Positions 1 through 64,000 of a DNA stretch of 64,000 nt are shown here, in pieces. Under the pieces are notes generated by a model. It was not told the origin of the DNA, made no database searches, and worked only from the letters and a program-made list of their open reading frames with translations. This DNA comes from Agelas oroides (taxonomy: Eukaryota > Porifera > Demospongiae > Agelasida > Agelasidae), in contig OX422192.1 of NCBI GenBank assembly GCA_949130485.1, positions 3,604,085 to 3,668,084 on the forward strand. The letters run 5' to 3'. Made by a program: the position numbers and the translations under genes. Within the stretch, counting starts at the first letter, position 1, and every line of letters starts with the position of its first letter.

Positions 1-119
1 TGACAAGTACTGACTGCAATGGACGACTTTGTTGCGACATCGTTCTGGGAAGTAAGGTATATATTTACATTTAGCGTATGGCTATTCTCGGGCACTAACA
101 ACAATGGCCTTATACCATG

Positions 120-858
120 CCATTTTTAAGGTCGTCTCTAATCGCTGGACTGGATTGTGGACTGGATCACTGGACTGGACTGCTGGACTGGATTACTGGA
201 CTGACCTTTGAACTAAAATTACATGACCTCCACCCAATCAGATGTGCTGAATTGGGTCACATGTTCGATGCTTAGCGGCTAATAGATTCCCGAGAAACAA
301 AGGATGCGGCATGCAGCAACTGTGGGAGTTTTGTGCCTAAGAGACCTTGAAAGGTATGCATATACTACAGCAGATGGAGCAGCTTGGTAGGCCAATTGGC
401 ACTATAATCTATTCCAAGGCCTCTCGCTGACCAAGCATAGTTTTTACATGGCTGGGTATTTACATAGCCTGGTAACCACTAACCAGTATAGCATTTGACA
501 GCAGCGTTCTCCATGATACTCCGGCAGTACATTGTTTGTAGTAAAGAGGCCTTTGTCAGTACTTTTGATGCTCTTTTGTGCTTGCTATAGTCAGAGGGTG
601 CTTTGAGCTCACTGCGTGTACACAGATTCATGATGCACATTCGTCCATGTAGTTGTGCATTGTGCACTCATGTACACTCCCTAACATGCAGTGGGAAGAT
701 GAAGTGCAGCTTATAGTAAGGCAGTTACTGTAAACAAATTTATTGGATGAAAATCATGTGATATCAACAAATTAAGTCCAATAATCCAGTCCATCAGTCC
801 AGTCCAGCAATCCAGTCCACAATCCAGTCCAGTGATTAGATACGACCCATTTTTAAGG
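120..858. mobile_element. MULE-like non-autonomous palindromic element, copy 1
   Basis: Inverted ends of about 85 bp (130-220 and 774-847) start with a version of GTCGTCTCTAATCGCTGG and run into tandem TGGACTGGAT-type units. The flanks repeat CCATTTTTAAG directly (120-130 and 847-857), a target duplication of about 9-11 bp, which suggests a Mutator-like element. The interior has no credible coding frame. The same termini recur at 21530-22283. The element type is inferred from duplication length only. Confidence 0.7.
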
Positions 859-1597
859 ATAAACTAAATGGTAGCTTTCAAAAGTTCAAACGAACTGTAG
901 ATTTACTGTCTCAAAGATTGCACTACATGTAGCTACCTCACACTAGCAACAGATCATTGCACATACTAGATGTAGTCACTGCCCACAATATCCTAGAAGC
1001 TCCAATTGGACGGTTGCCATTATATCGCAGTTCATCTGCTCAATCTGGAGACACAGGGAAGGCGAACGACTATAGTTTTCTGTTCCTTAAGAAGCAACTC
1101 TTTTGTACGAGGCAACGGCCACTATGGTGATCACATGACTTTTATATTGGAGCCAGTGATGGCCAATTACCACTTTCAGCCAAAAACATTTTTACCACCT
1201 TAGCCATCAAATTTCGAAAATTCTTTCTGCTTATGTGATAAAGCATATCCTCTTCACAAAGAATCTTGGATGGGAAAATATGAATCCATTCACTTTTGGA
1301 GAAAAGTGACTTTCTAATTAGTGCACACCATCACAATGACATATTTCTGGCTATAATTAACCCTCGGCGCGCATGCGCGAGGGTTACAGTAGTTGTCCTG
1401 TGTGTCTGTGTGTGTGTCAGTTTTCTCTATTCTGCCTTCTCTCGCTTTTAGGCGTTCAACGAGAGGTATCAGCGGCTACAGCGCGGAAAATGCAGTAAAA
1501 TTAAAAAGCCGTTTTCTCTAAAACTGCTTGGTTCAAAAGTTAGAAGCGTTAACTTATAAACTTACAGCGACTAAGTCAGCCATTTTCTTCACGTGCA
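859..1597. other. Intergenic, no gene recognised
   Basis: No convincing exon is seen. It holds a short hairpin (AACCCTCG at 1359-1366 against CGAGGGTT at 1378-1385, around a GC-rich GCGCGCATGCGC core) followed by a short TG-rich stretch near 1400-1420; this looks like the edge of a dispersed repeat. Confidence 0.5.
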
Positions 1598-2023
1598 ATG
1601 TTCCGTATACCTCTCTGTAACACGTACATAGTGGTAATGTGTGATCACGTGACTTGGAGTGTTTTCCGTCGAACGTTTGTGACTGTCTTTTACGAGAGGT
1701 TCAGAAAGGTTGCTCACAGTGTAATACCGCAGTGTAATACCGTAGTGCATGCAATGGAGTGCAATAGGTCTATGCGTCTGAGAAAGGTATGCGCACAGTG
1801 TAATACCGTAGTGCACGTGAAGAGATCAGTTTGTGACTGTGGCCATGCCTTTGCATCGAAGAAAGGAAAGCAGTGTATTGCTGTTGGGAAGCCTGAGAAC
1901 GCAATGAAACGTAGAAAAGCCTTACTGTCTGAGGAAGGGTTATTAGTGGGGAAAGAGGGAGACAAAGTCCGCAAAACGAGTAAGAGAGCTTCTGAAACAC
2001 GTGAGCAGACTTTGCACAGGTAA
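1598..2023 (+). CDS. Short ORF with zinc-ribbon-like cysteines, probably repeat-derived
   Basis: A 141-codon frame. Its middle carries CAQCNTVVH followed by CDCGHAF, i.e. a CxxC ... CxC(G/H) arrangement like a treble-clef or zinc-ribbon knuckle, then a Lys/Arg-rich tail. The CxxCNTVVH segment occurs as a partial internal duplication (nucleotide repeats around 1725-1750 and 1795-1815). The N-terminal part looks non-coding, so the true start may be an internal ATG or a splice acceptor. No partner exon or function can be assigned; it may be a fragment of a mobile-element gene. The zinc-binding call rests on the cysteine spacing alone. Confidence 0.35.
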   Translation: MFRIPLCNTYIVVMCDHVTWSVFRRTFVTVFYERFRKVAHSVIPQCNTVVHAMECNRSMRLRKVCAQCNTVVHVKRSVCDCGHAFASKKGKQCIAVGKPENAMKRRKALLSEEGLLVGKEGDKVRKTSKRASETREQTLHR

Positions 2024-3432
2024 GAACAGAACCAAACACATCTGGCAAGCATGACAGCTTCTATTGTTCACGAGACAGTGATCGGTTCTAGTCAACACAC
2101 AAGTACAATCACATGCACTGCTGCGCCGAGGGTTTGGCACTTCAGTGCCTTTCATTTATTCTGTAGTACATGTACATGGTTTGGTTTCCCACCCCAGGAT
2201 ATTGGTAATATCAACCATTCACTTCTGCCTCACACCATTTTCAACGTCTAAAGGAAAAGAAATGGTATTTTGGCAATGTATTTTAGTACCTTTATGGAAG
2301 TAGCTAGCTAGCAGTAATATCATAATTGGTCCGACGTGATTACCAAAGTGAGCGTTGCAATTATCAATGAGATATTTACTCTCTACAGTTGGATAATGTA
2401 TGTTAAGCAGAAAGGAAGTTATGGAAACCTCACACTTTTGTTTCCCACCTGTGCCTTAACACACCTGAGTAGTCACCATGGTTCTATTCACGAACGAGAT
2501 AACTAGGAGTTCCGAGTTATATCTGACCATGCAACGTTTACGGAAATTCCCATTCCTGTTTATCATTCCTGTTTTCCATTCTTGTTTCCCATTCCCCATG
2601 AAACTGTTTCCTTTTTTTGCCTCCTAAGTTTGAATGTGTTCTATGCTGTCACCGAGTGTGTTGTTGGCTTACGGAAGGTCTCCAATAAGAACAAAAGCTG
2701 TATATTTGTAAGCGATGATGAACTAAACCTTCATTAGTTGCAACACCTGCACTGTCCTAATCTCAGCTCATCAAGAAAGTGCAAAACACTGAAAAGCTGT
2801 CCATATGATGTTCTCGGGTTCTGATGCCTTCCTCGATCCGACACACTTGAAACCAGATCCTTGACAAATGGGTGTCACAAAGTGGCTATGGAGAACTGTA
2901 GACTGTTTCTCTGTACCAACTTCATCTTTTATTTCCAGCAGATCCTGCTGCCCAGCCCTGTACTTGAGCATAACTGGGATTACTTTGTTAACTCCTTGGA
3001 GTTTTCGTGGCCATTTGCTCTTTGTATAAATAACATTTGGTTTCATAAATAAACACACATGTAAGAATTAAAAAACAGAGCCTAGTAGCCAATCAAAAGT
3101 GTGCCTGCATTCAGGTGGAGTATACATCTCTACTCCAGCATATTTATTGACCATACCCAGCCTTTCTAGTTTGTTGGGTGGTTTGGATCTGAGACTCGGC
3201 TGTCTCCGCCGGGGCAAGTAATGGCAATTTGCCTATAAATTCAGTCTATAAATCGAGCATATTAACCACACCCCAAGATGCTCATAAGAGCTACGGAAGC
3301 AAAACGAAGTCAAGTTACAAATCTAAATCCCACCTGTTCAATACTTGGCCCTCCTCGTAAGTCCTCCCTTTTCATCAACTTCTCTCTCTTGGTGATCCCG
3401 GTATTAATCACATGATCAGCTGCAAGTTTGCA
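2024..3432. other. Intergenic, no gene recognised
   Basis: No splice-consistent coding unit was found. A minus-strand frame at 2771-3058 (95 codons, Lys/Glu-rich in the middle) is open but matches nothing I recognise and has no partner exon. The right edge is the start of the tyrosine-recombinase retrotransposon. Confidence 0.4.
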
Positions 3433-3598
3433 AAATGAAGTTTAACTGGTATCAGTTAAACGCAGTTAACAGGAACGGGGTCTTACCCGCGCTTGGAATT
3501 ATTAAGTTTACAGAAGGCGGGGCTGTTAGTAGTGCACATGCGCTACAGCGTCAGTTAGCCTCGTGGCCTCGTGCTGGTGCCAAGCAGTGTTCATCAGC
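3433..3598 (+). repeat. Split direct repeat A1
   Basis: 166 bp, indistinguishable by eye from A2 at 9150-9315. It probably contains the promoter or 5' leader, because gag starts 43 bp downstream. Near its left end is the palindrome GTTTAACTG-gtat-CAGTTAAAC (3440-3461). Confidence 0.92.
3440..3461. promoter_or_regulatory. Candidate recombinase-binding palindrome at the A1 tip
   Basis: Perfect 9-bp arms GTTTAACTG / CAGTTAAAC separated by 4 bp, only 7 bp inside the element end, and repeated in A2. Tyrosine recombinases bind short inverted arms around a strand-exchange core. The assignment is inference. Confidence 0.4.
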
Positions 3599-3640
3599 AG
3601 TGTTCGCCATAGTCCGTATCCTTTGTCATCCGCTCCTAAC

Positions 3641-5012
3641 ATGTCTCAACCACCCCCTTCTACCTCGCGAACCACCGAAGAGCCCGTCATAGAGCGACAG
3701 GAGACTCCAGCTGACCCCCCTTCCACTGTGGACACCATCGTGGCCAAAGTGCTGGAAGCGCTCCAAAAGCAACAGCAGCCAGGAACTTCAGGACCCTCCT
3801 TAGGCTCAAGTGGTAAGTAAAAACAGCCGGCATGCCAGGCAATGCTCTCTCCTCCCGTGGCTACTCCACTTCCCCAAGGAAGTGTGACACGCAATGTGCT
3901 AGGGAGGGAGGGTGGCCGTGCAAGGCGGGGCGCGTGTTGCAAGTGAGCCAAATAAGCAAGAATAGTGTGCACTGGCAATGGCGAGTAGGCACACTGGTTA
4001 AGCAAGGCCAGTGAACAGGGCAAGGCAACCAGCTAGGGGAGTACCAAGCAGTTTAAACTCCCTTCTTGGCTGTTATCATGCAGGTGCACTTTTGGGAAAG
4101 CTGCCCACACCTGAGCAGCTGGAAGAACTTCAAGAGTTTCAAGACCAGCCAGCGGTGCCAGCTCAGCAGGAGCGGGAAAAGGCCGGCATGAACAATCAAC
4201 CAAAGGCAGTGTTAGCAGCTACAAAGCAGTCCACGTCCACCATGGTAATGCTAGGGGTAGGCCTGCCTGCCCTGCACAAGAAACTCGTGGACAAAATTGA
4301 GGCAGGCGAATATATTGATTTCACTGAGCTCCCGCCGGCGAGGGGAAAATCCCGATCTATTTTACCAGCGGTGGAAGGCCAGGTGCTAGTAGTGCAAGCA
4401 GTGGACCTCCTGCAATCTCGCCGGGTGATTCCTGACCTGGCAACATGGCTGCAGTGCTTCGCCATCTATGCAGCAGTAATTGCCTCTAAACAGCCGTCCC
4501 GCCTCCCAGACCTCCTTGCCTACATGTCAATAATCGCAAAGGCTAGCCAAAAGTTCTTATGGCCATCCTGGGTGGTATACGACCAAAACTTCCGGCAGGA
4601 AGCTGCCAGCTGCGGGAACTCCGAGTGGGCCAGGGTCGACCCAGGAATCTACGCTCAATGTTTCACAGACATGGCAATTGGGTCGGAAGGGTGGTGCAAG
4701 CACTGCCAGTCAATAGAGCACACCTCTGAACGCTGCCCGCTAGTTCCAGCTTATCCGAACAGCATGGAAGCAGGCTTGCAAGGCAGGATTAAGAGTCAAA
4801 GACGGCCAGGAGCGGCACTAGTTCCTCCCCCACAAAAGCGAGTTCAGATGGCGTACCCCGATGACTACTGCATTAAGTTTAAACGTTTCAAAGGTGACTG
4901 CAAGTTTGGGAAAGCCTGTCGTTTTCCGCACGTCTGCAGTGCATGCAAAGGGCCACACCCTGTCAGCAGGTGTGATCGGGTGCGAAATGCAGAGCCAACC
5001 GTTTCAAAGTGA
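3641..5012 (+). CDS. Gag-like protein of the retrotransposon, with one intron
   Basis: Exon 1 is 3641-3812 and exon 2 is 4084-5012, with a 271-bp intron (donor TG|GTAAGT, acceptor CATGCAG|GT). Splicing is in phase 1 and gives 366 residues; unspliced, translation stops two codons into the intron. The N-terminus is Pro/Ser/Thr-rich. The middle has the helical pattern and W..YD..FR segment common in Gag of this element class. The C-terminal third carries a CCHC knuckle (CKHCQSIEHTSERC), a CCCH-like finger (C-x9-C-x5-C-x3-H near residues 330-350) and a second CxxC..H..C knuckle. The likely role is RNA binding and particle assembly. Spliceosomal introns are known in some DIRS-order elements but remain unusual for a retroelement. 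Confidence 0.8.
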
Positions 5013-5353
5013 ACTGAGTATCATTCAGAGGGCATGTTCCCAAAAACTACTTACTAGTGTTGTGCTGATATCAGACTGTTCATGTATGTCATCACTTTAC
5101 TCTCACCGCTGTTTCTAATTACCGCTCATCTGCTTTCATTGTCACTGTCTATTATAATCATTTGGTCTAATTAGTAAATTTGATGCAGGCTGCTAGCTGA
5201 GTTGAGCAAGTGCAGGGCAGCATGTTTCCACCTCTTGTTCTTCTCTAAAGTTCTCCGCCTATACTCCTCTGTCCTCTCTCATTCTCCTACCCTCATATTC
5301 TATTCTTTTTGTCATCTGTTGTCTCCTGCCGGCATGCACAAAAACAGCACACT
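5013..5353 (+). other. Gag-RT spacer within the retrotransposon
   Basis: About 340 bp of pyrimidine-rich sequence between the gag stop and the first in-frame ATG of the RT frame. The RT frame is open back to 5309 and a possible acceptor (AAAAACAG, ending near 5347) lies just before the ATG, so RT may be reached by splicing. No donor could be fixed. Confidence 0.5.
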
Positions 5354-7144
5354 ATGAAGCCGCTCTTTATCTCCACAGAGTGCGTGAAGAGTACCGTGGC
5401 AAGACACAGCAGTTATCCCTACACCCCCCAACTACTGGCCCTTGATGCATGCAGGCCTTGTGTACCTGTGGAGCTACCGCATGCTTTGTGTGAAGTGACC
5501 ACCCCTCTGTGCATCCAAGCGTGGGAAAGAGAACTGGCACATCACCCGGACCAGCAGCTAGTGGCATATATCCTTAGCGGAATAAAAAATGGCTTTCGCG
5601 TGGGGTTTAACCATGGAGCTCTTGCTCTGCGAATAAAAGGGGGGAATATGTTATCAACCAGGCAAGCCCCTAACGTAGTAGAGAATTACCTCAAAGAGGA
5701 GCTGGAGCTGGGTAGGGTCGTCAAGCTGTCAAGCTCCGAGGCGTTAAAACTCGGGGTGCACTGTAGCCCATTTGGGGTGATACCAAAAAAGCATAAGCCG
5801 GGTAAGTGGAGGCTGATCATAGATCTGTCAGCGCCTGAAGGCTCAAGCGTCAATGACGGCATTGCTAAGGAGCTCTGCAGCTTAGCTTATACCTCAGTTG
5901 ACGAGGTAGTAGCGTGCATATTAAAACAGGGGAAGGGGTCGCTACTAGCAAAAATGGATCTAAAGCAAGCTTATCGAAATGTTCCCGTCCACCCGCAAGA
6001 TCGCCTGCTACTTGGAATGGAGTGGCAGGGAGACGTCTTCGTTGATAAGGCGCTCCCATTCGGACTGCGGTCGGCTCCTCTGATATTCTCAGCGCTGGCG
6101 GACTGCCTGCAGTGGATAATGGAGCAGCGTGGTGCCGATAATGTGTTTCACTACCTGGATGATTTTTTGACCGTCGGCAAGGGGCGATCCCCACAGTGCA
6201 GCGCCAATTTAGAGGTCATGAAGCACACCTGCGCAGACACTGGTTCTCCAGTGGAGCCAGAGAAGCTTGAGGGCCCAGCTACAGTAATAGGTTTTCTGGG
6301 GCTGGAACTTGACACCAATGAGATGGTAGTCAGGCTCCCATCAGATAAGCTTGCACGCCTGATGGAGATGCTGTCTGCTTGGAGGGGCAAGAAAGCCTGT
6401 AGAAAACGTGAGCTACTCTCTCTAGTAGGGGTCTTGTCCCACGCGAGTAAAGCTGTGAGGCCAGGGAGAGCATTCCTTAGACGCCTCATCGACTTGTCGA
6501 TGGTGGTGAAGCATTTGGATCATTATATCAGACTCAACGGATCAGCGAGGTCAGATATAGAGTGGTGGTTTCGCTTCGCTAGTAAATGGAATGGTACCGC
6601 AATGATGACAGTAGTTGACAGAAGCAATCCGGTGGCATTGATCACATCAGACGCTTCTGGTAGCTGGGGCTGCGGGGCCTTCTACCTGTCCCAATGGTTC
6701 CAGATCGCATGGGGCGGTCCTGTAGCCGAGTCCTTTATTACTGTAAAGGAGCTGGTGCCAATTGTGGTGGCTGCGGCAATCTGGGGTAAATCCTGGGCTG
6801 GTGGCACTGTATTAGCAAAATGTGATAATGCTGCAGTGGTAGCAATGATCAATAAGGGCAACTGCAAAGAACAGGAATGTATGCATCTGCTGCGGTGTCT
6901 TTCCTTTATTGGTGCAGAGTTCAACTTTAACCTGGTTGCTACTCATGTTGAAGGCCGGGAGAATGTGTTGGCTGATGCGCTTTCCAGAAATAATATCTCT
7001 CTCTTCTGTCAACTCTACCCGCAGGCTCATGCTACCCCAACCCGCATCCCGCCAGAATTGCTGGACCTTCTTGTCCTGTCCAAGCCCGACTGGACATCAG
7101 CAGCTTGGACAGAGCTGTGGAGCACTATTTTCGCCACGGTCTAG
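5354..7144 (+). CDS. Reverse transcriptase / RNase H of the retrotransposon
   Basis: 596 residues from the first in-frame ATG; the frame is open upstream to 5309. RT motifs are in order: the KWRLIIDLS segment, KMDLKQAYRNVPV, LPFGLRSAP, and the catalytic box FHYLDDFLTVG with YLDD at about residues 267-270. RNase H follows, with catalytic acidic residues in ITSDASGSWGCG, KELVPIV, KCDNAAVVAMINKG and ENVLADALSR. It copies element RNA into circular cDNA and degrades the template. The fold and motif spelling fit DIRS/Ngaro-type RTs. The last 40 bp overlap the recombinase frame, so the recombinase may be made by frameshift, reinitiation or a spliced message. The frame is undamaged. Confidence 0.92.
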   Translation: MKPLFISTECVKSTVARHSSYPYTPQLLALDACRPCVPVELPHALCEVTTPLCIQAWERELAHHPDQQLVAYILSGIKNGFRVGFNHGALALRIKGGNMLSTRQAPNVVENYLKEELELGRVVKLSSSEALKLGVHCSPFGVIPKKHKPGKWRLIIDLSAPEGSSVNDGIAKELCSLAYTSVDEVVACILKQGKGSLLAKMDLKQAYRNVPVHPQDRLLLGMEWQGDVFVDKALPFGLRSAPLIFSALADCLQWIMEQRGADNVFHYLDDFLTVGKGRSPQCSANLEVMKHTCADTGSPVEPEKLEGPATVIGFLGLELDTNEMVVRLPSDKLARLMEMLSAWRGKKACRKRELLSLVGVLSHASKAVRPGRAFLRRLIDLSMVVKHLDHYIRLNGSARSDIEWWFRFASKWNGTAMMTVVDRSNPVALITSDASGSWGCGAFYLSQWFQIAWGGPVAESFITVKELVPIVVAAAIWGKSWAGGTVLAKCDNAAVVAMINKGNCKEQECMHLLRCLSFIGAEFNFNLVATHVEGRENVLADALSRNNISLFCQLYPQAHATPTRIPPELLDLLVLSKPDWTSAAWTELWSTIFATV

Positions 7145-8073
7145 CAGAGTCCTCTCGTCGTTCCTATAATTCAGCAAAGAAACGTTATGTGGACTTCTGC
7201 TCGGATGCTGGTTTTCTTCCCGTTCCCGCTTCGGAACACCAACTGTACCAGTTCGTCTCACACATGGCTGACGTTGGTCTAAAACACAAAACCATCAAGT
7301 GCTACCTATCTGCAGTCAGGCATCTTCACTTGGAAGAGAAGCTACCGGATCCTGGTCTGTGCAACATGGCAAGGCTTGAGCATGTTCTGCGTGGTGTTAA
7401 GTCACTACAGGCCAAGCAAGGCTCTCAGTCGAAGCCACGTCTCCCTATCACCCCTACAATCCTATTAAAACTACGGAAAGTGTGGGACTCGCGTCCAACA
7501 GATAAAGACCGTATCATGCTATGGGCAGCATCGTGTATTTGCTTTTTCGGCTTTATGAGAGCGGGGGAAATCACAGTCCCGTCAGACACTGCCTATGACG
7601 CATCAACTCATTTAAGTGTTAAAGACGTGTCGATGGATAGCAAATCTAATCCTGGGATGGTAAAACTACACCTCAAAGCTTCAAAGACAGATCCTTTCCG
7701 GCAGGGAGTAGATATTTTTGTTGGCAAGACAACAGATCGTCTCTGCCCAGTTGCTGCATTACTATCATACATTGCTGTGAGAGGCTATGGCGAGGGCCCA
7801 CTCTTTATTTTTAGCGATGGGCGGTTCCTGACTCGTGACAGATTTGTTGCTAAAGTACATGAGGCGATGAGCTTAGCAGGTCTGAACTACAATGACTATT
7901 CAGGGCATAGCTTCAGAATAGGGGCCGCGACGACAGCTGCCCAGAAAGGAATCAGTGACTCCACAATCAAAATGCTGGGAAGGTGGAAAAGCTCTGCATA
8001 TGCATTGTATATAAAGACTCCCAGGGACCACCTTGCCAAGTTTTCAACCACTTTGGTGTCGGAGGACAAGTAA
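7105..8073 (+). CDS. Tyrosine recombinase (integrase) of the retrotransposon
   Basis: About 322 residues. The N-terminal half is the helical core-binding domain (GLAESSRRSY, AKKRYVDFC). The catalytic domain shows the tetrad: Arg in GFMRAGEIT (about residue 152), HSFR (His 268, Arg 271), Trp in LGRWKSS (294), and the nucleophile Tyr in YALYIKTP (299 or 302). It should recombine the circular cDNA into chromosomal DNA, leaving no target duplication. There is no obvious ATG at the start and the frame overlaps the RT frame by 40 bp, so expression probably depends on frameshifting or splicing. The frame is intact. Confidence 0.9.
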   Translation: MDRAVEHYFRHGLAESSRRSYNSAKKRYVDFCSDAGFLPVPASEHQLYQFVSHMADVGLKHKTIKCYLSAVRHLHLEEKLPDPGLCNMARLEHVLRGVKSLQAKQGSQSKPRLPITPTILLKLRKVWDSRPTDKDRIMLWAASCICFFGFMRAGEITVPSDTAYDASTHLSVKDVSMDSKSNPGMVKLHLKASKTDPFRQGVDIFVGKTTDRLCPVAALLSYIAVRGYGEGPLFIFSDGRFLTRDRFVAKVHEAMSLAGLNYNDYSGHSFRIGAATTAAQKGISDSTIKMLGRWKSSAYALYIKTPRDHLAKFSTTLVSEDK

Positions 8074-8138
8074 GGATACTAAGTTGTCTAAGAGCATACT
8101 GTCATGGCTAGCCTCTTTCTTTGCTTGTATTGTATTAA

Positions 8139-8784
8139 CTCTTTGCACGCGGAAATGGTTTGTACATTACCGTTTATTAACGCGGAAATTAATGTTATCA
8201 GTCTGAGGTCAAAGTGGCAAGCGTTGCCTAGCACGGCCCTGGGCAGTCCCAGTGGGCTGATTTGCATAGACAGCGTGTAACTAGGCTGGACTAGTTTATC
8301 TAAATAGCTGATCAGTGCTAGGTAAGCAATTTGTACTTGTTTGAAGCCATTATCTGCGGCTTTACATCGTAGCTGACCAGCGATTCGAAACGGCGCCGAT
8401 TTTCTCACTTGTCACCTACAGCCTTGACAGATTCAGCCGATTTCCAAGTTATCTAAAGGTAGTACTCCAACCTTGAGTGAAAACTGGAGGCCGTTTGCTC
8501 CCCGTGTTGAAGAGAAAGCTTCGTGTTTAACAGCCCTTGGTCAAATTCACGATCACTCGCGAACTAGCACCGCCCCTTCCTGCCTTTTATGAGATCAACG
8601 TAAGTGCAAAAGGTGTAGTCTAGACTTATTACTACTCAATAGACAGGGATTTACCCTAACTTCTTGTTTGGCTTTACTATTGCGCGGTTCTGCTTTTCCT
8701 AAGATCCCGTGCAGATTTATGTGCACTTCGCGTAGGCTAAATTAATCACGTATGCATATAAATCTGCACTTCGCGTGCAAAGAG
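8139..8784. mobile_element. piggyBac-like MITE inside the retrotransposon
   Basis: Inverted ends CTCTTTGCACGCG / CGCGTGCAAAGAG flanked on both sides by TTAA (8135-8138 and 8785-8788), the target site of piggyBac elements. It is 646 bp long with no transposase frame. It lies between the recombinase stop and B1, so it would be copied along with the host element. Confidence 0.75.
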
Positions 8785-8865
8785 TTAATGCAGTTATTAA
8801 TGAGCTTGTCCTGAGGGGGAGTGGAGTTGAAGAGCTAGGTTAGGGGTTCACTTGGGTGATTACTT

Positions 8866-9151
8866 TGGGTGTGTATCTACTAACAGGGCTGTTGTAGAGT
8901 TAGTAGAGTGACCCAAGTGTACCTCTTTGAGCTAGATAGTGAAGGGGACCTACACAGCACATCAAGCAGGTAATAAAGTTGTCAATCATATTATTAACAA
9001 GCCGTGTAGGCCCCCCTAATCGGCACGTCACCTCCGCCCCACCTCCACACTTTATACCTGTTGTATCACAGGTAGATCGGCAGATGTTATGCTAGTGTAT
9101 GTCAAAACGGTATAGTATGCTGCATGGCTTATATATCCCTGTGGATGTTAA
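8866..9151 (+). repeat. Split direct repeat B1
   Basis: 286 bp, matching B2 at 9447-9733 base for base as far as I can see. It begins TGGGTGTGTATCTACTAACA and ends GGATGTTAAA, directly joined to A2. Confidence 0.92.
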
Positions 9152-9315
9152 ATGAAGTTTAACTGGTATCAGTTAAACGCAGTTAACAGGAACGGGGTCT
9201 TACCCGCGCTTGGAATTATTAAGTTTACAGAAGGCGGGGCTGTTAGTAGTGCACATGCGCTACAGCGTCAGTTAGCCTCGTGGCCTCGTGCTGGTGCCAA
9301 GCAGTGTTCATCAGC
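9150..9315 (+). repeat. Split direct repeat A2
   Basis: Copy of A1, including the GTTTAACTG/CAGTTAAAC palindrome. The B1-A2 joint reproduces the junction expected when B2 meets A1 in a circle. Confidence 0.92.
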
Positions 9316-9446
9316 CCCACCCTCCCATCCCATTATCTTGGGGGCCGCAGGGCCCATGTTGTTCATCTTCTTCTCCACTGGGTCATCCTGGATGTCCTGG
9401 TGTGACAGGTGCGGAGGTGTCGTTGTTTTGTTTTTGTTTCCGGACG

Positions 9447-9733
9447 TGGGTGTGTATCTACTAACAGGGCTGTTGTAGAGTTAGTAGAGTGACCCAAGTG
9501 TACCTCTTTGAGCTAGATAGTGAAGGGGACCTACACAGCACATCAAGCAGGTAATAAAGTTGTCAATCATATTATTAACAAGCCGTGTAGGCCCCCCTAA
9601 TCGGCACGTCACCTCCGCCCCACCTCCACACTTTATACCTGTTGTATCACAGGTAGATCGGCAGATGTTATGCTAGTGTATGTCAAAACGGTATAGTATG
9701 CTGCATGGCTTATATATCCCTGTGGATGTTAAA
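9447..9733 (+). repeat. Split direct repeat B2 (right end of the element)
   Basis: Copy of B1 ending GGATGTTAAA. The spacer 9316-9446 between A2 and B2 is unique. The terminal AAA is shared with the flanking palindromic element. Confidence 0.9.
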
Positions 9734-9935
9734 GGTTCCTGTTAGGTACAGGCCGAATGCCGCATCCGGTGGGTGGAGCTATGGGCGTGACCTTATGTCA
9801 TGATGATATGTGAAGGGGCTACACCCGGTTTGAAACGGTTACATCATCTCATTAAATATTCATAACCCTTCGCGCTGGCTTTTGCATGACTGTTGTACTT
9901 TGACCTCGACTGCTGACTTTTGCTTGCTTGGCAAG

Positions 9936-10233
9936 GCAAGGGGTAGTCACTTATATGTCGCCTGTAGAAGCGTTTGCGACCGCGATCAAATTTTTTGATC
10001 GGCAAAAAGTGCGCTTGATCGCTTGATCGTCCCCCCCAGAGGCTCTTGATCGCTTGATTTTCAAGGGTCAAAGGTCAAATTGCGGCCGCGCGCTCTTGAT
10101 TGTTGATTTTTAGCAGTTCGGAGGTCACCTTGATCCCTTGATCGGCCCCCCGAAAGGGCTTTGATCGCTTGATTCAGTTTTGATCCCGGTTGCAAACGCT
10201 TCTACACGGGACATATAAGTGACTACCCCTTGC
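9936..10233. mobile_element. MITE nested in the left arm
   Basis: Inverted ends (GGGGTAGTCACTTATATGTC and its complement, extending through GTAGAAGCGTTTGC) interrupt the arm exactly where the right arm is continuous. AAG, up to GCAAG, is duplicated at the insertion point. The interior is packed with TTGATCGC-type motifs. Confidence 0.8.
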
Positions 10234-10625
10234 AAGGCACACAGCCAACTGTTCTACAGCTCTTCCTAAGGTATTCAGTAGAGATTTACAAGTGTACCAA
10301 TGCATCAGAACTCATAAGTTGACATAAAACTCAGCAGGAGTCCATTTGGGTTGCATAAATTATGGCCTACTCTGGTTACATGTACACACAGCTACTGAAA
10401 TTCTTGAGACTCTCCATCCTGGGGCGACAGGCCTGTGTTTCATGATAAAGGTTTGGTTGGTGACATTGATAGGATTAACTAATTCACTTAGTACTTCCAA
10501 CTTCTCAGAGATGATAAAAAACATGCATGACTTTGCATAACATCTAGGCCTGTTTTTATAAGGGAGATGTGGTTCGTTGATTGTTCATGCATGTATTTCT
10601 GGTCAAGGCAGTAAATAGTGTTATT

Positions 10626-10937
10626 CGCCTATCAATGTTACACCCCACTACCCCCTGTACGGGCTATAGTGGGGCAAGGTGGGGATTTGACTAATTTAAA
10701 TATCAATTGCCCCAATATACGGGACATACCCTATAATCAAATCCCCTTGCAGAAGGTGGGGGATTACTGGGGATTTGACACACTCAGTGTAACTGTGCAG
10801 TATACGGAGACCATTGCCGTATTCAAGATGTCTTCAGAGGTAATCAAATGCCCCGACTATAGGGGCAGCCTCCTTCGGTCAAAGCCCCTATATTGCCCGC
10901 TATCTGCCCGTACGGGGGGTAATATTGATAGGCGCAT
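10626..10937. mobile_element. MITE nested in the centre of the palindromic element
   Basis: Inverted ends CGCCTATCAATGTTAC / GTAATATTGATAGGCG and inner GGGG/CCCC-rich complementary stretches (10626-10700 against 10850-10937). No coding capacity; target duplication unclear. Confidence 0.6.
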
Positions 10938-12218
10938 TACGTCGAGCCATCCAGGCCCCCCAACGAAGAATGTCTGGTGGCTTGACTCAAATTCCTTGTC
11001 AAGAAAGTATGTCCAGCAAATAAGAATGGAGCACTGATGCATACAGTTCACTGTTTGTCACTATTGACTCTTTGATTTTGTTGGCCATCCGATATTCCAG
11101 TTGGGAAGCATCCTATATAGTGACAATAATATTGAATCACACCACCAGACATCAGAGATTGTGGATAAGCGTAAATCTGGGGACTGACATCACTACTTGT
11201 AGCCACATTGCTGAAATTGATGCTCAAGCCTTCTGCTTTCAGTGACAACTGTAAATCATACCCATTTCTCTGCAATAGCTCTAAGAAACGCACAGTCACA
11301 TGGTTGTTATGATGCAAACATTAGGTCCCAATTTGTTAATTTTGAGTTTCTCATCAGGTGTTTTATCTGCACCCAATCCGGGTGGGCGACCATTGTGTAT
11401 TCATCCATAGCCGACAGGTGTTTCTCACAGAAGAACTCAACAAACATGATGTCAGGAGGATCAACGCTCATTATACGCTGTTGTAGAAGGGTTCTTTTGG
11501 ATGCTGTGCAGTAGAGAGATATGTTTGTTGGCGTTGCATTCATCACTACACTTATCCGGTTCGTTCCTACGTCATTAGTATCTTATACGAAAATAAAAAT
11601 AAATTCTATCTCAGAAATCCATGCGGGCGGCTGATGAGAAACTAATAATCAACGAATTGGGGCCTTACGTGGCCATAACAAGCAGTCAGGCAGGTCAGGT
11701 TTAGGCCTGAGCAATTTTATGCAGACCAAACATGCACATGAGCACTTTGATTTAATAATACACATAGATATAAAAACTAGTAAGAATGAGAATTTCTCCA
11801 TTATTCGACATAAGACCATTTACTGCCTTGACCAGGAATACATGCATGAACAATCAACGAACCACATCTCCCTTATAAAACAGGCCTAGATGTTATGCAA
11901 AGTCACCCACTGCGCAGGACGTGTTTCGGCCAATACCAGGCCTCATCAGCTGCGCTGGGGTGACCGGGAGATGGGGACTGCATGCAGGTTTTTTTTTATC
12001 ATCTCTGAGAAGTTGGAAGTACTAAGTGAATTAGTTAATCCTATCAATGTCACCAACCAAACCTTTATCATGAAACACAGGCCTGTCGCCCCAGGATGGA
12101 GAGTCTCAAGAACTTCAGTAGCTGTGTGTACATGTAACCAGAGTAGGCCATAATTTATGCAACCCAAATGGACTCCTGCTGAGTTTTATGTCAACTTATG
12201 AGTTCTGATGCATTGGTA

Positions 12219-13123
12219 AGGTAAGGGGCCCTAATTTGGGACACTTTTTCAGCTTTTGCTTACCAATTACCGGCACGTCGCTAGGTGAGTAGCACAATAG
12301 ACCTGTACGTATACTTCAGGCATCGTACTTTTTGCATTCCAAGTTTGAAGTCCAAAGTCCGCAGGATACCCGGGAACGGAGCGACTTTGTTCGCGTGGTT
12401 CACATAGCAAATTTTAGGGGGGTGGTGCCTAATTCGGGACACTTCCGTAAATTGACTGATTCCACAGAGGACTGCCTGTTCTGAGGTCCAGAGGGGTTTA
12501 AAAACGTTTTCTAGCACTCATGGAAGGTTTTGAAGACGCAGTCAAGTATATAAATGTGTACAAAATAAGAATTCAGTGAGAACGGTTAAAATTATGCATA
12601 AGTATGCATGTTGAAGCCCTGAAGCCTGCTGAGGAAGCAACTGACAAGACCGTGCAATGATTTTCTGCCCTCCTTCACCAAGCACTGCACCGACAGCAGG
12701 TCTATCTGCTCCAAATTTAGCATACTTCTTAACTACATGCCGATAGACAGTAGTATTGAGTATGCCAAACCACTCTCCTGCCAACCTAGGGCTCAACTGC
12801 TTGGTTTCCACAGCTTTCTGGGACACTGCTGCTCTTTGCTGTTTCGACTGTACTGACTCGATAGCCTTGGTTGCTATTTCACCGACTAGATATGTGATAT
12901 TTGCGCGAAAAGCCTCCAAATTATTCAACACGGGGTAATTAGTACGTAATTTTTATGTAATAGGTGGAGCTAGCGTTCCGAAAATCGATGCGAAGCTGCT
13001 GTAGGACATACTCTATACTTGTACTAAACATTGTTCAACTACAGCTGAGAGCCGCTTGGAAAATCGGTGAGAAATTGGAAGTGTCCCGAATTAGGACCCG
13101 TCCCAAATTAGGGCCCCTTACCT
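12219..13123. mobile_element. Tc1/mariner-pogo-like element nested in the right arm
   Basis: Inverted ends AGGTAAGGGGCCCTAATTTG (12219) and complement (to 13123), flanked by a TA duplication (12217-12218 and 13124-13125). The uninterrupted left arm shows the pre-insertion site. A second, subterminal inverted pair (a CTAATTCGGGACACTTCC version near 12428 and its complement near 13078) lies inside. It is 905 bp and encodes a short HTH-like frame, so it is probably a deletion derivative. Confidence 0.85.
12542..12931 (-). pseudogene. Truncated psq/pogo-type helix-turn-helix transposase fragment
   Basis: A 129-codon frame inside the TA-flanked element. Residues about 30-85 (QKAVETKQLSPRLAGEWFGI then NTTVYRHVVKK and a GADRPAVG...LGEGG stretch) follow the pattern of the psq-like HTH that precedes the catalytic domain in pogo/Tigger transposases: a Ser/Thr-start helix, a recognition helix with TVYRHV, then a Gly-Arg-Pro-like hook. 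No DDE/D catalytic part is present. The TA target duplication independently supports this superfamily. The last 40 residues are probably read-through. Confidence 0.5.
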
Positions 13124-13383
13124 TACACTTGTAAATCTCTACTGAATACCTTAGGAAGAGCTGTAGAACAGTTGGCTGTGTGCCTTGCCAAGCAAGCAAA
13201 AGTCAGCAGTCGAGGTCAAAGTACAACAGTCATGCAGCGCGAAGGGTTATGAATATTTAATGAGATGATGTAACCGTTTCAAACCGGGTGTATCCCCTTC
13301 ACATATCATCATGACATAAGGTCACGCCCATAGCTCCACCCACCGGATGCGGCATTCGGCCTGTACCTAACAGGAACCTTTGC

Positions 13384-15081
13384 AAAAACGCAAAGCGATC
13401 AAAAACTGGAACCGGGGAAGGCCTGGGAACGAGGCTACAGCTATGTGTCATTTGGTGTGACGCGTGAAGTGTATCCCGCATCATATCTGCATCGTGTCGG
13501 ATAGCCTGGAAACAAGGCTACCTGTTGCATGGCACGAACTGCAATTGGTGCAAATGATTGAAAAATCCTTATTAAACACACACTGAGTTCCAGTACACAT
13601 TATAATAGTGAATGCAGCTTCTATGTGTGCAGTGAAACAGACTGTCATTGACAACTTTTAAATCCTGTGCAAGTACTCTGGCTACAACTGCCACTGGATG
13701 CCAAAGTGTACCTCATGATATAAACCCTGTGTAAGAAAATATCAAGAAGTTAATTGATGCTCAGAATACTCTTCCTTATGGAAGGAATAGGGGAGAATTA
13801 AAAAGAACCAACCCTGTACAACTGTAAGTGTTCAAGGCTGCATATTGTGAAACTCATTTACAGTATCTTAGCCTCATGAATGGCTTGGGTATGAGGCTAT
13901 TACTATCAGTGCAAGGTAGCTATGGGTGAATGGAAATGTCCACATTGCTTTTCTGAAAGTACACTTCGGTGTAGCTAGTTCATTCATTACACAACCCCAT
14001 TTCTTAGAGTGCCTAAAGTGTTCCACTATTACTAATAGCCCCTGCTCCTTCAGAAGGGTGTTACAGAAAAATTAGACCTCCACAGGGGCTAATCCAGAAT
14101 TTTTGTGAGAGGGGCCAGTGGCTGATGGAGTTATGATTAGCCACTGTGACAAAAGCTTACCAATAAGTTGGGTATGTTAATTATTGCTGTGGAAAGCATT
14201 TAGCTACACTCGAGTTTTGAGTCCTCTGTTTACATAATTAGTGCATACTATGAAGCAGTGGGATGAAGCATGCACAACGTACCGTCATTATTCTAATACT
14301 ATGTATGATCCAATTTAACGCAAGAAATTCACTTCCAGGAATTTATCATGAATCTATTCTACATAAGCAGGAGTCTTAAATTATTTGTGCTGATCCAATT
14401 TAATGTAAGATAATGACTGAAGCCAACCTCCGCCTCCTCTCACTGTCTTCATAGTTCAGCAAGTTCTGTACAGGAAAAACCAGCTACACACTTACCTAAC
14501 TTGGTGCAGCCTTCATTGGGTGCAGAGTTTGACAAGATATGCACATAATTCCAGGAAAAGCCAGCTGTACACTTACCTAGGTAGCAAAAGCAGGTCTTTT
14601 ACTTGTCCATGTCTTGTGATTCGTGTGCAACATAAGAGCTAGTTTTGCGTAAGAAATTCAAATAACTTTCGGGGCTTACCCCCAAGGTTCATGAAAGCTG
14701 TAAACTATTGCTGGAGGGCATGGTAAAAGTTGCTACATGCAGTTTCAGCAAGTTTCTCAGCAGCCGTTGCACGTTCAGTAAATTGTTACGATATTTTTGG
14801 CTCTAGCTAAAGGGATAATATATTATTAATTAAAAAGGAAACATTTGGGCAAAGTAGCTATCTTGGGAAACACACAGTAAATAAGATACAGGAAAACTGA
14901 GGTTTGGAGTTTATAATCAGGTCATGTGGGCAAATTTTGCTGCTGCTGACTACACTTTGTAGGCACCTTGTCATTGCATGTGTGAGGTGCTATTCCCAGC
15001 CAGGCCCTCATCATAAACTTTACATAACATAGATACATGTCTTTAGGTTATGTGTAACTAGTGTAGCCATGGCTAACCCTG
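13384..15081. other. Intergenic, no gene recognised
   Basis: It begins with a half-copy of the GCCTGGGAACGAGGCTA family (13413-13436). A weak direct repeat with an AGGAAAA-CCAGCT core (about 14473 and 14551) is each time followed by ACACTTACCT, which would read as a GTAAGTGT donor on the minus strand, but no exon could be joined to it. Nothing else was identified. Confidence 0.45.
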
Positions 15082-16429
15082 TCAAACATACCAAGTGTCA
15101 GTACAATAAGATGTTAGCCTGTGTTGGACATGATACTGAATCCGACCCACAAGATCCTCAAAATATGTTGCACGTGTGGGTATGTTGTGCCACATTTCTA
15201 CCAAGATTGTTGGTGTGTTCTTTTTGGTGACAAACTTTTTAGGGTCAAGTGATTCTCCACCAGGTGGTGTGCATGGTTGGGTCACACAAAAGTATTCTTC
15301 ACCATCAGGAACAATCAGCTCAGTTGGTTCCACAGTGGTGGATCCGGAAGTTGACAAAATGGTTTTCCCAGAGATACTTGCACCAAGTGTCCACTGGATA
15401 GTTTTCATGACACCTGGTTGGCAGTTTGGTCCATCATCCTGTAGCAATCAAAACAGTATTTCAACACACATTAATTCCATAGCCTTGTTTCTAGGCTTTC
15501 CTCAGCTCCAAGTTTTGATTGCCTGTAGTGTGCAAAAACTGGAGCCATGCAGGGAAACATGAGAGCTGTATACATTGTCAAAGGGTACCAACAACTTACA
15601 ATATTTTATGGCTATACCCATATCACCATAACAAATTCAGACAGCATCACTGTCATGTGAAGCGCATTGACATGTGTGGGTATATTTGGAAATAGTCTTG
15701 GTACACAAGTGTGTCGCAGTGCACGTATGAACAATGGTGCTACAGTATGGTTTGCAAATGGAAAAAAAAACAACAGAGCATGCGCAAGCGGAGACATGAG
15801 TTTGAGCTTGTAGCTGTTATGCTTGCAGTATGGCCTGCATTACAATACTGCAAGTGATGGGTATGGAAATGGAAGCTAATTTCCAATCAAATTGGACATA
15901 ATGCATATCAGCTATACACAGTGCATGGATAAGACTGGAATTCAGTTGCACCAGTTTTGCCCTGGCCCTTCCATATCCCAGTTTAGAGTGTGTACACTGC
16001 ATGAAGTTCCTCAGAAGAGATAGCTACATTCTCAGAAGAGTCCTACCACAGGTGTGGCAATCATCTGTACACGTACGTATACATGCTATGACGTCACATA
16101 TGTTGGCAAAATGGCACACGGTAGCGGGATGGCCAATATATAGTCTATACGACGAAAGCCTTGGCAGATCTGACTTAACAGATAGGCCGCCATACGACTC
16201 CCATCTGATCTAGTCCATACAGTCATGCAGCGAGCTTACTTCTACTTACAGGTATGCTAAGATGCAGAAGTATGCATGCATCCATGCAACTTACCGTTGA
16301 GATGTCAGTCAATAGTTGCGATAGAGTTTCTTTGCAAACAGGCCCGATTGCGTTGGGGCACTGCAGCCGCAGGAACACTGTACATGGTGTATAGTACTCG
16401 TTGGGATATTCTGATGTCTGACTTGCCAT
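15082..16429 (-). CDS. Two-exon gene of an unrecognised family (TILVEM family, member 1)
   Basis: Exon 1 is 16429-16295 (donor ACG|GTAAGTTGC) and exon 2 is 15438-15082 (acceptor GCTACAG|GAT), joined in phase 0 to give 163 residues. There is no signal peptide or membrane segment by eye. Several Cys are present (TPCTVFLRLQC, PNCQPG, EYFCVTQPC). A second gene at 42685-44513 shares the same exon boundary and the blocks FLRLQ/LLKLH, QWTL, FCVT and TILVEMxHNI, so this is a real gene family. Function unknown. It lies 144 bp downstream of the 3' end of the DED membrane gene on the same strand. Exon 1 may have a further upstream exon: an acceptor-like TTCTCAG lies just before its ATG. Confidence 0.65.
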
Positions 16430-16552
16430 CGTGCTGAGAACTCGCGTTCAGGTCAAAAAACAATATGTACAAAACAAGGGGAGTACCCAGAGGGGAATCC
16501 CAAACGCCATGATATGATAAGATAACAGTACATTCCACACAATATATAATAT

Positions 16553-16558
16553 TTTATT
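16553..16558 (-). terminator. Poly(A) signal of the 16.6-20.7 kb gene
   Basis: AATAAA on the minus strand, 15 nt beyond the stop codon. Confidence 0.6.
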
Positions 16559-16572
16559 ATATAAAAACAGCA

Positions 16573-19500
16573 CTAAGAAGATTCATAGGTCGAACCACCA
16601 CCTCTGAGTCGCTGAATCTTAACCACAAAACAGCAACACATTCCTAAAACCAGGATGAGACTAACTGCTCCTATGACAGACTCAACAGCTACTACAATAA
16701 CTATTTTAGTTGTGCTGCGAATGACATCTATGTGTGTGGTGTACGGGGTTGGATCATGTACAGGTGATTCTGGGATATGGCAGAGTAGGGTAGCTGGATA
16801 GGACGGCACAGGGATGCTAGCAGACTCTGAGGTTGTGACCGTATACTTCTTCCTGCCTTCACAGTCTGACATGTTGACATAGTTAACTTGCATGGTGATG
16901 TTCTCGGCTATGGTGACGTTTCCTTGTTTCACCAACGTAATGTAGTGGTAGCCTGGATTTTCAACAACGTACGACACATTGGAACATTTCACTTGGCCAC
17001 TGTTACCCACCAGCACATTCTTTGAGTACACAGAATGATTGATCCCAGATTTGAGGAATTCCTGATTAAGGGCTTCACTGTCAAATATAAGGACATTTGC
17101 AGGTGTAGTTGTAGCACTTGAACTTTGTAGGCATATACTCATGACAATTTTAGAGTTTCTTAATAAGTAAGGCATTCTGTCCAAGTCAGGTGGAAGGTTG
17201 AGCATGCTTGTTGGCCAAGAAAGGTTCTTGTTCCACAATGTTACTGTATTTTTGTAAACCACAAGCTGAGTTTGGTCTACTACACACACCTGAACATCGT
17301 AATTATAGTCACCTTGCATCAGGATTTCTGACACTGTCCATTCAATGTACCATGGTCCATCTGTCTGATCACAAACAATGGTGTCACCTTCATAGCCAAG
17401 GTGCTGTACAGAAGCTGGATTTAAATGAGTGCCGAAGAGGATGGCGACTGCAGCAGACTGACAAAAGCATAGAAATGCAAAGACCACTACAATTACGCAA
17501 CATATAATCTTTCCGAGTGTTGCAGTAGTGAAGTGCTGACCTAAGGAAAGTAAAGCATACACAGTGACTACTACAGTCAGCTACCTTCAACTAAGTCACT
17601 CACTTGTGGTTGCCATGTCCGAGCTTGTTTTAGGTTTGTCCGCCTTGTGCTGCAATAACGCAGCTTCTTCTGAAACACAGGGCACTGTATCCTCATGTTC
17701 AAGGTCATCAGCAGCTACCAAGGACAGAAATAAACACGATGTTGAGTATCTAATGTATATTTATATCATTACCCAAACTATCTGATTAGGTAGTTGTTGT
17801 CTGCTTTGATGCATGTGTTGTCAGCTTCTGCTTACAGTTGATTTGATTGTTGTCCCCTGGGAATGGCTGCACTGGGTCCTCCATGTGGGTCTGTCCTGTT
17901 TCCACACCTAAAGCCATGAGTAGGGATCAACAGTGATGTAGTATTACACTAAAGAAAGATGCATGTAATAATCTAGCTATATGCAGCACCTCCTGCTGTT
18001 TGTACACCACGCCAAGAACCACCATGGTAACCAATGTCCTTCACTACGGGCGAGCTGCTCTGGGAAACAAGCCTTGCAGAAGTGCCTGTTCCAACAAGGT
18101 GTTGCTGCTGTTGTCCTGCAAAGTGGGAAGAGAGAAAATTCAGTCTTATTAGCAGCACATTTCTTCGATCAAAAACTCTTGTATAATTTGTTTCCCAGCA
18201 ACTATTAGCTACTAAATTGTCCACACTAATGGTGTACCTTGTTTACACTGGCAGGCAGGGGCTATAGCAAAGGAAGGCATACAACCTTACTCACATTCCA
18301 AGTTGTCACACCAGCTACAGCAGATAATATTACAATACCAACAGAGAGTTGATAAAGTCCCATAAAAGGTCATGAGAGGAAAAAGAAACTCATGAAACGG
18401 ACCACATAATGTCCCAAAATACACTTTGGGAAGACCCATTTCCATATGCGCATGTAACCTTTCCCAGTTCAAAGGAGTTGGTACAAATGCTGGACTGACA
18501 GATACCAAAATCAACAAGAATGCTAACCACGTTAAAGGATGGGTAATTACTTACCCTGGGTGCACATGAATCACAGTGGCTGCCAAATGTTCCATGGGTG
18601 CCATCATAGTCAGACAGGAATGACAGTGGCCAACTTAGCAAAATGGTCTTTTGGTTCGCACTGGATTCCATGATTGTTAACTGCTGCTAACCCACAAGTT
18701 GGAAGTTTAAAGGAACCAAAACACTTAATCATGTGATCATCGAAAAGGAAACTCCGGCCCCTGAAGACTAGTGTTCAATTGATACTAATGTCCCGCCTCA
18801 TAGTTGAAACTACCCTACCCATTTAGCTACAAATGCCCCATAGCTATAACTAATAAACCCATTTATCTATACAACTGCCCTAACCCATTCAGGCCATAAC
18901 TACCCTGTCCATATAGCTATAAATATCCCATCCAATTTAGCTACCCACAAAGTAGTCTGTGAATGTATGTAGAAAAAAATAGAAACAATGATGAGTCAGT
19001 TGGTGTTGGAGGTCCCCCATTTACACAACAACATTATAGACTCTTAGTGACTACATCCATCAGCAACACATTTGTGAGTTCACTCCTAATGTAGGCACAT
19101 GGTTAACAAAGTATACTTGTTCGAACTGATCTACATGCATGCATGGCACTTGTTATGTGACCACCCAATCTATATAGAACATACGAAGAAATTCTTGGAT
19201 GGAACCCTGCTGCACGAGTTGTGCTTATTAATTCTGTATCTCTTCAACATAAAAGTTCGCCCAGACTTAAAAATCAGCAATGAAAATGAAAATGAAAATG
19301 AATACGCATGGAACTGAATGATGTACGCATAAAGCTAACCAACAGTACAAACAACTACTGTGTCAAGATTCCCTATCAACCCATCCTTGGATCAATCACA
19401 CCACTCCAGTTGCTTCTTACGAGTTAATCGATCCACGAAAGAAACTTATAGTTGCACGAGACATACACGACTAGCTAGCCACATAGTAAAGTACCAATAC

Positions 19501-20738
19501 TACCATTGCCAATGGTATAGTATGAATGCAATTCTAAAACAAAATAACTCTGGGACTGAAACCATATAGAACAACAACTATAATGCCTACTACACCGACT
19601 CCTTATTTTGACAGTGGCTTATTTCGACATAGTCTCAAACCCAGACAACCCTTCAAAGAGGAAAGGAGGGTCTGGTGAATATAGTACATCCTGCTAGCTG
19701 CTGCTATGGATTCCGCTAAAAGCTAAGCCTTTGAAGTCGCTTGCTGGGCTTCAGTAAGTTGGAGGGTGGTCTGGGTACGAGACTAATTCTGACATCAATA
19801 TCATATAAAAGATAACGGAGACAGAGAAGTGTGAAGAGGTCACAGTTAGCAGCTACAGTGATACACATACCAAAAGGAGTGTGTTGTTCTGAAACACCTT
19901 GGCCGTTGCATCCACTCTCCTGCTGTGGCGCTCCACTCTCCCGCAGTGGCTCCTCTTCTTGCTGAGGAAGTGGCAGTAATGAACTTTCACACTGCACTTC
20001 ATGGGACAATCCACCTACACAGATCACATGTACATACCAAAACATAAACACATACCAACAACATTACAGTTACTTCCTGGTTACAATCAATATCACTTGC
20101 ATGCTATACAAATCACAATGCCACAAACCCATTTAGAAACAGGAGTATGCGTACTGTTTCACATGTGGCTAACCTTGCTCCTGTACTGCTGTTCCAAAAC
20201 CACTTAACTTCTTAGCAATATCTTTCCGACCAATATCTTGTAACCACTGTGCAAGATCATGCAGTGTACTCAGATCTTCTGCACTGATGGTCTGCTCATG
20301 TAGTAGACGGTGAAACAAGTGGACAGCTGACTTGACGTTACTAGGTGCCATCCCAATCTTTTCTTCAGGAATGATGTATACAAGCTTCCGCAGATATTCA
20401 CCATCACCAAGCTCATCAGCCACTGAGATGAGCAGCTCTTGAAAGAACATGTCTGGAAGCTGTTGGGAGTTGGCTGCAGCATGCTCATTCAGCAGTGACA
20501 CATGCTCAGACTTGAACCCAGCCTTTAACAGCATTCGTTGCAAGAGTTTAACAGCATTTTCAGAAAACTCACATTGCTTGAGACGCCGAAACAACTCAGG
20601 TACTCCCTTCAAATCTTCAATTTGTCCATAAGGAAGTACAGCAGTTGCAAGCAGTCTCAACTTCTCTTGATCACTTTCATGAGAGAACTTCTCAATAGTT
20701 GAAAGTGCAGACGGCAACGTGCAACTTGGCTGAGACAT
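16573..20738 (-). CDS. Tandem-DED, double-pass membrane protein (member 1)
   Basis: Six exons: 20738-20174, 20014-19871, 18115-17990, 17907-17836, 17714-17604, 17540-16573. Every junction is GT..AG in phase 1 and the CDS is 1986 nt (661 residues). Residues about 10-90 and 100-180 are two death-effector-like helical bundles (LRLLATAVLPYGQIEDLKG then ELFRRLKQ; later LADELGDGEYLRKL-like and HLFHRLLHEQ). Residues 190-340 are a low-complexity linker. TM1 is about 349-374 (CCVIVVVFAFLCFC), then an ectodomain of about 240 residues with many N-x-S/T sites, TM2 about 619-645, and a 12-residue tail. The DEDs are predicted cytosolic, the loop outside. DEDs normally recruit caspases or adaptors; a receptor-like role is inference. 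An acceptor (TTTTACAG) 3 nt before the ATG implies a 5'-UTR intron. No whole-protein homologue comes to mind. Confidence 0.75.
18116..19870 (-). other. Large intron of the first DED membrane gene
   Basis: 1.75 kb between the 144-bp and 126-bp linker exons. It holds A/T-rich low-complexity sequence with CCATTTAGCTA-like units (about 18790-18950) and a (GAAAAT)n microsatellite (about 19279-19305). An additional phase 1-1 exon cannot be excluded. Confidence 0.5.
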
Positions 20739-20996
20739 TTGCTGTAAAAGTATCAAAGAAACCAACATCTTAACGCTGGACCTTTCTAACAGTCAAGAAC
20801 CTCCCAAAAGTTGCTCACATGATTAACTTTCAAATCAATGGTGCTGATGATTTTGTTACTGGTTTCACACTTTGTGATTTGTTTAAAATAGTTTATATTG
20901 TTAATGAAAGTGCTTAATGTCTACTTAGCAACTTTTAGTGCTTTCATAAAAGAAATGACTCAGCCACACCGACAATGAATAGTTATGTTAGCAACC
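20739..20996. other. Upstream region of the first DED membrane gene
   Basis: 5' flank or 5'-UTR intron of the minus-strand gene. No TATA or other promoter motif could be called with confidence. Confidence 0.35.
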
Positions 20997-21265
20997 ATAT
21001 GTGGCAGTTCCGGGTGGAAATTGAACATTATTCCATTGCGCAATTCAACCTCATTACCACGTTCGAAGCGCTGTAGTGCAAAACTTCCATTAAGGGCGGG
21101 GCTCATACGCGCTACATAGACTTATCAGGTATTCATGCATCTTCACTGTGCGTATGAGCCCCGTCCTTAATGGAAGTATTGTGTTACAGCGCTTCAAACA
21201 TGGTACCGCGGTTGAATTGCGCAACTGAATAATGTTCGATTTCTACCTGGTACTGCTACATATAC
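20997..21265. mobile_element. Palindromic MITE
   Basis: The whole stretch folds on itself: ATTGAACATTATTCCATTGC (about 21020) is the near-complement of the sequence at about 21215-21240, and AAGGGCGGGGCTCATACG of CGTATGAGCCCCGTCCTT. Arms are about 115 bp around a short centre; no coding capacity. Confidence 0.7.
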
Positions 21266-21529
21266 ATATGCACTTGTTCCACATTCATCCCAATTGTAAT
21301 GCCACCCGAACAAAACTTACAATTAGTTCAAGGTTGGTGACATTATGCTGAGTAGAGCACAAACTAAACATCACTTTGTACTTCCCATTGTGTTGGAACA
21401 AAATTACCCAGTACCTCCACTTATTGTTAAAATTAGTGTGTATTATATTAGGAAGTGTACAGCACACAGCTCAGTTTCAGATGATTATGAAAATAGGATA
21501 CAGTTTTGCTTTTTTAATGTGGGTTCACA
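21266..21529. other. Intergenic, nothing recognised
   Basis: A/T-rich spacer between two palindromic elements; short open frames here lack any family signature. Confidence 0.4.
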
Positions 21530-22283
21530 AGGGTGTCTCTAATCGCTGGACTGGAATATGGAATGGAACGATGGAATGGAAAATGGAATGGAACAGTGAA
21601 CATACACAGTTATAGCTAACTCGTGTAACTGGCACTGCTCAGTCTAGGTTGAACTACATAGTGTATCTATAGGGCTGTTATCTCACCGCAGAAGCTTTAT
21701 GAGCAAGTACGGCATTGCCCACCGTCATGCTTCTATATCCAAGTATGGTACCGTTGCTGGCTCATCATCAGATGCTTTGTTATTGCAGTCTTGCACAGCC
21801 AGACTCTCGAACGAAAGACAAGGGTCTGGCTTTGCAAGACTATAGCAGTATATTTATAGTCTTCTTGGACAAACTTGAATGTGATGGCAGAAATTAGCGT
21901 TCGATCCTCAGTCTCTTCGCTTCGGTCTTCGTCTGTGCAACTTGATCCTCGGTCACTCCTAGGTCTCACAACCTTAGTAGCAATATTCCTTGACAGTAGT
22001 AAGTGTGGCTCCTATGCATGGTACTGTAGCTAGTCTTCGAGGACCCCGAGTTCTGACTGTGACATCATGATACCAGACAAGGAAGAATGCTGGCAACATG
22101 CATTGAACTTGCTCATATAGCCTCTGTGGTGAGATAAGAGCCCTAGACACATAGTAGCTAGCTCAACCTTGAAGAACAGCGCCAGTTACATGAGTTAGCT
22201 GTAACTACATACATTCACCGTTCCATTCCATTTTCCATTCCACCGTTCCATTCCATATTCCATTCCAGCGATTAGAGACACCC
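21530..22283. mobile_element. MULE-like non-autonomous palindromic element, copy 2
   Basis: Ends GGGTGTCTCTAATCGCTGGA / complement, with tandem TGGAATGGAA-type units replacing the TGGACTGGAT units of copy 1, and inverted arms of about 150 bp. GGGTTCACAA(G) is duplicated outside both ends. A second hairpin is nested inside (21786-21842). Confidence 0.75.
21786..21842. repeat. Nested short hairpin with AGCCAGAC arms
   Basis: TCTTGCACAGCCAGACTC pairs with GGGTCTGGCTTTGCAAGA. Related AGCCAGACT/AGTCTGGCT arms occur at 26431-26740 and about 39778-39845. Confidence 0.55.
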
Positions 22284-22691
22284 GGGTTCACAAGTTGCTT
22301 CACAACGTAGGTTTACATAACACATATACTTAGCTGACTGTGAGGCTTCACAATGACATCACTAGGACAGCAAGGCATACAATCTTTCTAAACACAGAGC
22401 TATAACATAACGTTAGTCAGTAAATGGTTTTTTTTTCCTCCTTGGTTACTGGTGGACGTATAAGTGATCATTGTGCTGCATACACTAGAACACAGCCCGT
22501 GCTTTGTCAGTGCTTAATACAAAGCATACAGCATGTTCTGAAGATTACAGCATGTTGTCAGAATGTACACAGCCTTCATCTTCCACAAATGAGCTTGCAG
22601 TAGTGACCCTGACTCACTGCTGTCTGGACACTATATATGTAGCATGTGTTATTAAAGTCATTCAGTGGCTTCTCAGTTGGCTCCTGCATAC

Positions 22692-22868
22692 ATGAAGAGG
22701 AAGGTTATCCTTTACCAACTTGAGCTCGGAAAATAACTTGCCAATGTTTCGACTGAATGCTCCAGTCATTACACTTTCACCCTGATGATGACGACTGAAG
22801 CATTCAGTCAAAACGTTGGCAAGCTATTTTCTGAGCTCAAGTTGGTAAAGGATAACCTTCCTCTTCAT
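22692..22868. mobile_element. Palindromic MITE (AACTTGAGCTC type)
   Basis: Arms of about 75 bp: ATGAAGAGGAAGGTTATCCT at the left is complementary to the right end, followed by TTACCAACTTGAGCTC and its complement. A decayed relative lies near 40240-40300. Confidence 0.75.
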
Positions 22869-24185
22869 TTATTAAATTCATGCTGTTCACAGTGGGTGTC
22901 AATGTCTGTACTGATATGACTATGCTTCTTCCCATGCAGGCCTTGATTACTTGTAGTAGTGCTCCTCGATTTGGTGCTGCAAGTCACTTAATGTAGAAGG
23001 AAGGCAGTGGCACAGCCAAACTGGGCATGATGTACAAAAAAAGCTAGGGAGATCTCAGCGTGTGCATTTGTTATTATTACTGGGGCGAGCGTGAGCGGCC
23101 CCACACTAGTGAGTTGAATTGAGATTTTTCGTAAAATATTATTTCGTTCCTATGTTGTTCCGTATGTTTTTGACGCTGTAATTTAACGTGGGAGCCGTGG
23201 GCCGCATGCGGACATAAGCAAGATTTTCGTACGACTCTGGCAGCAACGAAAGCTAGGTGAAAGATAACACGAAGCAGCTAGAAAGAACAGCCGGAGCGTG
23301 CACACCTCTTGTACAAGTTGTGTTGGAACCGACGTTCATGATCTCACAGAGCTTTGAATTGCCAGCAACACTAGACCTAAAACACAGCTTGCCTTACTCT
23401 GCACTTTTAATACAGTACTTGTTTATTACAGTAATAAACTCTTGCTGCTTCCTACACTGTAGTAAATCAGCTAGTATCTAGGAGGACAAACGCAACTACT
23501 GCTGCCAAGCATCACAGTGCGACTCAATTTTCTCAAGTAAGAGTAGGTTCTGGTCTGGTGCATAAGAAACTACGGGCAGCATGTCAAAAAGTATTCAAAC
23601 AAGGTAGGGATGACATAAATGTGAAGAGAGACATACAAAGCCCCATTCCTACATCTTTTTAACCCTGCAGATGCACTCTAGTGTGTGACAGATGTAAGGG
23701 TGGGCTTTCTATATTGTTAGCAGACAGGGCCAACAACATAATGTTAATAGTTGCTTCTGACCAATCACACCCTCCAATTAGCTATAGGCCTATAGCCACA
23801 CATACCTGACTGTTCTGACAGGATCTTACGGAGAAGTAAGAGTAGGTTCTGGTCTGGTGAGCAGCCCTGCGGCGAAAGTCATGTGACAGAGAAAGAATAT
23901 TGATGTTGAATCATGCTGAATCATGCTGAATCATGCTGACATTGCACTGTTATGCTTTTTAACTTACCACTTTACGTAGAGATCGTTAGTTAGTTCTGTT
24001 GACTGACCAAAACACTGTCTTCTGCAACTGAACAGGCACTCGACCTACGGATATTGTGTACAATCCCCCTCCTCGTTCGCCATACTACTAAAGGTTCAGC
24101 GAGTAAGATGATGCAATCGGTACGTAACCTAGCGTGCTAGACTCGACTAAACTGGTATACGCACGTGGAAGAGTCTGTATGATGT
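22869..24185. other. Intergenic, no gene recognised
   Basis: Contains a direct repeat of AGAGTAGGTTCTGGTCTGGTG (listed as a 20-bp core AGAGTAGGTTCTGGTCTGGT at about 23542 and 23840) and three head-to-tail TGAATCATGC units near 23910-23935. Upstream DED exons for the plus-strand gene at 25.8 kb were sought here and not found. Confidence 0.4.
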
Positions 24186-24261
24186 TAGCCTCGTTCCCAG
24201 GCCTATCCCGTTTTTTGTTCTTCGGTTTGCGTTTAACAGGGTAGGCCTGGGAACGAGGCTA
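24186..24261. mobile_element. Short palindromic element, GCCTCGTTCCCAGGC family
   Basis: TTAGCCTCGTTCCCAGGCC at the left and GGCCTGGGAACGAGGCTA at the right, 76 bp. See the family finding. Confidence 0.75.
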
Positions 24262-24915
24262 TACTGGCTTAGTATACTTATGCTTAATGCACGTATTTTA
24301 GCCATACCTGTGTGAAATCTCTCAACATAGAGTCTACTCGTGTCATCTGATCATGACAATAATCCACTGGGCAACAGCTTGCTTGTTAGATTTTCTGGCC
24401 ACTATTGGTCTGATATTAGTTATACCAGTGTTCTTTTAGGGTCGTTACATGTCAAATCAACAAAAAGAATTGGTGACCTCACAGATTTGGGCGAAACTTT
24501 CACAAAGTGTATATTGAGTGAGTTTCAGCACTATAGCTATTTCAGCCAGACAAAAACTCTTTTCGGGTAACCATTGGTAGCTATACAGGTCTGTGTACGC
24601 TCACCATAGCTTTCCATACTGCCAGGTAATGTAGCGTTAGTGCTGTCTAGTCCCATTCTGTCGGCCATAAAGCTATAGCAAATGTATTCTGTCCATACAG
24701 TGTGGGCGAGTTCATTCGTTCGCCCACATGTAGATTAAGTTCTCTCTACCCATGACGTTTCTCACGTGATAAATTTTACCAGGCTCTCCCCTTTCCTTTC
24801 GATTTTTCGTTCGCGCGCGGGGAGAGCCTGGAATTGTGTACTAAATCCAAAACCTAAAAACTAATTCAAACAAAAAAGCATAAACCCTTTACTAAAACAA
24901 CACTAATTCGTATAC
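24262..24915. other. Intergenic, small hairpin only
   Basis: A hairpin CAGGCTCTCCCC ... GGGGAGAGCCTG spans about 24779-24831. No gene seen. Confidence 0.4.
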
Positions 24916-25161
24916 CAGAGGAGGTCAGACACGGTTGATCTTTACTAATTAAAAAGGCCAGGTCATCACTAATTGATGTTGGATATTGCAATTTAGAAAG
25001 TTTTCTAGCTTTTTGTATGACTGGACCAAGCTATGAATCTTGATTTAAAACTGGGGCCCCTATCGGTAAAAGTCCTGAGAGCTAGTCTGTTGAGATACGA
25101 AAAATCAATTAGTGATGACCCGGCCTTTTTAGTAGAGTTCAACCGTGTCCGACCTCCTCTG
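24916..25161. mobile_element. Palindromic MITE
   Basis: CAGAGGAGGTCAGACACGGT at the left matches the complement of the right end, and the pairing continues through AGGTCATCACTAATTGAT / ATCAATTAGTGATGACC. The open frame starting at 25033 is made largely of this hairpin and is not a gene. Confidence 0.75.
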
Positions 25162-25835
25162 AATTCACACACCCTGGCCCTTTCCCTGGAAAGAACGGTC
25201 AATGATGTATGCTTTAAGTACTACGAGACAGTGCCGCCGACAGGGAGGGGGGGCAACAGGGGCAGTTTCCCCCAGGTCCCCAGTGTGATGGGGGCCCCAA
25301 ACAGTGCTGAACTCTTTCAAATAAGATCCTGTTCATCATTCACATCCCAGTCTAGCTTCTTTAAGAGGTTCGTTTCGCTGGATTTCAAGTCAGCCTGCTT
25401 TTTTGCTTTGCGCTTACGCTGCTGATGCCAACTTCAAATTAATGTACACTTTACTATGATCTTATGTGACTTCTGTGCAGCCGCTGGCTAGGGTTCCGTA
25501 CGTCGTACTTTTCGATCTGAAACCGCTAAACAAAGACGGCAACTGGCAGGTAGGTATGTACTGTATGCATGCACGAAAAGGAACCTCAAAGGCCCCAGAA
25601 CACACTTCAGAGTATGTAAAATCTCTAAATTTTCTGGGGGCATGCCCCCAGACTCCCCTCACACAATATGGGCCCCACTTTCTGTATTTGCCCTGGGCCC
25701 CCACAATCCTCTCGGTAGCCCTGCTAGGAGACACAAACAGTATTGCAACCATAGTACATAGTAGTTGTTATATTAGTGCTAGAGAGATCCTTTATGTTGT
25801 GTTTAACCATATGCAGCCATTCAGTGCAAATGTAG
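25162..25835. other. Decayed G/C-tract repeat, no gene
   Basis: GGGAGGGGGGGCAACAGGGG near 25240 and the GGGGGCATGCCCCCAGACTC block near 25635 are typical of terminal and internal parts of a dispersed DNA repeat; a similar GGGGGAGCATGCCCC block occurs at 55540. Upstream part of the plus-strand gene that follows. Confidence 0.4.
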
Positions 25836-28296
25836 AGTCTGAAGATTCACGGCTCTATTCAGAAGTACCACCTGTGCCTGCTACAGATGCTACTGGAGCT
25901 GGCCACCCAGACGTTGTTGTGGCACCTCCACTACCAGATACAGCTGAACATGCAGGTAAACTAACAACTTTCAAACCAACTGTGATCATGTCACTGTTGT
26001 AAGTTAATTAAGTTAACCCTTTAATCCCTATAGTGCACTTTTGGTTACATCACACTGCGCACTGCGCAGAAAAGATAGTCTCTGCGTGCTCACTGCGCGC
26101 TTGCACGCGGGTTTCTGCGTCAGCAGAGAGGGTGGAACATGGGGAGGTGGGTGGGGTCATCCACAGGGTGACATGCACATGGTGGCCGTTGTGGCTGGCT
26201 GTCAAAGGGCCATGGTTGGGACAGGGTGGGCCAATTCTCGCCCTGGCTGCATGGACAGGCTTAGAAAACACTACTTTTACCTTGTACAGGGCTGATTTCT
26301 GGCAAGGAAGGCTGCTTGGGCTCTGAGCGGGTGTATGACAACCGAGGGTGCTGACCGTTGCATGCTCGTTAATGAGTGGGCATGGTTAAGGTCACGAGTC
26401 TGCTTCTTATGGCTGGAAGTGGACTTGGGTTAGTCTCGTGTACCCAGACTCTCACAGGGAGGGAGAGTCTGGTCAACTGCCCGTATAAGACTTGTTCCAA
26501 CACCCAACCCAACTGAGGTAGGCAATAAGTAGACCATAGAGCTTCGCGATAATTGCAGCTTGTCTAGTGTGAGTGAGGCTTCGTTTACTTGACACATCGC
26601 TATTATAGTGGTATAGTATAAATGTTGTGGCCATGAAGGCACTTATCACGCACCACAGTTGGGGTGGGTGTTGGAATAAGTCTTATATTGGCAGTTGACC
26701 AGACTCTCTCTCCCTGCGAGAGTCTGGCTATGTGAGACTAGACTTGCATGGGTTCAGTTTTGGAGTGAGAGCTTGGACAGAAATGGAGATATGGTGAGTT
26801 AAAGGCATGCAGTCAGAGCTTGGACAGAAATGGAGATATGGTGAGTTAAAGGCATGCAGTCAGAGCTTGGACAGAAATGGAGATATGGTGAGTTAAAGGC
26901 ATGCATATGCCAAAAGTAGTCCCAAGTGAAAATAATGAAGGGCTAACTGGAAACTGATTGGCCCAATTCTGACTAGTGAATAATTCATATCATAATGGCA
27001 CTATTGAAATTCATTGGCCTCTTGTTATGTTTTTTTCATGGCTGCAACCAGAATCAACAAGGGTGTGTGTCCCTTTCATGTGGCATGCGACCCTTTGTAG
27101 TGGCCTGGCAGCATGTTCATGTGGCCGTGCGGAACTTTGAAGAACTCTTCCAACACTTAAGAAAAATAAATAAAGTTTTTCCAGCTTGTTGAATGTGATG
27201 CTTGGCCATTCGGGTTTGTGTATAAAGCTTCCCTGAGTGGGCTTGAATGTTTGTAAGTGTGCTGGAAAGGCTGAGAGCCATCCTGAAAGACAGGTGTTGT
27301 CTGGCAAAGGTACTGTAGACAGGTGACTTTTCGGCCTTGTCAGCTCTGCCCGTTTATGTGCCAGTGGGAATGTGTTTAACTTGGTTCCAGTCTAGAGGCA
27401 ATAACAGGAAGAAGGTCTGTGGACATAGCTCCCTGGCCTAGAGGTGAGCAGAAAAATTCGTGCATAGTTTCATAGGGGATGAGTTATAGGTTCTGAAATC
27501 GGTCTCAGTTTTAGTTGGTTTTATTTGGGGGGGGGGGGTCAACATTTTTCTTGAAAGCCAACATAGCCAAATGCAGTTTTTGAGGTCAAATGTGGGTTTT
27601 GGCCTTTAGATTGGAATTGAAGTGGTTCCATGATAAAGTTTTCACTTGTTTTGTGTGAGTGTTGATGATAAGGTCAGACAAGGGGGGGAGGGTAGGACAA
27701 GCTTACGTGCACAAAATACAAATTTGAAAGCGATCAAAATAGAAATTGAACCCAGATTGATCCCAAGCAAAAATCAATGTGGAAGCAGATAAATGCACTT
27801 AATTGACTCAGGAATGCAATTAGTAGCCTACTAGTCATGTGGTATCTGAGCTTGTCCTACACCCCCTGTGGTCAGGCTGTGGGTGGAGCCTTGGAGAAGG
27901 TGCAATTTTTAGCTGAGGGACTAAAAATGGAGTTTTTAGACATTTTTCAGGCAGGGGGAGCAGTTTGGTGCAAACTTTTTGTGTACACTTTAACTTTGTC
28001 CATTTAGGCATCCACATGATTTGGAGATTTCCTACCTTAAGCAACATGAAGCCTGCACCTCACCAGTTAAGCTTTAGCGCATTGACCCCCTTTTCCAGGG
28101 CATTGCACACCCAATTCAGCCTGTACCCAATCTCAGCACTGAAAACCAATCTATATGCGCACAGCCTTGAAGTATAATTTATCCCTGCTATTGAGCCTTT
28201 TCATGTGATGTGATCATTTGAGAATACAAGTACAAGACTAAGTGAATATTTAAGCAAATACCCCTTACCCACTTTTGCCTCAAAGTAATGACAAAA

Positions 28297-28329
<33 letters not shown>

Positions 28330-30206
28330 CGGAGGGCATATTTTGGAAGCTTACAGTATAAAATTATGATAAATGGCTGCCACGTTGTTGTACAAGGAAG
28401 TGGTAGCTTTTATGGAATGTGTTGAAGATGGTGCCTCAAGTTTATATTAATACAAGCAATTGATAAAGTGAAAACACTCTATGCATAGTTAAGTGACTAA
28501 TACCATCTTTGTGTGTATATATATTACATAGGGCAAGTGCATCCACCTACTCAAGCAACAGACAACAGACTAGATGAGAAAACCCTGCTGCTTGCAAGTT
28601 TCCCATCAGGAGGCTTTTCATTTTCATTTCGTAATAAATTTAAAGGTAAGCTGGCATCAATATGAATGTGCAGTATGACTGAATATGTATAGCTTGATCA
28701 TGAAGCCACTTAAGTACACTGACATACAGTGGAGCTGCCTTACATGAACATGTGATTAGTGAGGACGCATGGCATAGTCTAAGGAGCTGTACAGCTACCC
28801 TGCAAATGCCACAGTTGCTTCCCTATTACTGCCATGAACTACAAGATGAGAGTGAGCAGAAGACGGTATGCAAAGTTAATGCAAGAGTTGCTGTCACTTA
28901 GTTCCTCATTGAGACTGGTATCTCTCCTGTCTTGATATGCGTGCATCTACTGTCGACTCTCAGTGCTGTGAACTATAGGGGTGTGGCAAACTCATTTGTT
29001 AGGCATATCTCCCGACTGGCATTATGACCAGAAATTTTGAAGAGAGATTCCCTGTAAATTACTTTGCAAATCATTTGTGACATTTGTGTCAAAAGGAACT
29101 ATACTGTCAGTGTGTGGCAAACCTAACTGAGATCTCTGGCAGCATGTAGCAGTATATAGCCAGTCATCCCAATCTTGGTGCTACCATTTGGGACTATTCC
29201 ATCTGTTGTTCACTTGCTGACTGTTCAAATTGATGCTTGGTTATGCAATCACTGTGCATGTGCCTTTCCTTTCACAGGCATCTGTACAGAGATCATATGC
29301 ACATTGAAGACTGCTAAAATACTCTTAGGAATACTGATTTTTGCCACATTTCTTGGTCTTTTTTTGGTTTTCGCATTCTGCAAAGATTCTCACTTGAGGC
29401 AGTCTGCACACCCTGGGGATACTATTCTCCTTGTGAAGGAGCTGGATCCATTCTGGTACCAGGGGATTGTTGTGAGTGTATGTGGCAGTACACAAACAGA
29501 ATGGGAAGTGAGCTTGTTCAAAGAAAAGTGTACTGATTTGAAAACTTACTACACTGAAAGTCATGTTGAATCTCACAACCTCACCAGCAATGGTGAGCCA
29601 GTTCACATTCTTGAACACAGGAGTAATCGGAACAACTATTTTATATCGGGCAATATTTCGGTAACAGTACTGATCTTCAGTAAAACTGGTGTTGAAATAG
29701 ACTTATGCATTTTTGACAACCTCCAATGGTACCAAGACTTCTACGAAAATCCTACCCAAGAAGCAAAACAAAGATCCTGGAAGCCATGCTTGCATGCTTA
29801 CACAGATGTTCAGCCCACAATGTTGACCGTCAGTTACCTCATTGACAGTCCAAGCTACTACTTCATTGCAGCTGCACCGACAAAGCCGGTGTCCTTTAGC
29901 TTGCGATATACACTGGACTTACAACAGGAGGTGTATAACCACTCAGATTATGAACCTCTAAACTGCACAGTTACTAGCACTAGTTTTTGCAGTGTTCCAT
30001 TAACCGGTAAATACACTCTGGAAAGCGGAGACAAATGGTGTTTCTTGGCATTTGATCCTGTGCTACCAAGTGAAGATGTAGATTACATCCCACTCCAGGT
30101 TCACCTTGAGTCTAGAGCGCTCAACACATTTTCAATATGTGTGCTTGGAATCCTTCTTATATTCGTCATTGCTTGTACTGGCATTTGTTTGTACATAAAA
30201 AAATGA
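25836..30206 (+). CDS. Double-pass membrane protein of the DED family (member 3), 5' part not found
   Basis: Exons seen: 25836-25955 (linker), 28532-28645 (linker), 29278-30206 (final exon, 309 codons with stop). All junctions are GT..AG in phase 1: acceptors AAATGTAG, ATTACATAG and TTTCACAG; donors CAG|GTAAAC and AAG|GTAAGC. The final exon has TM1 (ILLGILIFATFLGLFLVF), an ectodomain of about 250 residues containing the family block PGDTILLVKELDPFWY (compare GDTIVCDQTDGPWY in member 1), several N-x-S/T sites, TM2 (ICVLGILLIFVIACTGICLYI) and a two-Lys tail. No DED exon is visible upstream, so this copy is either N-terminally truncated, starts from another module, or has split exons I missed. 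Transcribed opposite to members 1 and 2. Confidence 0.65.
25956..26430 (+). other. Intron sequence of member 3, no gene
   Basis: Short overlapping frames in a GC-rich stretch (26033-26330) have no signature; the stretch looks like repeat sequence. Confidence 0.35.
26431..26740. mobile_element. Palindromic MITE with AGTCTGG arms
   Basis: AGTCTCGTGTACCCAGACTC near the left end against GAGTCTGGCTATGTGAGACT at the right, with inner GTTCCAACACCC / GGGTGTTGGAA complements. Lies in the member 3 intron. Confidence 0.7.
26769..26906. repeat. Three-copy 47-bp tandem repeat
   Basis: Units beginning GAGCTTGGACAGAAATGGAG at 26769, 26816 and 26863, identical by eye apart from the truncated third copy. 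Confidence 0.9.
26977..28045 (+). repeat. Dispersed 1-kb repeat, copy 1
   Basis: Colinear with 54821-56253 at roughly 80-85% identity by eye, from AATGGC...ATTGAAAT-CATTGGC through TGAGTGGGCTTGAATGTTTG and CTCCCTGGCCT to a final CCTACCTTAA. No coding frame is conserved between the two copies, so it is probably an old non-coding transposon. It lies in the member 3 intron. Confidence 0.75.
28297..28329 (+). repeat. Uninterrupted G33 tract
   Basis: 33 consecutive G residues followed by CGGAGGG, within the intron of the plus-strand gene. It could form G-quadruplexes in DNA or in the nascent RNA, or may be a length artefact. Confidence 0.95.
28646..29277 (+). other. Last intron of member 3
   Basis: No repeat or gene recognised. 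It ends in a pyrimidine tract and TTTCACAG at 29277. Confidence 0.5.
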
Positions 30207-30224
30207 AACGGATTTCACATTATA

Positions 30225-30230
30225 AATAAA
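30225..30230 (+). terminator. Poly(A) signal of member 3
   Basis: AATAAA 19 nt after the stop codon. A second AATAAA is at 30332-30337. Confidence 0.65.
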
Positions 30231-31681
30231 TAATTTTGCATGCACGTATTAAATTTGATGTGGCATAATATTGTGTCATGTTTACTTAATATAGCTGTAT
30301 GTCCTGTTATGTCATGTATTAGAATACTGTCAATAAAGTTTTGTATGTATAATAACAACACTTTTCCTTATGCATTAACTATACACCAGTTCATACCTCT
30401 TTTTAGATCATTCCATGACGGAGCTGTCCCATACAACTTTTACATAGTCTAACCTAGATACGCTTACACTACATACGGACTACAGTAGTAAACTCAGACA
30501 CACTTTACTCCGCTACTAGCAGCACTCCATGCATGCTCTTTGTGAGGATGTTGTTTTGCTGTACTTCCTGAAATTGAATTAGTTGCAAGCACACTCATAT
30601 ATAGGCCATATGTCTGGAGACACTGTGCCAGAAACACAATGGGAATCAAGAACCAGCTATAATACACACACTTTAGGGCCAACAATCTTAGAACATTGGT
30701 AACCGTTCTGGTTGCTACTGACCTTGATTTGATTCGTGATTCATGCTATTGACAATATGCAATTTGTAGAAAGTTGAAGAAGTGGAGAATGACTCTTGAG
30801 ACGTGATTAAAGCACAAAAAGGTGCTTTTGCGGCATCTACAATCAATGGTAGGAGGCAAAGGAGGGTTGTTGTGGAAGTGGCAGAAGCAAAATACTATAC
30901 ACAATACCATATTTCCCAGGAAATACCATGTATTTGTGGATGCCATATTTTCTGGGGTGCCATACAGCTAGCTAGCATGTGGCACCAGCTAGGTCTATTA
31001 TACAAAAGTGATACTTAGTATGAATGGCAAAATACATGTAACATCCTCTACAGTACACAAATGGTGATAACATTTTGTTGTTGTTTTTGCAAAACAGCAT
31101 CCTGTACAATAGCCGTTACAGAAAAGTTGTAACAAATAGGCATTCTTTTTACAATGTTTTTACAATAGCAAAATAGCAAATCAATGCACAACACAATATT
31201 GAAAACGTTGCCACAGAGCTCCATATTTGAATTGAGCTATTTGGGCTTCCACAAAATTGTCAAATTGTAACTTGGCATCACTATAGCAACATGATTGTAA
31301 TTTTTGTCTACGCCCTACGGATAAGGCCTATATCACTGTCCCTGTATACTGCGCCATTTTTTAATCTTATTATTTTTTTGCTTAACCTGCAAAATTTCCT
31401 GCAATAAGAAGACACAGGGACATGATGACAATGTGATGCAGGAGTAAGAGGAAGACCCCAGAACTCAAGGGTACATACTACAATATTTAGTATGCTCTTG
31501 GCAAGGGCAAGGTAGGAGAACATGGAAAAATAACAAGAGAGCAATGATGAATAAAAATATATAGTATTTTAGGATGTTCAGAGTAGAGCACGTGATGGTA
31601 TCCATGTTATGTCAGTTGGTGCCTTGAAGATGACTTGAGAGGCTCCAATGACCTTCATCCATAATTTTCCTCGTCATTTGT
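30231..31681. other. Intergenic, no gene recognised
   Basis: A/T-rich convergent region between the 3' end of member 3 and member 2. Short frames (for example 30494-30685 and 31308-31544 minus) have no signature. Confidence 0.45.
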
Positions 31682-31981
31682 TTAGTCAGCAATGGAACTG
31701 CTTTGCTGTGATGTATAGAGCCAGTGTCCGAGTGATCCCATCTCTATGGTATATAGGTTGGAGACAAAACCCTTGACTTCCAGATCACCTAGGGCTTGCC
31801 GATAGGTTTCTTTTTCCGATTTGTGACTTCTGGCTTGGGAAAGTCTTTCCATGGAGTTGTGAGGGATGCTTAGCTCAGTGAGTGTTACTTCATCTCCTCC
31901 TACTAGCACCATGTCAGGGCTAGCATTGCACTTGTGCTGCTGCACTAGTTCCCAGGCTCTTCTCCAGCTTTTCAGTTGCAT
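31682..31981 (-). pseudogene. C-terminal remnant of a non-LTR retrotransposon polyprotein
   Basis: A 99-codon frame. VTLTELSIPH, then a Ser/Lys-rich helix, YRQALGDLEVKGF and IEMGSLGHW follow the pattern at the extreme C-terminus of endonuclease/RT polyproteins of R2-like or related LINEs (a VxLxELTxP block, KYxxLxxxLExxGF, and xxIExGxLGHxL). Nothing upstream supplies the RT core, so it is a 5'-truncated dead copy. Family assignment is from the pattern only. Confidence 0.6.
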
Positions 31982-32026
31982 TAGGTAATCAAAAATATGG
32001 GGAAAAGCCTGGGAACAAGGCTATTA

Positions 32027-32339
32027 CTTCACCACTGACAAGTGTATTACAATTATTAGACCCCTCGTTCTATTCAAGGTACCGCATTGTACTTCAAACA
32101 CTATTGCAGGTGTACAACTTGCCAAACTCATCTATGCACCTGTGTCAAGCTTGTTTTGAGCACTAGCCACATAAACACTGGGCTATAAACAGAAGAGCTC
32201 TGCATAAGAATAATCCATCGCACAAACAAGCATAAAAACAATGGTATAAATCTCTACACATTTGTTCAAGTAAACTTAATTCCATCTCACTATAATAAAG
32301 TTGTATTAATAAATAATTGAGAATTTCATCATACACACT
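32027..32339. other. 3' flank of member 2, no gene
   Basis: A/T-rich, preceded by a half-copy of the AAGCCTGGGAACAAGGCTA palindrome family (32005-32026). No canonical AATAAA was seen on the minus strand close to the stop. Confidence 0.4.
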
Positions 32340-35300
32340 CTAGTGTCTACGATGAATTCCCTCCATATTTGTGGAACGTTTCCACTTAATACATAAAACA
32401 ATGCCAAGAATGCTAGCGGCAGTGACAACAATTAGAAAAAGACCAGCTGCAGGAAATATCAAAACGTACAAACTCTTGTTGACTTGCACACTGAAGTGAG
32501 CAGTGGAGTCCTCTTCTGATGTCTTCCCAGGAACAAAAGCTACAATGGTGTAGCTCTCAAACATGTTCAAAGTTGAATTGTTCAGTTCTAACAGATTTAT
32601 ATCACAAGATTTTGATGCTCCATTGAGTGTACAAGCCTTGGCATAGTTACTGTGGTTAAAGAGCTCCAGATAAGCAGTGAGATTACCTTCTGTCGCAAGC
32701 CAATCAACACCATCACTGTTGTCAAATGTAACCTCGGTTGTTACAAAGTAGTATGCATCATGAGGAGAGACAAAGTCAACACTTGAACATTCATAATCTG
32801 ATGTTCCAATAGGAAAGTTATAGTGGTGTATCGAAGACCCAGAGCCATCATTTTGGAAGTTACTAAATTCAGTGTAGTTATCAAAGATAAATGCTACTGC
32901 TGTTACATTGCTTTCACCAATATTCTGGAGGCAAAAGGTGTAGTTGAAATAAGCACCTTCAAATAAATATACAAAAGGGGCTGACCCTAATGTCCGCGTG
33001 CTGGACCAAACTGGAATACTATACTTCCAGAGTTTACTGCCACTATAGTACAAGTGTTGCTTCAACAAAGTAGATGGTACAGCATAAATATCAACATTGG
33101 GGGTTGGGGAATTCTCTCCTGAAAGTCGGATGGTAGCTGAAGAATACCATATTGTTGTAACTGTACCAAGTGAAATTGTCACATCATCACCATTATTATC
33201 CGTGTGCACCAAGTATTCTTTTGTGTACGGCTGATGTACAGTAGACAGTGGTACCATAGAGCCTATGGCAAGGAGGATGGCTACAGCAACCAAACCACCT
33301 ATCGTAATGGTGCAACACTTTGCTTTCTTGGAAAGTCTTCTCTTGGAAGTCCCTGTGTGGTACAGCAAAGCATAGTTCTGCATACAGTAATATAATGCAC
33401 AGTGGAAAGTCACAATATCTGAACTTCAGACATATCTGCATGAATATTCACTATCCGAACCCCAATATTTTGCTGCGCATTAAATGGCCAAAAATAATCT
33501 GCTTTGTAGTATTTACTTATCGTAACATTTAAGACAGCTACCATGGGGAAAGTGCATGGTCATTTTGCATTTCTTTGTGTACAGTTTATTATTTTTGTGC
33601 CTTCTGGCATTAAATTATGCTCACGTGTGTGCCCCGCACTACTGGCTTGGCTACGTTGGCAAGTGTAAAGCAAGCGTGTGCAAATCCACGTGCTAGTGTT
33701 TCTTCACAAGGACGAAACAACCACGCACCTTCCCCACGACATCCAGCAATCCATGCGCTAAGCTACGTTCAAAGCCGGAAGCCATGCAGCAGTTACTGGC
33801 TGTTAGAATGGCCGGCACCGAGACCAGTACAGTAGATGGAGACACGGAACAACATTTTGGGGCCAGCGGACTGACCTTGTACCATGCATTGCATGTATTC
33901 CTCCTACACATGCACAAAAGGCTTTCAACATTGATCTTTGACTTTTCAAAAAAAAATGTCAAGGCAGTACTGAGACGTCTATTTTCCATGTAGGAAAAAA
34001 AAAACAGTTGAGAATCTGTTAAGAAACTAATTTAATTGGAATGGCCTAAGGGGAATATACTGTACCCTCATATTATGATAATGCACTGACTAGAGAATCT
34101 TTGCACCTAATGTGCTCTGGCATCTTACTCTTGGGTGTTTATACAAGGGTACACAACAGTCAAATGTGCCCAAATATGCCATTTGCCCTATGGTTATTTA
34201 TCAACCACTTGAATTGCAACAAGCATATTAAGTGCTTTGTGGCTTGTTACAGGGGCAGATCAAAGTGGTACTCCATGCCACATTTGCAATACTAAGCTAG
34301 GCTATGTCAGAGGCACCGTATCTTGACGTCACAAGGGCTGATACAAGGTCTCTGTCATATGACACATATTAACCACCCTAGACCATTCACTATAAGTCTA
34401 TTTTGAGCTATGGATCGATTCCTTCTTTGGTCCACGTTTCCACTTCTGCTTGGAACTAGCACTGGAAACTTGAGCCAAAGCTTCTTTAAGACATTCTCTG
34501 CGGGGTCATGACCTTGACCACACCCACTCATCCAGTGAGCTTTCAATGTTCAGGGCATTCTGACCAACAAACACTCCTCCTGACTGAAAACTGTCTACAG
34601 ATCTGGAAATGGTGCCCCTACAAGGGGGTAGGAGTGGTTTCTACACCTATTTGTGCTAACAAAGTGAGAAATGGTCTAGCCAGTGTTGACTAAGGCTGTT
34701 CTACAGCCAGCCAAGGCAGCTGCCATGTGCATGGCACCCCAGGCTGAAACCCGCCTACCTCTCCTTTGTGCTAGTGCAAAACCTATCTTCAAACACATTG
34801 TAACAACTAACAACATGTGGTCAACACCAAAAGTTATCATCAGTGGTTAAAGGGATAACTTATTAATGTATCAATATGATCCAGTTGGCAGTTGGGCTTT
34901 GACAGCATGTGTACTGTAACACCTTTAAATTTGTGTCATCACAAAACAAGCTGATATAAATAACACTACAAAATACATTGTGAAAAAGATGTGCCTGGTG
35001 ATGAAAAACGGAAGCTTGAGTAAAATCAATGGACTTTTGCCACAGACATTTTTCTAGTGTAGTACAGTGTAGAGGTACAATAGTAGCAAGGCTCCTCCCA
35101 ATCAAGCTTTGTTACACTGTGTGAGCTGGGGAGGAGCCTGAGAAGGAGGTTACTTCCTGCAACTAACCAGGTTGAATCAAATTGGTCGTTTCTGATGAGT
35201 TAGATGTGCTTTCAGATGGTACTTCACGTCCTAAACAGTGACAAATGTAAATATGACAACACTCACAACACATCTACATGTAAAGGCTTGGATTTATGCA

Positions 35301-38300
35301 CTACTCTAATGCCATGCTACCAAACCCACGTAAAAATATTAATTATACCAGGTATATAAGTGGGTCTCTGTGCAGTGTCCATGTGAACTACATTGATGTC
35401 TACCTATAGGTAGACTGAGGGGTCAGCAACTGAAAGAACACATTTTGCACACACATTCTACTAATAGCGAAAAAGCAAAACAAAAAAAACTTTATGCATG
35501 TGTAAACCGTGTTATACCAGCCTTTTTTTTCCTTCTCCTCGCACAAAAGACTGACAGCGACAATGTTTACATACACAGAGACTGAAGGCAGCAGAGACCT
35601 GGAGATAAAGCTACTTACTTAGCACCAGAAGGTAAATGATAATGTACCTTGAGAAGGGTGCGGTAAAACACCTCGGGCTGTGACTATTGGAGCATGTTGA
35701 CCTGGAGATGCCACAACTTGCTGTGAAAAATGATCATTACCTACATATGTGGGTGAATAAAGAAATACCTTTGACATACGCCCATCCCCCTCTTTTAGGA
35801 GCCACTTAAGTTCATCGCCCATTGGTGTACTTTGAAAGATTACGGGATTTATATGCAGCTGAAGGCAGCAGAGGCCGGGAAATGGGGCTACTTGCCTAGC
35901 ACTAGATGGTAAATGATAAAGTACCTTCAGAAGGGTGTGGTAAAACACCTTGGGCTGTGATTATTGGAGCATGTTGACCTGGAGATGCCACAATTTGCTG
36001 TGAAAAATGATCATCACCTGCATATGTGGGTGAATAAAGTAATACCCTTGATACACACAAAATAATGTTAGGCCAAGCAGAGTTTATCACAAGTAGGTGT
36101 GTACTACTTTTAGTGATATTAGTGTTACCACAAATATGCAATACATGACATGCTGTGTGTAGCAAGGTGGCACATGACATACAATACTTAGGTTAACATG
36201 GCTCTACCATGCTCTCCTCATATATGTATTATGACTGTAGCAACTCTACTTATAAGGCAGCGCATTATATGTGCCTATACTCAATTCACCACAAATGGAA
36301 AGGTGTACTCAGTACACCATGAATGGAAATAAGATGTACTCATTGCTATTATGTAGCCATTGTCGTCTTAATCATGAACGTCTGGCATAAAGGAACATTT
36401 GGCTAAACCCTCCTGGAAAACCGTATCAAACGAATGACCTAAGTACGAGTTGCAGATTGCAATCTAAGCACATCGATGACAGCAATTAAACTTTGCTGAT
36501 ATTCCTTGTGGGTAAGAATGTGCAGTGTATCATGAGTGCCACTGGAAACTAGTAAGTATCACCTTGTGAAACAGCTTAGTCGGTCTTTTGTGACAGTTAA
36601 GTAGGAAGATAGCACAGTCTAGCGTGCTGAGAAAAAGCAATGAGTCAGCAACCCCGCCTTTGTTGAGGAGTCTCTTTGTCTAACATGGCCAGATCTAGGG
36701 TTGGGTGTGGCCATGCAAGACTAGGGCTACCTCAAACTGTGGTAGACACAAGAAGTGTATCGAGAAGTGTATCACTTATCAATGTTAAGTGTATCACTCA
36801 GCTGCTACGTAGCGCACAAGTCTCCTGTCGTCACACATATTTTTGTCATACAGTAAGTTAACTGTCTTGGTAAATGGCCCTCCTAGCTTGTCGTCACCTT
36901 TGCCACAAAGAGTACGCACAAAGCAGTGGTGTACGTAATATAACAACAAACACGTATACTTCGACCGTAAACCCATTACGGACAGACATACATACACACA
37001 TAAATGCAAGCACAAGCTCATGCTAAGACTCCACCAGTACCTGCCGCACTCGCATAATTATGTGCCTCGTGCTAAGGTGTTCGCAATGAACGTTGATGGC
37101 ACTTGTGCATTGCCATTAACCTTAACTGTATATGGCTATGTATCGCATAACTCTTACCATGCACACATATATATTTACAACTGCTAGCCGAGATCTTGGT
37201 GAACACTCACACTAGGGTGCTTGGCAACCACATAAACCTTCCATTTCAGTGCTAGTGTAGTGTACATGAGTTTGAGTGTAAGGCCCACACTAGTAAGTTG
37301 CATTGTCAAATTACATATCGATCTGTTGTATGTCATTGCACACATCAGATGGAGGGCAGGAAGAGTCTCCTGGAATCTTTGTGGTTTGAGTGTTCAGGTC
37401 CCTTACTGTGTATTTAGCAATCACTGATTTCCTTGAAGCTGCTTGGAATACATAAAGACCATGCATGCACAACAGGCAGGCTGTGTACACAGACAGCAGG
37501 AGCTACATACTATGATGCTAGACTTAGCCTGTTTGGACCACTCAGCCTAGCCTTGTCCCCATACTTAATATAGTACATGTAATTGGCCAGGGATGATAAA
37601 GGGCTGCATGGCAAGCTATTCTGCATTAATTCATGATCTGGTAATAAATGTACAGGGGATTACCACTACTCACTCAGGTTCATGCTATAATGTTCCAAAT
37701 TCATGGTCTTTATGTATTCCAAGCAGCTTCAGATCATTTTGTATAGAGTCGATCAATGGAAGCTTGGAAGGGAAATAAATGGAAGCTGATCCTAGCAAGC
37801 CTGAACCCTGAGTGAAAATCAGTGAGCCTGGACAGCTATAGTCTTGTTCCAGTATTGTACAAGCATGCGAGACGAGACTAAGACAGCTAGCTGCTTAGTT
37901 GGCTCAGGAATGCAATTAATGACCTACAAGTCATGTGATACACAAGGCTTGTTCTGACTATAGCATGGTTAAAGTGTAGTGTCTATGTTTGAACTTCAGT
38001 CTGAAGAAGCAGCAAGCCTGACCTCCAAGTGCAATCAACAAGAAAGCAACAAAAGATGATTTTGGTGTGCTTAATTGGTTCCGGAATGCAATTAATGGCT
38101 TAAAAGTCACCAGATACAGAAAGATTGTTCTACCTCATCTGATAATGTCCTACAATCCCCTAGTACCATACATGTCTGCCAATTTCAATAAGTTCTGTAA
38201 ACTCACACAACCCACAGTGTTTACATAGTTTGACTTCACCATCCAGGGCTACTCTGAATACTCTGGTATGTAAGTTGTCTGCACTTTGTAGTCTTGTACC

Positions 38301-41233
38301 CACCCTCCTTGAAGCAATGTTACTGCTTGTGCATCTGAATTTGAGACACTATTCTCTTTCCACTTGGATTACTGGAAACAAAGAAGAAAGCCTGGTTGCT
38401 TGGTCATCTTTAAGTAATATTTGTACAACCCCCCACACAACAATATAAAAAAAAACCCAGAAAATAACACGCCCCCACCCAGAAAATCAACTTTATTTGG
38501 CATTGGGATTTTCTGTGTGACTACATTACTATATAATACAGATTATACATTAGCATGTAGGGTGTACCACTCGTGGGTGCTCATTTGCATGACTACAGTA
38601 TGTACTAGCTCTACTGCTCTCTCTTCCCTAGTGTTAGGAACAAAGCTACTCATAGAAGAGGGACTTGAGTGTAGAGGAAGTAGTTAGGTGCCATATTTGC
38701 TCGATCAGATGCCGTGGCTACTATTTATTTCATCACGCAATTTTGTGTGACTTCTATTCGAGAGCGGCTACTACTTGAGAGCAGCGCTTATTAAGCTCAG
38801 TGTTATCAGAAACTTTTTTTGGAAATGTAAGGGCTTTGAGGAAAGCGAGTTTTATAAGATTAACAAAGAATTACGATGCAGTGACTTGGTTTTGAAGCAA
38901 ACCTTCCAGCTTCTTGATCAGCCGCCGCTTTGCTACAAAGCCTGCATGTTTTGATATTGCCATTCGAGTCACGAAAGTTTGTACACGTGCGCACAAGCTA
39001 TCGAACATTAGCCACGGCTAGTAATCGAGAGCAGCAACTATTTCGTTCAGCACATCCAGAGGTGCATCAACAGTTCGAGAGCGGCGACTTATCAAGAGCG
39101 GCATCTGATCAAGCGAATACGGTAGTTACATCAGTCAGCTAATAACAAGTGAACAAGATAGTTATGCCAATCACAAGTACAGTACGTTGCTGAATCTACT
39201 TTTGTTTAGGCACTGACAAGACTCACGGATGTTGATCTCGTTATGTTCAGAATGGTATGAAACACTGGACACTCGACCACGTCTACTCGAAGGCCTTCCG
39301 TTGGAATCCGTGCTCCTTGGTCTCAATGGTTGAGAGGTTCTACATTCTGCATTGGTCACTGCGTCAGTAGCTACAAAAAGTGGAGACATCCTCATATCAG
39401 TACAGGTGGGAGCAACTGTTGGAGTGGACCAAGTACTTGACCAGAGGTTGGGAGCTAGCAAGAAGTTAGTTAGTAGCTATGAAATCATGCAGTATACCAG
39501 TATACCAGTGGCCACATCATGACAGTAGTGAACTATAACAGCCCTTATTTGTTGCAACAATGTTGCACATGATGAGTTTTAGCTATGGTGCTTTTGAAAA
39601 TAATTTTCTGAAGGAATTTCCAAGAACACTTCAAAAGTTTGTAAGTAACAAACAAATATCTAGAATCAGAGTATATACCCTAAATATAGCTATAATTCAT
39701 CTGGCTTTATCCAATCACGTTTCATTGTGGGTACTGGAAAAAGACATGCAGAGTTGGCAAGTAAGATAGTTTCAAATAGCCAGACTAGCCTTCAGCCCAA
39801 GTTTCTCATCTTTCAGATTCTCCAATGGGAGTCTGGGGCTATGTGACACAACTAATATACTCTAGCCTGTGCACACAGAGTCTGCAAGAAGACATGCGCT
39901 GAGGGCTTTCCGTTAATAAGCCCTTGTCTAATCTCCAGAAAAGATTCATACCTTCAGTGGAATGTATACATACCTACTGGCTTACTGCATTGCCACACCA
40001 CTGTTGCCGAGCTTTCAGATTTTTGCCTTAGAACAACGTTTTTGTTTGAGCATTCATCACACCTATTATATAAGGCTAGTTTGCAGTTCTTGGCTCCTGC
40101 ACAACTCAGAAACAGATAGCAGTAGCATGGCCACCTTGGTTGATAAACGTTACACATGTCATTAGCATTTCACCCCTAAAACAGTTTCAGCACAAGTCCA
40201 TGAGTCCGCAGATTACATCAGGCCGATGACTATTGCAACATTCAGTCAAAACATCAGCAAAAGTATTTCAGTATGAAGTTGGTAAAAGTTCCATATATGC
40301 AGGATCTAGTAACTAAGAAACCACTATGGTAGTCTGTCACAGTTCACATGCTACTATAGGGCACTCAAAAATTCATCACTGTAAAATGGTTTAGTTTTGA
40401 ACATGCCACAAGAAATGCCAAGTGGGAAGTAAAGCTAGTAACCATGGCAAAGAGGGTGGGGATGGAGCTAGCATATATGTAAACACAGCATGCTTGTGAT
40501 ATTGTGGTCTCAGCAGTTATCTGAAGTTATCTGAAGTATTGCCATGTAGCTAATACTAATGTTGAAGCTGTACATACATACTATAGTAAACATATGCGAA
40601 AACACATTCATAGTGAGACTTACAGTACTCTATGTCTCCAAGGCGATGCTTCTCATGGTAGTCCCTCAGGTGACACAAGGCATCCGGTGGAGCTCTTACA
40701 TGCTTCAGACCATCAATGAATGGCTGTGTATTGTAAACTCCAAGTACACTGCCCTGAATCAATTTTGAAAACAGCTGTAGATATGTAACATGATCCCCAT
40801 GCGTTTTGAGATGCTCCCATGCAAGGTAGTGAAGAATTTCTTTCTGCTTTATAGGATCCAGCTCAATCAATGTTCTTACAATGCATTCTACTAAGAGTGA
40901 TGTTGGAGAGAGCTTGGAGCTGAGGTCTGGAATACTCTCACACTGAGGGAGTTCATAATCACTTAAGGAGCGGATGCAGTTCCAACCATCCTCCTTCAGA
41001 AAAGACAGACGCCTCAAGAGAAGTTGGAAAGACTCATCAGGTGTAAATTTGTACTTCGTTATCAGATTGTTGTACAAGTCAGCCGTGTCACCAAGCTGTT
41101 CGAGGTGTCCATAAGGAACCTCAGATAAATAAGTAAGAAGCAGCAAAGACCACTTTGAACTTGGCAATTGCTGTTGTGCAGCATTCAACCATTTGCGTAG
41201 CTTGCTCACAGCAATTTGTGGATAGTCAGACAT
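32340..41233 (-). CDS. Tandem-DED, double-pass membrane protein (member 2)
   Basis: Six exons: 41233-40624, 39454-39227, 36017-35925, 35740-35648, 35230-35168, 33352-32340. All junctions are GT..AG in phase 1; the CDS is 2100 nt (699 residues). Two DED-like bundles fill residues about 20-90 (SLLLLTYLSEVPYGHLEQLG, FQLLLRRLSFLKEDGW) and 105-190 (LLVECIVRTLIELDP, YLQLFSKLI). They share VPYGxLE/LPYGxIE with member 1. A Ser/Thr/Pro/Arg-rich linker includes one 31-residue exon present twice. TM1 is about 374-398, the ectodomain about 250 residues with many N-x-S/T sites, TM2 about 655-682, and the tail basic. An acceptor (GTCCTACAG) 4 nt before the ATG suggests a 5'-UTR intron, as in member 1. Exon 39454-39227 contains a possible 33-nt retained segment whose removal would keep frame. 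Likely a membrane-anchored death-fold signalling protein; function is inferred. Confidence 0.75.
33353..35167 (-). other. Last intron of member 2
   Basis: 1.8 kb. A short open stretch at about 34400-34505 (minus) reads like protein in one frame but joins to nothing. A decayed palindrome of the AAGGCTCCTCCCA type lies near 35080-35155. Confidence 0.4.
35648..36017 (-). repeat. Tandem duplication of a 93-bp linker exon
   Basis: Exons 36017-35925 and 35740-35648 are both 93 bp, phase 1-1, and encode near-identical 31-residue peptides containing DHFSQQ(I/V)VASPGQHAPI. Flanking intron sequence is duplicated too, with a unit of about 277 bp. Confidence 0.85.
36018..37423 (-). other. Intron of member 2
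   Basis: No exon or element recognised with confidence. Confidence 0.4.
37424..37736. mobile_element. Palindromic element in a member 2 intron
   Basis: GAAGCTGCTTGGAATACATA... at the left (37424-37463) is complementary to 37702-37736 (TATGTATTCCAAGCAGCTTC). No coding capacity. Confidence 0.65.
37737..38689 (-). other. Intron of member 2 with small repeats
   Basis: GGAATGCAATTAATG followed by a short AAGTCA block occurs at about 37910 and 38090, and again at 27810 (GGAATGCAATTAGTAG); it looks like a dispersed short repeat. Confidence 0.4.
38690..39124. mobile_element. MITE with GATCAGATGCCG termini
   Basis: The left end TATTTGCTCGATCAGATGCC and right end GGCATCTGATCAAGCGAATA are inverted copies. 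GAGAGCGGC(T/G)AC motifs repeat inside. Lies in a member 2 intron. Confidence 0.65.
39455..40623 (-). other. First coding intron of member 2
   Basis: Contains an AGCCAGACT...AGTCTGGGGCT half-palindrome (about 39778-39845) and a decayed relative of the 22.7-kb palindrome (about 40240-40300). No gene. Confidence 0.4.
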
Positions 41234-41319
41234 GGCACTGTAGGACGACAACAACAAAAACACAGCATTATCCGATGGCAGCCCTAGACAACTCTCAAAC
41301 AAATCTGCCCTACCGTATA

Positions 41320-41430
41320 GTTATCCTTGTTCCCAGGACCCTGCCCACCTTTCCATTGCTTGCAGTACAGAAAAGCCTTGCACTGCAAGTGGTGGGCAGA
41401 AGCATGGAAACAAGGACACCTTATATAAAT
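41320..41430. repeat. Degenerate palindromic element
   Basis: CCTTGTTCCCAGGACCCTGC at the left and GGAAACAAGG at the right, with inner CTTGCAGT / CACTGCAAG arms. It resembles the GCCTCGTTCCCAGGC family. Confidence 0.5.
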
Positions 41431-41703
41431 CCATTGGGAGCAGAACTCGGTTGGGCACCTTCCATAGACCACCTAGCTCTGCCTACTATGGTTTTCAGCA
41501 GGAGGAGTGGAGTGAGTACTAACAAGAGAAAAGTATGGTATATAATTCAACACTGTTCTATGGCTGGATGAATTTTTGTTGACATGTCGATGAGGGAAAG
41601 AATGCCCCATCAACCAATCAGATTTCGAATTCCAACTAATGCACAGAGTATCTATAGTAGTCTAGACCTCAAACAACCAGTCTCTCGGGCCGAAGATTGG
41701 TGA

Positions 41704-41947
41704 GTACATTAGGTGTAGATATTCGTGAGTGAATAGTCTGAGCAATCTTCGAATGCACAAAACTTTTTGCAACGTTTCGACCCCGAGGTGTCTTCTTCAG
41801 GCAATACAAGTCTGGAGACACACTTTACAAATTTCGTAAAGCGTGTCTCGGGGTCGAAACGTTGCAAAAAGTATGATGACGTTTTGTGCATTTGAAGATT
41901 GCTCAGATTATTTTCATTTTACTCATGAATATCTACGCCTAATGTAC
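41704..41947. mobile_element. Palindromic MITE
   Basis: GTACATTAGGTGTAGATATT at 41704 is the near-complement of the right end at 41947. The centre CAACGTTTCGACCCCGAGG / CCTCGGGGTCGAAACGTTG is also paired. Confidence 0.75.
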
Positions 41948-42470
41948 ACAGAGTAGTTTGTCACGACCTTATTGTGATTGCCGTTGGAATTTCTGGTTGC
42001 AAGAGCAAGAACCATGACATCTATATACAACTTTTAGCTTTTATATTGTGCTCTCTGATTGGCTCACATGGTTGATCCATAAGAAAACACTGTAAAAGCA
42101 GTGAAACATGAGCAATGCATGACAAATCACATGGAAACTCTAAAGACCTTGTTTGCAAAATTGAAATGCCATGGATATACCAATACATTCACCAGTTCCT
42201 TCCTCTTTTCCTTGCACCAGAAGAATCTGAGATTAAACTAACTTCTATCTTAAATATGTATACACAGTACCCTACTTTCCAGTGACCTAGCTTTACAAGG
42301 GAAGTTAGTATACATTACATAGCCATAAAGGCTTTACACATCATTCAGGCATGTAGCCCTACATCAGTACTGGTAGTCCCTGGGAAGGCCAGACGCCGGG
42401 ACTTTGCAAGAAAGTTCTTCAGGCAGCTCCGCCACTTTGTCCTCACCTGTACTAGTATATTCTTGGAGAT
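41948..42470. other. Intergenic, no gene recognised
   Basis: Upstream region of the signal-peptide frame at 42471. No promoter element could be called. Confidence 0.35.
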
Positions 42471-42647
42471 ATGTCTACCGTCCTGCTGCTCCTGATATAT
42501 ATCCTTGCTGGTGTATCCCCTCGCAAGTTGCTCCTGACCGACGAACTCCCACTGAGCCCCTCCGTCAGTCTGACTGTCAGCGATAGCTTGTATACAAAGT
42601 CATGTGACTCAACTTTACCTTGCGACCTTTCACCCCTGCATGTTTAG
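42471..42647 (+). CDS. Small ORF with an apparent signal peptide
   Basis: 58 codons. The start MSTVLLLLIYILAGVS is a textbook hydrophobic signal sequence, followed by a short Ser/Leu-rich mature part with two Cys. It may be a small secreted peptide, or the first exon of the gene just downstream: a weak donor GCTT|GTATAC and the acceptor CTTCTGCCAG near 42877 would join it in frame to the start of the conserved part. The two options cannot be told apart from sequence alone. Confidence 0.4.
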   Translation: MSTVLLLLIYILAGVSPRKLLLTDELPLSPSVSLTVSDSLYTKSCDSTLPCDLSPLHV

Positions 42648-42684
42648 CGGACTTCCCCTTCTTCCGGAATAAAGATACGCCTCC

Positions 42685-44513
42685 ATGCAGAGTGATAAGA
42701 TGAGTTTGTGTTTGAATCTTTCAAGAACGAGGGGTATCTTTGCCCTAGCTAGGATTGGATGCAGGAGACAACCATCCAGGTGGGAGGACCTGTACGGACA
42801 AGCAAGTAATCGGGCACGCCGGTGGAACAAACATGGGGCGAAAGCCGAGGGTCTGCGCAGGCTTCATACTTCTGCCAGCTTGTTCGGCACGAATGTGCTT
42901 CTGAAGCTGCATTACTCACAGTGCATTCCGTCACTGGATGCGACAGTTCTTCATAAACTCCTGACAAACATCACCATCGTATGTATTTTCAGTTGCAGCG
43001 TTCCCAGGCCTCTGCCCAGTAAATGTCTAGTCTCACTGTCACTGTGAAATTACGGTCAGCGAGCCTACTTGCCCAGCTTTTTCATGGCGAAAATTATAGG
43101 CAGTGGCCTTGGAACGAGGCTAAGTCGAATTCCATTGCATGAAATGTAAATTTACATTGAATGTTCTGCGGTAGACTACTGCATGAGATTTAGGCTAAGT
43201 ATAGCGCGGGGGCTAAAGATCATAGATTAGACCGCTGAAACCAGCCGACCAGCTCGTTTCAGGTATGAGGGCCTGGTCTAAAAAGTATGACTACTTCCCT
43301 CCATTCTCCCTTCATTCAATTTATGTGCTTTTGTGCCGTTGTGCAAAAAATAATATTATGTGACTCTTGATTCAATTTTCAGATGCATGGCTCTGGGTTT
43401 TTTCTGTGACTTTCTGTCTCCAAAGCTTACATGATGTTCCTCTCCATTTACACTCCCATTGCTTATTACCATTATAATGAGCAACAACAAAAACATTAAA
43501 AAAAAATGTAAAAGCTACTTGATTAAGAAATTATGATGCACTCATACAGACGTATCCTTATATTATCCTTAAAATCACTAGTTAGCATTGCATGCAATCA
43601 CAACTAGGAATTATAATTGCACAAACCACAGTTGCTCCTAGCTTTTCAAGTTAAGGTGATAAGCAGGTTCAGTGTGCAGTATATGGAAATTGGCTTTAGA
43701 ATCAGCCTTGAATGCATGCATTTGGACGAGTCATTTCTCATCTGAGTGACATGTGAGTGAACATATTACATGCATGGGCAGTAATTACATCGGTTATTAA
43801 GAATGCAAAATTCATTACAGCAATCCTCTCGCCATCCAAGCTTTCCATTTACTTAACTCATATATATCACAAAATAACAAACACGTAGTCAGTCAAGAAT
43901 GCTAAAATAATTGTACTCATCTGCTTGTGATGCAGATGAGTAAATTTCAGGCTTGGATGGAAAGTAACCTTTTGATTGCTGGAATGTGTTTTTAGATTCA
44001 TAACCAATCTGTTCACTAAATTAACAGTCTGTGCTGTACTCACCTGAAACACAGATAGCACATGCATGGTTGGTTGAAATGACAATTCCATTTTTACAGC
44101 ATGGGAAGAAGGGTAGATATACTGTATGAAACAGCCAAACCTTAAACTATGGGAATGGATACTTAGCTATAGTAGTTCTCACAGGAACTATTGTCATTCC
44201 ACAGTGCACTGACTTAAGTTACTACCAATGGACTCTCTATGCTCCACTAGCGGTCTCCAATGCCACTGCACCATTGAACTTCTGTGTCACTGCTGCTACG
44301 AGTTCCAACCCTACTCTCAGCACAGCTGGAAAAAGCAACACAACAAATGTGCCACAGGAAATACCTGAACTGGACATTGTGACAGACACCATTCTGGTTG
44401 AAATGCACCACAACATTGCTACTGAAGGCAACTCAGATGAAGCAGATAACGTTGCCAAAACAGTTGGTCAAATAGTGAAGAAAAGTCTCTGTGAGCAACA
44501 GAGCAACATTTAG
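42685..44513 (+). CDS. Gene of an unrecognised family (TILVEM family, member 2)
   Basis: Exon 1 ends at 42978 (ATC|GTATGT) and exon 2 is 44205-44513 (acceptor ATTCCACAG|TGC), joined in phase 0, the same phase and place as in the 15.1-16.4 kb gene. If the ATG at 42685 is used the protein is about 200 residues; only the last 35 codons of exon 1 (from about LLKLHYSQC) are conserved, so the true 5' end is uncertain. Shared blocks with member 1 are LLKLH/FLRLQ, QWTL, FCVT and TILVEMHHNI. The domain is Cys-poor here and has N-x-S/T sites, so it may be extracellular if it carries the upstream signal sequence. A GCCTCGTTCCCAGGC-type element sits in its intron. Confidence 0.55.
42994..43123. mobile_element. 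Palindromic element, GCCTCGTTCCCAGGC family
   Basis: GCGTTCCCAGGCCTCTGCC near 42998 against GGCAGTGGCCTTGGAACGAG near 43100-43118; about 130 bp, inside the intron of the 42.7-44.5 kb gene. Confidence 0.65.
43124..44204 (+). other. Rest of the intron of the 42.7-44.5 kb gene
   Basis: A/T-rich; a small perfect hairpin ACTCATCTGC..GCAGATGAGT lies near 43916-43942. Nothing else seen. Confidence 0.45.
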
Positions 44514-45833
44514 TGAGTGTCTTTAGATTAGACTACTGTAGTAATGTTAGTCATGATTTCCACTATACTTATTTCTATCAAAACAGGTGCATGGATGGGT
44601 ACAGATTCTGTTTCATAATATCACCACAGGAAATGGTCATGTAAACACTATGAATACCAATATAGACCAATTGTTCATAGAGGGTGTGTATTGTATCCGC
44701 AACAGCTGTTACTATGTCCTATGTTGAGTCCAAACAGTCAACTTCAAAGGCACTATCACATCAAACTTCACACTAAGCTCCTACAAGTAGCATTCCTTCA
44801 ATCTTGTTATGTAAAATGTGCTTACTACCACTCTCCATGAACATAGACTTTTCCAATTTGGTTGCACCTCAGCATGGTGGTACATACACTAAGTATATGT
44901 GGAAATCTGGTATATAGCAATGATGTCAAGTGCACCCACTCTGTGTACCAAAGTATTATAGCTGAATGTCTTAGCATGTGGCACATAATCATAATGCTTG
45001 TAAATATTTGTGTACATTGGCCTATATAAATGTATGTATGTAAACACGTGTATGTTTGCCTATATTGGGTTTATGATGAGTTTACCTATTACGTGCTTAG
45101 TTTATATAGCTACCCTAACTCCACATGCACCCTTCAACAAAGATGATGACAAACTAAGGCAATAGAGAAGGTAGTTAACTTACTAGCTGTACGGGAGAAT
45201 AAATGATGGCGGTATGACAGAAGACTTGCATGCTATCAGCAGAGTGACACAACTCTCATATGTCCATGAGCAGGAAAACAAAGGGCTATCCAGCATCAGT
45301 GTCTCAGCCAATGTGAGGTTGCTGACTCATCAAATCTATTTCTTCACAGTGCTTCACCATTTCTCACTGTCACAAAAGACCAAATAAGCTGTTTCCACAA
45401 GTCTGTGTGAGACACTATGCACGTGCTTTATATACCACATTAAACTAAACTTTCAATGCGTAAATTAGGTCAATTTAAGAGTTTGGGTGACACTAGTAAG
45501 CAGCAGATGCATGGTAATACTGTAATTTGCTAACCGTGAATAAAAAGGAGCACCAACTATTTCAACATGTGGGCCCAGTAAAGATGGTGAAGAGTTTGTT
45601 AATTGGAACACCATTCCATTGACGTTAAGATTGCTACTTGTTTTTGACTTAATTGTACTCACTGTCAGTCGTATTTTACGTTTATGCATGGATAGCCACC
45701 TTGACTAAGTATAGATTATGTGTACTAATTTCACTACCATTTATCTCCTACATGCAGTGTGTATGTGCTGAAGTACTATGCCACGAGTGAAATGATAGTG
45801 AACTAATTTCATTCCCAGGGCTCCTCCCCACTT
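44514..45833. other. Intergenic, no gene recognised
   Basis: The minus-strand frame 45465-45689 has no signature. A GCCTGGAAACAAGGCTA palindrome copy (45811-45882) marks the left edge of the segmental duplication. Confidence 0.4.
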
Positions 45834-46028
45834 CATGTCTCATGAACATAACAAAGTAGGAAGGAGCCTGGAAACAAGGCTATATTTGGACCTATGATAA
45901 CAATTACGTATTTCTTATACATTAACATTCTGTTTCATACTTAGTAATGATGTACATCTTGTATAGTTTTGTGAGACAGTGGCATCATTCACCTGACAGC
46001 AAATATTTATTGTTGCAGGCCTTTGGTA

Positions 46029-46320
46029 CTATAAAGTTGATACATTGTTCCCAAGATAGATGGCTGTCAATCTTTGACTCTGTGGTAGTGTAAACTTGTT
46101 CAATTCATCTGCAACGAATTTAACCCACTGAGCACGCAATCTCTGCCTTGTATTGATCAGCATTACAAATGCTTTAGCAGGATTCAGCTTCAGCCTGTTG
46201 GCATTCATCCATGCTTGCACAACATTCAGGTCTTTTTGTAATGAATGCAATCGGCAGCAAATGGATGCGTTATCAGTTGTCACAACAATGGTGGTTCCAG
46301 GTTCATTGAATGCTACTCAG
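46029..46320 (-). pseudogene. Reverse-transcriptase fragment of a non-LTR retrotransposon
   Basis: TTIVVTTDN, then about ten residues later LQKDLNVVQAWMNANRLKLN and PAKAFVM match the part of LINE RTs after the YADD box (DDTTI...L...L..I..W...N.L.LN..K). The catalytic YADD is not preserved. It lies in the block present in duplication copy A and absent from copy B. Confidence 0.7.
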
Positions 46321-46650
46321 TCTGGTCAGCTCAGGAAGGAGAAAAACAGCGGAGTAAACTTTTCAGCCAGAAAATAAAGATTTTATATACTTCTTTTCCA
46401 GTGGCCAGTTGAAGTTTATGACCAGACCTAGGAAGGCTCCCACATCTCACACCTCTGCCATGTGATACAAATTACCTTGTAGTGAACTCAGAATGATATA
46501 ATAATTAGAACATGTGCCAAATGCACAGCTAATCATGCATACATGCATGTTTGTTTAAGCCTGCACCACCCTCTCATAATTAAGTAGGCTGTCAACATTT
46601 TTGTGTGAGCTGGTGGGACACTGCCTAGAATATTGGAGTCGAGGGCACAT

Positions 46651-47252
46651 GAAAACTTTAACCATTAAATATCATTCCACTGTTTGGAGACAGATGTTCT
46701 GTTCTCAAGCTCATGCACTCTTGATAAAGAGGGTGAGGTCTGGGCACAAGACTCCAAAATGCAGACACTTGTACATCTATAAGCAACCAAAATATACATA
46801 GCTATAGAAGCTTGAATGGTGAAGCCACTGAATACATTGCATGCTGAAATAAGTCAGGAAACTCAGTGAAAATTGGTCCACACGCGGACCAGAAACAGGA
46901 GATTAACTTTGTGTCGCCTTATGTGGTAATGGACCTAGCTGTTAGTGCCAACTGGCAAATGTCATAAACTTGTCAAAGAATGAGTTTCCGTTTTCACTTG
47001 AATCCGAACTATTGTTGAGTATAATGATGCTGTAGCTGCACACCAGGTTAACCTGGCATGGCATGATCTGCAGCATGCAGCAGCATCTTAGCTCTAGCAG
47101 AGTGGGAATCTCTCATTGATTGTGTTATCATAAAATATCACCAATCATAACTCTTACATCTTTGTACAGGCCACTGTAAATTGACAGACTCAAGATTGCT
47201 ACTCAGACTATAGCTACACAAAATGAACATTAATTTAATAAACAGTGCAATT
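46651..47252. other. 3' flank of copy A, shared with copy B
   Basis: Non-coding, duplicated with the gene. An ATTAAA-type signal (TTTAAT on +, about 47233) lies just past the stop. Confidence 0.4.
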
Positions 47253-50200
47253 TTAATCCTCATCATCATACACCAGCACTGGTTCACGATTTTCATTAAA
47301 CCGCAACATTAGCGGTCGTATCTCAGCCTGAGGTGGTTCCTCCTCTTCATCTGAGCCCTCTGCTGCAATGTTTACAAGTTCACGATTGTTCTTGCTCTGA
47401 GTAACTCGATCTGAGACTGTCTTCCAGGCTCGTGAAGTGATGGTGCACTGGTACAGATGGTAGATCAGCATACCAATAAACGTTATTAGAGCACTGCCAA
47501 CTGAAATATAAACTACCACTGCTTGATTGCTACTGAACTGAGGGTCACGACAGTAAAATGTAGCAACAGAAGCTGCACTCAGATTGAGTAGCAGGGAGTA
47601 CTCAAGTACAGTAAGCCACACTTTCTTGTAGACGGCTGGAGAGAAAGCTAGACAGGTGCTAGTGATACTTATTGCAGCAAGATTCAGACCAGGATTGCCG
47701 AGAGTGAAGATCAGGAAAAGAAATGTGCGGATTATAAGCAGAAATCCGGTCCAAAATCCGTACCTGTCCTTATATGGACCGGTGTATGCATCAAACAATG
47801 GCTTCAGCTTTCTCACCCAATAAAAGATTCGGTAATTTAACTTAGGCAGACACTGAATAAAGAACAGTGCTAGGGTGTAGGGTACCAGAAGGAACAGAAG
47901 AGCAACAAGTGCAGCGATGAATAGAGGGATGTGCTTCCCATGTAAGTACTCAATGTTGCTGTCATAGAGCCACACAGTCTTAGTCCCATCAGGGTAGGTG
48001 AGAAAGGTGAAGGAGAGAGCTGTGATGATGGTACGCTGGAGTTTAGCAAAGGACAGTAGGAAGAGTGTGGCTAGCACCTTCACAGCATGCCTTCTGAACA
48101 GTCGAGCTGCAGTGGAGGAATAATGGCTGGAGACAATCATCCCACCCACAATAGTCCAGATGTAGATGGGAAAAAGAAACTGTAGCCATGCTTTAGTGTA
48201 CATGTCCATACCATTGTAGAAGCAGGTCTCGATTCCAAGGTCCAGATTGATCCAAGATATGAAAGTGGAAAGAATGTTCAATGCAACTCTTTGTACTCCA
48301 GCAGTTTCGTTTGTAAAAAAGATGGCTTGATTTATGTGAATGATATTAGCATAGAATATAAGTCCGTTTATAGTTCCTTCTGAGACAGTCATGTTGGTGA
48401 GGGTGAGTACAAATACAAGTGCAAGGCCTGCAGCTGCAAAGGCAAACAGCAGCATCAGGTATATGTTGGAGCACTTCAGACATCTGGATGTTCCCAGGGC
48501 AAGGCTGAGACCAGGCTGGCATGCTCCACAGAGGAGACCTGAGTGATTTAAGGCACATTGTTTGTCTGAGTCGTTCAGTTGTATGGAGAGCTGTTCAGGT
48601 TTGCAGTAGTCAAATGGGCAGTGATTATGAACCAAGACCCCCTCAACTGAGTGTTCACTGTTGTTGTCAGAGTGGTAGTACCCTATCCACAGTGGAGGTG
48701 GACGACTGATTGTCTGGGTTGTAATGTTGCAAGAATAAATGTGGTGTTTTCGTAGTTCATCTGCACAATCACATTTTGGTTGAGTACCAATAAGAGTAAA
48801 GCCCCAAGGACAGTTTAGCAGTGTCACATTCAGTATTATCTCTGGCTGGGTCACAGTTATGAGTTTTCTTCCAATATTTTCATTCACTAGGACAATTCTT
48901 TCCTGTGTGTTTGACGAGAACACAGTGTAGTTTAGTGCAGTACAAGATTTGCCTGTGGCCTGTGCGTGTTGAAGATCAACCAAAACAGCAGATGTGTTTC
49001 TAAGTGTAGCACGCACAACACCTGGAACAATGCCATTTTTCTGACCCACAAGTACTGCTTGAACTTGAAACCGTGCTCCTGGGTATGCGTACCTGGAGAA
49101 ATATTTTTGATTGTCACATACTGGTTGCCACAAAGACACACCTTGTATGGATCAGAAGATATAGCAGTGGGATCATCATTTGTGTTTTGTACTTTGAATA
49201 TAGAATCAAAGGAAATATTCCTTCCTGCATTTGATTGTATGGTACAAAAATCTATTGATCCTCCATAGAGTGAACTGCCAGCAAAATATGCTGTGTTGTT
49301 CTCAAACTTAACCTCAATATTCAGTTCAGATTTGTCCCATCAAGCTGATAGAAGCACCTAGCATTGCCCCTAGTGTCAACAGACTGTGCATAAATAGCAC
49401 CTCCTACATATGTGGCGTGGTTGTGAGAGAATATGATGTGCGTGTTGGGTCTGAGATACATGACTGAGCTATCAATTAGCATCAGTCCAGCACCACGTGT
49501 GGCTATGTTGTCCCTGAAAGTTATGTTACCTCCAAAGAACATGTTAGTACTTCTTGCATAAAGGGCACTATCTGCAGTACTTTCAAAAAACTCACAGTCA
49601 ATAAATGTTGCGTTTGGAACAGAGATAAGCATAACTCCAGGTTGTAGTACTTTCAGCAAATGTGGGTCAGGTAAATATTGTATAACGTCATCATCTAAAG
49701 ACGAATCAGAGAGCTGCTTAGGGTGAAATGTAGAAAGTAATGTGGAATACCCTTGAAATGAGATATTAATAAAAACTACGCTGTACCATGTTGGTAGATA
49801 GGGAGCATACCATCCTAAACCAATAATACCGATATTGCTAGAATCAGCGCATGTTCCATCAAATATAGTATCTGTGATGGTAAGTCTCTTCAATTTGATA
49901 GTTGGTGACATGGAGTACCACGTTATGTTGTAGTCACCAGGCTGTCCATCAACATCTAGTGAAGCACCGAAAGAATCTTTTCCAGTTGCTCGATTACACA
50001 TAAACTGTGTATTAGAGATTAATAAACTTTCAATTTTAGTGCTTTTCTGCAAGGAGCCAGGATATTTAATTGTTTGAGTCAGATAAACTCCACCTCCCAG
50101 TATTGCAACTCCACCTTTAATTAGGCAGCTATGAATTCTGACTGAGTTGTTAAGCCACTGTCCACTAATATCCTGAATGTAAATATTACCACCTTCTGTA

Positions 50201-51172
50201 GGAAGCAGTTCTTGATCATCATTTAAGAATGGAAATGTACCAACTTTGTTGTTAACAAATGTTACATTTTTGATGTCCACCTTAGCACTGCAGCAATAGT
50301 AATTGGATGAGTTGAATGAGATGACAAGTCCACCACCTTGGTAATGAGCAGTGTTGTATTGAACAGTTGAGTCGACAATACTGACAATGGTTGGTTTGAG
50401 GCTTACAACTGCAGACGAGCATGCTTCAGAAGCACCTGTTAGGATTGTCATACCTCCACCAGTACCACTGGAATTGCCAAACTCCACAGTGCTCCTGCTG
50501 ATTGTTACAGAGTTTCCTGCCGAACAGTTATTTATGACATACATATTCCCTCCACTGAAAACAGTTGCTGTATTCCTTGAAAGTGATACATTGTGAATCA
50601 AAACTTTACTAGCAAAACAGTTCAGTTCGAACTCGACTGCTACTCCTCGGCCCATATCAGCAACATTTTGATGGACTTTGCTGTTCATGATGTACACAGA
50701 TTTATGCACAGTACTGCATGCTTGCTGATGTACACCTGCCACCAACAGTCGCAAACACATGCGCTGCAATTCCGCCACCAATTTCAGCTTTTCCACTTTC
50801 AAAATGACTGTTATTGAGAACGATAAGCAGAATGTAATCCAATGACAACAGCTGCAATACAACGTGGCCACCATCTAATGGTGTTGTATTGTTGTAAAAT
50901 TCTGACTCATCAATGTGCAGCACAGTGCCTATACAACCCCACAATGCCACAAATTTCGCCTTCCTAAAAGAAACGTGATTTCCATTTGTACATTGAGAAG
51001 TACTGTATGTTTCCTGAACTGCAACTCCACCACCACTGCCCTGTGTAGCATTCCCCACTTTGAAGAGACTTTCGCTGATGGTGATAGTGGTGTTTTTACA
51101 AGTTTGGAATCTTGAGACCAAGGCTATAGCAATATGTCCTCCATAATACGCTATATTTGTTATGAATCCAAG
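47253..51172 (-). pseudogene. Beta-helix / multi-pass membrane protein, copy A, frame-broken
   Basis: Minus strand. 51172 to about 49320 encodes repeats with GG(A/G)I and N-x-A patterns typical of right-handed parallel beta-helices (for example FRDNIATRGAG, SHNHATYVGGAIY). 49139-47253 encodes a Cys-rich collar (CPFDYCKPEQ, CALNHSGLLCGACQPGLS, CLKCSN), roughly ten hydrophobic segments and an acidic tail (DEEEEPP). Large sponge families have this plan; function unknown. Three breaks interrupt the frame: near 50727 (22-nt offset), at 49320 (a tandem CTGAA duplication) and near 49110 (small indel). The start is an acceptor CATTATAG|CTT at 51173; upstream exons were not found. The 628-codon membrane part is intact. 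Tiny introns could be an alternative, but a decayed gene is more likely. Confidence 0.7.
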
Positions 51173-52331
51173 CTATAATGCATGTAAGGTCACAACCTAA
51201 TTATTTTGTTTACGTTGTATTTGTGGTAATTATATAGCTATGTACATGTACAAGTCATGTATAACAACCTCACTCCAAATTTGAAAGGCTCATAACTGGA
51301 GTGAGCCAATCCACTGCTACAGCCCAATTTATACTGATAACCCTTGGAACATCTGTGACTCTCCCAGCAGGTGTTACTCCTTTCAAAACTGCTCAGTGGT
51401 TATATCTGAGGTTGTAAGATGGTCTGGTTCCTCTCCAGTTGTCTTGCAATTAGCCTGAATATTTGGTTGTTTTAACCACAGAGTGATTACCATGGTTGCA
51501 GACAAGCTCAAGAGACAGTGGTTACCGGTGTGTATTGTTTATTTGCTAATTGCATAAAACAACCACAGAGGAAGCTTCCCAGACCGTCACTGATCATGCA
51601 TCTTTGAAAGAGGTCACACCTGCATGTATCGAAGAGCATGCAATAATAAGCATTATCTTGCAGATGAAGTAACCACTAGCTGAACACCTGCGAGTGAATC
51701 ACCACAAAAGCATCATATTTTCAAATGCGTTTGTAGTGACTCCTCATGCACAGATGTTCTGAGGGTTGTCAGTTGTAAGGTATGATGTGGGCTAAGGTTG
51801 CTTATGCAATTAACCTGTAATGCCAAAGTAAACTTCTCAAACCACTGTCTCCTGCAACCACTCAATGGTTAAAAGCAACCAATCTTTTTTGCAGTGATAC
51901 ATATACATATTATGGGTACGTATATACAAACATAAAGTACATGCAGGTATACACAGGATTACACTGGTATGATGCAGGTGGAATGAATAATCAACCATGT
52001 CTCCCTGCTAAAGCTTACAATTATAAGGCCAGGCATTAGATAATAAGAGTCACTGTGCTGAGCAGCTGCAAGGATGCATGCATGTATAGGCCAATAGCAG
52101 GCCTCATCAGCTACGATGAAGCACCTGAATCTCTCACATTGAAAACTTAGAACAAGTAATTCAAGAAACAAGTCAAGTATATTTGTGGCCAAATATAGCA
52201 CTTATAGCAGTCACATAATTATCTACAAGTCTCATAAGTAATGCTAAGTTTGCCAGCCACATCAGGTGACATAGCCCATGCACTCTACATAGTTCTGAGT
52301 CATTTGTTTTGAACTGGGGAAAATGTATCAT
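51173..52331. other. Intergenic, no gene recognised
   Basis: GGCCAATAGCAGGCCTCATC near 52090 resembles the GCCAATACCAGGCCTCATCA insert in the palindromic element at 11930. No upstream exons of the beta-helix gene were identified. Confidence 0.4.
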
Positions 52332-52948
52332 TCAGCATTGCTTAGTGGCAATTGCAAAATACATATTTTGAAAATCAGCCTCTTCAGTTGGAATGTTCAA
52401 CCCTGGAGTGTCACGACTAAAGCACTTGACTGTGATGTCATAAAATCCCATCTTTTTGAGTGCGGTTGTCAAAAATTCCTCATTGACACTGAGCCCGAAG
52501 AACTTCTCTTTTCCGACCATATAAAACTGAGTGTCTGCTGGTCCAGATATAAATTGTAACAGCAGTTTCCCTCCTGGTTTGATATACTTGGCCAATTTGC
52601 ACACACCTTCAGCGTACTCCTCCAGCGAAGTACATGCACCTTCTAGACACAAACTGGAAATTACAACATCATATGGGCCGCAGTAGGCTGGGTCAATTGG
52701 AGAATCTTTAGTGATGTCACAAGGGATTACCGCTTTGACAACTCGTCGCAATTCCTCCTGCCTCATTGCAGCCTCTTCTTTGCTTTTACCTTCCAACTCC
52801 TGAACAACATACTCAAAAAATGGTTTCCAATTTGGAGCTTTGGGATCTCGATCTAGCCACATCTGGAGCACTTTTCTGTTTTTCTCTGTGTACTCTGATA
52901 GCACTATATCGGATGCATACAGCGCAGCGCTAATCTCGAAGCTGATAA

Positions 52949-53316
52949 GGCCATACCAAATTGATTTTATGTTTCACGGATCCGGCCGGGTCTTTTTTCT
53001 TGAAAATTGAAAAAAAATGTAAAAATGCAATTAATATGTTCACGTAATCCAGTACACTCTAGCTTCGTTCCCAGGCCTTCGCGCGTTCGTCATTAGCTCT
53101 TATTGCAAGCGACGAACGCACGAAGGCCTGGGAACGAGGCTAAGTACTCACCACGTGGCATGAATGGAGGATGGCGAGCAGTTTTGTGTGGCTGAGTGGC
53201 ATCTAATTAAATTCATGAGAAGTTTGGTCATTTTTATTTTTATTTTTTTGCCTGCCTACCGGGTCATGTTTCTGACCTAAGCAATCCGTGAAACATAAAA
53301 TCAATTTGGTATGGCC
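52949..53316. mobile_element. PIF/Harbinger-like MITE in the methyltransferase gene
   Basis: Inverted ends GGCCATACCAAATTGATTTT (52949) and complement (to 53316), about 35 bp, flanked by TAA on both sides (52946-52948 and 53317-53319). The 3-bp TWA duplication and GG start fit PIF/Harbinger. A GCCTCGTTCCCAGGC hairpin (53060-53142) is nested inside. Confidence 0.85.
53060..53142. mobile_element. Palindromic element, GCCTCGTTCCCAGGC family, nested
   Basis: TAGCTTCGTTCCCAGGCCTT at the left and AAGGCCTGGGAACGAGGCTA at the right, with inner GCGTTCGTC / GACGAACGC arms. Confidence 0.8.
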
Positions 53317-53491
53317 TAACTGGGCCAGCGCCAAATTCAAGTATCTTCAAACCGGGAGCAACGGGAGGTAATCCGTAAGATTTGTAGAACTCGTGCAAAA
53401 GACTTAGTGTGTGACGGTGCCATACGTTAACTTCTTCGTAATAGTGTAAGTACGCCCAAGGGTCGAATATCTCGTAGTTCTGAGCTGCCAT

Positions 53492-54292
53492 TTTCAAGCC
53501 GGTGACCTCGTTCGGTAAGTACCCGGATTTTGTATTCGTATGTTACATCTACCGGTGATATCCGTTTTGAAAATCGTGGTTATGCGATGCTGCAGCCGTG
53601 TCCGAGACGGTTGTCTCGTACCCAGACCCGCCTTGTACCTCCGTGGAATTTCGGCGGCACAATCTGATTGGCTGATTTGGCAATTATCGCACCTGTAGCT
53701 ATTGGTTTACTACAACAGTTCGCTTTACTTCACACCTTTACAGATAGCTAATTACGGTATAGCTACGTACTACTCGTGCCTCACAAGATTTGCCTATAGT
53801 CACTCCGTATAGCAAGATCTGTTGACGTACTCTCGTCAGCTAAGAGTAGATGGCATCTACTCTCGTCAACAGTGGCTGCTACCACGTGATCACGTGAGGC
53901 ATGTAATTGTTACATAACATGCTATACGGGAAAGGTTGCAAGTGACACCAGGTCCCGGATGCGAATATCTATCTGACGCACCCTTTTCGAACTTAGTCTC
54001 TGCACGAAGTTCATGCTAGCAAACTGCGCATCCGTGGATGGGTGGAGTTAAACTCTTGAACTCTAAGCGGCATAGCAGGAACAACAGCATATAGCACAGC
54101 GTTCCTGCTACCAGCTAAGCCTGCCAACCCGTGAAACTCTTTCGGATATGTAGCAGAGCCCTCCAAAAATGGCAACAATATATTTACTCTAGATTATATT
54201 GTATCTCTGACCGTGCATGCTCTTTAGAATGCTTATCGTGAAGTTGTATTACAATGATATGTGCAACACGACTAGTACAATCATATTGTTGC
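53492..54292. other. Upstream region of the methyltransferase gene
   Basis: No gene; CTACTCTCGTCA motifs repeat near 53828 and 53858. No promoter motif called. Confidence 0.35.
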
Positions 54293-54502
54293 AGCCACAC
54301 CCTTCACGAAGAGAGGAAGAGTCTTGTCACACTATAACTGACGAGTTGTCACCAAGGAACACAATTATGTACTACCTGTCTTGCTATTGTGTCTATGTGA
54401 ATGGGTAGCTACCAACAAAAAGCATGTATCTCGCATGGCAACATTCTGGTGTGACAGTGACTTGATGGTTGCAGACTCTTCCCCATTTTGTGAAGGTGTG
54501 GC
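54293..54502. mobile_element. Palindromic element
   Basis: GCCACACCCTTCACGAAGAG at the left is complementary to the right end (GTGAAGGTGTGGC), with AGGAAGAGTC / GACTCTTCC inside. Confidence 0.6.
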
Positions 54503-54820
54503 TTACATGACTAACTAGGGAATTGGGTTCATAAGGAGTGCAGTATATCCACTATGGCAAATAAATGGCATCCTTGTCTGACTTTGAAAATCAGAAAATG
54601 TCCTTGGTTGTGGGAATCTTCGCAGCAGTTTTTCCATAAAATGACTGCAGTTGATTCACCGTTCAGTTTCATTTCAGTCATCTGCGCTCACATCTTCAAA
54701 ATCAAACAACTTTGGGAAGAAGGTACAATTTTCTCTTCTAATTGTTCACGTGTGTCTCCAAGTACTAGTGCAGGGGCTTTAAGGTAGGACTACCTTGAAT
54801 CGCGAATCGGGCCGATTCCG

Positions 54821-56253
54821 CTCATGAATAATTAATGATCGGGTGACCATAATGGCGCGCGATTGAAATCCATTGGCTTGTTTACACTTTCCCATGGCGG
54901 CAACCGGAATCAACAAGGGGGGCGTGTCCCTTTGATGTGGCCTGCGGCCCTTTGTAGTGGTCTGGCGGCACTTTCATGTGGCTGGGCGGAACTTTGAAAA
55001 AAAATAAAAAACACTATAAAGATTTTCTAGCTCGTTGAATGTGATGGTAGGCAATTTGTGCGTGCAAAGCTTGCCTGAGTGGGCTTGAATGTTTGTGAGT
55101 GCGGTGGAAAGGCAGAGAGCCATCCTGGAAGACGGGTGTCATCACACAGTTGCAGTGGCGGATTTAGGGGGGGTAAGGGGGGTGCAAATGCACCCCCCTT
55201 TGGCGGCTAGTAGTGTATTTTTGCGTACGGCATAACTGCACGAGTCCATCAAATGATTATGCAGCAGTGGCATGCAGCAACAACAACCAGGCACAGTTAC
55301 ACACTCACGTATCAGTTCCTTACTGATCTCCAGACGTTTGACTAGGCCTAGAGTTGCTTCGAGATATTCAGTTCGGACAAAGCCTCTGCGGAGCGATGCG
55401 GAGCCACGCCTTTTAAATTCTGCGAGCGGCTTCAAACACAATGACTAGATTTGGCAGTAGGTCGTCCAACTCTTGCTATTTCACCTCAAAACGGCACCAG
55501 AAACGATCTCAGAAGGTCTGAAATCGAAAATTTTCTTGGGGGAGCATGCCCCGACACACCCCTAGCGGGCGCGCTTCGCGCGCTTTGTTACGCTCCGCCA
55601 AGTATAGCGATCGGTCAAGTGCACACTGGAACCCCCCTTTTGAAAATCCTAGATCCGCCACTGAGTTGTCTGGCAAAGGTACTGTAGAAAGCTGATCTTT
55701 CGGGCTTGTAGGCCCCGCCCGATTTTATACTAGCGGGAATATGTGTAACTTGGCTCCAATCTAGGGGCAATGACAGGAAGTAGGTTTGTGGGCATAACTC
55801 CCTGGCCTGGAGGTGAGCGGGAAAAAGCATACGTAGTTTTGTAGGGCGTGAGTTGAGCTTTCTGAAACTGGGCTCAGTTTTGGCTGGTTTGAGTGGAGGT
55901 GTGTCGAATTTTTCTTGAAAGCCAGCATAGCCAAAATTACTGCTTTTGAGGTCAAATGTGTGTTTTGGCCTGTAGCCTGGAATTGAAGTGATCCCAGGAC
56001 AAATCCATACGTGAAGTTTTTACTTGTCTTGTGTGTGTGTTGATGGTGTGGTCAGACTGGGGGTGGAGCTTTGGAGAGGGTGCAAATTTTTATTTTAGCA
56101 GAGGGACTAAAAATTGAGTTTTTTGGCATTATCAGGTAGAGAAAGCAGTTTGGTACGAACTTTTTGCGAATCTTGTGTACACTTAGACATTATCTATCCG
56201 TCTGTCCACATGGCTCGGAGATTTGTGATTCAAGGTTGTCCTACCTTAAAGCA
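54821..56253 (+). repeat. Dispersed 1-kb repeat, copy 2
   Basis: Colinear with 26977-28045, interrupted by the 511-bp element at 55153-55663. Same orientation; no conserved coding frame. Confidence 0.75.
55153..55663. mobile_element. CAGTGGCGGAT-type MITE (hAT-like or related)
   Basis: Ends CAGTGGCGGATTTAGG and CCTAGATCCGCCACTG followed inward by G7/C6 tracts. AGTTG is duplicated on both sides (55148-55152, 55664-55668). Copy 1 of the host repeat shows the empty site. CAGTGGCGGAT termini are widespread in animal genomes. The 5-bp duplication is shorter than the 8 bp usual for hAT, so the superfamily is open. A minus-strand 99-codon frame inside has no known domain. Confidence 0.75.
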
Positions 56254-56263
56254 CATTTTAGCC

Positions 56264-56388
56264 CTAAGCCTAAGACTAACCCTAAGCATGCTAACCCTGA
56301 AGTTGGCTCTAACCCTAAACTTCGTAACCCTAGCCAAAATCCTAACCCTATTTTCATTAACCCTAATCTCACTAACCCTATTTGAGCC
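56264..56388 (+). repeat. Degenerate telomere-like repeats (CCCTAA units)
   Basis: More than a dozen copies of (T)AACCCTA/AGCCCTAA-like units separated by short variable spacers; the complement is TTAGGG, the ancestral animal telomere repeat. Another AACCCTAAGAACC is at about 56645. Confidence 0.7.
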
Positions 56389-56723
56389 CATGAATCTAAT
56401 TAAAGCTCAGCCTACATAGGGTAAAACCCAGGGTTTTTGTCATCTCATGAATATTAATTAGTTTGGGTTATTTAGCCCTCCCCAGTGAGCACGAACGTCA
56501 CTGGGTTCAATCAGCTGTCCAATGGGAACATGAATGTCCTTAGTGGCCTTTTTGTTGTGTCTTCAGCAGCTTGGTGTTAGGTTGAAAAGATGGGGTATGT
56601 GACATGGATTATTCATAAGTGTGTCCCAAGCATTTAATCCATCCTAACCCTAAGAACCTGGGATCATGGGTCTCACTAACTCTATCTTGGGACTCATGAG
56701 TGTTGTTAGTGTCCCAATTTGGA
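56389..56723. other. Intergenic spacer
   Basis: No gene; ends at the left edge of duplication copy B. Confidence 0.4.
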
Positions 56724-59700
56724 CATGTCTCATGAACATAACAAAGTAGGAAGGAGCCTGGAAACAAGGCTATATTTGGATCTGTGATAACAATTATGTA
56801 TTTCTTGTACATCAAAATATGTTTTGTTCAGTTGTTTCATAGTTAGTAATGATGTACATCTTGTATAGTTTTGTGAGAGAGTGGCATCATTCACCTGACA
56901 GTAAATATTTATTGCTGCAGTCTTTTGGTACTATAACGTTGACACATGAAATACTTCAACCATTGAATATCATTCCACTGTTTGGAGACAGATGTTCTGT
57001 TCTCAAGCTCATGCACTCATTTCCTAATTGATAAAGAGGGTGAGGTCTGGGCACAAGACTCCAAAATGCAGACACTTGTACATATAAGCAGCCAAAATAT
57101 CTATAGAAACTTGAATGGTGAGTGGATTGCATGCTGAAATACTGATACATAAGTCAGGACACTCAGTGATGATTGGTCCACACGCAGACCAGAAACAAGA
57201 GATTAACTTTGTGTTGCTTTATGTGGTAATGGACTTGTCAATTAAAGAAGGGGTTTCCGTTTTTGTCTGAATCTGAACTATTATTGAGTATAACAATGCT
57301 GTAGCTACAATGGTGGTTAATCTGGCATGGCATTATCTGCAGCAACAGCATCTTATATTAGCTCTAGTAGAGTGGGAATATCTCATTGATTGTGTTATCA
57401 AAAAATATCACCAATCGTAACTCTTACATCATTTGTGAAGGCCACTGTAAATTGACAGACTCAAGACTGCTGCTCAGACTAGCTATACACAAAATAAATA
57501 TATATTTTAATAAACAGTGCAATTTTAGTCCTCATCATCATACACCAGCACTGGCTCACGATTTTCATTAAACTGCAACATTAGCGGTCGTATCTCAGCC
57601 TGAGGTGGTTCCTCCTCTTCATCTGAGCCCTCTGCTGCAATTTTTACAAGTTCACGATTGTTCTTGCTCTGAGTAACTCAATCTGAGACTGTCTTCCAGG
57701 CTCGTGAAGTGATGGTGCACTGGTACAGATGGTAGATCAGCATACCAATAAATGTTATTAGAGCACTGCCAACTGAAATATCAACTACCACTGCTTGATT
57801 GCCACTAAACTGAGGGTCACAACAGTAAAATGTAGCAACAGAAACTGCACTCAGATTCAGTAGCAGAGAATACTCCAGCACAGTAAGCCACACTTTCTTG
57901 TAGACAGCTGGAGAGAAAGCTAGACAGGTGCTAGTAATACTTATTGCAGCAAGATTCAGACCAGGATTGCCGAGAGTGAAGATAAGGAAAAGAATTGTGC
58001 GGATTATAAGCAGAAATCCGGTCCAAAATCCGTACCTGTCCTTATATGGACCGGTGTATGCATCAAACAATGGCTTCAGCTTTCTCACCCAATAAAATAT
58101 TCGGTAGTTTAACTTAGGCAGACACTGAATAAAGAACAGTGCTAGCGTGTAGGTGATCAGAAGGAACAGAAGAGCAACAAGTGCAGCGATGAATAGAGGG
58201 ATGTGTTTCCCACGTAAATACTCAATGTTGCTGTCATAGAGCCACACAGTCTTAGTCCTCCCATCAGGGTAGGTCAGAAAGGTGAAGGAGAGAGCTGTGA
58301 TGATGGTACGCTGGAGTTTAGCAAAGGACAGTAGGAAGAGTGTGGCTAGCACCTTCACAGCATGCCTTCTGAACAGTCGAGCTGCAGTGGAGGAATAATG
58401 GCTGGAGACAATCATCCCACCAACAATAGTCCAGATGTAGATGGGAAAAAGAAACTGTAGCCATGCTTTAGTGTACATGTCAATACCATTGTAGAAGCAG
58501 GTCTCAATTCCAAGGTCCAGATTGATCCAAGATATGAAAGTGGAAAGAATGTTCAATGCAACTCTTTGTACTCCAGCAGTTTCGTTTGTGAAAAAGATGG
58601 CTTGATTTATGTGAATGATATTAGCATAGAATATAAGTCCATTTATAGTTCCTTCCGAGACAGTCATGTTGGTGAGGGTTAGTACAAATACAAGTGCAAG
58701 GCCTGCAGCTGCAAAGGCAAACAGCAGCATCAGGTATATGTTGGAGCACTTCAGACATCTGGATGTTCCCAGGGCAAGGCTGAGACCAGGCTGGCATGCT
58801 CCACAGAGGAGACCTGAGTGATTTAAGGCACATTGATTGTCTGAGTCATTCAGTTGTATGGAGAGCTGTTCAGGTTTGCAGTAGTCAAATGGGTATGTTA
58901 CCTCAAAAGAACACGTTAGTACTTCTTGCATAAAGGGCACTATCTGCAGTACTGTCAGAAAACTCACAGTCAATAAATGTTGCATTTGGAACAGAGATAA
59001 GCATAACTCCAGGTTGTTGTACTTTCAGCAAATGTGGGTCAGGTATAACGTCATCATCTAAAGACGAATCAGAGAGCTGCTGAGGGTGAAATGTAGGAAG
59101 TAATGTGGAATACCCTTGAAATGAGACATTAATAAATACTACGCTGTACCATGTTGGTAGATAGGGAGCATACCATCCTAAACTGATAATACTGATATTG
59201 CTAGAATCAGCGCATGTTCCATCAAATATAGTATCTGTGATGGTAAGTCTCTTCAATTTGATAGTTGGTGACATGGAGTACCACGTTATGTTGTAGTCAC
59301 CAGGCTGTCCATCAACAACTAGTGAAGCACCAAAAGAATCTTTTCCAGTTGCTCAATTACACATAAACTGTGTATTAGAGATTAATAAACTTTCAATTGT
59401 AGTGCTTTTCTGCAAGGAGCCAGGATATTTTATTGTTTGAGTTAGATAAACTCCACCTCCCAGTATTGTGACTCCACCTGACAGCTATGAATTCTGACGG
59501 AGTTGTTAAGCCACTGTCCACTAACATCCTGAATGTAAATATTACCACCTTCTGTAGGAAGCAGTTCTTGATCATCATTTGAGAATGGAAATGTACTAAC
59601 TTTGTTGTTAACGAATGTTACATTTTTAATGTCCACTTTATCACTGCAGCACAAGTAATCTGATGAGTCAAATGAGTTGACAAGTCCACCACCTTGGTAA

Positions 59701-60172
59701 TGAGCAGTGTTGTATTGAACACTCGAGTCGACAATAATGAGAATGGTTGGTTTGAGGCTTACCACTGTAGATGAGCATGCTTCAGAAGCACCTGTTAGGG
59801 ATGTCATTCTTCCACCAGTACCACTGGAATTACCAAACTCCACAGTGCTCTCGCTGATTGTTACAGAGTTTCCTGCCAAACAGTTATTTGTCACATACAT
59901 ATTCCCTCCACTGAAAATAGTTACTGTATTTCTTGTAAGGGATACATTGTGAATCAAAACATTACTAGCAAAACAGTTCAGTTTGAACTCGACTGCTACT
60001 CCTTGGCCCATATCAGCAACATTTTGATGGACTTTGCTGTTCATGATGTACACAGATTTATGCACAGTACTGCATGCTTACTGATGTACACCTGCCACCA
60101 ACAGTCGCAAACACGGCAATTCCTCCACCAATTTGAGCTTTTCCACTTTCAAAATGACTGTTATTTGTCAAC
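56724..60172. repeat. Segmental duplication, copy B
   Basis: Counterpart of 45834-50814. It lacks the LINE-bearing block between ACAT repeats and about 0.9 kb of coding sequence. The right breakpoint is after GACTGTTATT, beyond which A and B are unrelated. Confidence 0.9.
57525..60172 (-). pseudogene. Beta-helix / multi-pass membrane protein, copy B, decayed
   Basis: The membrane part is a 435-codon frame (57678-58985) nearly identical to copy A, but ends early where a CGA codon of copy A is TGA (57678-57680), removing the acidic tail. Further damage: TGA for GGA at 58903-58905, a deletion joining the beta-helix part to the Cys-rich collar near 58895, TGA for CGA at 59353-59355, a shortened repeat near 59478, and the same 22-nt frame offset as copy A near 60080. 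The beta-helix region continues to the duplication edge at 60172. Upstream exons are missing, so this copy is very unlikely to work. Confidence 0.85.
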
Positions 60173-60439
60173 GTTGGATTGCCATTTATGACAAGCACCA
60201 AGCTCAGAAATAGTGTTTCCAAAGCCTTACAATCTTTAGGGCTTTCCACACTTCGTGCTGGAGGGGAGACTCCACCCTTCCGCTTCCCCTTCTCCCTGTA
60301 CTAGCTCCTCCTTTTTAAAAATCCTGGATCCACCCCTGCAGAGATCATGTTAGTGAGAAATACTAAACTGTCCTTACTGCTACACAACTTGCACAGAATG
60401 TAAAGGAAAACTTTCACAGTGTTGCAAACCTTAGCTATG
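60173..60439. other. Spacer with a half CAGGGGTGGATCC-type repeat end
   Basis: TTTTTAAAAATCCTGGATCC near 60310 resembles one end of the 55153-55663 MITE. No gene. Confidence 0.4.
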
Positions 60440-63400
60440 TCACTTATCCAGCAGTACTTGCTCTGTTGCAATTTTGCTTGCAATTCCTGTTTGTCCAACT
60501 CTGCGATGTTTTAGTGCATTAACGAGTACTGTCCAATTTGGCTCGCCCTTCTCTGTAACTTGATCCTCCTTCCTCAGCCATGCAGCAATGACATCATCCA
60601 GGAATGTAGTAGACTCCATCATTGTTTTGAGTTTGCTTTGTCTGAGTCCCAGAATCAGTCCAAGATGATAGATATGGGTCTTTTCCATGTCTAGTAGATA
60701 GTCTGTAATGTCAACCAGGTCTTTCTCAGCTGCATGAAGGCATGAGGGAAAATACAACTCTAGTGCACACTACTATGGTATCACTGTTGTTCTCATTGAT
60801 ATGCAGCACATACCAAGGGTGCACTGACTGCAAATGGAAGTTGGGGGTGTGTGGGCAGGTGGAGAAAAGACTAGTCCTTCCTGTGGATTTGATCCTGCAT
60901 CTGCAAATAAGAACGCATTATGTGCACTAGCTCGGTGATAGTTGGACATCAAGATCTAACATGCAGAAACAAAATGCAATAAATACTAGCAAGCACACAC
61001 CTGTCTTTCTCATGGTACTAGTCAGTGGAGTTGAGGAAGTCAAAATGGAAGAGGCAGGCTGCTGTTGGGCTGTGAACAACAGAAATAGAATCAGTTAAAT
61101 GTGGTACCATGTCCACCCATAGCCTGATAGTGGAAGCCAAACTCATTCTCATAACATGCTTTGAGCTAAATTCTGGCATAGCATGCTGGCCTCATCTGGT
61201 AGAGAACATGTATTCTCATAAAATCAATGTTTTGCAACTGACAATAATGCACATCCATAATCACTTTTATCTATACAAGGAAACTTTCTCAACTTCAGCA
61301 AATATTTGCATACCTTGGCTATGTTCAATGAACTCGTCCAACAATTTTTGCTCTGTTGCAATTTTGCTTGCAATTCCTGTTTGTCCAACTCTGCGATGTT
61401 TTAGTGCATTAACGAGTACTGTCCAATTTGGCTCGCCCTTCTCTGTAACTTGATCCTCCTTCCTCAGCCATGCAGCAATGACATCATCCAGGAATGTAGT
61501 AGACTCCATCATTGTTTTGAGTTTGCTTTGTCTGAGTCCCAGAATCAGTCCAAGATGATAGATATGGGTCTTTTCCATGTCTAGTAGATAGTCTGTAATG
61601 TCAACCAGGTCTTTCTCAGCTGCATGAAGGCGAGAAATAAAGGTATTACTTACGTGCCAGAATGGAACTCAACTAGTTACTTAAATGTTTTGTAAGAAAG
61701 TTGATTAATATGTACACATACTAAGTGTGTAAACTTTGGAGAGTAGGCATGCGTAGGCAGGTGAAGGGACCTGTCCTCTTGGTTGAGTTGATACTGCATC
61801 TGCAGAATTATGATAACACATCACGTGAACTTAACACACTGACTTCGGATTGAATCAACAACGGAATGATACGTATCATTTGGTATGAAGTGCACTTTTT
61901 GTTTGGCATTCTATATTGTTGTATTATAGTTGATGTAATCAAACAAGCTGGCTTCCATAAAAATGCCCCACCCTCTCTAATAACCATTAACACTGCTTTA
62001 ACAGTATTATAGTAAAGTCAGCACCAAATAACCTTCCTAACTTAGAAATCAGGGTACTATTTGAATGCTCCTGATATGTGGACTTCAGACCTGGAAATCA
62101 TTATAATGATGAACACAACTACAATCGTAGTTTCACAAAGAAGTCCCTACCCACAAAACAACACGCATGCACCACTAATTTTTGGCTCAACGTCCTGTCC
62201 AAACTTACTTGAACAAACACTGTAGCCTCATTTTCAGTATGCAATTTGCATAAATTTTGTACTGTAAGCCATAAACACTGCAGAGGCCTGGGAAAAAGTT
62301 AGCTAACAAAGTGTACTTGTGAAGTCTTGAGAAATATCTGTGGTAAGAATATACTTAAGCAATGCAGATCACAATGTAGATTTGCAAGATGGATGTAACT
62401 AATTCAACGTTAGCTACAATATGGTGGCATGCTATTGTCAGTGCTAATGTTGAGTGCTGCCTCAAGTCAAATCAATTTGCATAAGTAACTATTGTTTTCA
62501 AGCAATGTTTGGGATACTGCTACATCAACTTATTAGAAAGGATTCTTCTGATTTTAGAAAACAGTCCCTAGTAAATTGTTATCCCAGTTTGTTTTAAGAC
62601 ATAGCATATATAATCGCTAAAACGCCTCTCATTTTAACATTACTTTGAACATGGAACCATTATTTGAACATTCAATTAGCAACTATATGTCCCTAGTTCA
62701 ACATTCAAGGTCAAAACTGCTATCTTGAAGAACAGCAACATTGTTGGTGATATACCATAACAAATATCCACTGTTGTCTGTACTTAATTCACAGAGTGAG
62801 ATAATTTGTATCATCTGTGATGACAGGTGATGATTGAGCCCAGCCATAAGTCTTGTACTACAAGCAGCAAAAATCTGGGCAATGGCCTACAAATGAGGCT
62901 AGTGGTTCCATGTGTGTACATGTCCAGAATACAATGAAAACATTCAATAACTTTTTGCTAAGTTAACTAAGTTTTAAACCAGCTTTTCTAATAGCCATAA
63001 CATGGCATGCTGCACATCAGTAGCCTCATTCCCAGGCCACTCCCAGATTTTATCTCGCAGCCGTGGAGAAAAATCCATTGTATTTTTCTCCACGGCTGTG
63101 AGATAAAATCTGGGAGTGACCTGGGAACGAGGCTAGCACTTCAGATCTTCTAGAAGCAGCTTATCACAGAATGTTTAAATGAGTGAAAATTACTTAAGGA
63201 AAATCTTGCGGGTATGGTACATAAATAATAATAATAAACAAACAAACAGGATCACCAATACCCTGACAAGAAATTACCCTGACACCACACATGCAATTCA
63301 TATAATTATACATACAGTACATTTATGACCAACTTACTGAGAGAAAAGAAAGCTTCATTTGAAGAAACTCTTGCTAAACCATTTGTCACAATGCATTTGT

Positions 63401-63599
63401 AGTGACCTTTATCACTCTTTTCCACCCCTAGAATATGTAAAGTGTCAGTGTGAGTGCCACGGTATCTGCTGCCATCACACAGATCACAGCATTCCTTTTG
63501 CCATTGAAACTGAAGGCCATCTCCTGTTACTCTCACTCTGAACACTGCTTCTGCTCCAACATCCACTACCTGGTCATCAGGATTTAGTAGTATAGTTGG
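60440..63599 (-). CDS. Ig-death-domain protein, 3' part (Ig - DD - DD)
   Basis: Exons: 63599-63338 (Ig), 61799-61722, 61619-61314 (DD1), 61069-61001, 60900-60814, 60729-60440 (DD2 and stop). Phases fit throughout (Ig enters in 0 and leaves in 1; the rest 1-1), giving 364 codons. The Ig exon has FQWQKECCDLC, DTLHILGVEKSDKGHYKCIV; the first Ig cysteine is replaced by Val, as in some MALT1-like Ig domains. The DD exons (LVDITDYLLD, LGLILGLRQSKLKTM, DDVIAAWLRKED, WTVLVNALKH) are classic six-helix death domains, which recruit adaptors by DD-DD contacts. DD2 loses the last helix segment: a few bases are missing and TGA ends it at 60440-60442. The gene continues upstream beyond the window, so the N-terminus is unknown. 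Probably a cytosolic or membrane innate-type signalling protein. Confidence 0.8.
61800..63337 (-). other. Intron of the Ig-DD gene
   Basis: 1.5 kb, A/T-rich, with one palindromic element (63021-63135). Half-copy-like AGGCCTGGGAAAAAG (about 62284) and CCTACAAATGAGGCTAG (about 62885) are the only other marks. Confidence 0.5.
63021..63135. mobile_element. Palindromic element, GCCTCGTTCCCAGGC family
   Basis: TAGCCTCATTCCCAGGCCAC at the left and GACCTGGGAACGAGGCTA at the right, with nearly perfect inner arms (CTCCCAGATTTTATCTC / GAGATAAAATCTGGGAG and CAGCCGTGGAGAAAAA / complement). Confidence 0.85.
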
Positions 63600-64000
63600 C
63601 TATTGGTAGGATGAAAGAAAGCATCTGATTGTGAGCAGTGCCTTCATATCTATTTTACTGCAATTCTTAATAGTAGGGGTAAAAGGAATGTCTGGAATAT
63701 TCTAATATTTGTTCACCAATACTGTATTTGTTCAACATTATTCAGAAAAGAATATTTGTGTATTTGGGTATACACCAGAAAACCACGTTTATGTTTTACA
63801 AGTTATCAACAAAGTTCAGACATGGAATTCAGAATTTACAGTTTCAATTTAGTCTATCCTGCAAAAAATTCAATGATGTCTTAAAAAAGAATATTCTGTA
63901 CTTTGCTTGTCTTGCATATATTCAATTTGAAACAATATTATAGAACATTTTTAGCCCTATTTAATAGACCAACACTTTGTTGTGCTAAAGCAAATACCTC
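63600..64000. other. Upstream intron of the Ig-DD gene, nothing recognised
   Basis: A/T-rich; no exon seen before the window ends. Confidence 0.4.

Follow-up and report, generated by a model that had tools for sequence, protein, structure and literature searches.

The window analysed here is a stretch of 64 000 nucleotides of Agelas oroides DNA (C10:3604085-3668084). It contains two paralogous genes, A and B, together with a third gene, C, and the first codons of a further paralogue, A' (table 1). The exon models of A and B were built from genomic DNA alone. The frames of 661 and 699 residues reported in the earlier note were rebuilt: all 10 introns are GT-AG and in phase 1, and there are no internal stops. 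Gene C lies between A and B on the opposite strand and was missing from that note.

Table 1. Features of genes A, B and C and of the adjoining paralogue A'. Positions are those of the window, except where the contig is given.
Feature	Position	Strand	Remarks
Gene A, all exons	20738-20174, 20014-19871, 18115-17990, 17907-17836, 17714-17604, 17540-16573	-	661 aa
Gene A exon 1, tandem DED	20174..20738	-	DED1 about residues 12-86, DED2 99-181
Gene A linker exons 2-5	17604..20014	-	in-phase GT-AG exons
Gene A last exon, TM1 - all-beta ectodomain - TM2 - short tail	16573..17540	-	homology to the last exons of B and C
Gene B, all exons	41233-40624, 39454-39227, 36017-35925, 35740-35648, 35230-35168, 33352-32340	-	699 aa
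Gene B exon 1, putative divergent tandem DED	40624..41233	-	profile of A, A', e1 and e2
Gene B linker exons 2-5, duplicated exon pair included	35168..39454	-	
Gene B last exon, TM1 - ectodomain - TM2 - tail	32340..33352	-	
Gene C linker exons	25836-25955, 28532-28645	+	similar to translated DNA 5' of paralogue D
Gene C last exon, TM - ectodomain - TM	29278..30206	+	tblastn with B, E 2.9e-6
A' DED exon	C10:3603564-3604124	-	59% identical to A; ectodomain exon also on -
First codons of A' (DED exon leaves the window)	1..40	-	5' end, missing from the earlier note

Exon 1 encodes about 190-200 residues in each gene and carries the shared motif described previously, LPYGQIE in A and VPYGHLE in B. 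The last exon encodes the two membrane spans that had been proposed, visible as hydrophobic stretches at residues 348-366 and 628-646 of A and 378-396 and 666-684 of B, with about 260 residues between them; the last exons of the two genes share this plan and are homologous (tblastn E about 1e-8). The loop between the spans had been called glycosylation-rich. The sequons do exceed expectation, but the excess is modest (6 versus 3.2 in A, P 0.08; 8 versus 4.3 in B, P 0.04). Similarly, the linker is enriched in Ser, Thr and Pro as claimed, but moderately, with 26% in A and 34% in B versus 15% and 18%, respectively, for the DED unit. An AATAAA is found 14 nt 3' of the stop of the gene A ectodomain exon.

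Exon 4 of gene A has a weak counterpart (E 0.006) between the DED and ectodomain exons of A', and none was detected there for the other linker exons of A. For the linker exons of gene B, no clear counterpart was found in B'. Two of them (36017-35925 and 35740-35648) are duplicates, identical at 26 of 31 residues; they lie within a 198-nt direct repeat, 89% identical, the copies of which are 277 bases apart. In gene C, the second linker exon matches the region upstream of paralogue D (E 3e-11), with an acidic dileucine in both. An N-terminal exon of gene C was sought upstream and was not found. In the block at 21560-22280, stretches at both ends look inverted (TGGAATGGAA-type) by eye, which suggests a small transposable element.

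A search of the window's own genome (259 Mb) reveals four further copies of the plan, all on contig C10: A', B', e1 and e2. Both exons of B' are on the - strand, in the same order as in B; the DED exon is 70% identical to that of B, and the ectodomain exon 45%. The DED exon of e1 is located at C10:3274 kb, upstream of ectodomain exon e1. The e1 and e2 genes could be fully assembled (616 and 606 aa). Each consists of five matching phase-1 exons, among them a micro-exon of 21 or 24 nt. Between these two genes, the DNA is alignable in the exons, the short first intron, some bases beside the micro-exon and one non-coding block of 82 columns. In the stretches examined, a TM-ectodomain-TM exon is present on the same strand, 3' of the DED exon, at six of six loci, at 2.0-7.9 kb from the ATG. 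In plain distance, the opposite-strand ectodomain exon e3 is slightly closer to the DED exon of e1. The six loci are not independent cases, because they form three paralogous pairs.

Each of the six DED exons has an acceptor-like CAG 3-6 nt 5' of its ATG, as would be expected at the end of a 5' untranslated intron. The donor GTAAGT is kept in both B and B', and protein similarity between them ends at this donor. The plan of a double DED, a linker, a TM, an ectodomain and a second TM, as read earlier in A and B, is found in both genes and recurs at four other loci with exon order and strand kept. We conclude from these models that A and B are predicted members of a clustered family of double-pass membrane proteins. 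A regular tandem repeat of about 1.2 kb (C10:3600543-3602026) lies between the DED and ectodomain exons of A'; by eye, it keeps three frames of the + strand open.

The selection acting on these exons was estimated by the Nei-Gojobori method. Ka/Ks is 0.24 for the DED exons of A/A' and 0.39 for those of B/B'; for the ectodomain exons, it is 0.41 (A/A'), 0.43 (B/B'), 0.33 (C/D) and 0.59 (e1/e2). All six exon pairs are below 1 (range 0.24-0.59), the pattern of purifying selection on coding sequence. The Ks values are unequal across the ends of the gene pairs. In A/A', Ks is 1.20 for the DED exon versus 0.38 for the ectodomain exon, and in B/B' it is 0.47 versus 1.09; the gap is two- to three-fold, and its directions in the two pairs are opposite. 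This inequality suggests exon-wise gene conversion or exchange in A/A' and B/B'.

Two death-effector-like bundles had been claimed for each gene. The HMM check of the N-terminal unit supports the second bundle of A, but gives no direct match for B. With the Pfam DED profile (PF01335; curated cut-off 35.9 bits), exon 1 of A scores 39.7 bits and that of A' 36.9 bits, both over the cut-off, and those of e1 (33.2), e2 (25.4) and B' (23.3 bits; E 7.8e-5) remain under it. The whole 661-aa protein A reaches 34.4 bits, just below the cut-off (E 2.7e-8; second DED only); this value does not alter our estimates, since DED2 and the paralogues carry the argument. B has no match to Pfam DED, either as exon 1 (E<=10) or as the whole protein (E<=0.1), and a direct BLAST comparison of exon 1 of A with exon 1 of B gives no significant match.

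The relatives provide the connection. A profile of A, A', e1 and e2 matches B' (20.6 bits) and B (12.6 bits) over nearly their full length; the best shuffle scored 8.0 bits (1000 shuffles, 812 scored). This four-member profile was the only one that set B apart from shuffles: with an earlier genome-only DED profile, which had two wrong-frame rows inside, the scores were 35.5 for A, 27.5 for A', 11.9 for B', 8.9 for e1 and 4.6 for B versus 11.0 bits for the best shuffle. Profile-profile comparisons were made by hhalign with a 27-row profile of the genome's own DEDs. The six pooled sequences match it at DED2 (P 5.9e-9) and at DED1 (P 3.4e-5), and the A/A' alignment at DED2 (P 1.3e-10) and DED1 (P 0.002); with A, A', e1 and e2 pooled, P is 0.01 for DED1. 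For B/B', the probabilities are only 9.8% and 3.8%, and A/A' versus B/B' gives 1.2%. An RxDL-type motif near the last helix is a feature of DEDs. Among the four proteins tested, A, e1 and e2 have R.D[LIVM] where DED2 ends, and B lacks it. The single-sequence AlphaFold2 model of exon 1 of A, with ten helices and a pLDDT of 48, was too poor to use; Foldseek with this model listed no DED among the best 50 of 149 matches.

Taken at sequence level, the identification of DED2 in A and its relatives appears secure, DED1 is likely to be a degenerate DED, and B is read as carrying DEDs that are recognised via its relatives. As for the earlier claim of two bundles per gene, DED2 is a clear Pfam match in the exon 1 translation of A, but DED1 is weak. 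Other domains of death signalling were also sought. No caspase domain is matched in the whole A or B proteins at E<=0.1; there are no Pfam matches to TNFR repeats or TRADD-N in either protein, and no Death domain over the cut-off (exon 1 of A, 14.2 bits versus a cut-off of 22.6). The ectodomains of A, B, e1 and e2 have 4-7 Cys each.

Twelve ectodomain exons were compared on contig C10 (A, B, C, D, E, A', B', e1, e2, e3, e4 and e5). By hydropathy, two TMs flank the ectodomain in all 12, and the tails after TM2 have 4-33 residues, leaving no room for a RING. Some of these exons match the domain APD1-4_M (PF16041; cut-off 25 bits). In a genome scan (E<=0.1), three places score over the cut-off, C13 (53.5), C22 (30.9) and D (26.6 bits), and gene C comes fourth with 20.5 bits, under it. 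Searched as single proteins, e4 scores 26.1 bits (over the cut-off, and unlisted in the genome scan), and D (24.5), C (18.7) and e1 (18.0) score under; the relatives C13 and C22, at 50.6 and 27.3 bits, are both over. The remaining eight exons (A, B, E, e5, A', B', e2 and e3) have no match to APD1-4_M, and none of the 12 matches APD1-4_N (PF16040; cut-off 27 bits). C22 has an APD1-4_N match of 36.5 bits, over the cut-off, and C13 one of 26.1 bits, just under.

C13 and C22 are thus identified, by their domain matches, as putative animal relatives of the plant APD scaffold. Each is encoded in a single frame as TM-ectodomain-TM, with APD1-4 domains and a tail of the YxxPhi type, and C13 also has a PPAY; neither is near any DED place found in the genome. 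Through the matches of D, e4, C and e1, over or under the cut-off, the C10 ectodomain exons probably belong to the APD1-4 scaffold as a divergent branch, to which A and B themselves are assigned indirectly.

The fold of the ectodomain was modelled from an alignment of 13 sequences, comprising C13, C22 and all the C10 exons except e5 (11 of 12). In the AlphaFold2 model of the A ectodomain exon (pLDDT 78, pTM 0.69), a helix (5-38) is followed by an all-beta middle and a second helix (278-312). Foldseek with this model gave E values down to 4e-6 and query TM-scores of at most 0.30 among the best 50 of 1668 matches. The matches, with low TM-scores, are scattered over viral jelly-rolls, C1q/TNF-like folds and CBM22 folds. 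The predicted structure is read only as a beta-sandwich, and we claim no homology to the Foldseek matches.

YxxPhi and dileucine motifs are typical endocytic or lysosomal sorting signals. Seven of the 12 C10 ectodomain exons have YxxPhi in their tails. Dileucine motifs, EEAALL in A and ETTNLI in B, are found in the linkers of these two genes, and similar motifs occur in C, in D and in a candidate exon of B'; the e1 and e2 linkers have no dileucine, and dileucine patterns are also found inside the DED unit. With these signals in tails and linkers, it is plausible that proteins of the A/B type cycle through endosomes, and the motifs are suggestive only.

Two possible links to other exons of the contig were rejected. 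A caspase exon at C10:3581828-3582562 (-), with a Peptidase_C14 match of 65.2 bits and DCCR in place of the usual QACRG, is located 5' of ectodomain exon e4, at a distance of about 1.5 kb. A caspase-TM gene at e4 was dropped; a candidate extracellular-looking exon, with no Pfam match over the cut-off, lies between the caspase and e4. A helical exon upstream of ectodomain E was considered as an N-terminal exon, and it has no relevant Pfam match and no in-phase join by eye; it also has no BLAST match to a death-like exon of the window. A duplicated helical exon (window 60440-60769 and 61267-61668, -) is death-like by eye, and its scanned copy has no relevant Pfam match.

The window carries some other features. 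At 4002-8073 (+), a reverse transcriptase frame (PF00078, 60.7 bits) is followed by a phage-integrase-like recombinase frame (below the cut-off), an arrangement that resembles an element of the DIRS/Ngaro type. Two very similar segments of a multi-span membrane protein (47253-50874 and 57678-60077, -) have, by eye, the look of a recent tandem duplication, with one polymorphic-membrane-protein repeat match in the upstream part of the first.

Elsewhere in the genome, at C15:958000-962000, two tandem-DED exons, scoring 126 and 123 bits, adjoin frames that contain caspase domains (134 and 180 bits). These caspase frames are on opposite strands, the 180- and 134-bit frames having QACRG and QACRV. 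Together with the adjoining tandem-DED exons, to which they were left unjoined, they are read as caspase-8-like genes. As tandem-DED exons adjoin caspase domains in this genome, natural partners for A and B would exist.

On this basis, we propose that the family may work as adaptor-less death receptors. In the predicted topology, the tandem DED at the N-terminus and the short tail at the C-terminus would be cytosolic, and the beta-rich, probably APD1-4-like ectodomain would face the outside or a vesicle lumen. Binding of a ligand, or crowding of ectodomains, would gather several tandem DEDs under the membrane; the gathered DEDs would seed DED-DED assembly, and this assembly would directly recruit the soluble tandem-DED caspases of the genome. 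A single protein would thus do the job of Fas plus FADD. We infer the sensing of ligand by the ectodomain and the signalling by the DEDs; the reading as a whole seems to us moderately probable, and more so than any of its rivals.

The main rival is that A, B and their relatives are membrane-bound inhibitors similar to FLIP, the caspase-less tandem DEDs of which would cap or soak up the tandem-DED caspases and restrain death. Short forms of c-FLIP and the viral FLIPs are the comparison for such capping inhibitors. The make-up is alike, a tandem DED without caspase; tandem-DED exons adjoining caspase domains are present in the genome in this case also; and the far drifted DED1 and the DED2 of B without its R.D motif might suit capping. 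An inhibitor, however, hardly needs a diversified and conserved ectodomain or a multigene cluster, and we regard this function as rather unlikely.

It is also conceivable that each locus holds two genes, a short soluble tandem-DED gene and then an independent TM-ectodomain-TM gene. The donor of the A and A' DED exons is a weak GTTAG, within which TAG is an in-frame stop; the DED frame stops right at the putative donor, so a soluble product of the DED exon alone is possible. No DED exon could be assigned to six of the 12 ectodomain exons (C, D, E, e3, e4 and e5): the listed frames and a tblastn search with the five known N-terminal exons gave none in the case of C, e3 and e5, and the same tblastn search detected none in the DNA upstream of D. 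In addition, C22 resembles a plain TM-ectodomain-TM gene, with an in-frame Met before TM1 and no DED match. Against separate genes, the same-strand pairing of DED and ectodomain exons holds at all six loci, and the DED exon of e2, sought upstream of its ectodomain exon, was found at the expected place (71% identical to that of e1). The in-frame linker exons are conserved between e1 and e2, consensus-like donors are kept in B/B' and e1/e2, and no Met precedes TM1 in the ectodomain exon of A. Two genes per locus are thus improbable. Finally, it is very improbable that these are APD-like membrane proteins of trafficking or ubiquitin pathways with N-terminal helical bundles serving as mere scaffolds without a role in death signalling: APD1-4 matches in some members and two distant relatives, the endocytic-type YxxPhi in the tails and the RING of the plant version would fit, but A, A', e1, e2 and B' match Pfam DED, some above and some below its cut-off, and the tails are too short for a RING.

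The adaptor-less receptor can be compared with several known systems. Caspase-8, caspase-10, c-FLIP and the viral FLIPs are soluble proteins with an N-terminal tandem DED. They share this position of the tandem DED with A and B, as do the C15 tandem-DED/caspase genes, but caspase-8/-10 and the FLIPs carry a caspase or caspase-like domain or none, and no ectodomain. Vertebrate death receptors bring in tandem-DED caspases via FADD. Like the proposed proteins, receptors of the Fas/TNFR type link an ectodomain across the membrane with the recruitment of DED caspases by a death fold; unlike A and B, they are single-pass, have a C-terminal death domain and need FADD as the DED carrier. BAP31/BAP29 and BAR/BFAR are likewise membrane proteins tied to caspase-8 and DED-like segments, but they belong to the ER and have a single, disputed DED-like segment and another topology. 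The plant APD1-4 proteins are membrane RING ligases with a C-terminal RING and a TM-flanked ectodomain. The A/B family has the same TM-ectodomain-TM order, with a second half like APD1-4_M in some members; it differs by the missing RING and by the N-terminal DEDs, added by phase-1 exons, and A and B themselves, unlike the ligases, have no APD1-4 match. Entries for APD1-4 appear in a wheat table (PMC8169666).

Membrane-anchored DED proteins have been reported from Crassostrea virginica, for which one paper describes about 50 proteins of the order extracellular-TM-DED-TRADD-N (eLife 2021, PMC8195603). As presented there, in a paper on apoptosis and immunity that also covers the role of FADD in death-receptor signalling, the oyster proteins are, like A and B, lineage-expanded and membrane-anchored with an intracellular DED (PMC8195603). 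Each has a single TM and a Cys-rich N-terminal ectodomain; behind the DED come TRADD-N and a variable C-terminus. By comparison, A and B have N-terminal and tandem DEDs, two TMs, another ectodomain and no TRADD-N match. For the sponge D. avara, transmembrane domains are reported in NLR architectures and 7 DED proteins are listed (PMC12909245). The earlier note knew of no described family with this plan. A double-pass family with a tandem DED was not found among the titles, abstract starts and passages covered by a full-text literature search with few subscription papers; membrane DED proteins in general are known (PMC8195603). Since the ectodomain probably comes from a known domain family, the novelty lies in the combination.

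We tentatively suggest, with rather less confidence than for the mechanism itself, that the family represents an undescribed class of death receptors: double-pass proteins of the APD type with their own tandem DED, which would seed caspase-recruiting DED filaments without a FADD-like adaptor. The class would have arisen in this lineage by a phase-1 DED exon joining an old eukaryotic TM-APD-TM scaffold, and would then have diversified as its genes were duplicated in tandem; signs of exon-wise exchange are also seen.

If this is true, an ectodomain fused to a tandem DED would be the simplest possible wiring of a death-receptor pathway, found in what is probably an early-branching animal, with a receptor that starts death signalling without a separate adaptor. 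An APD membrane scaffold of the plant type would also become linked with cell-death signalling in animals. With at least six loci and diversified ectodomains, the cluster suggests a set of receptors not yet explored, which might perhaps, as a speculation, be directed at microbes or serve in allorecognition.
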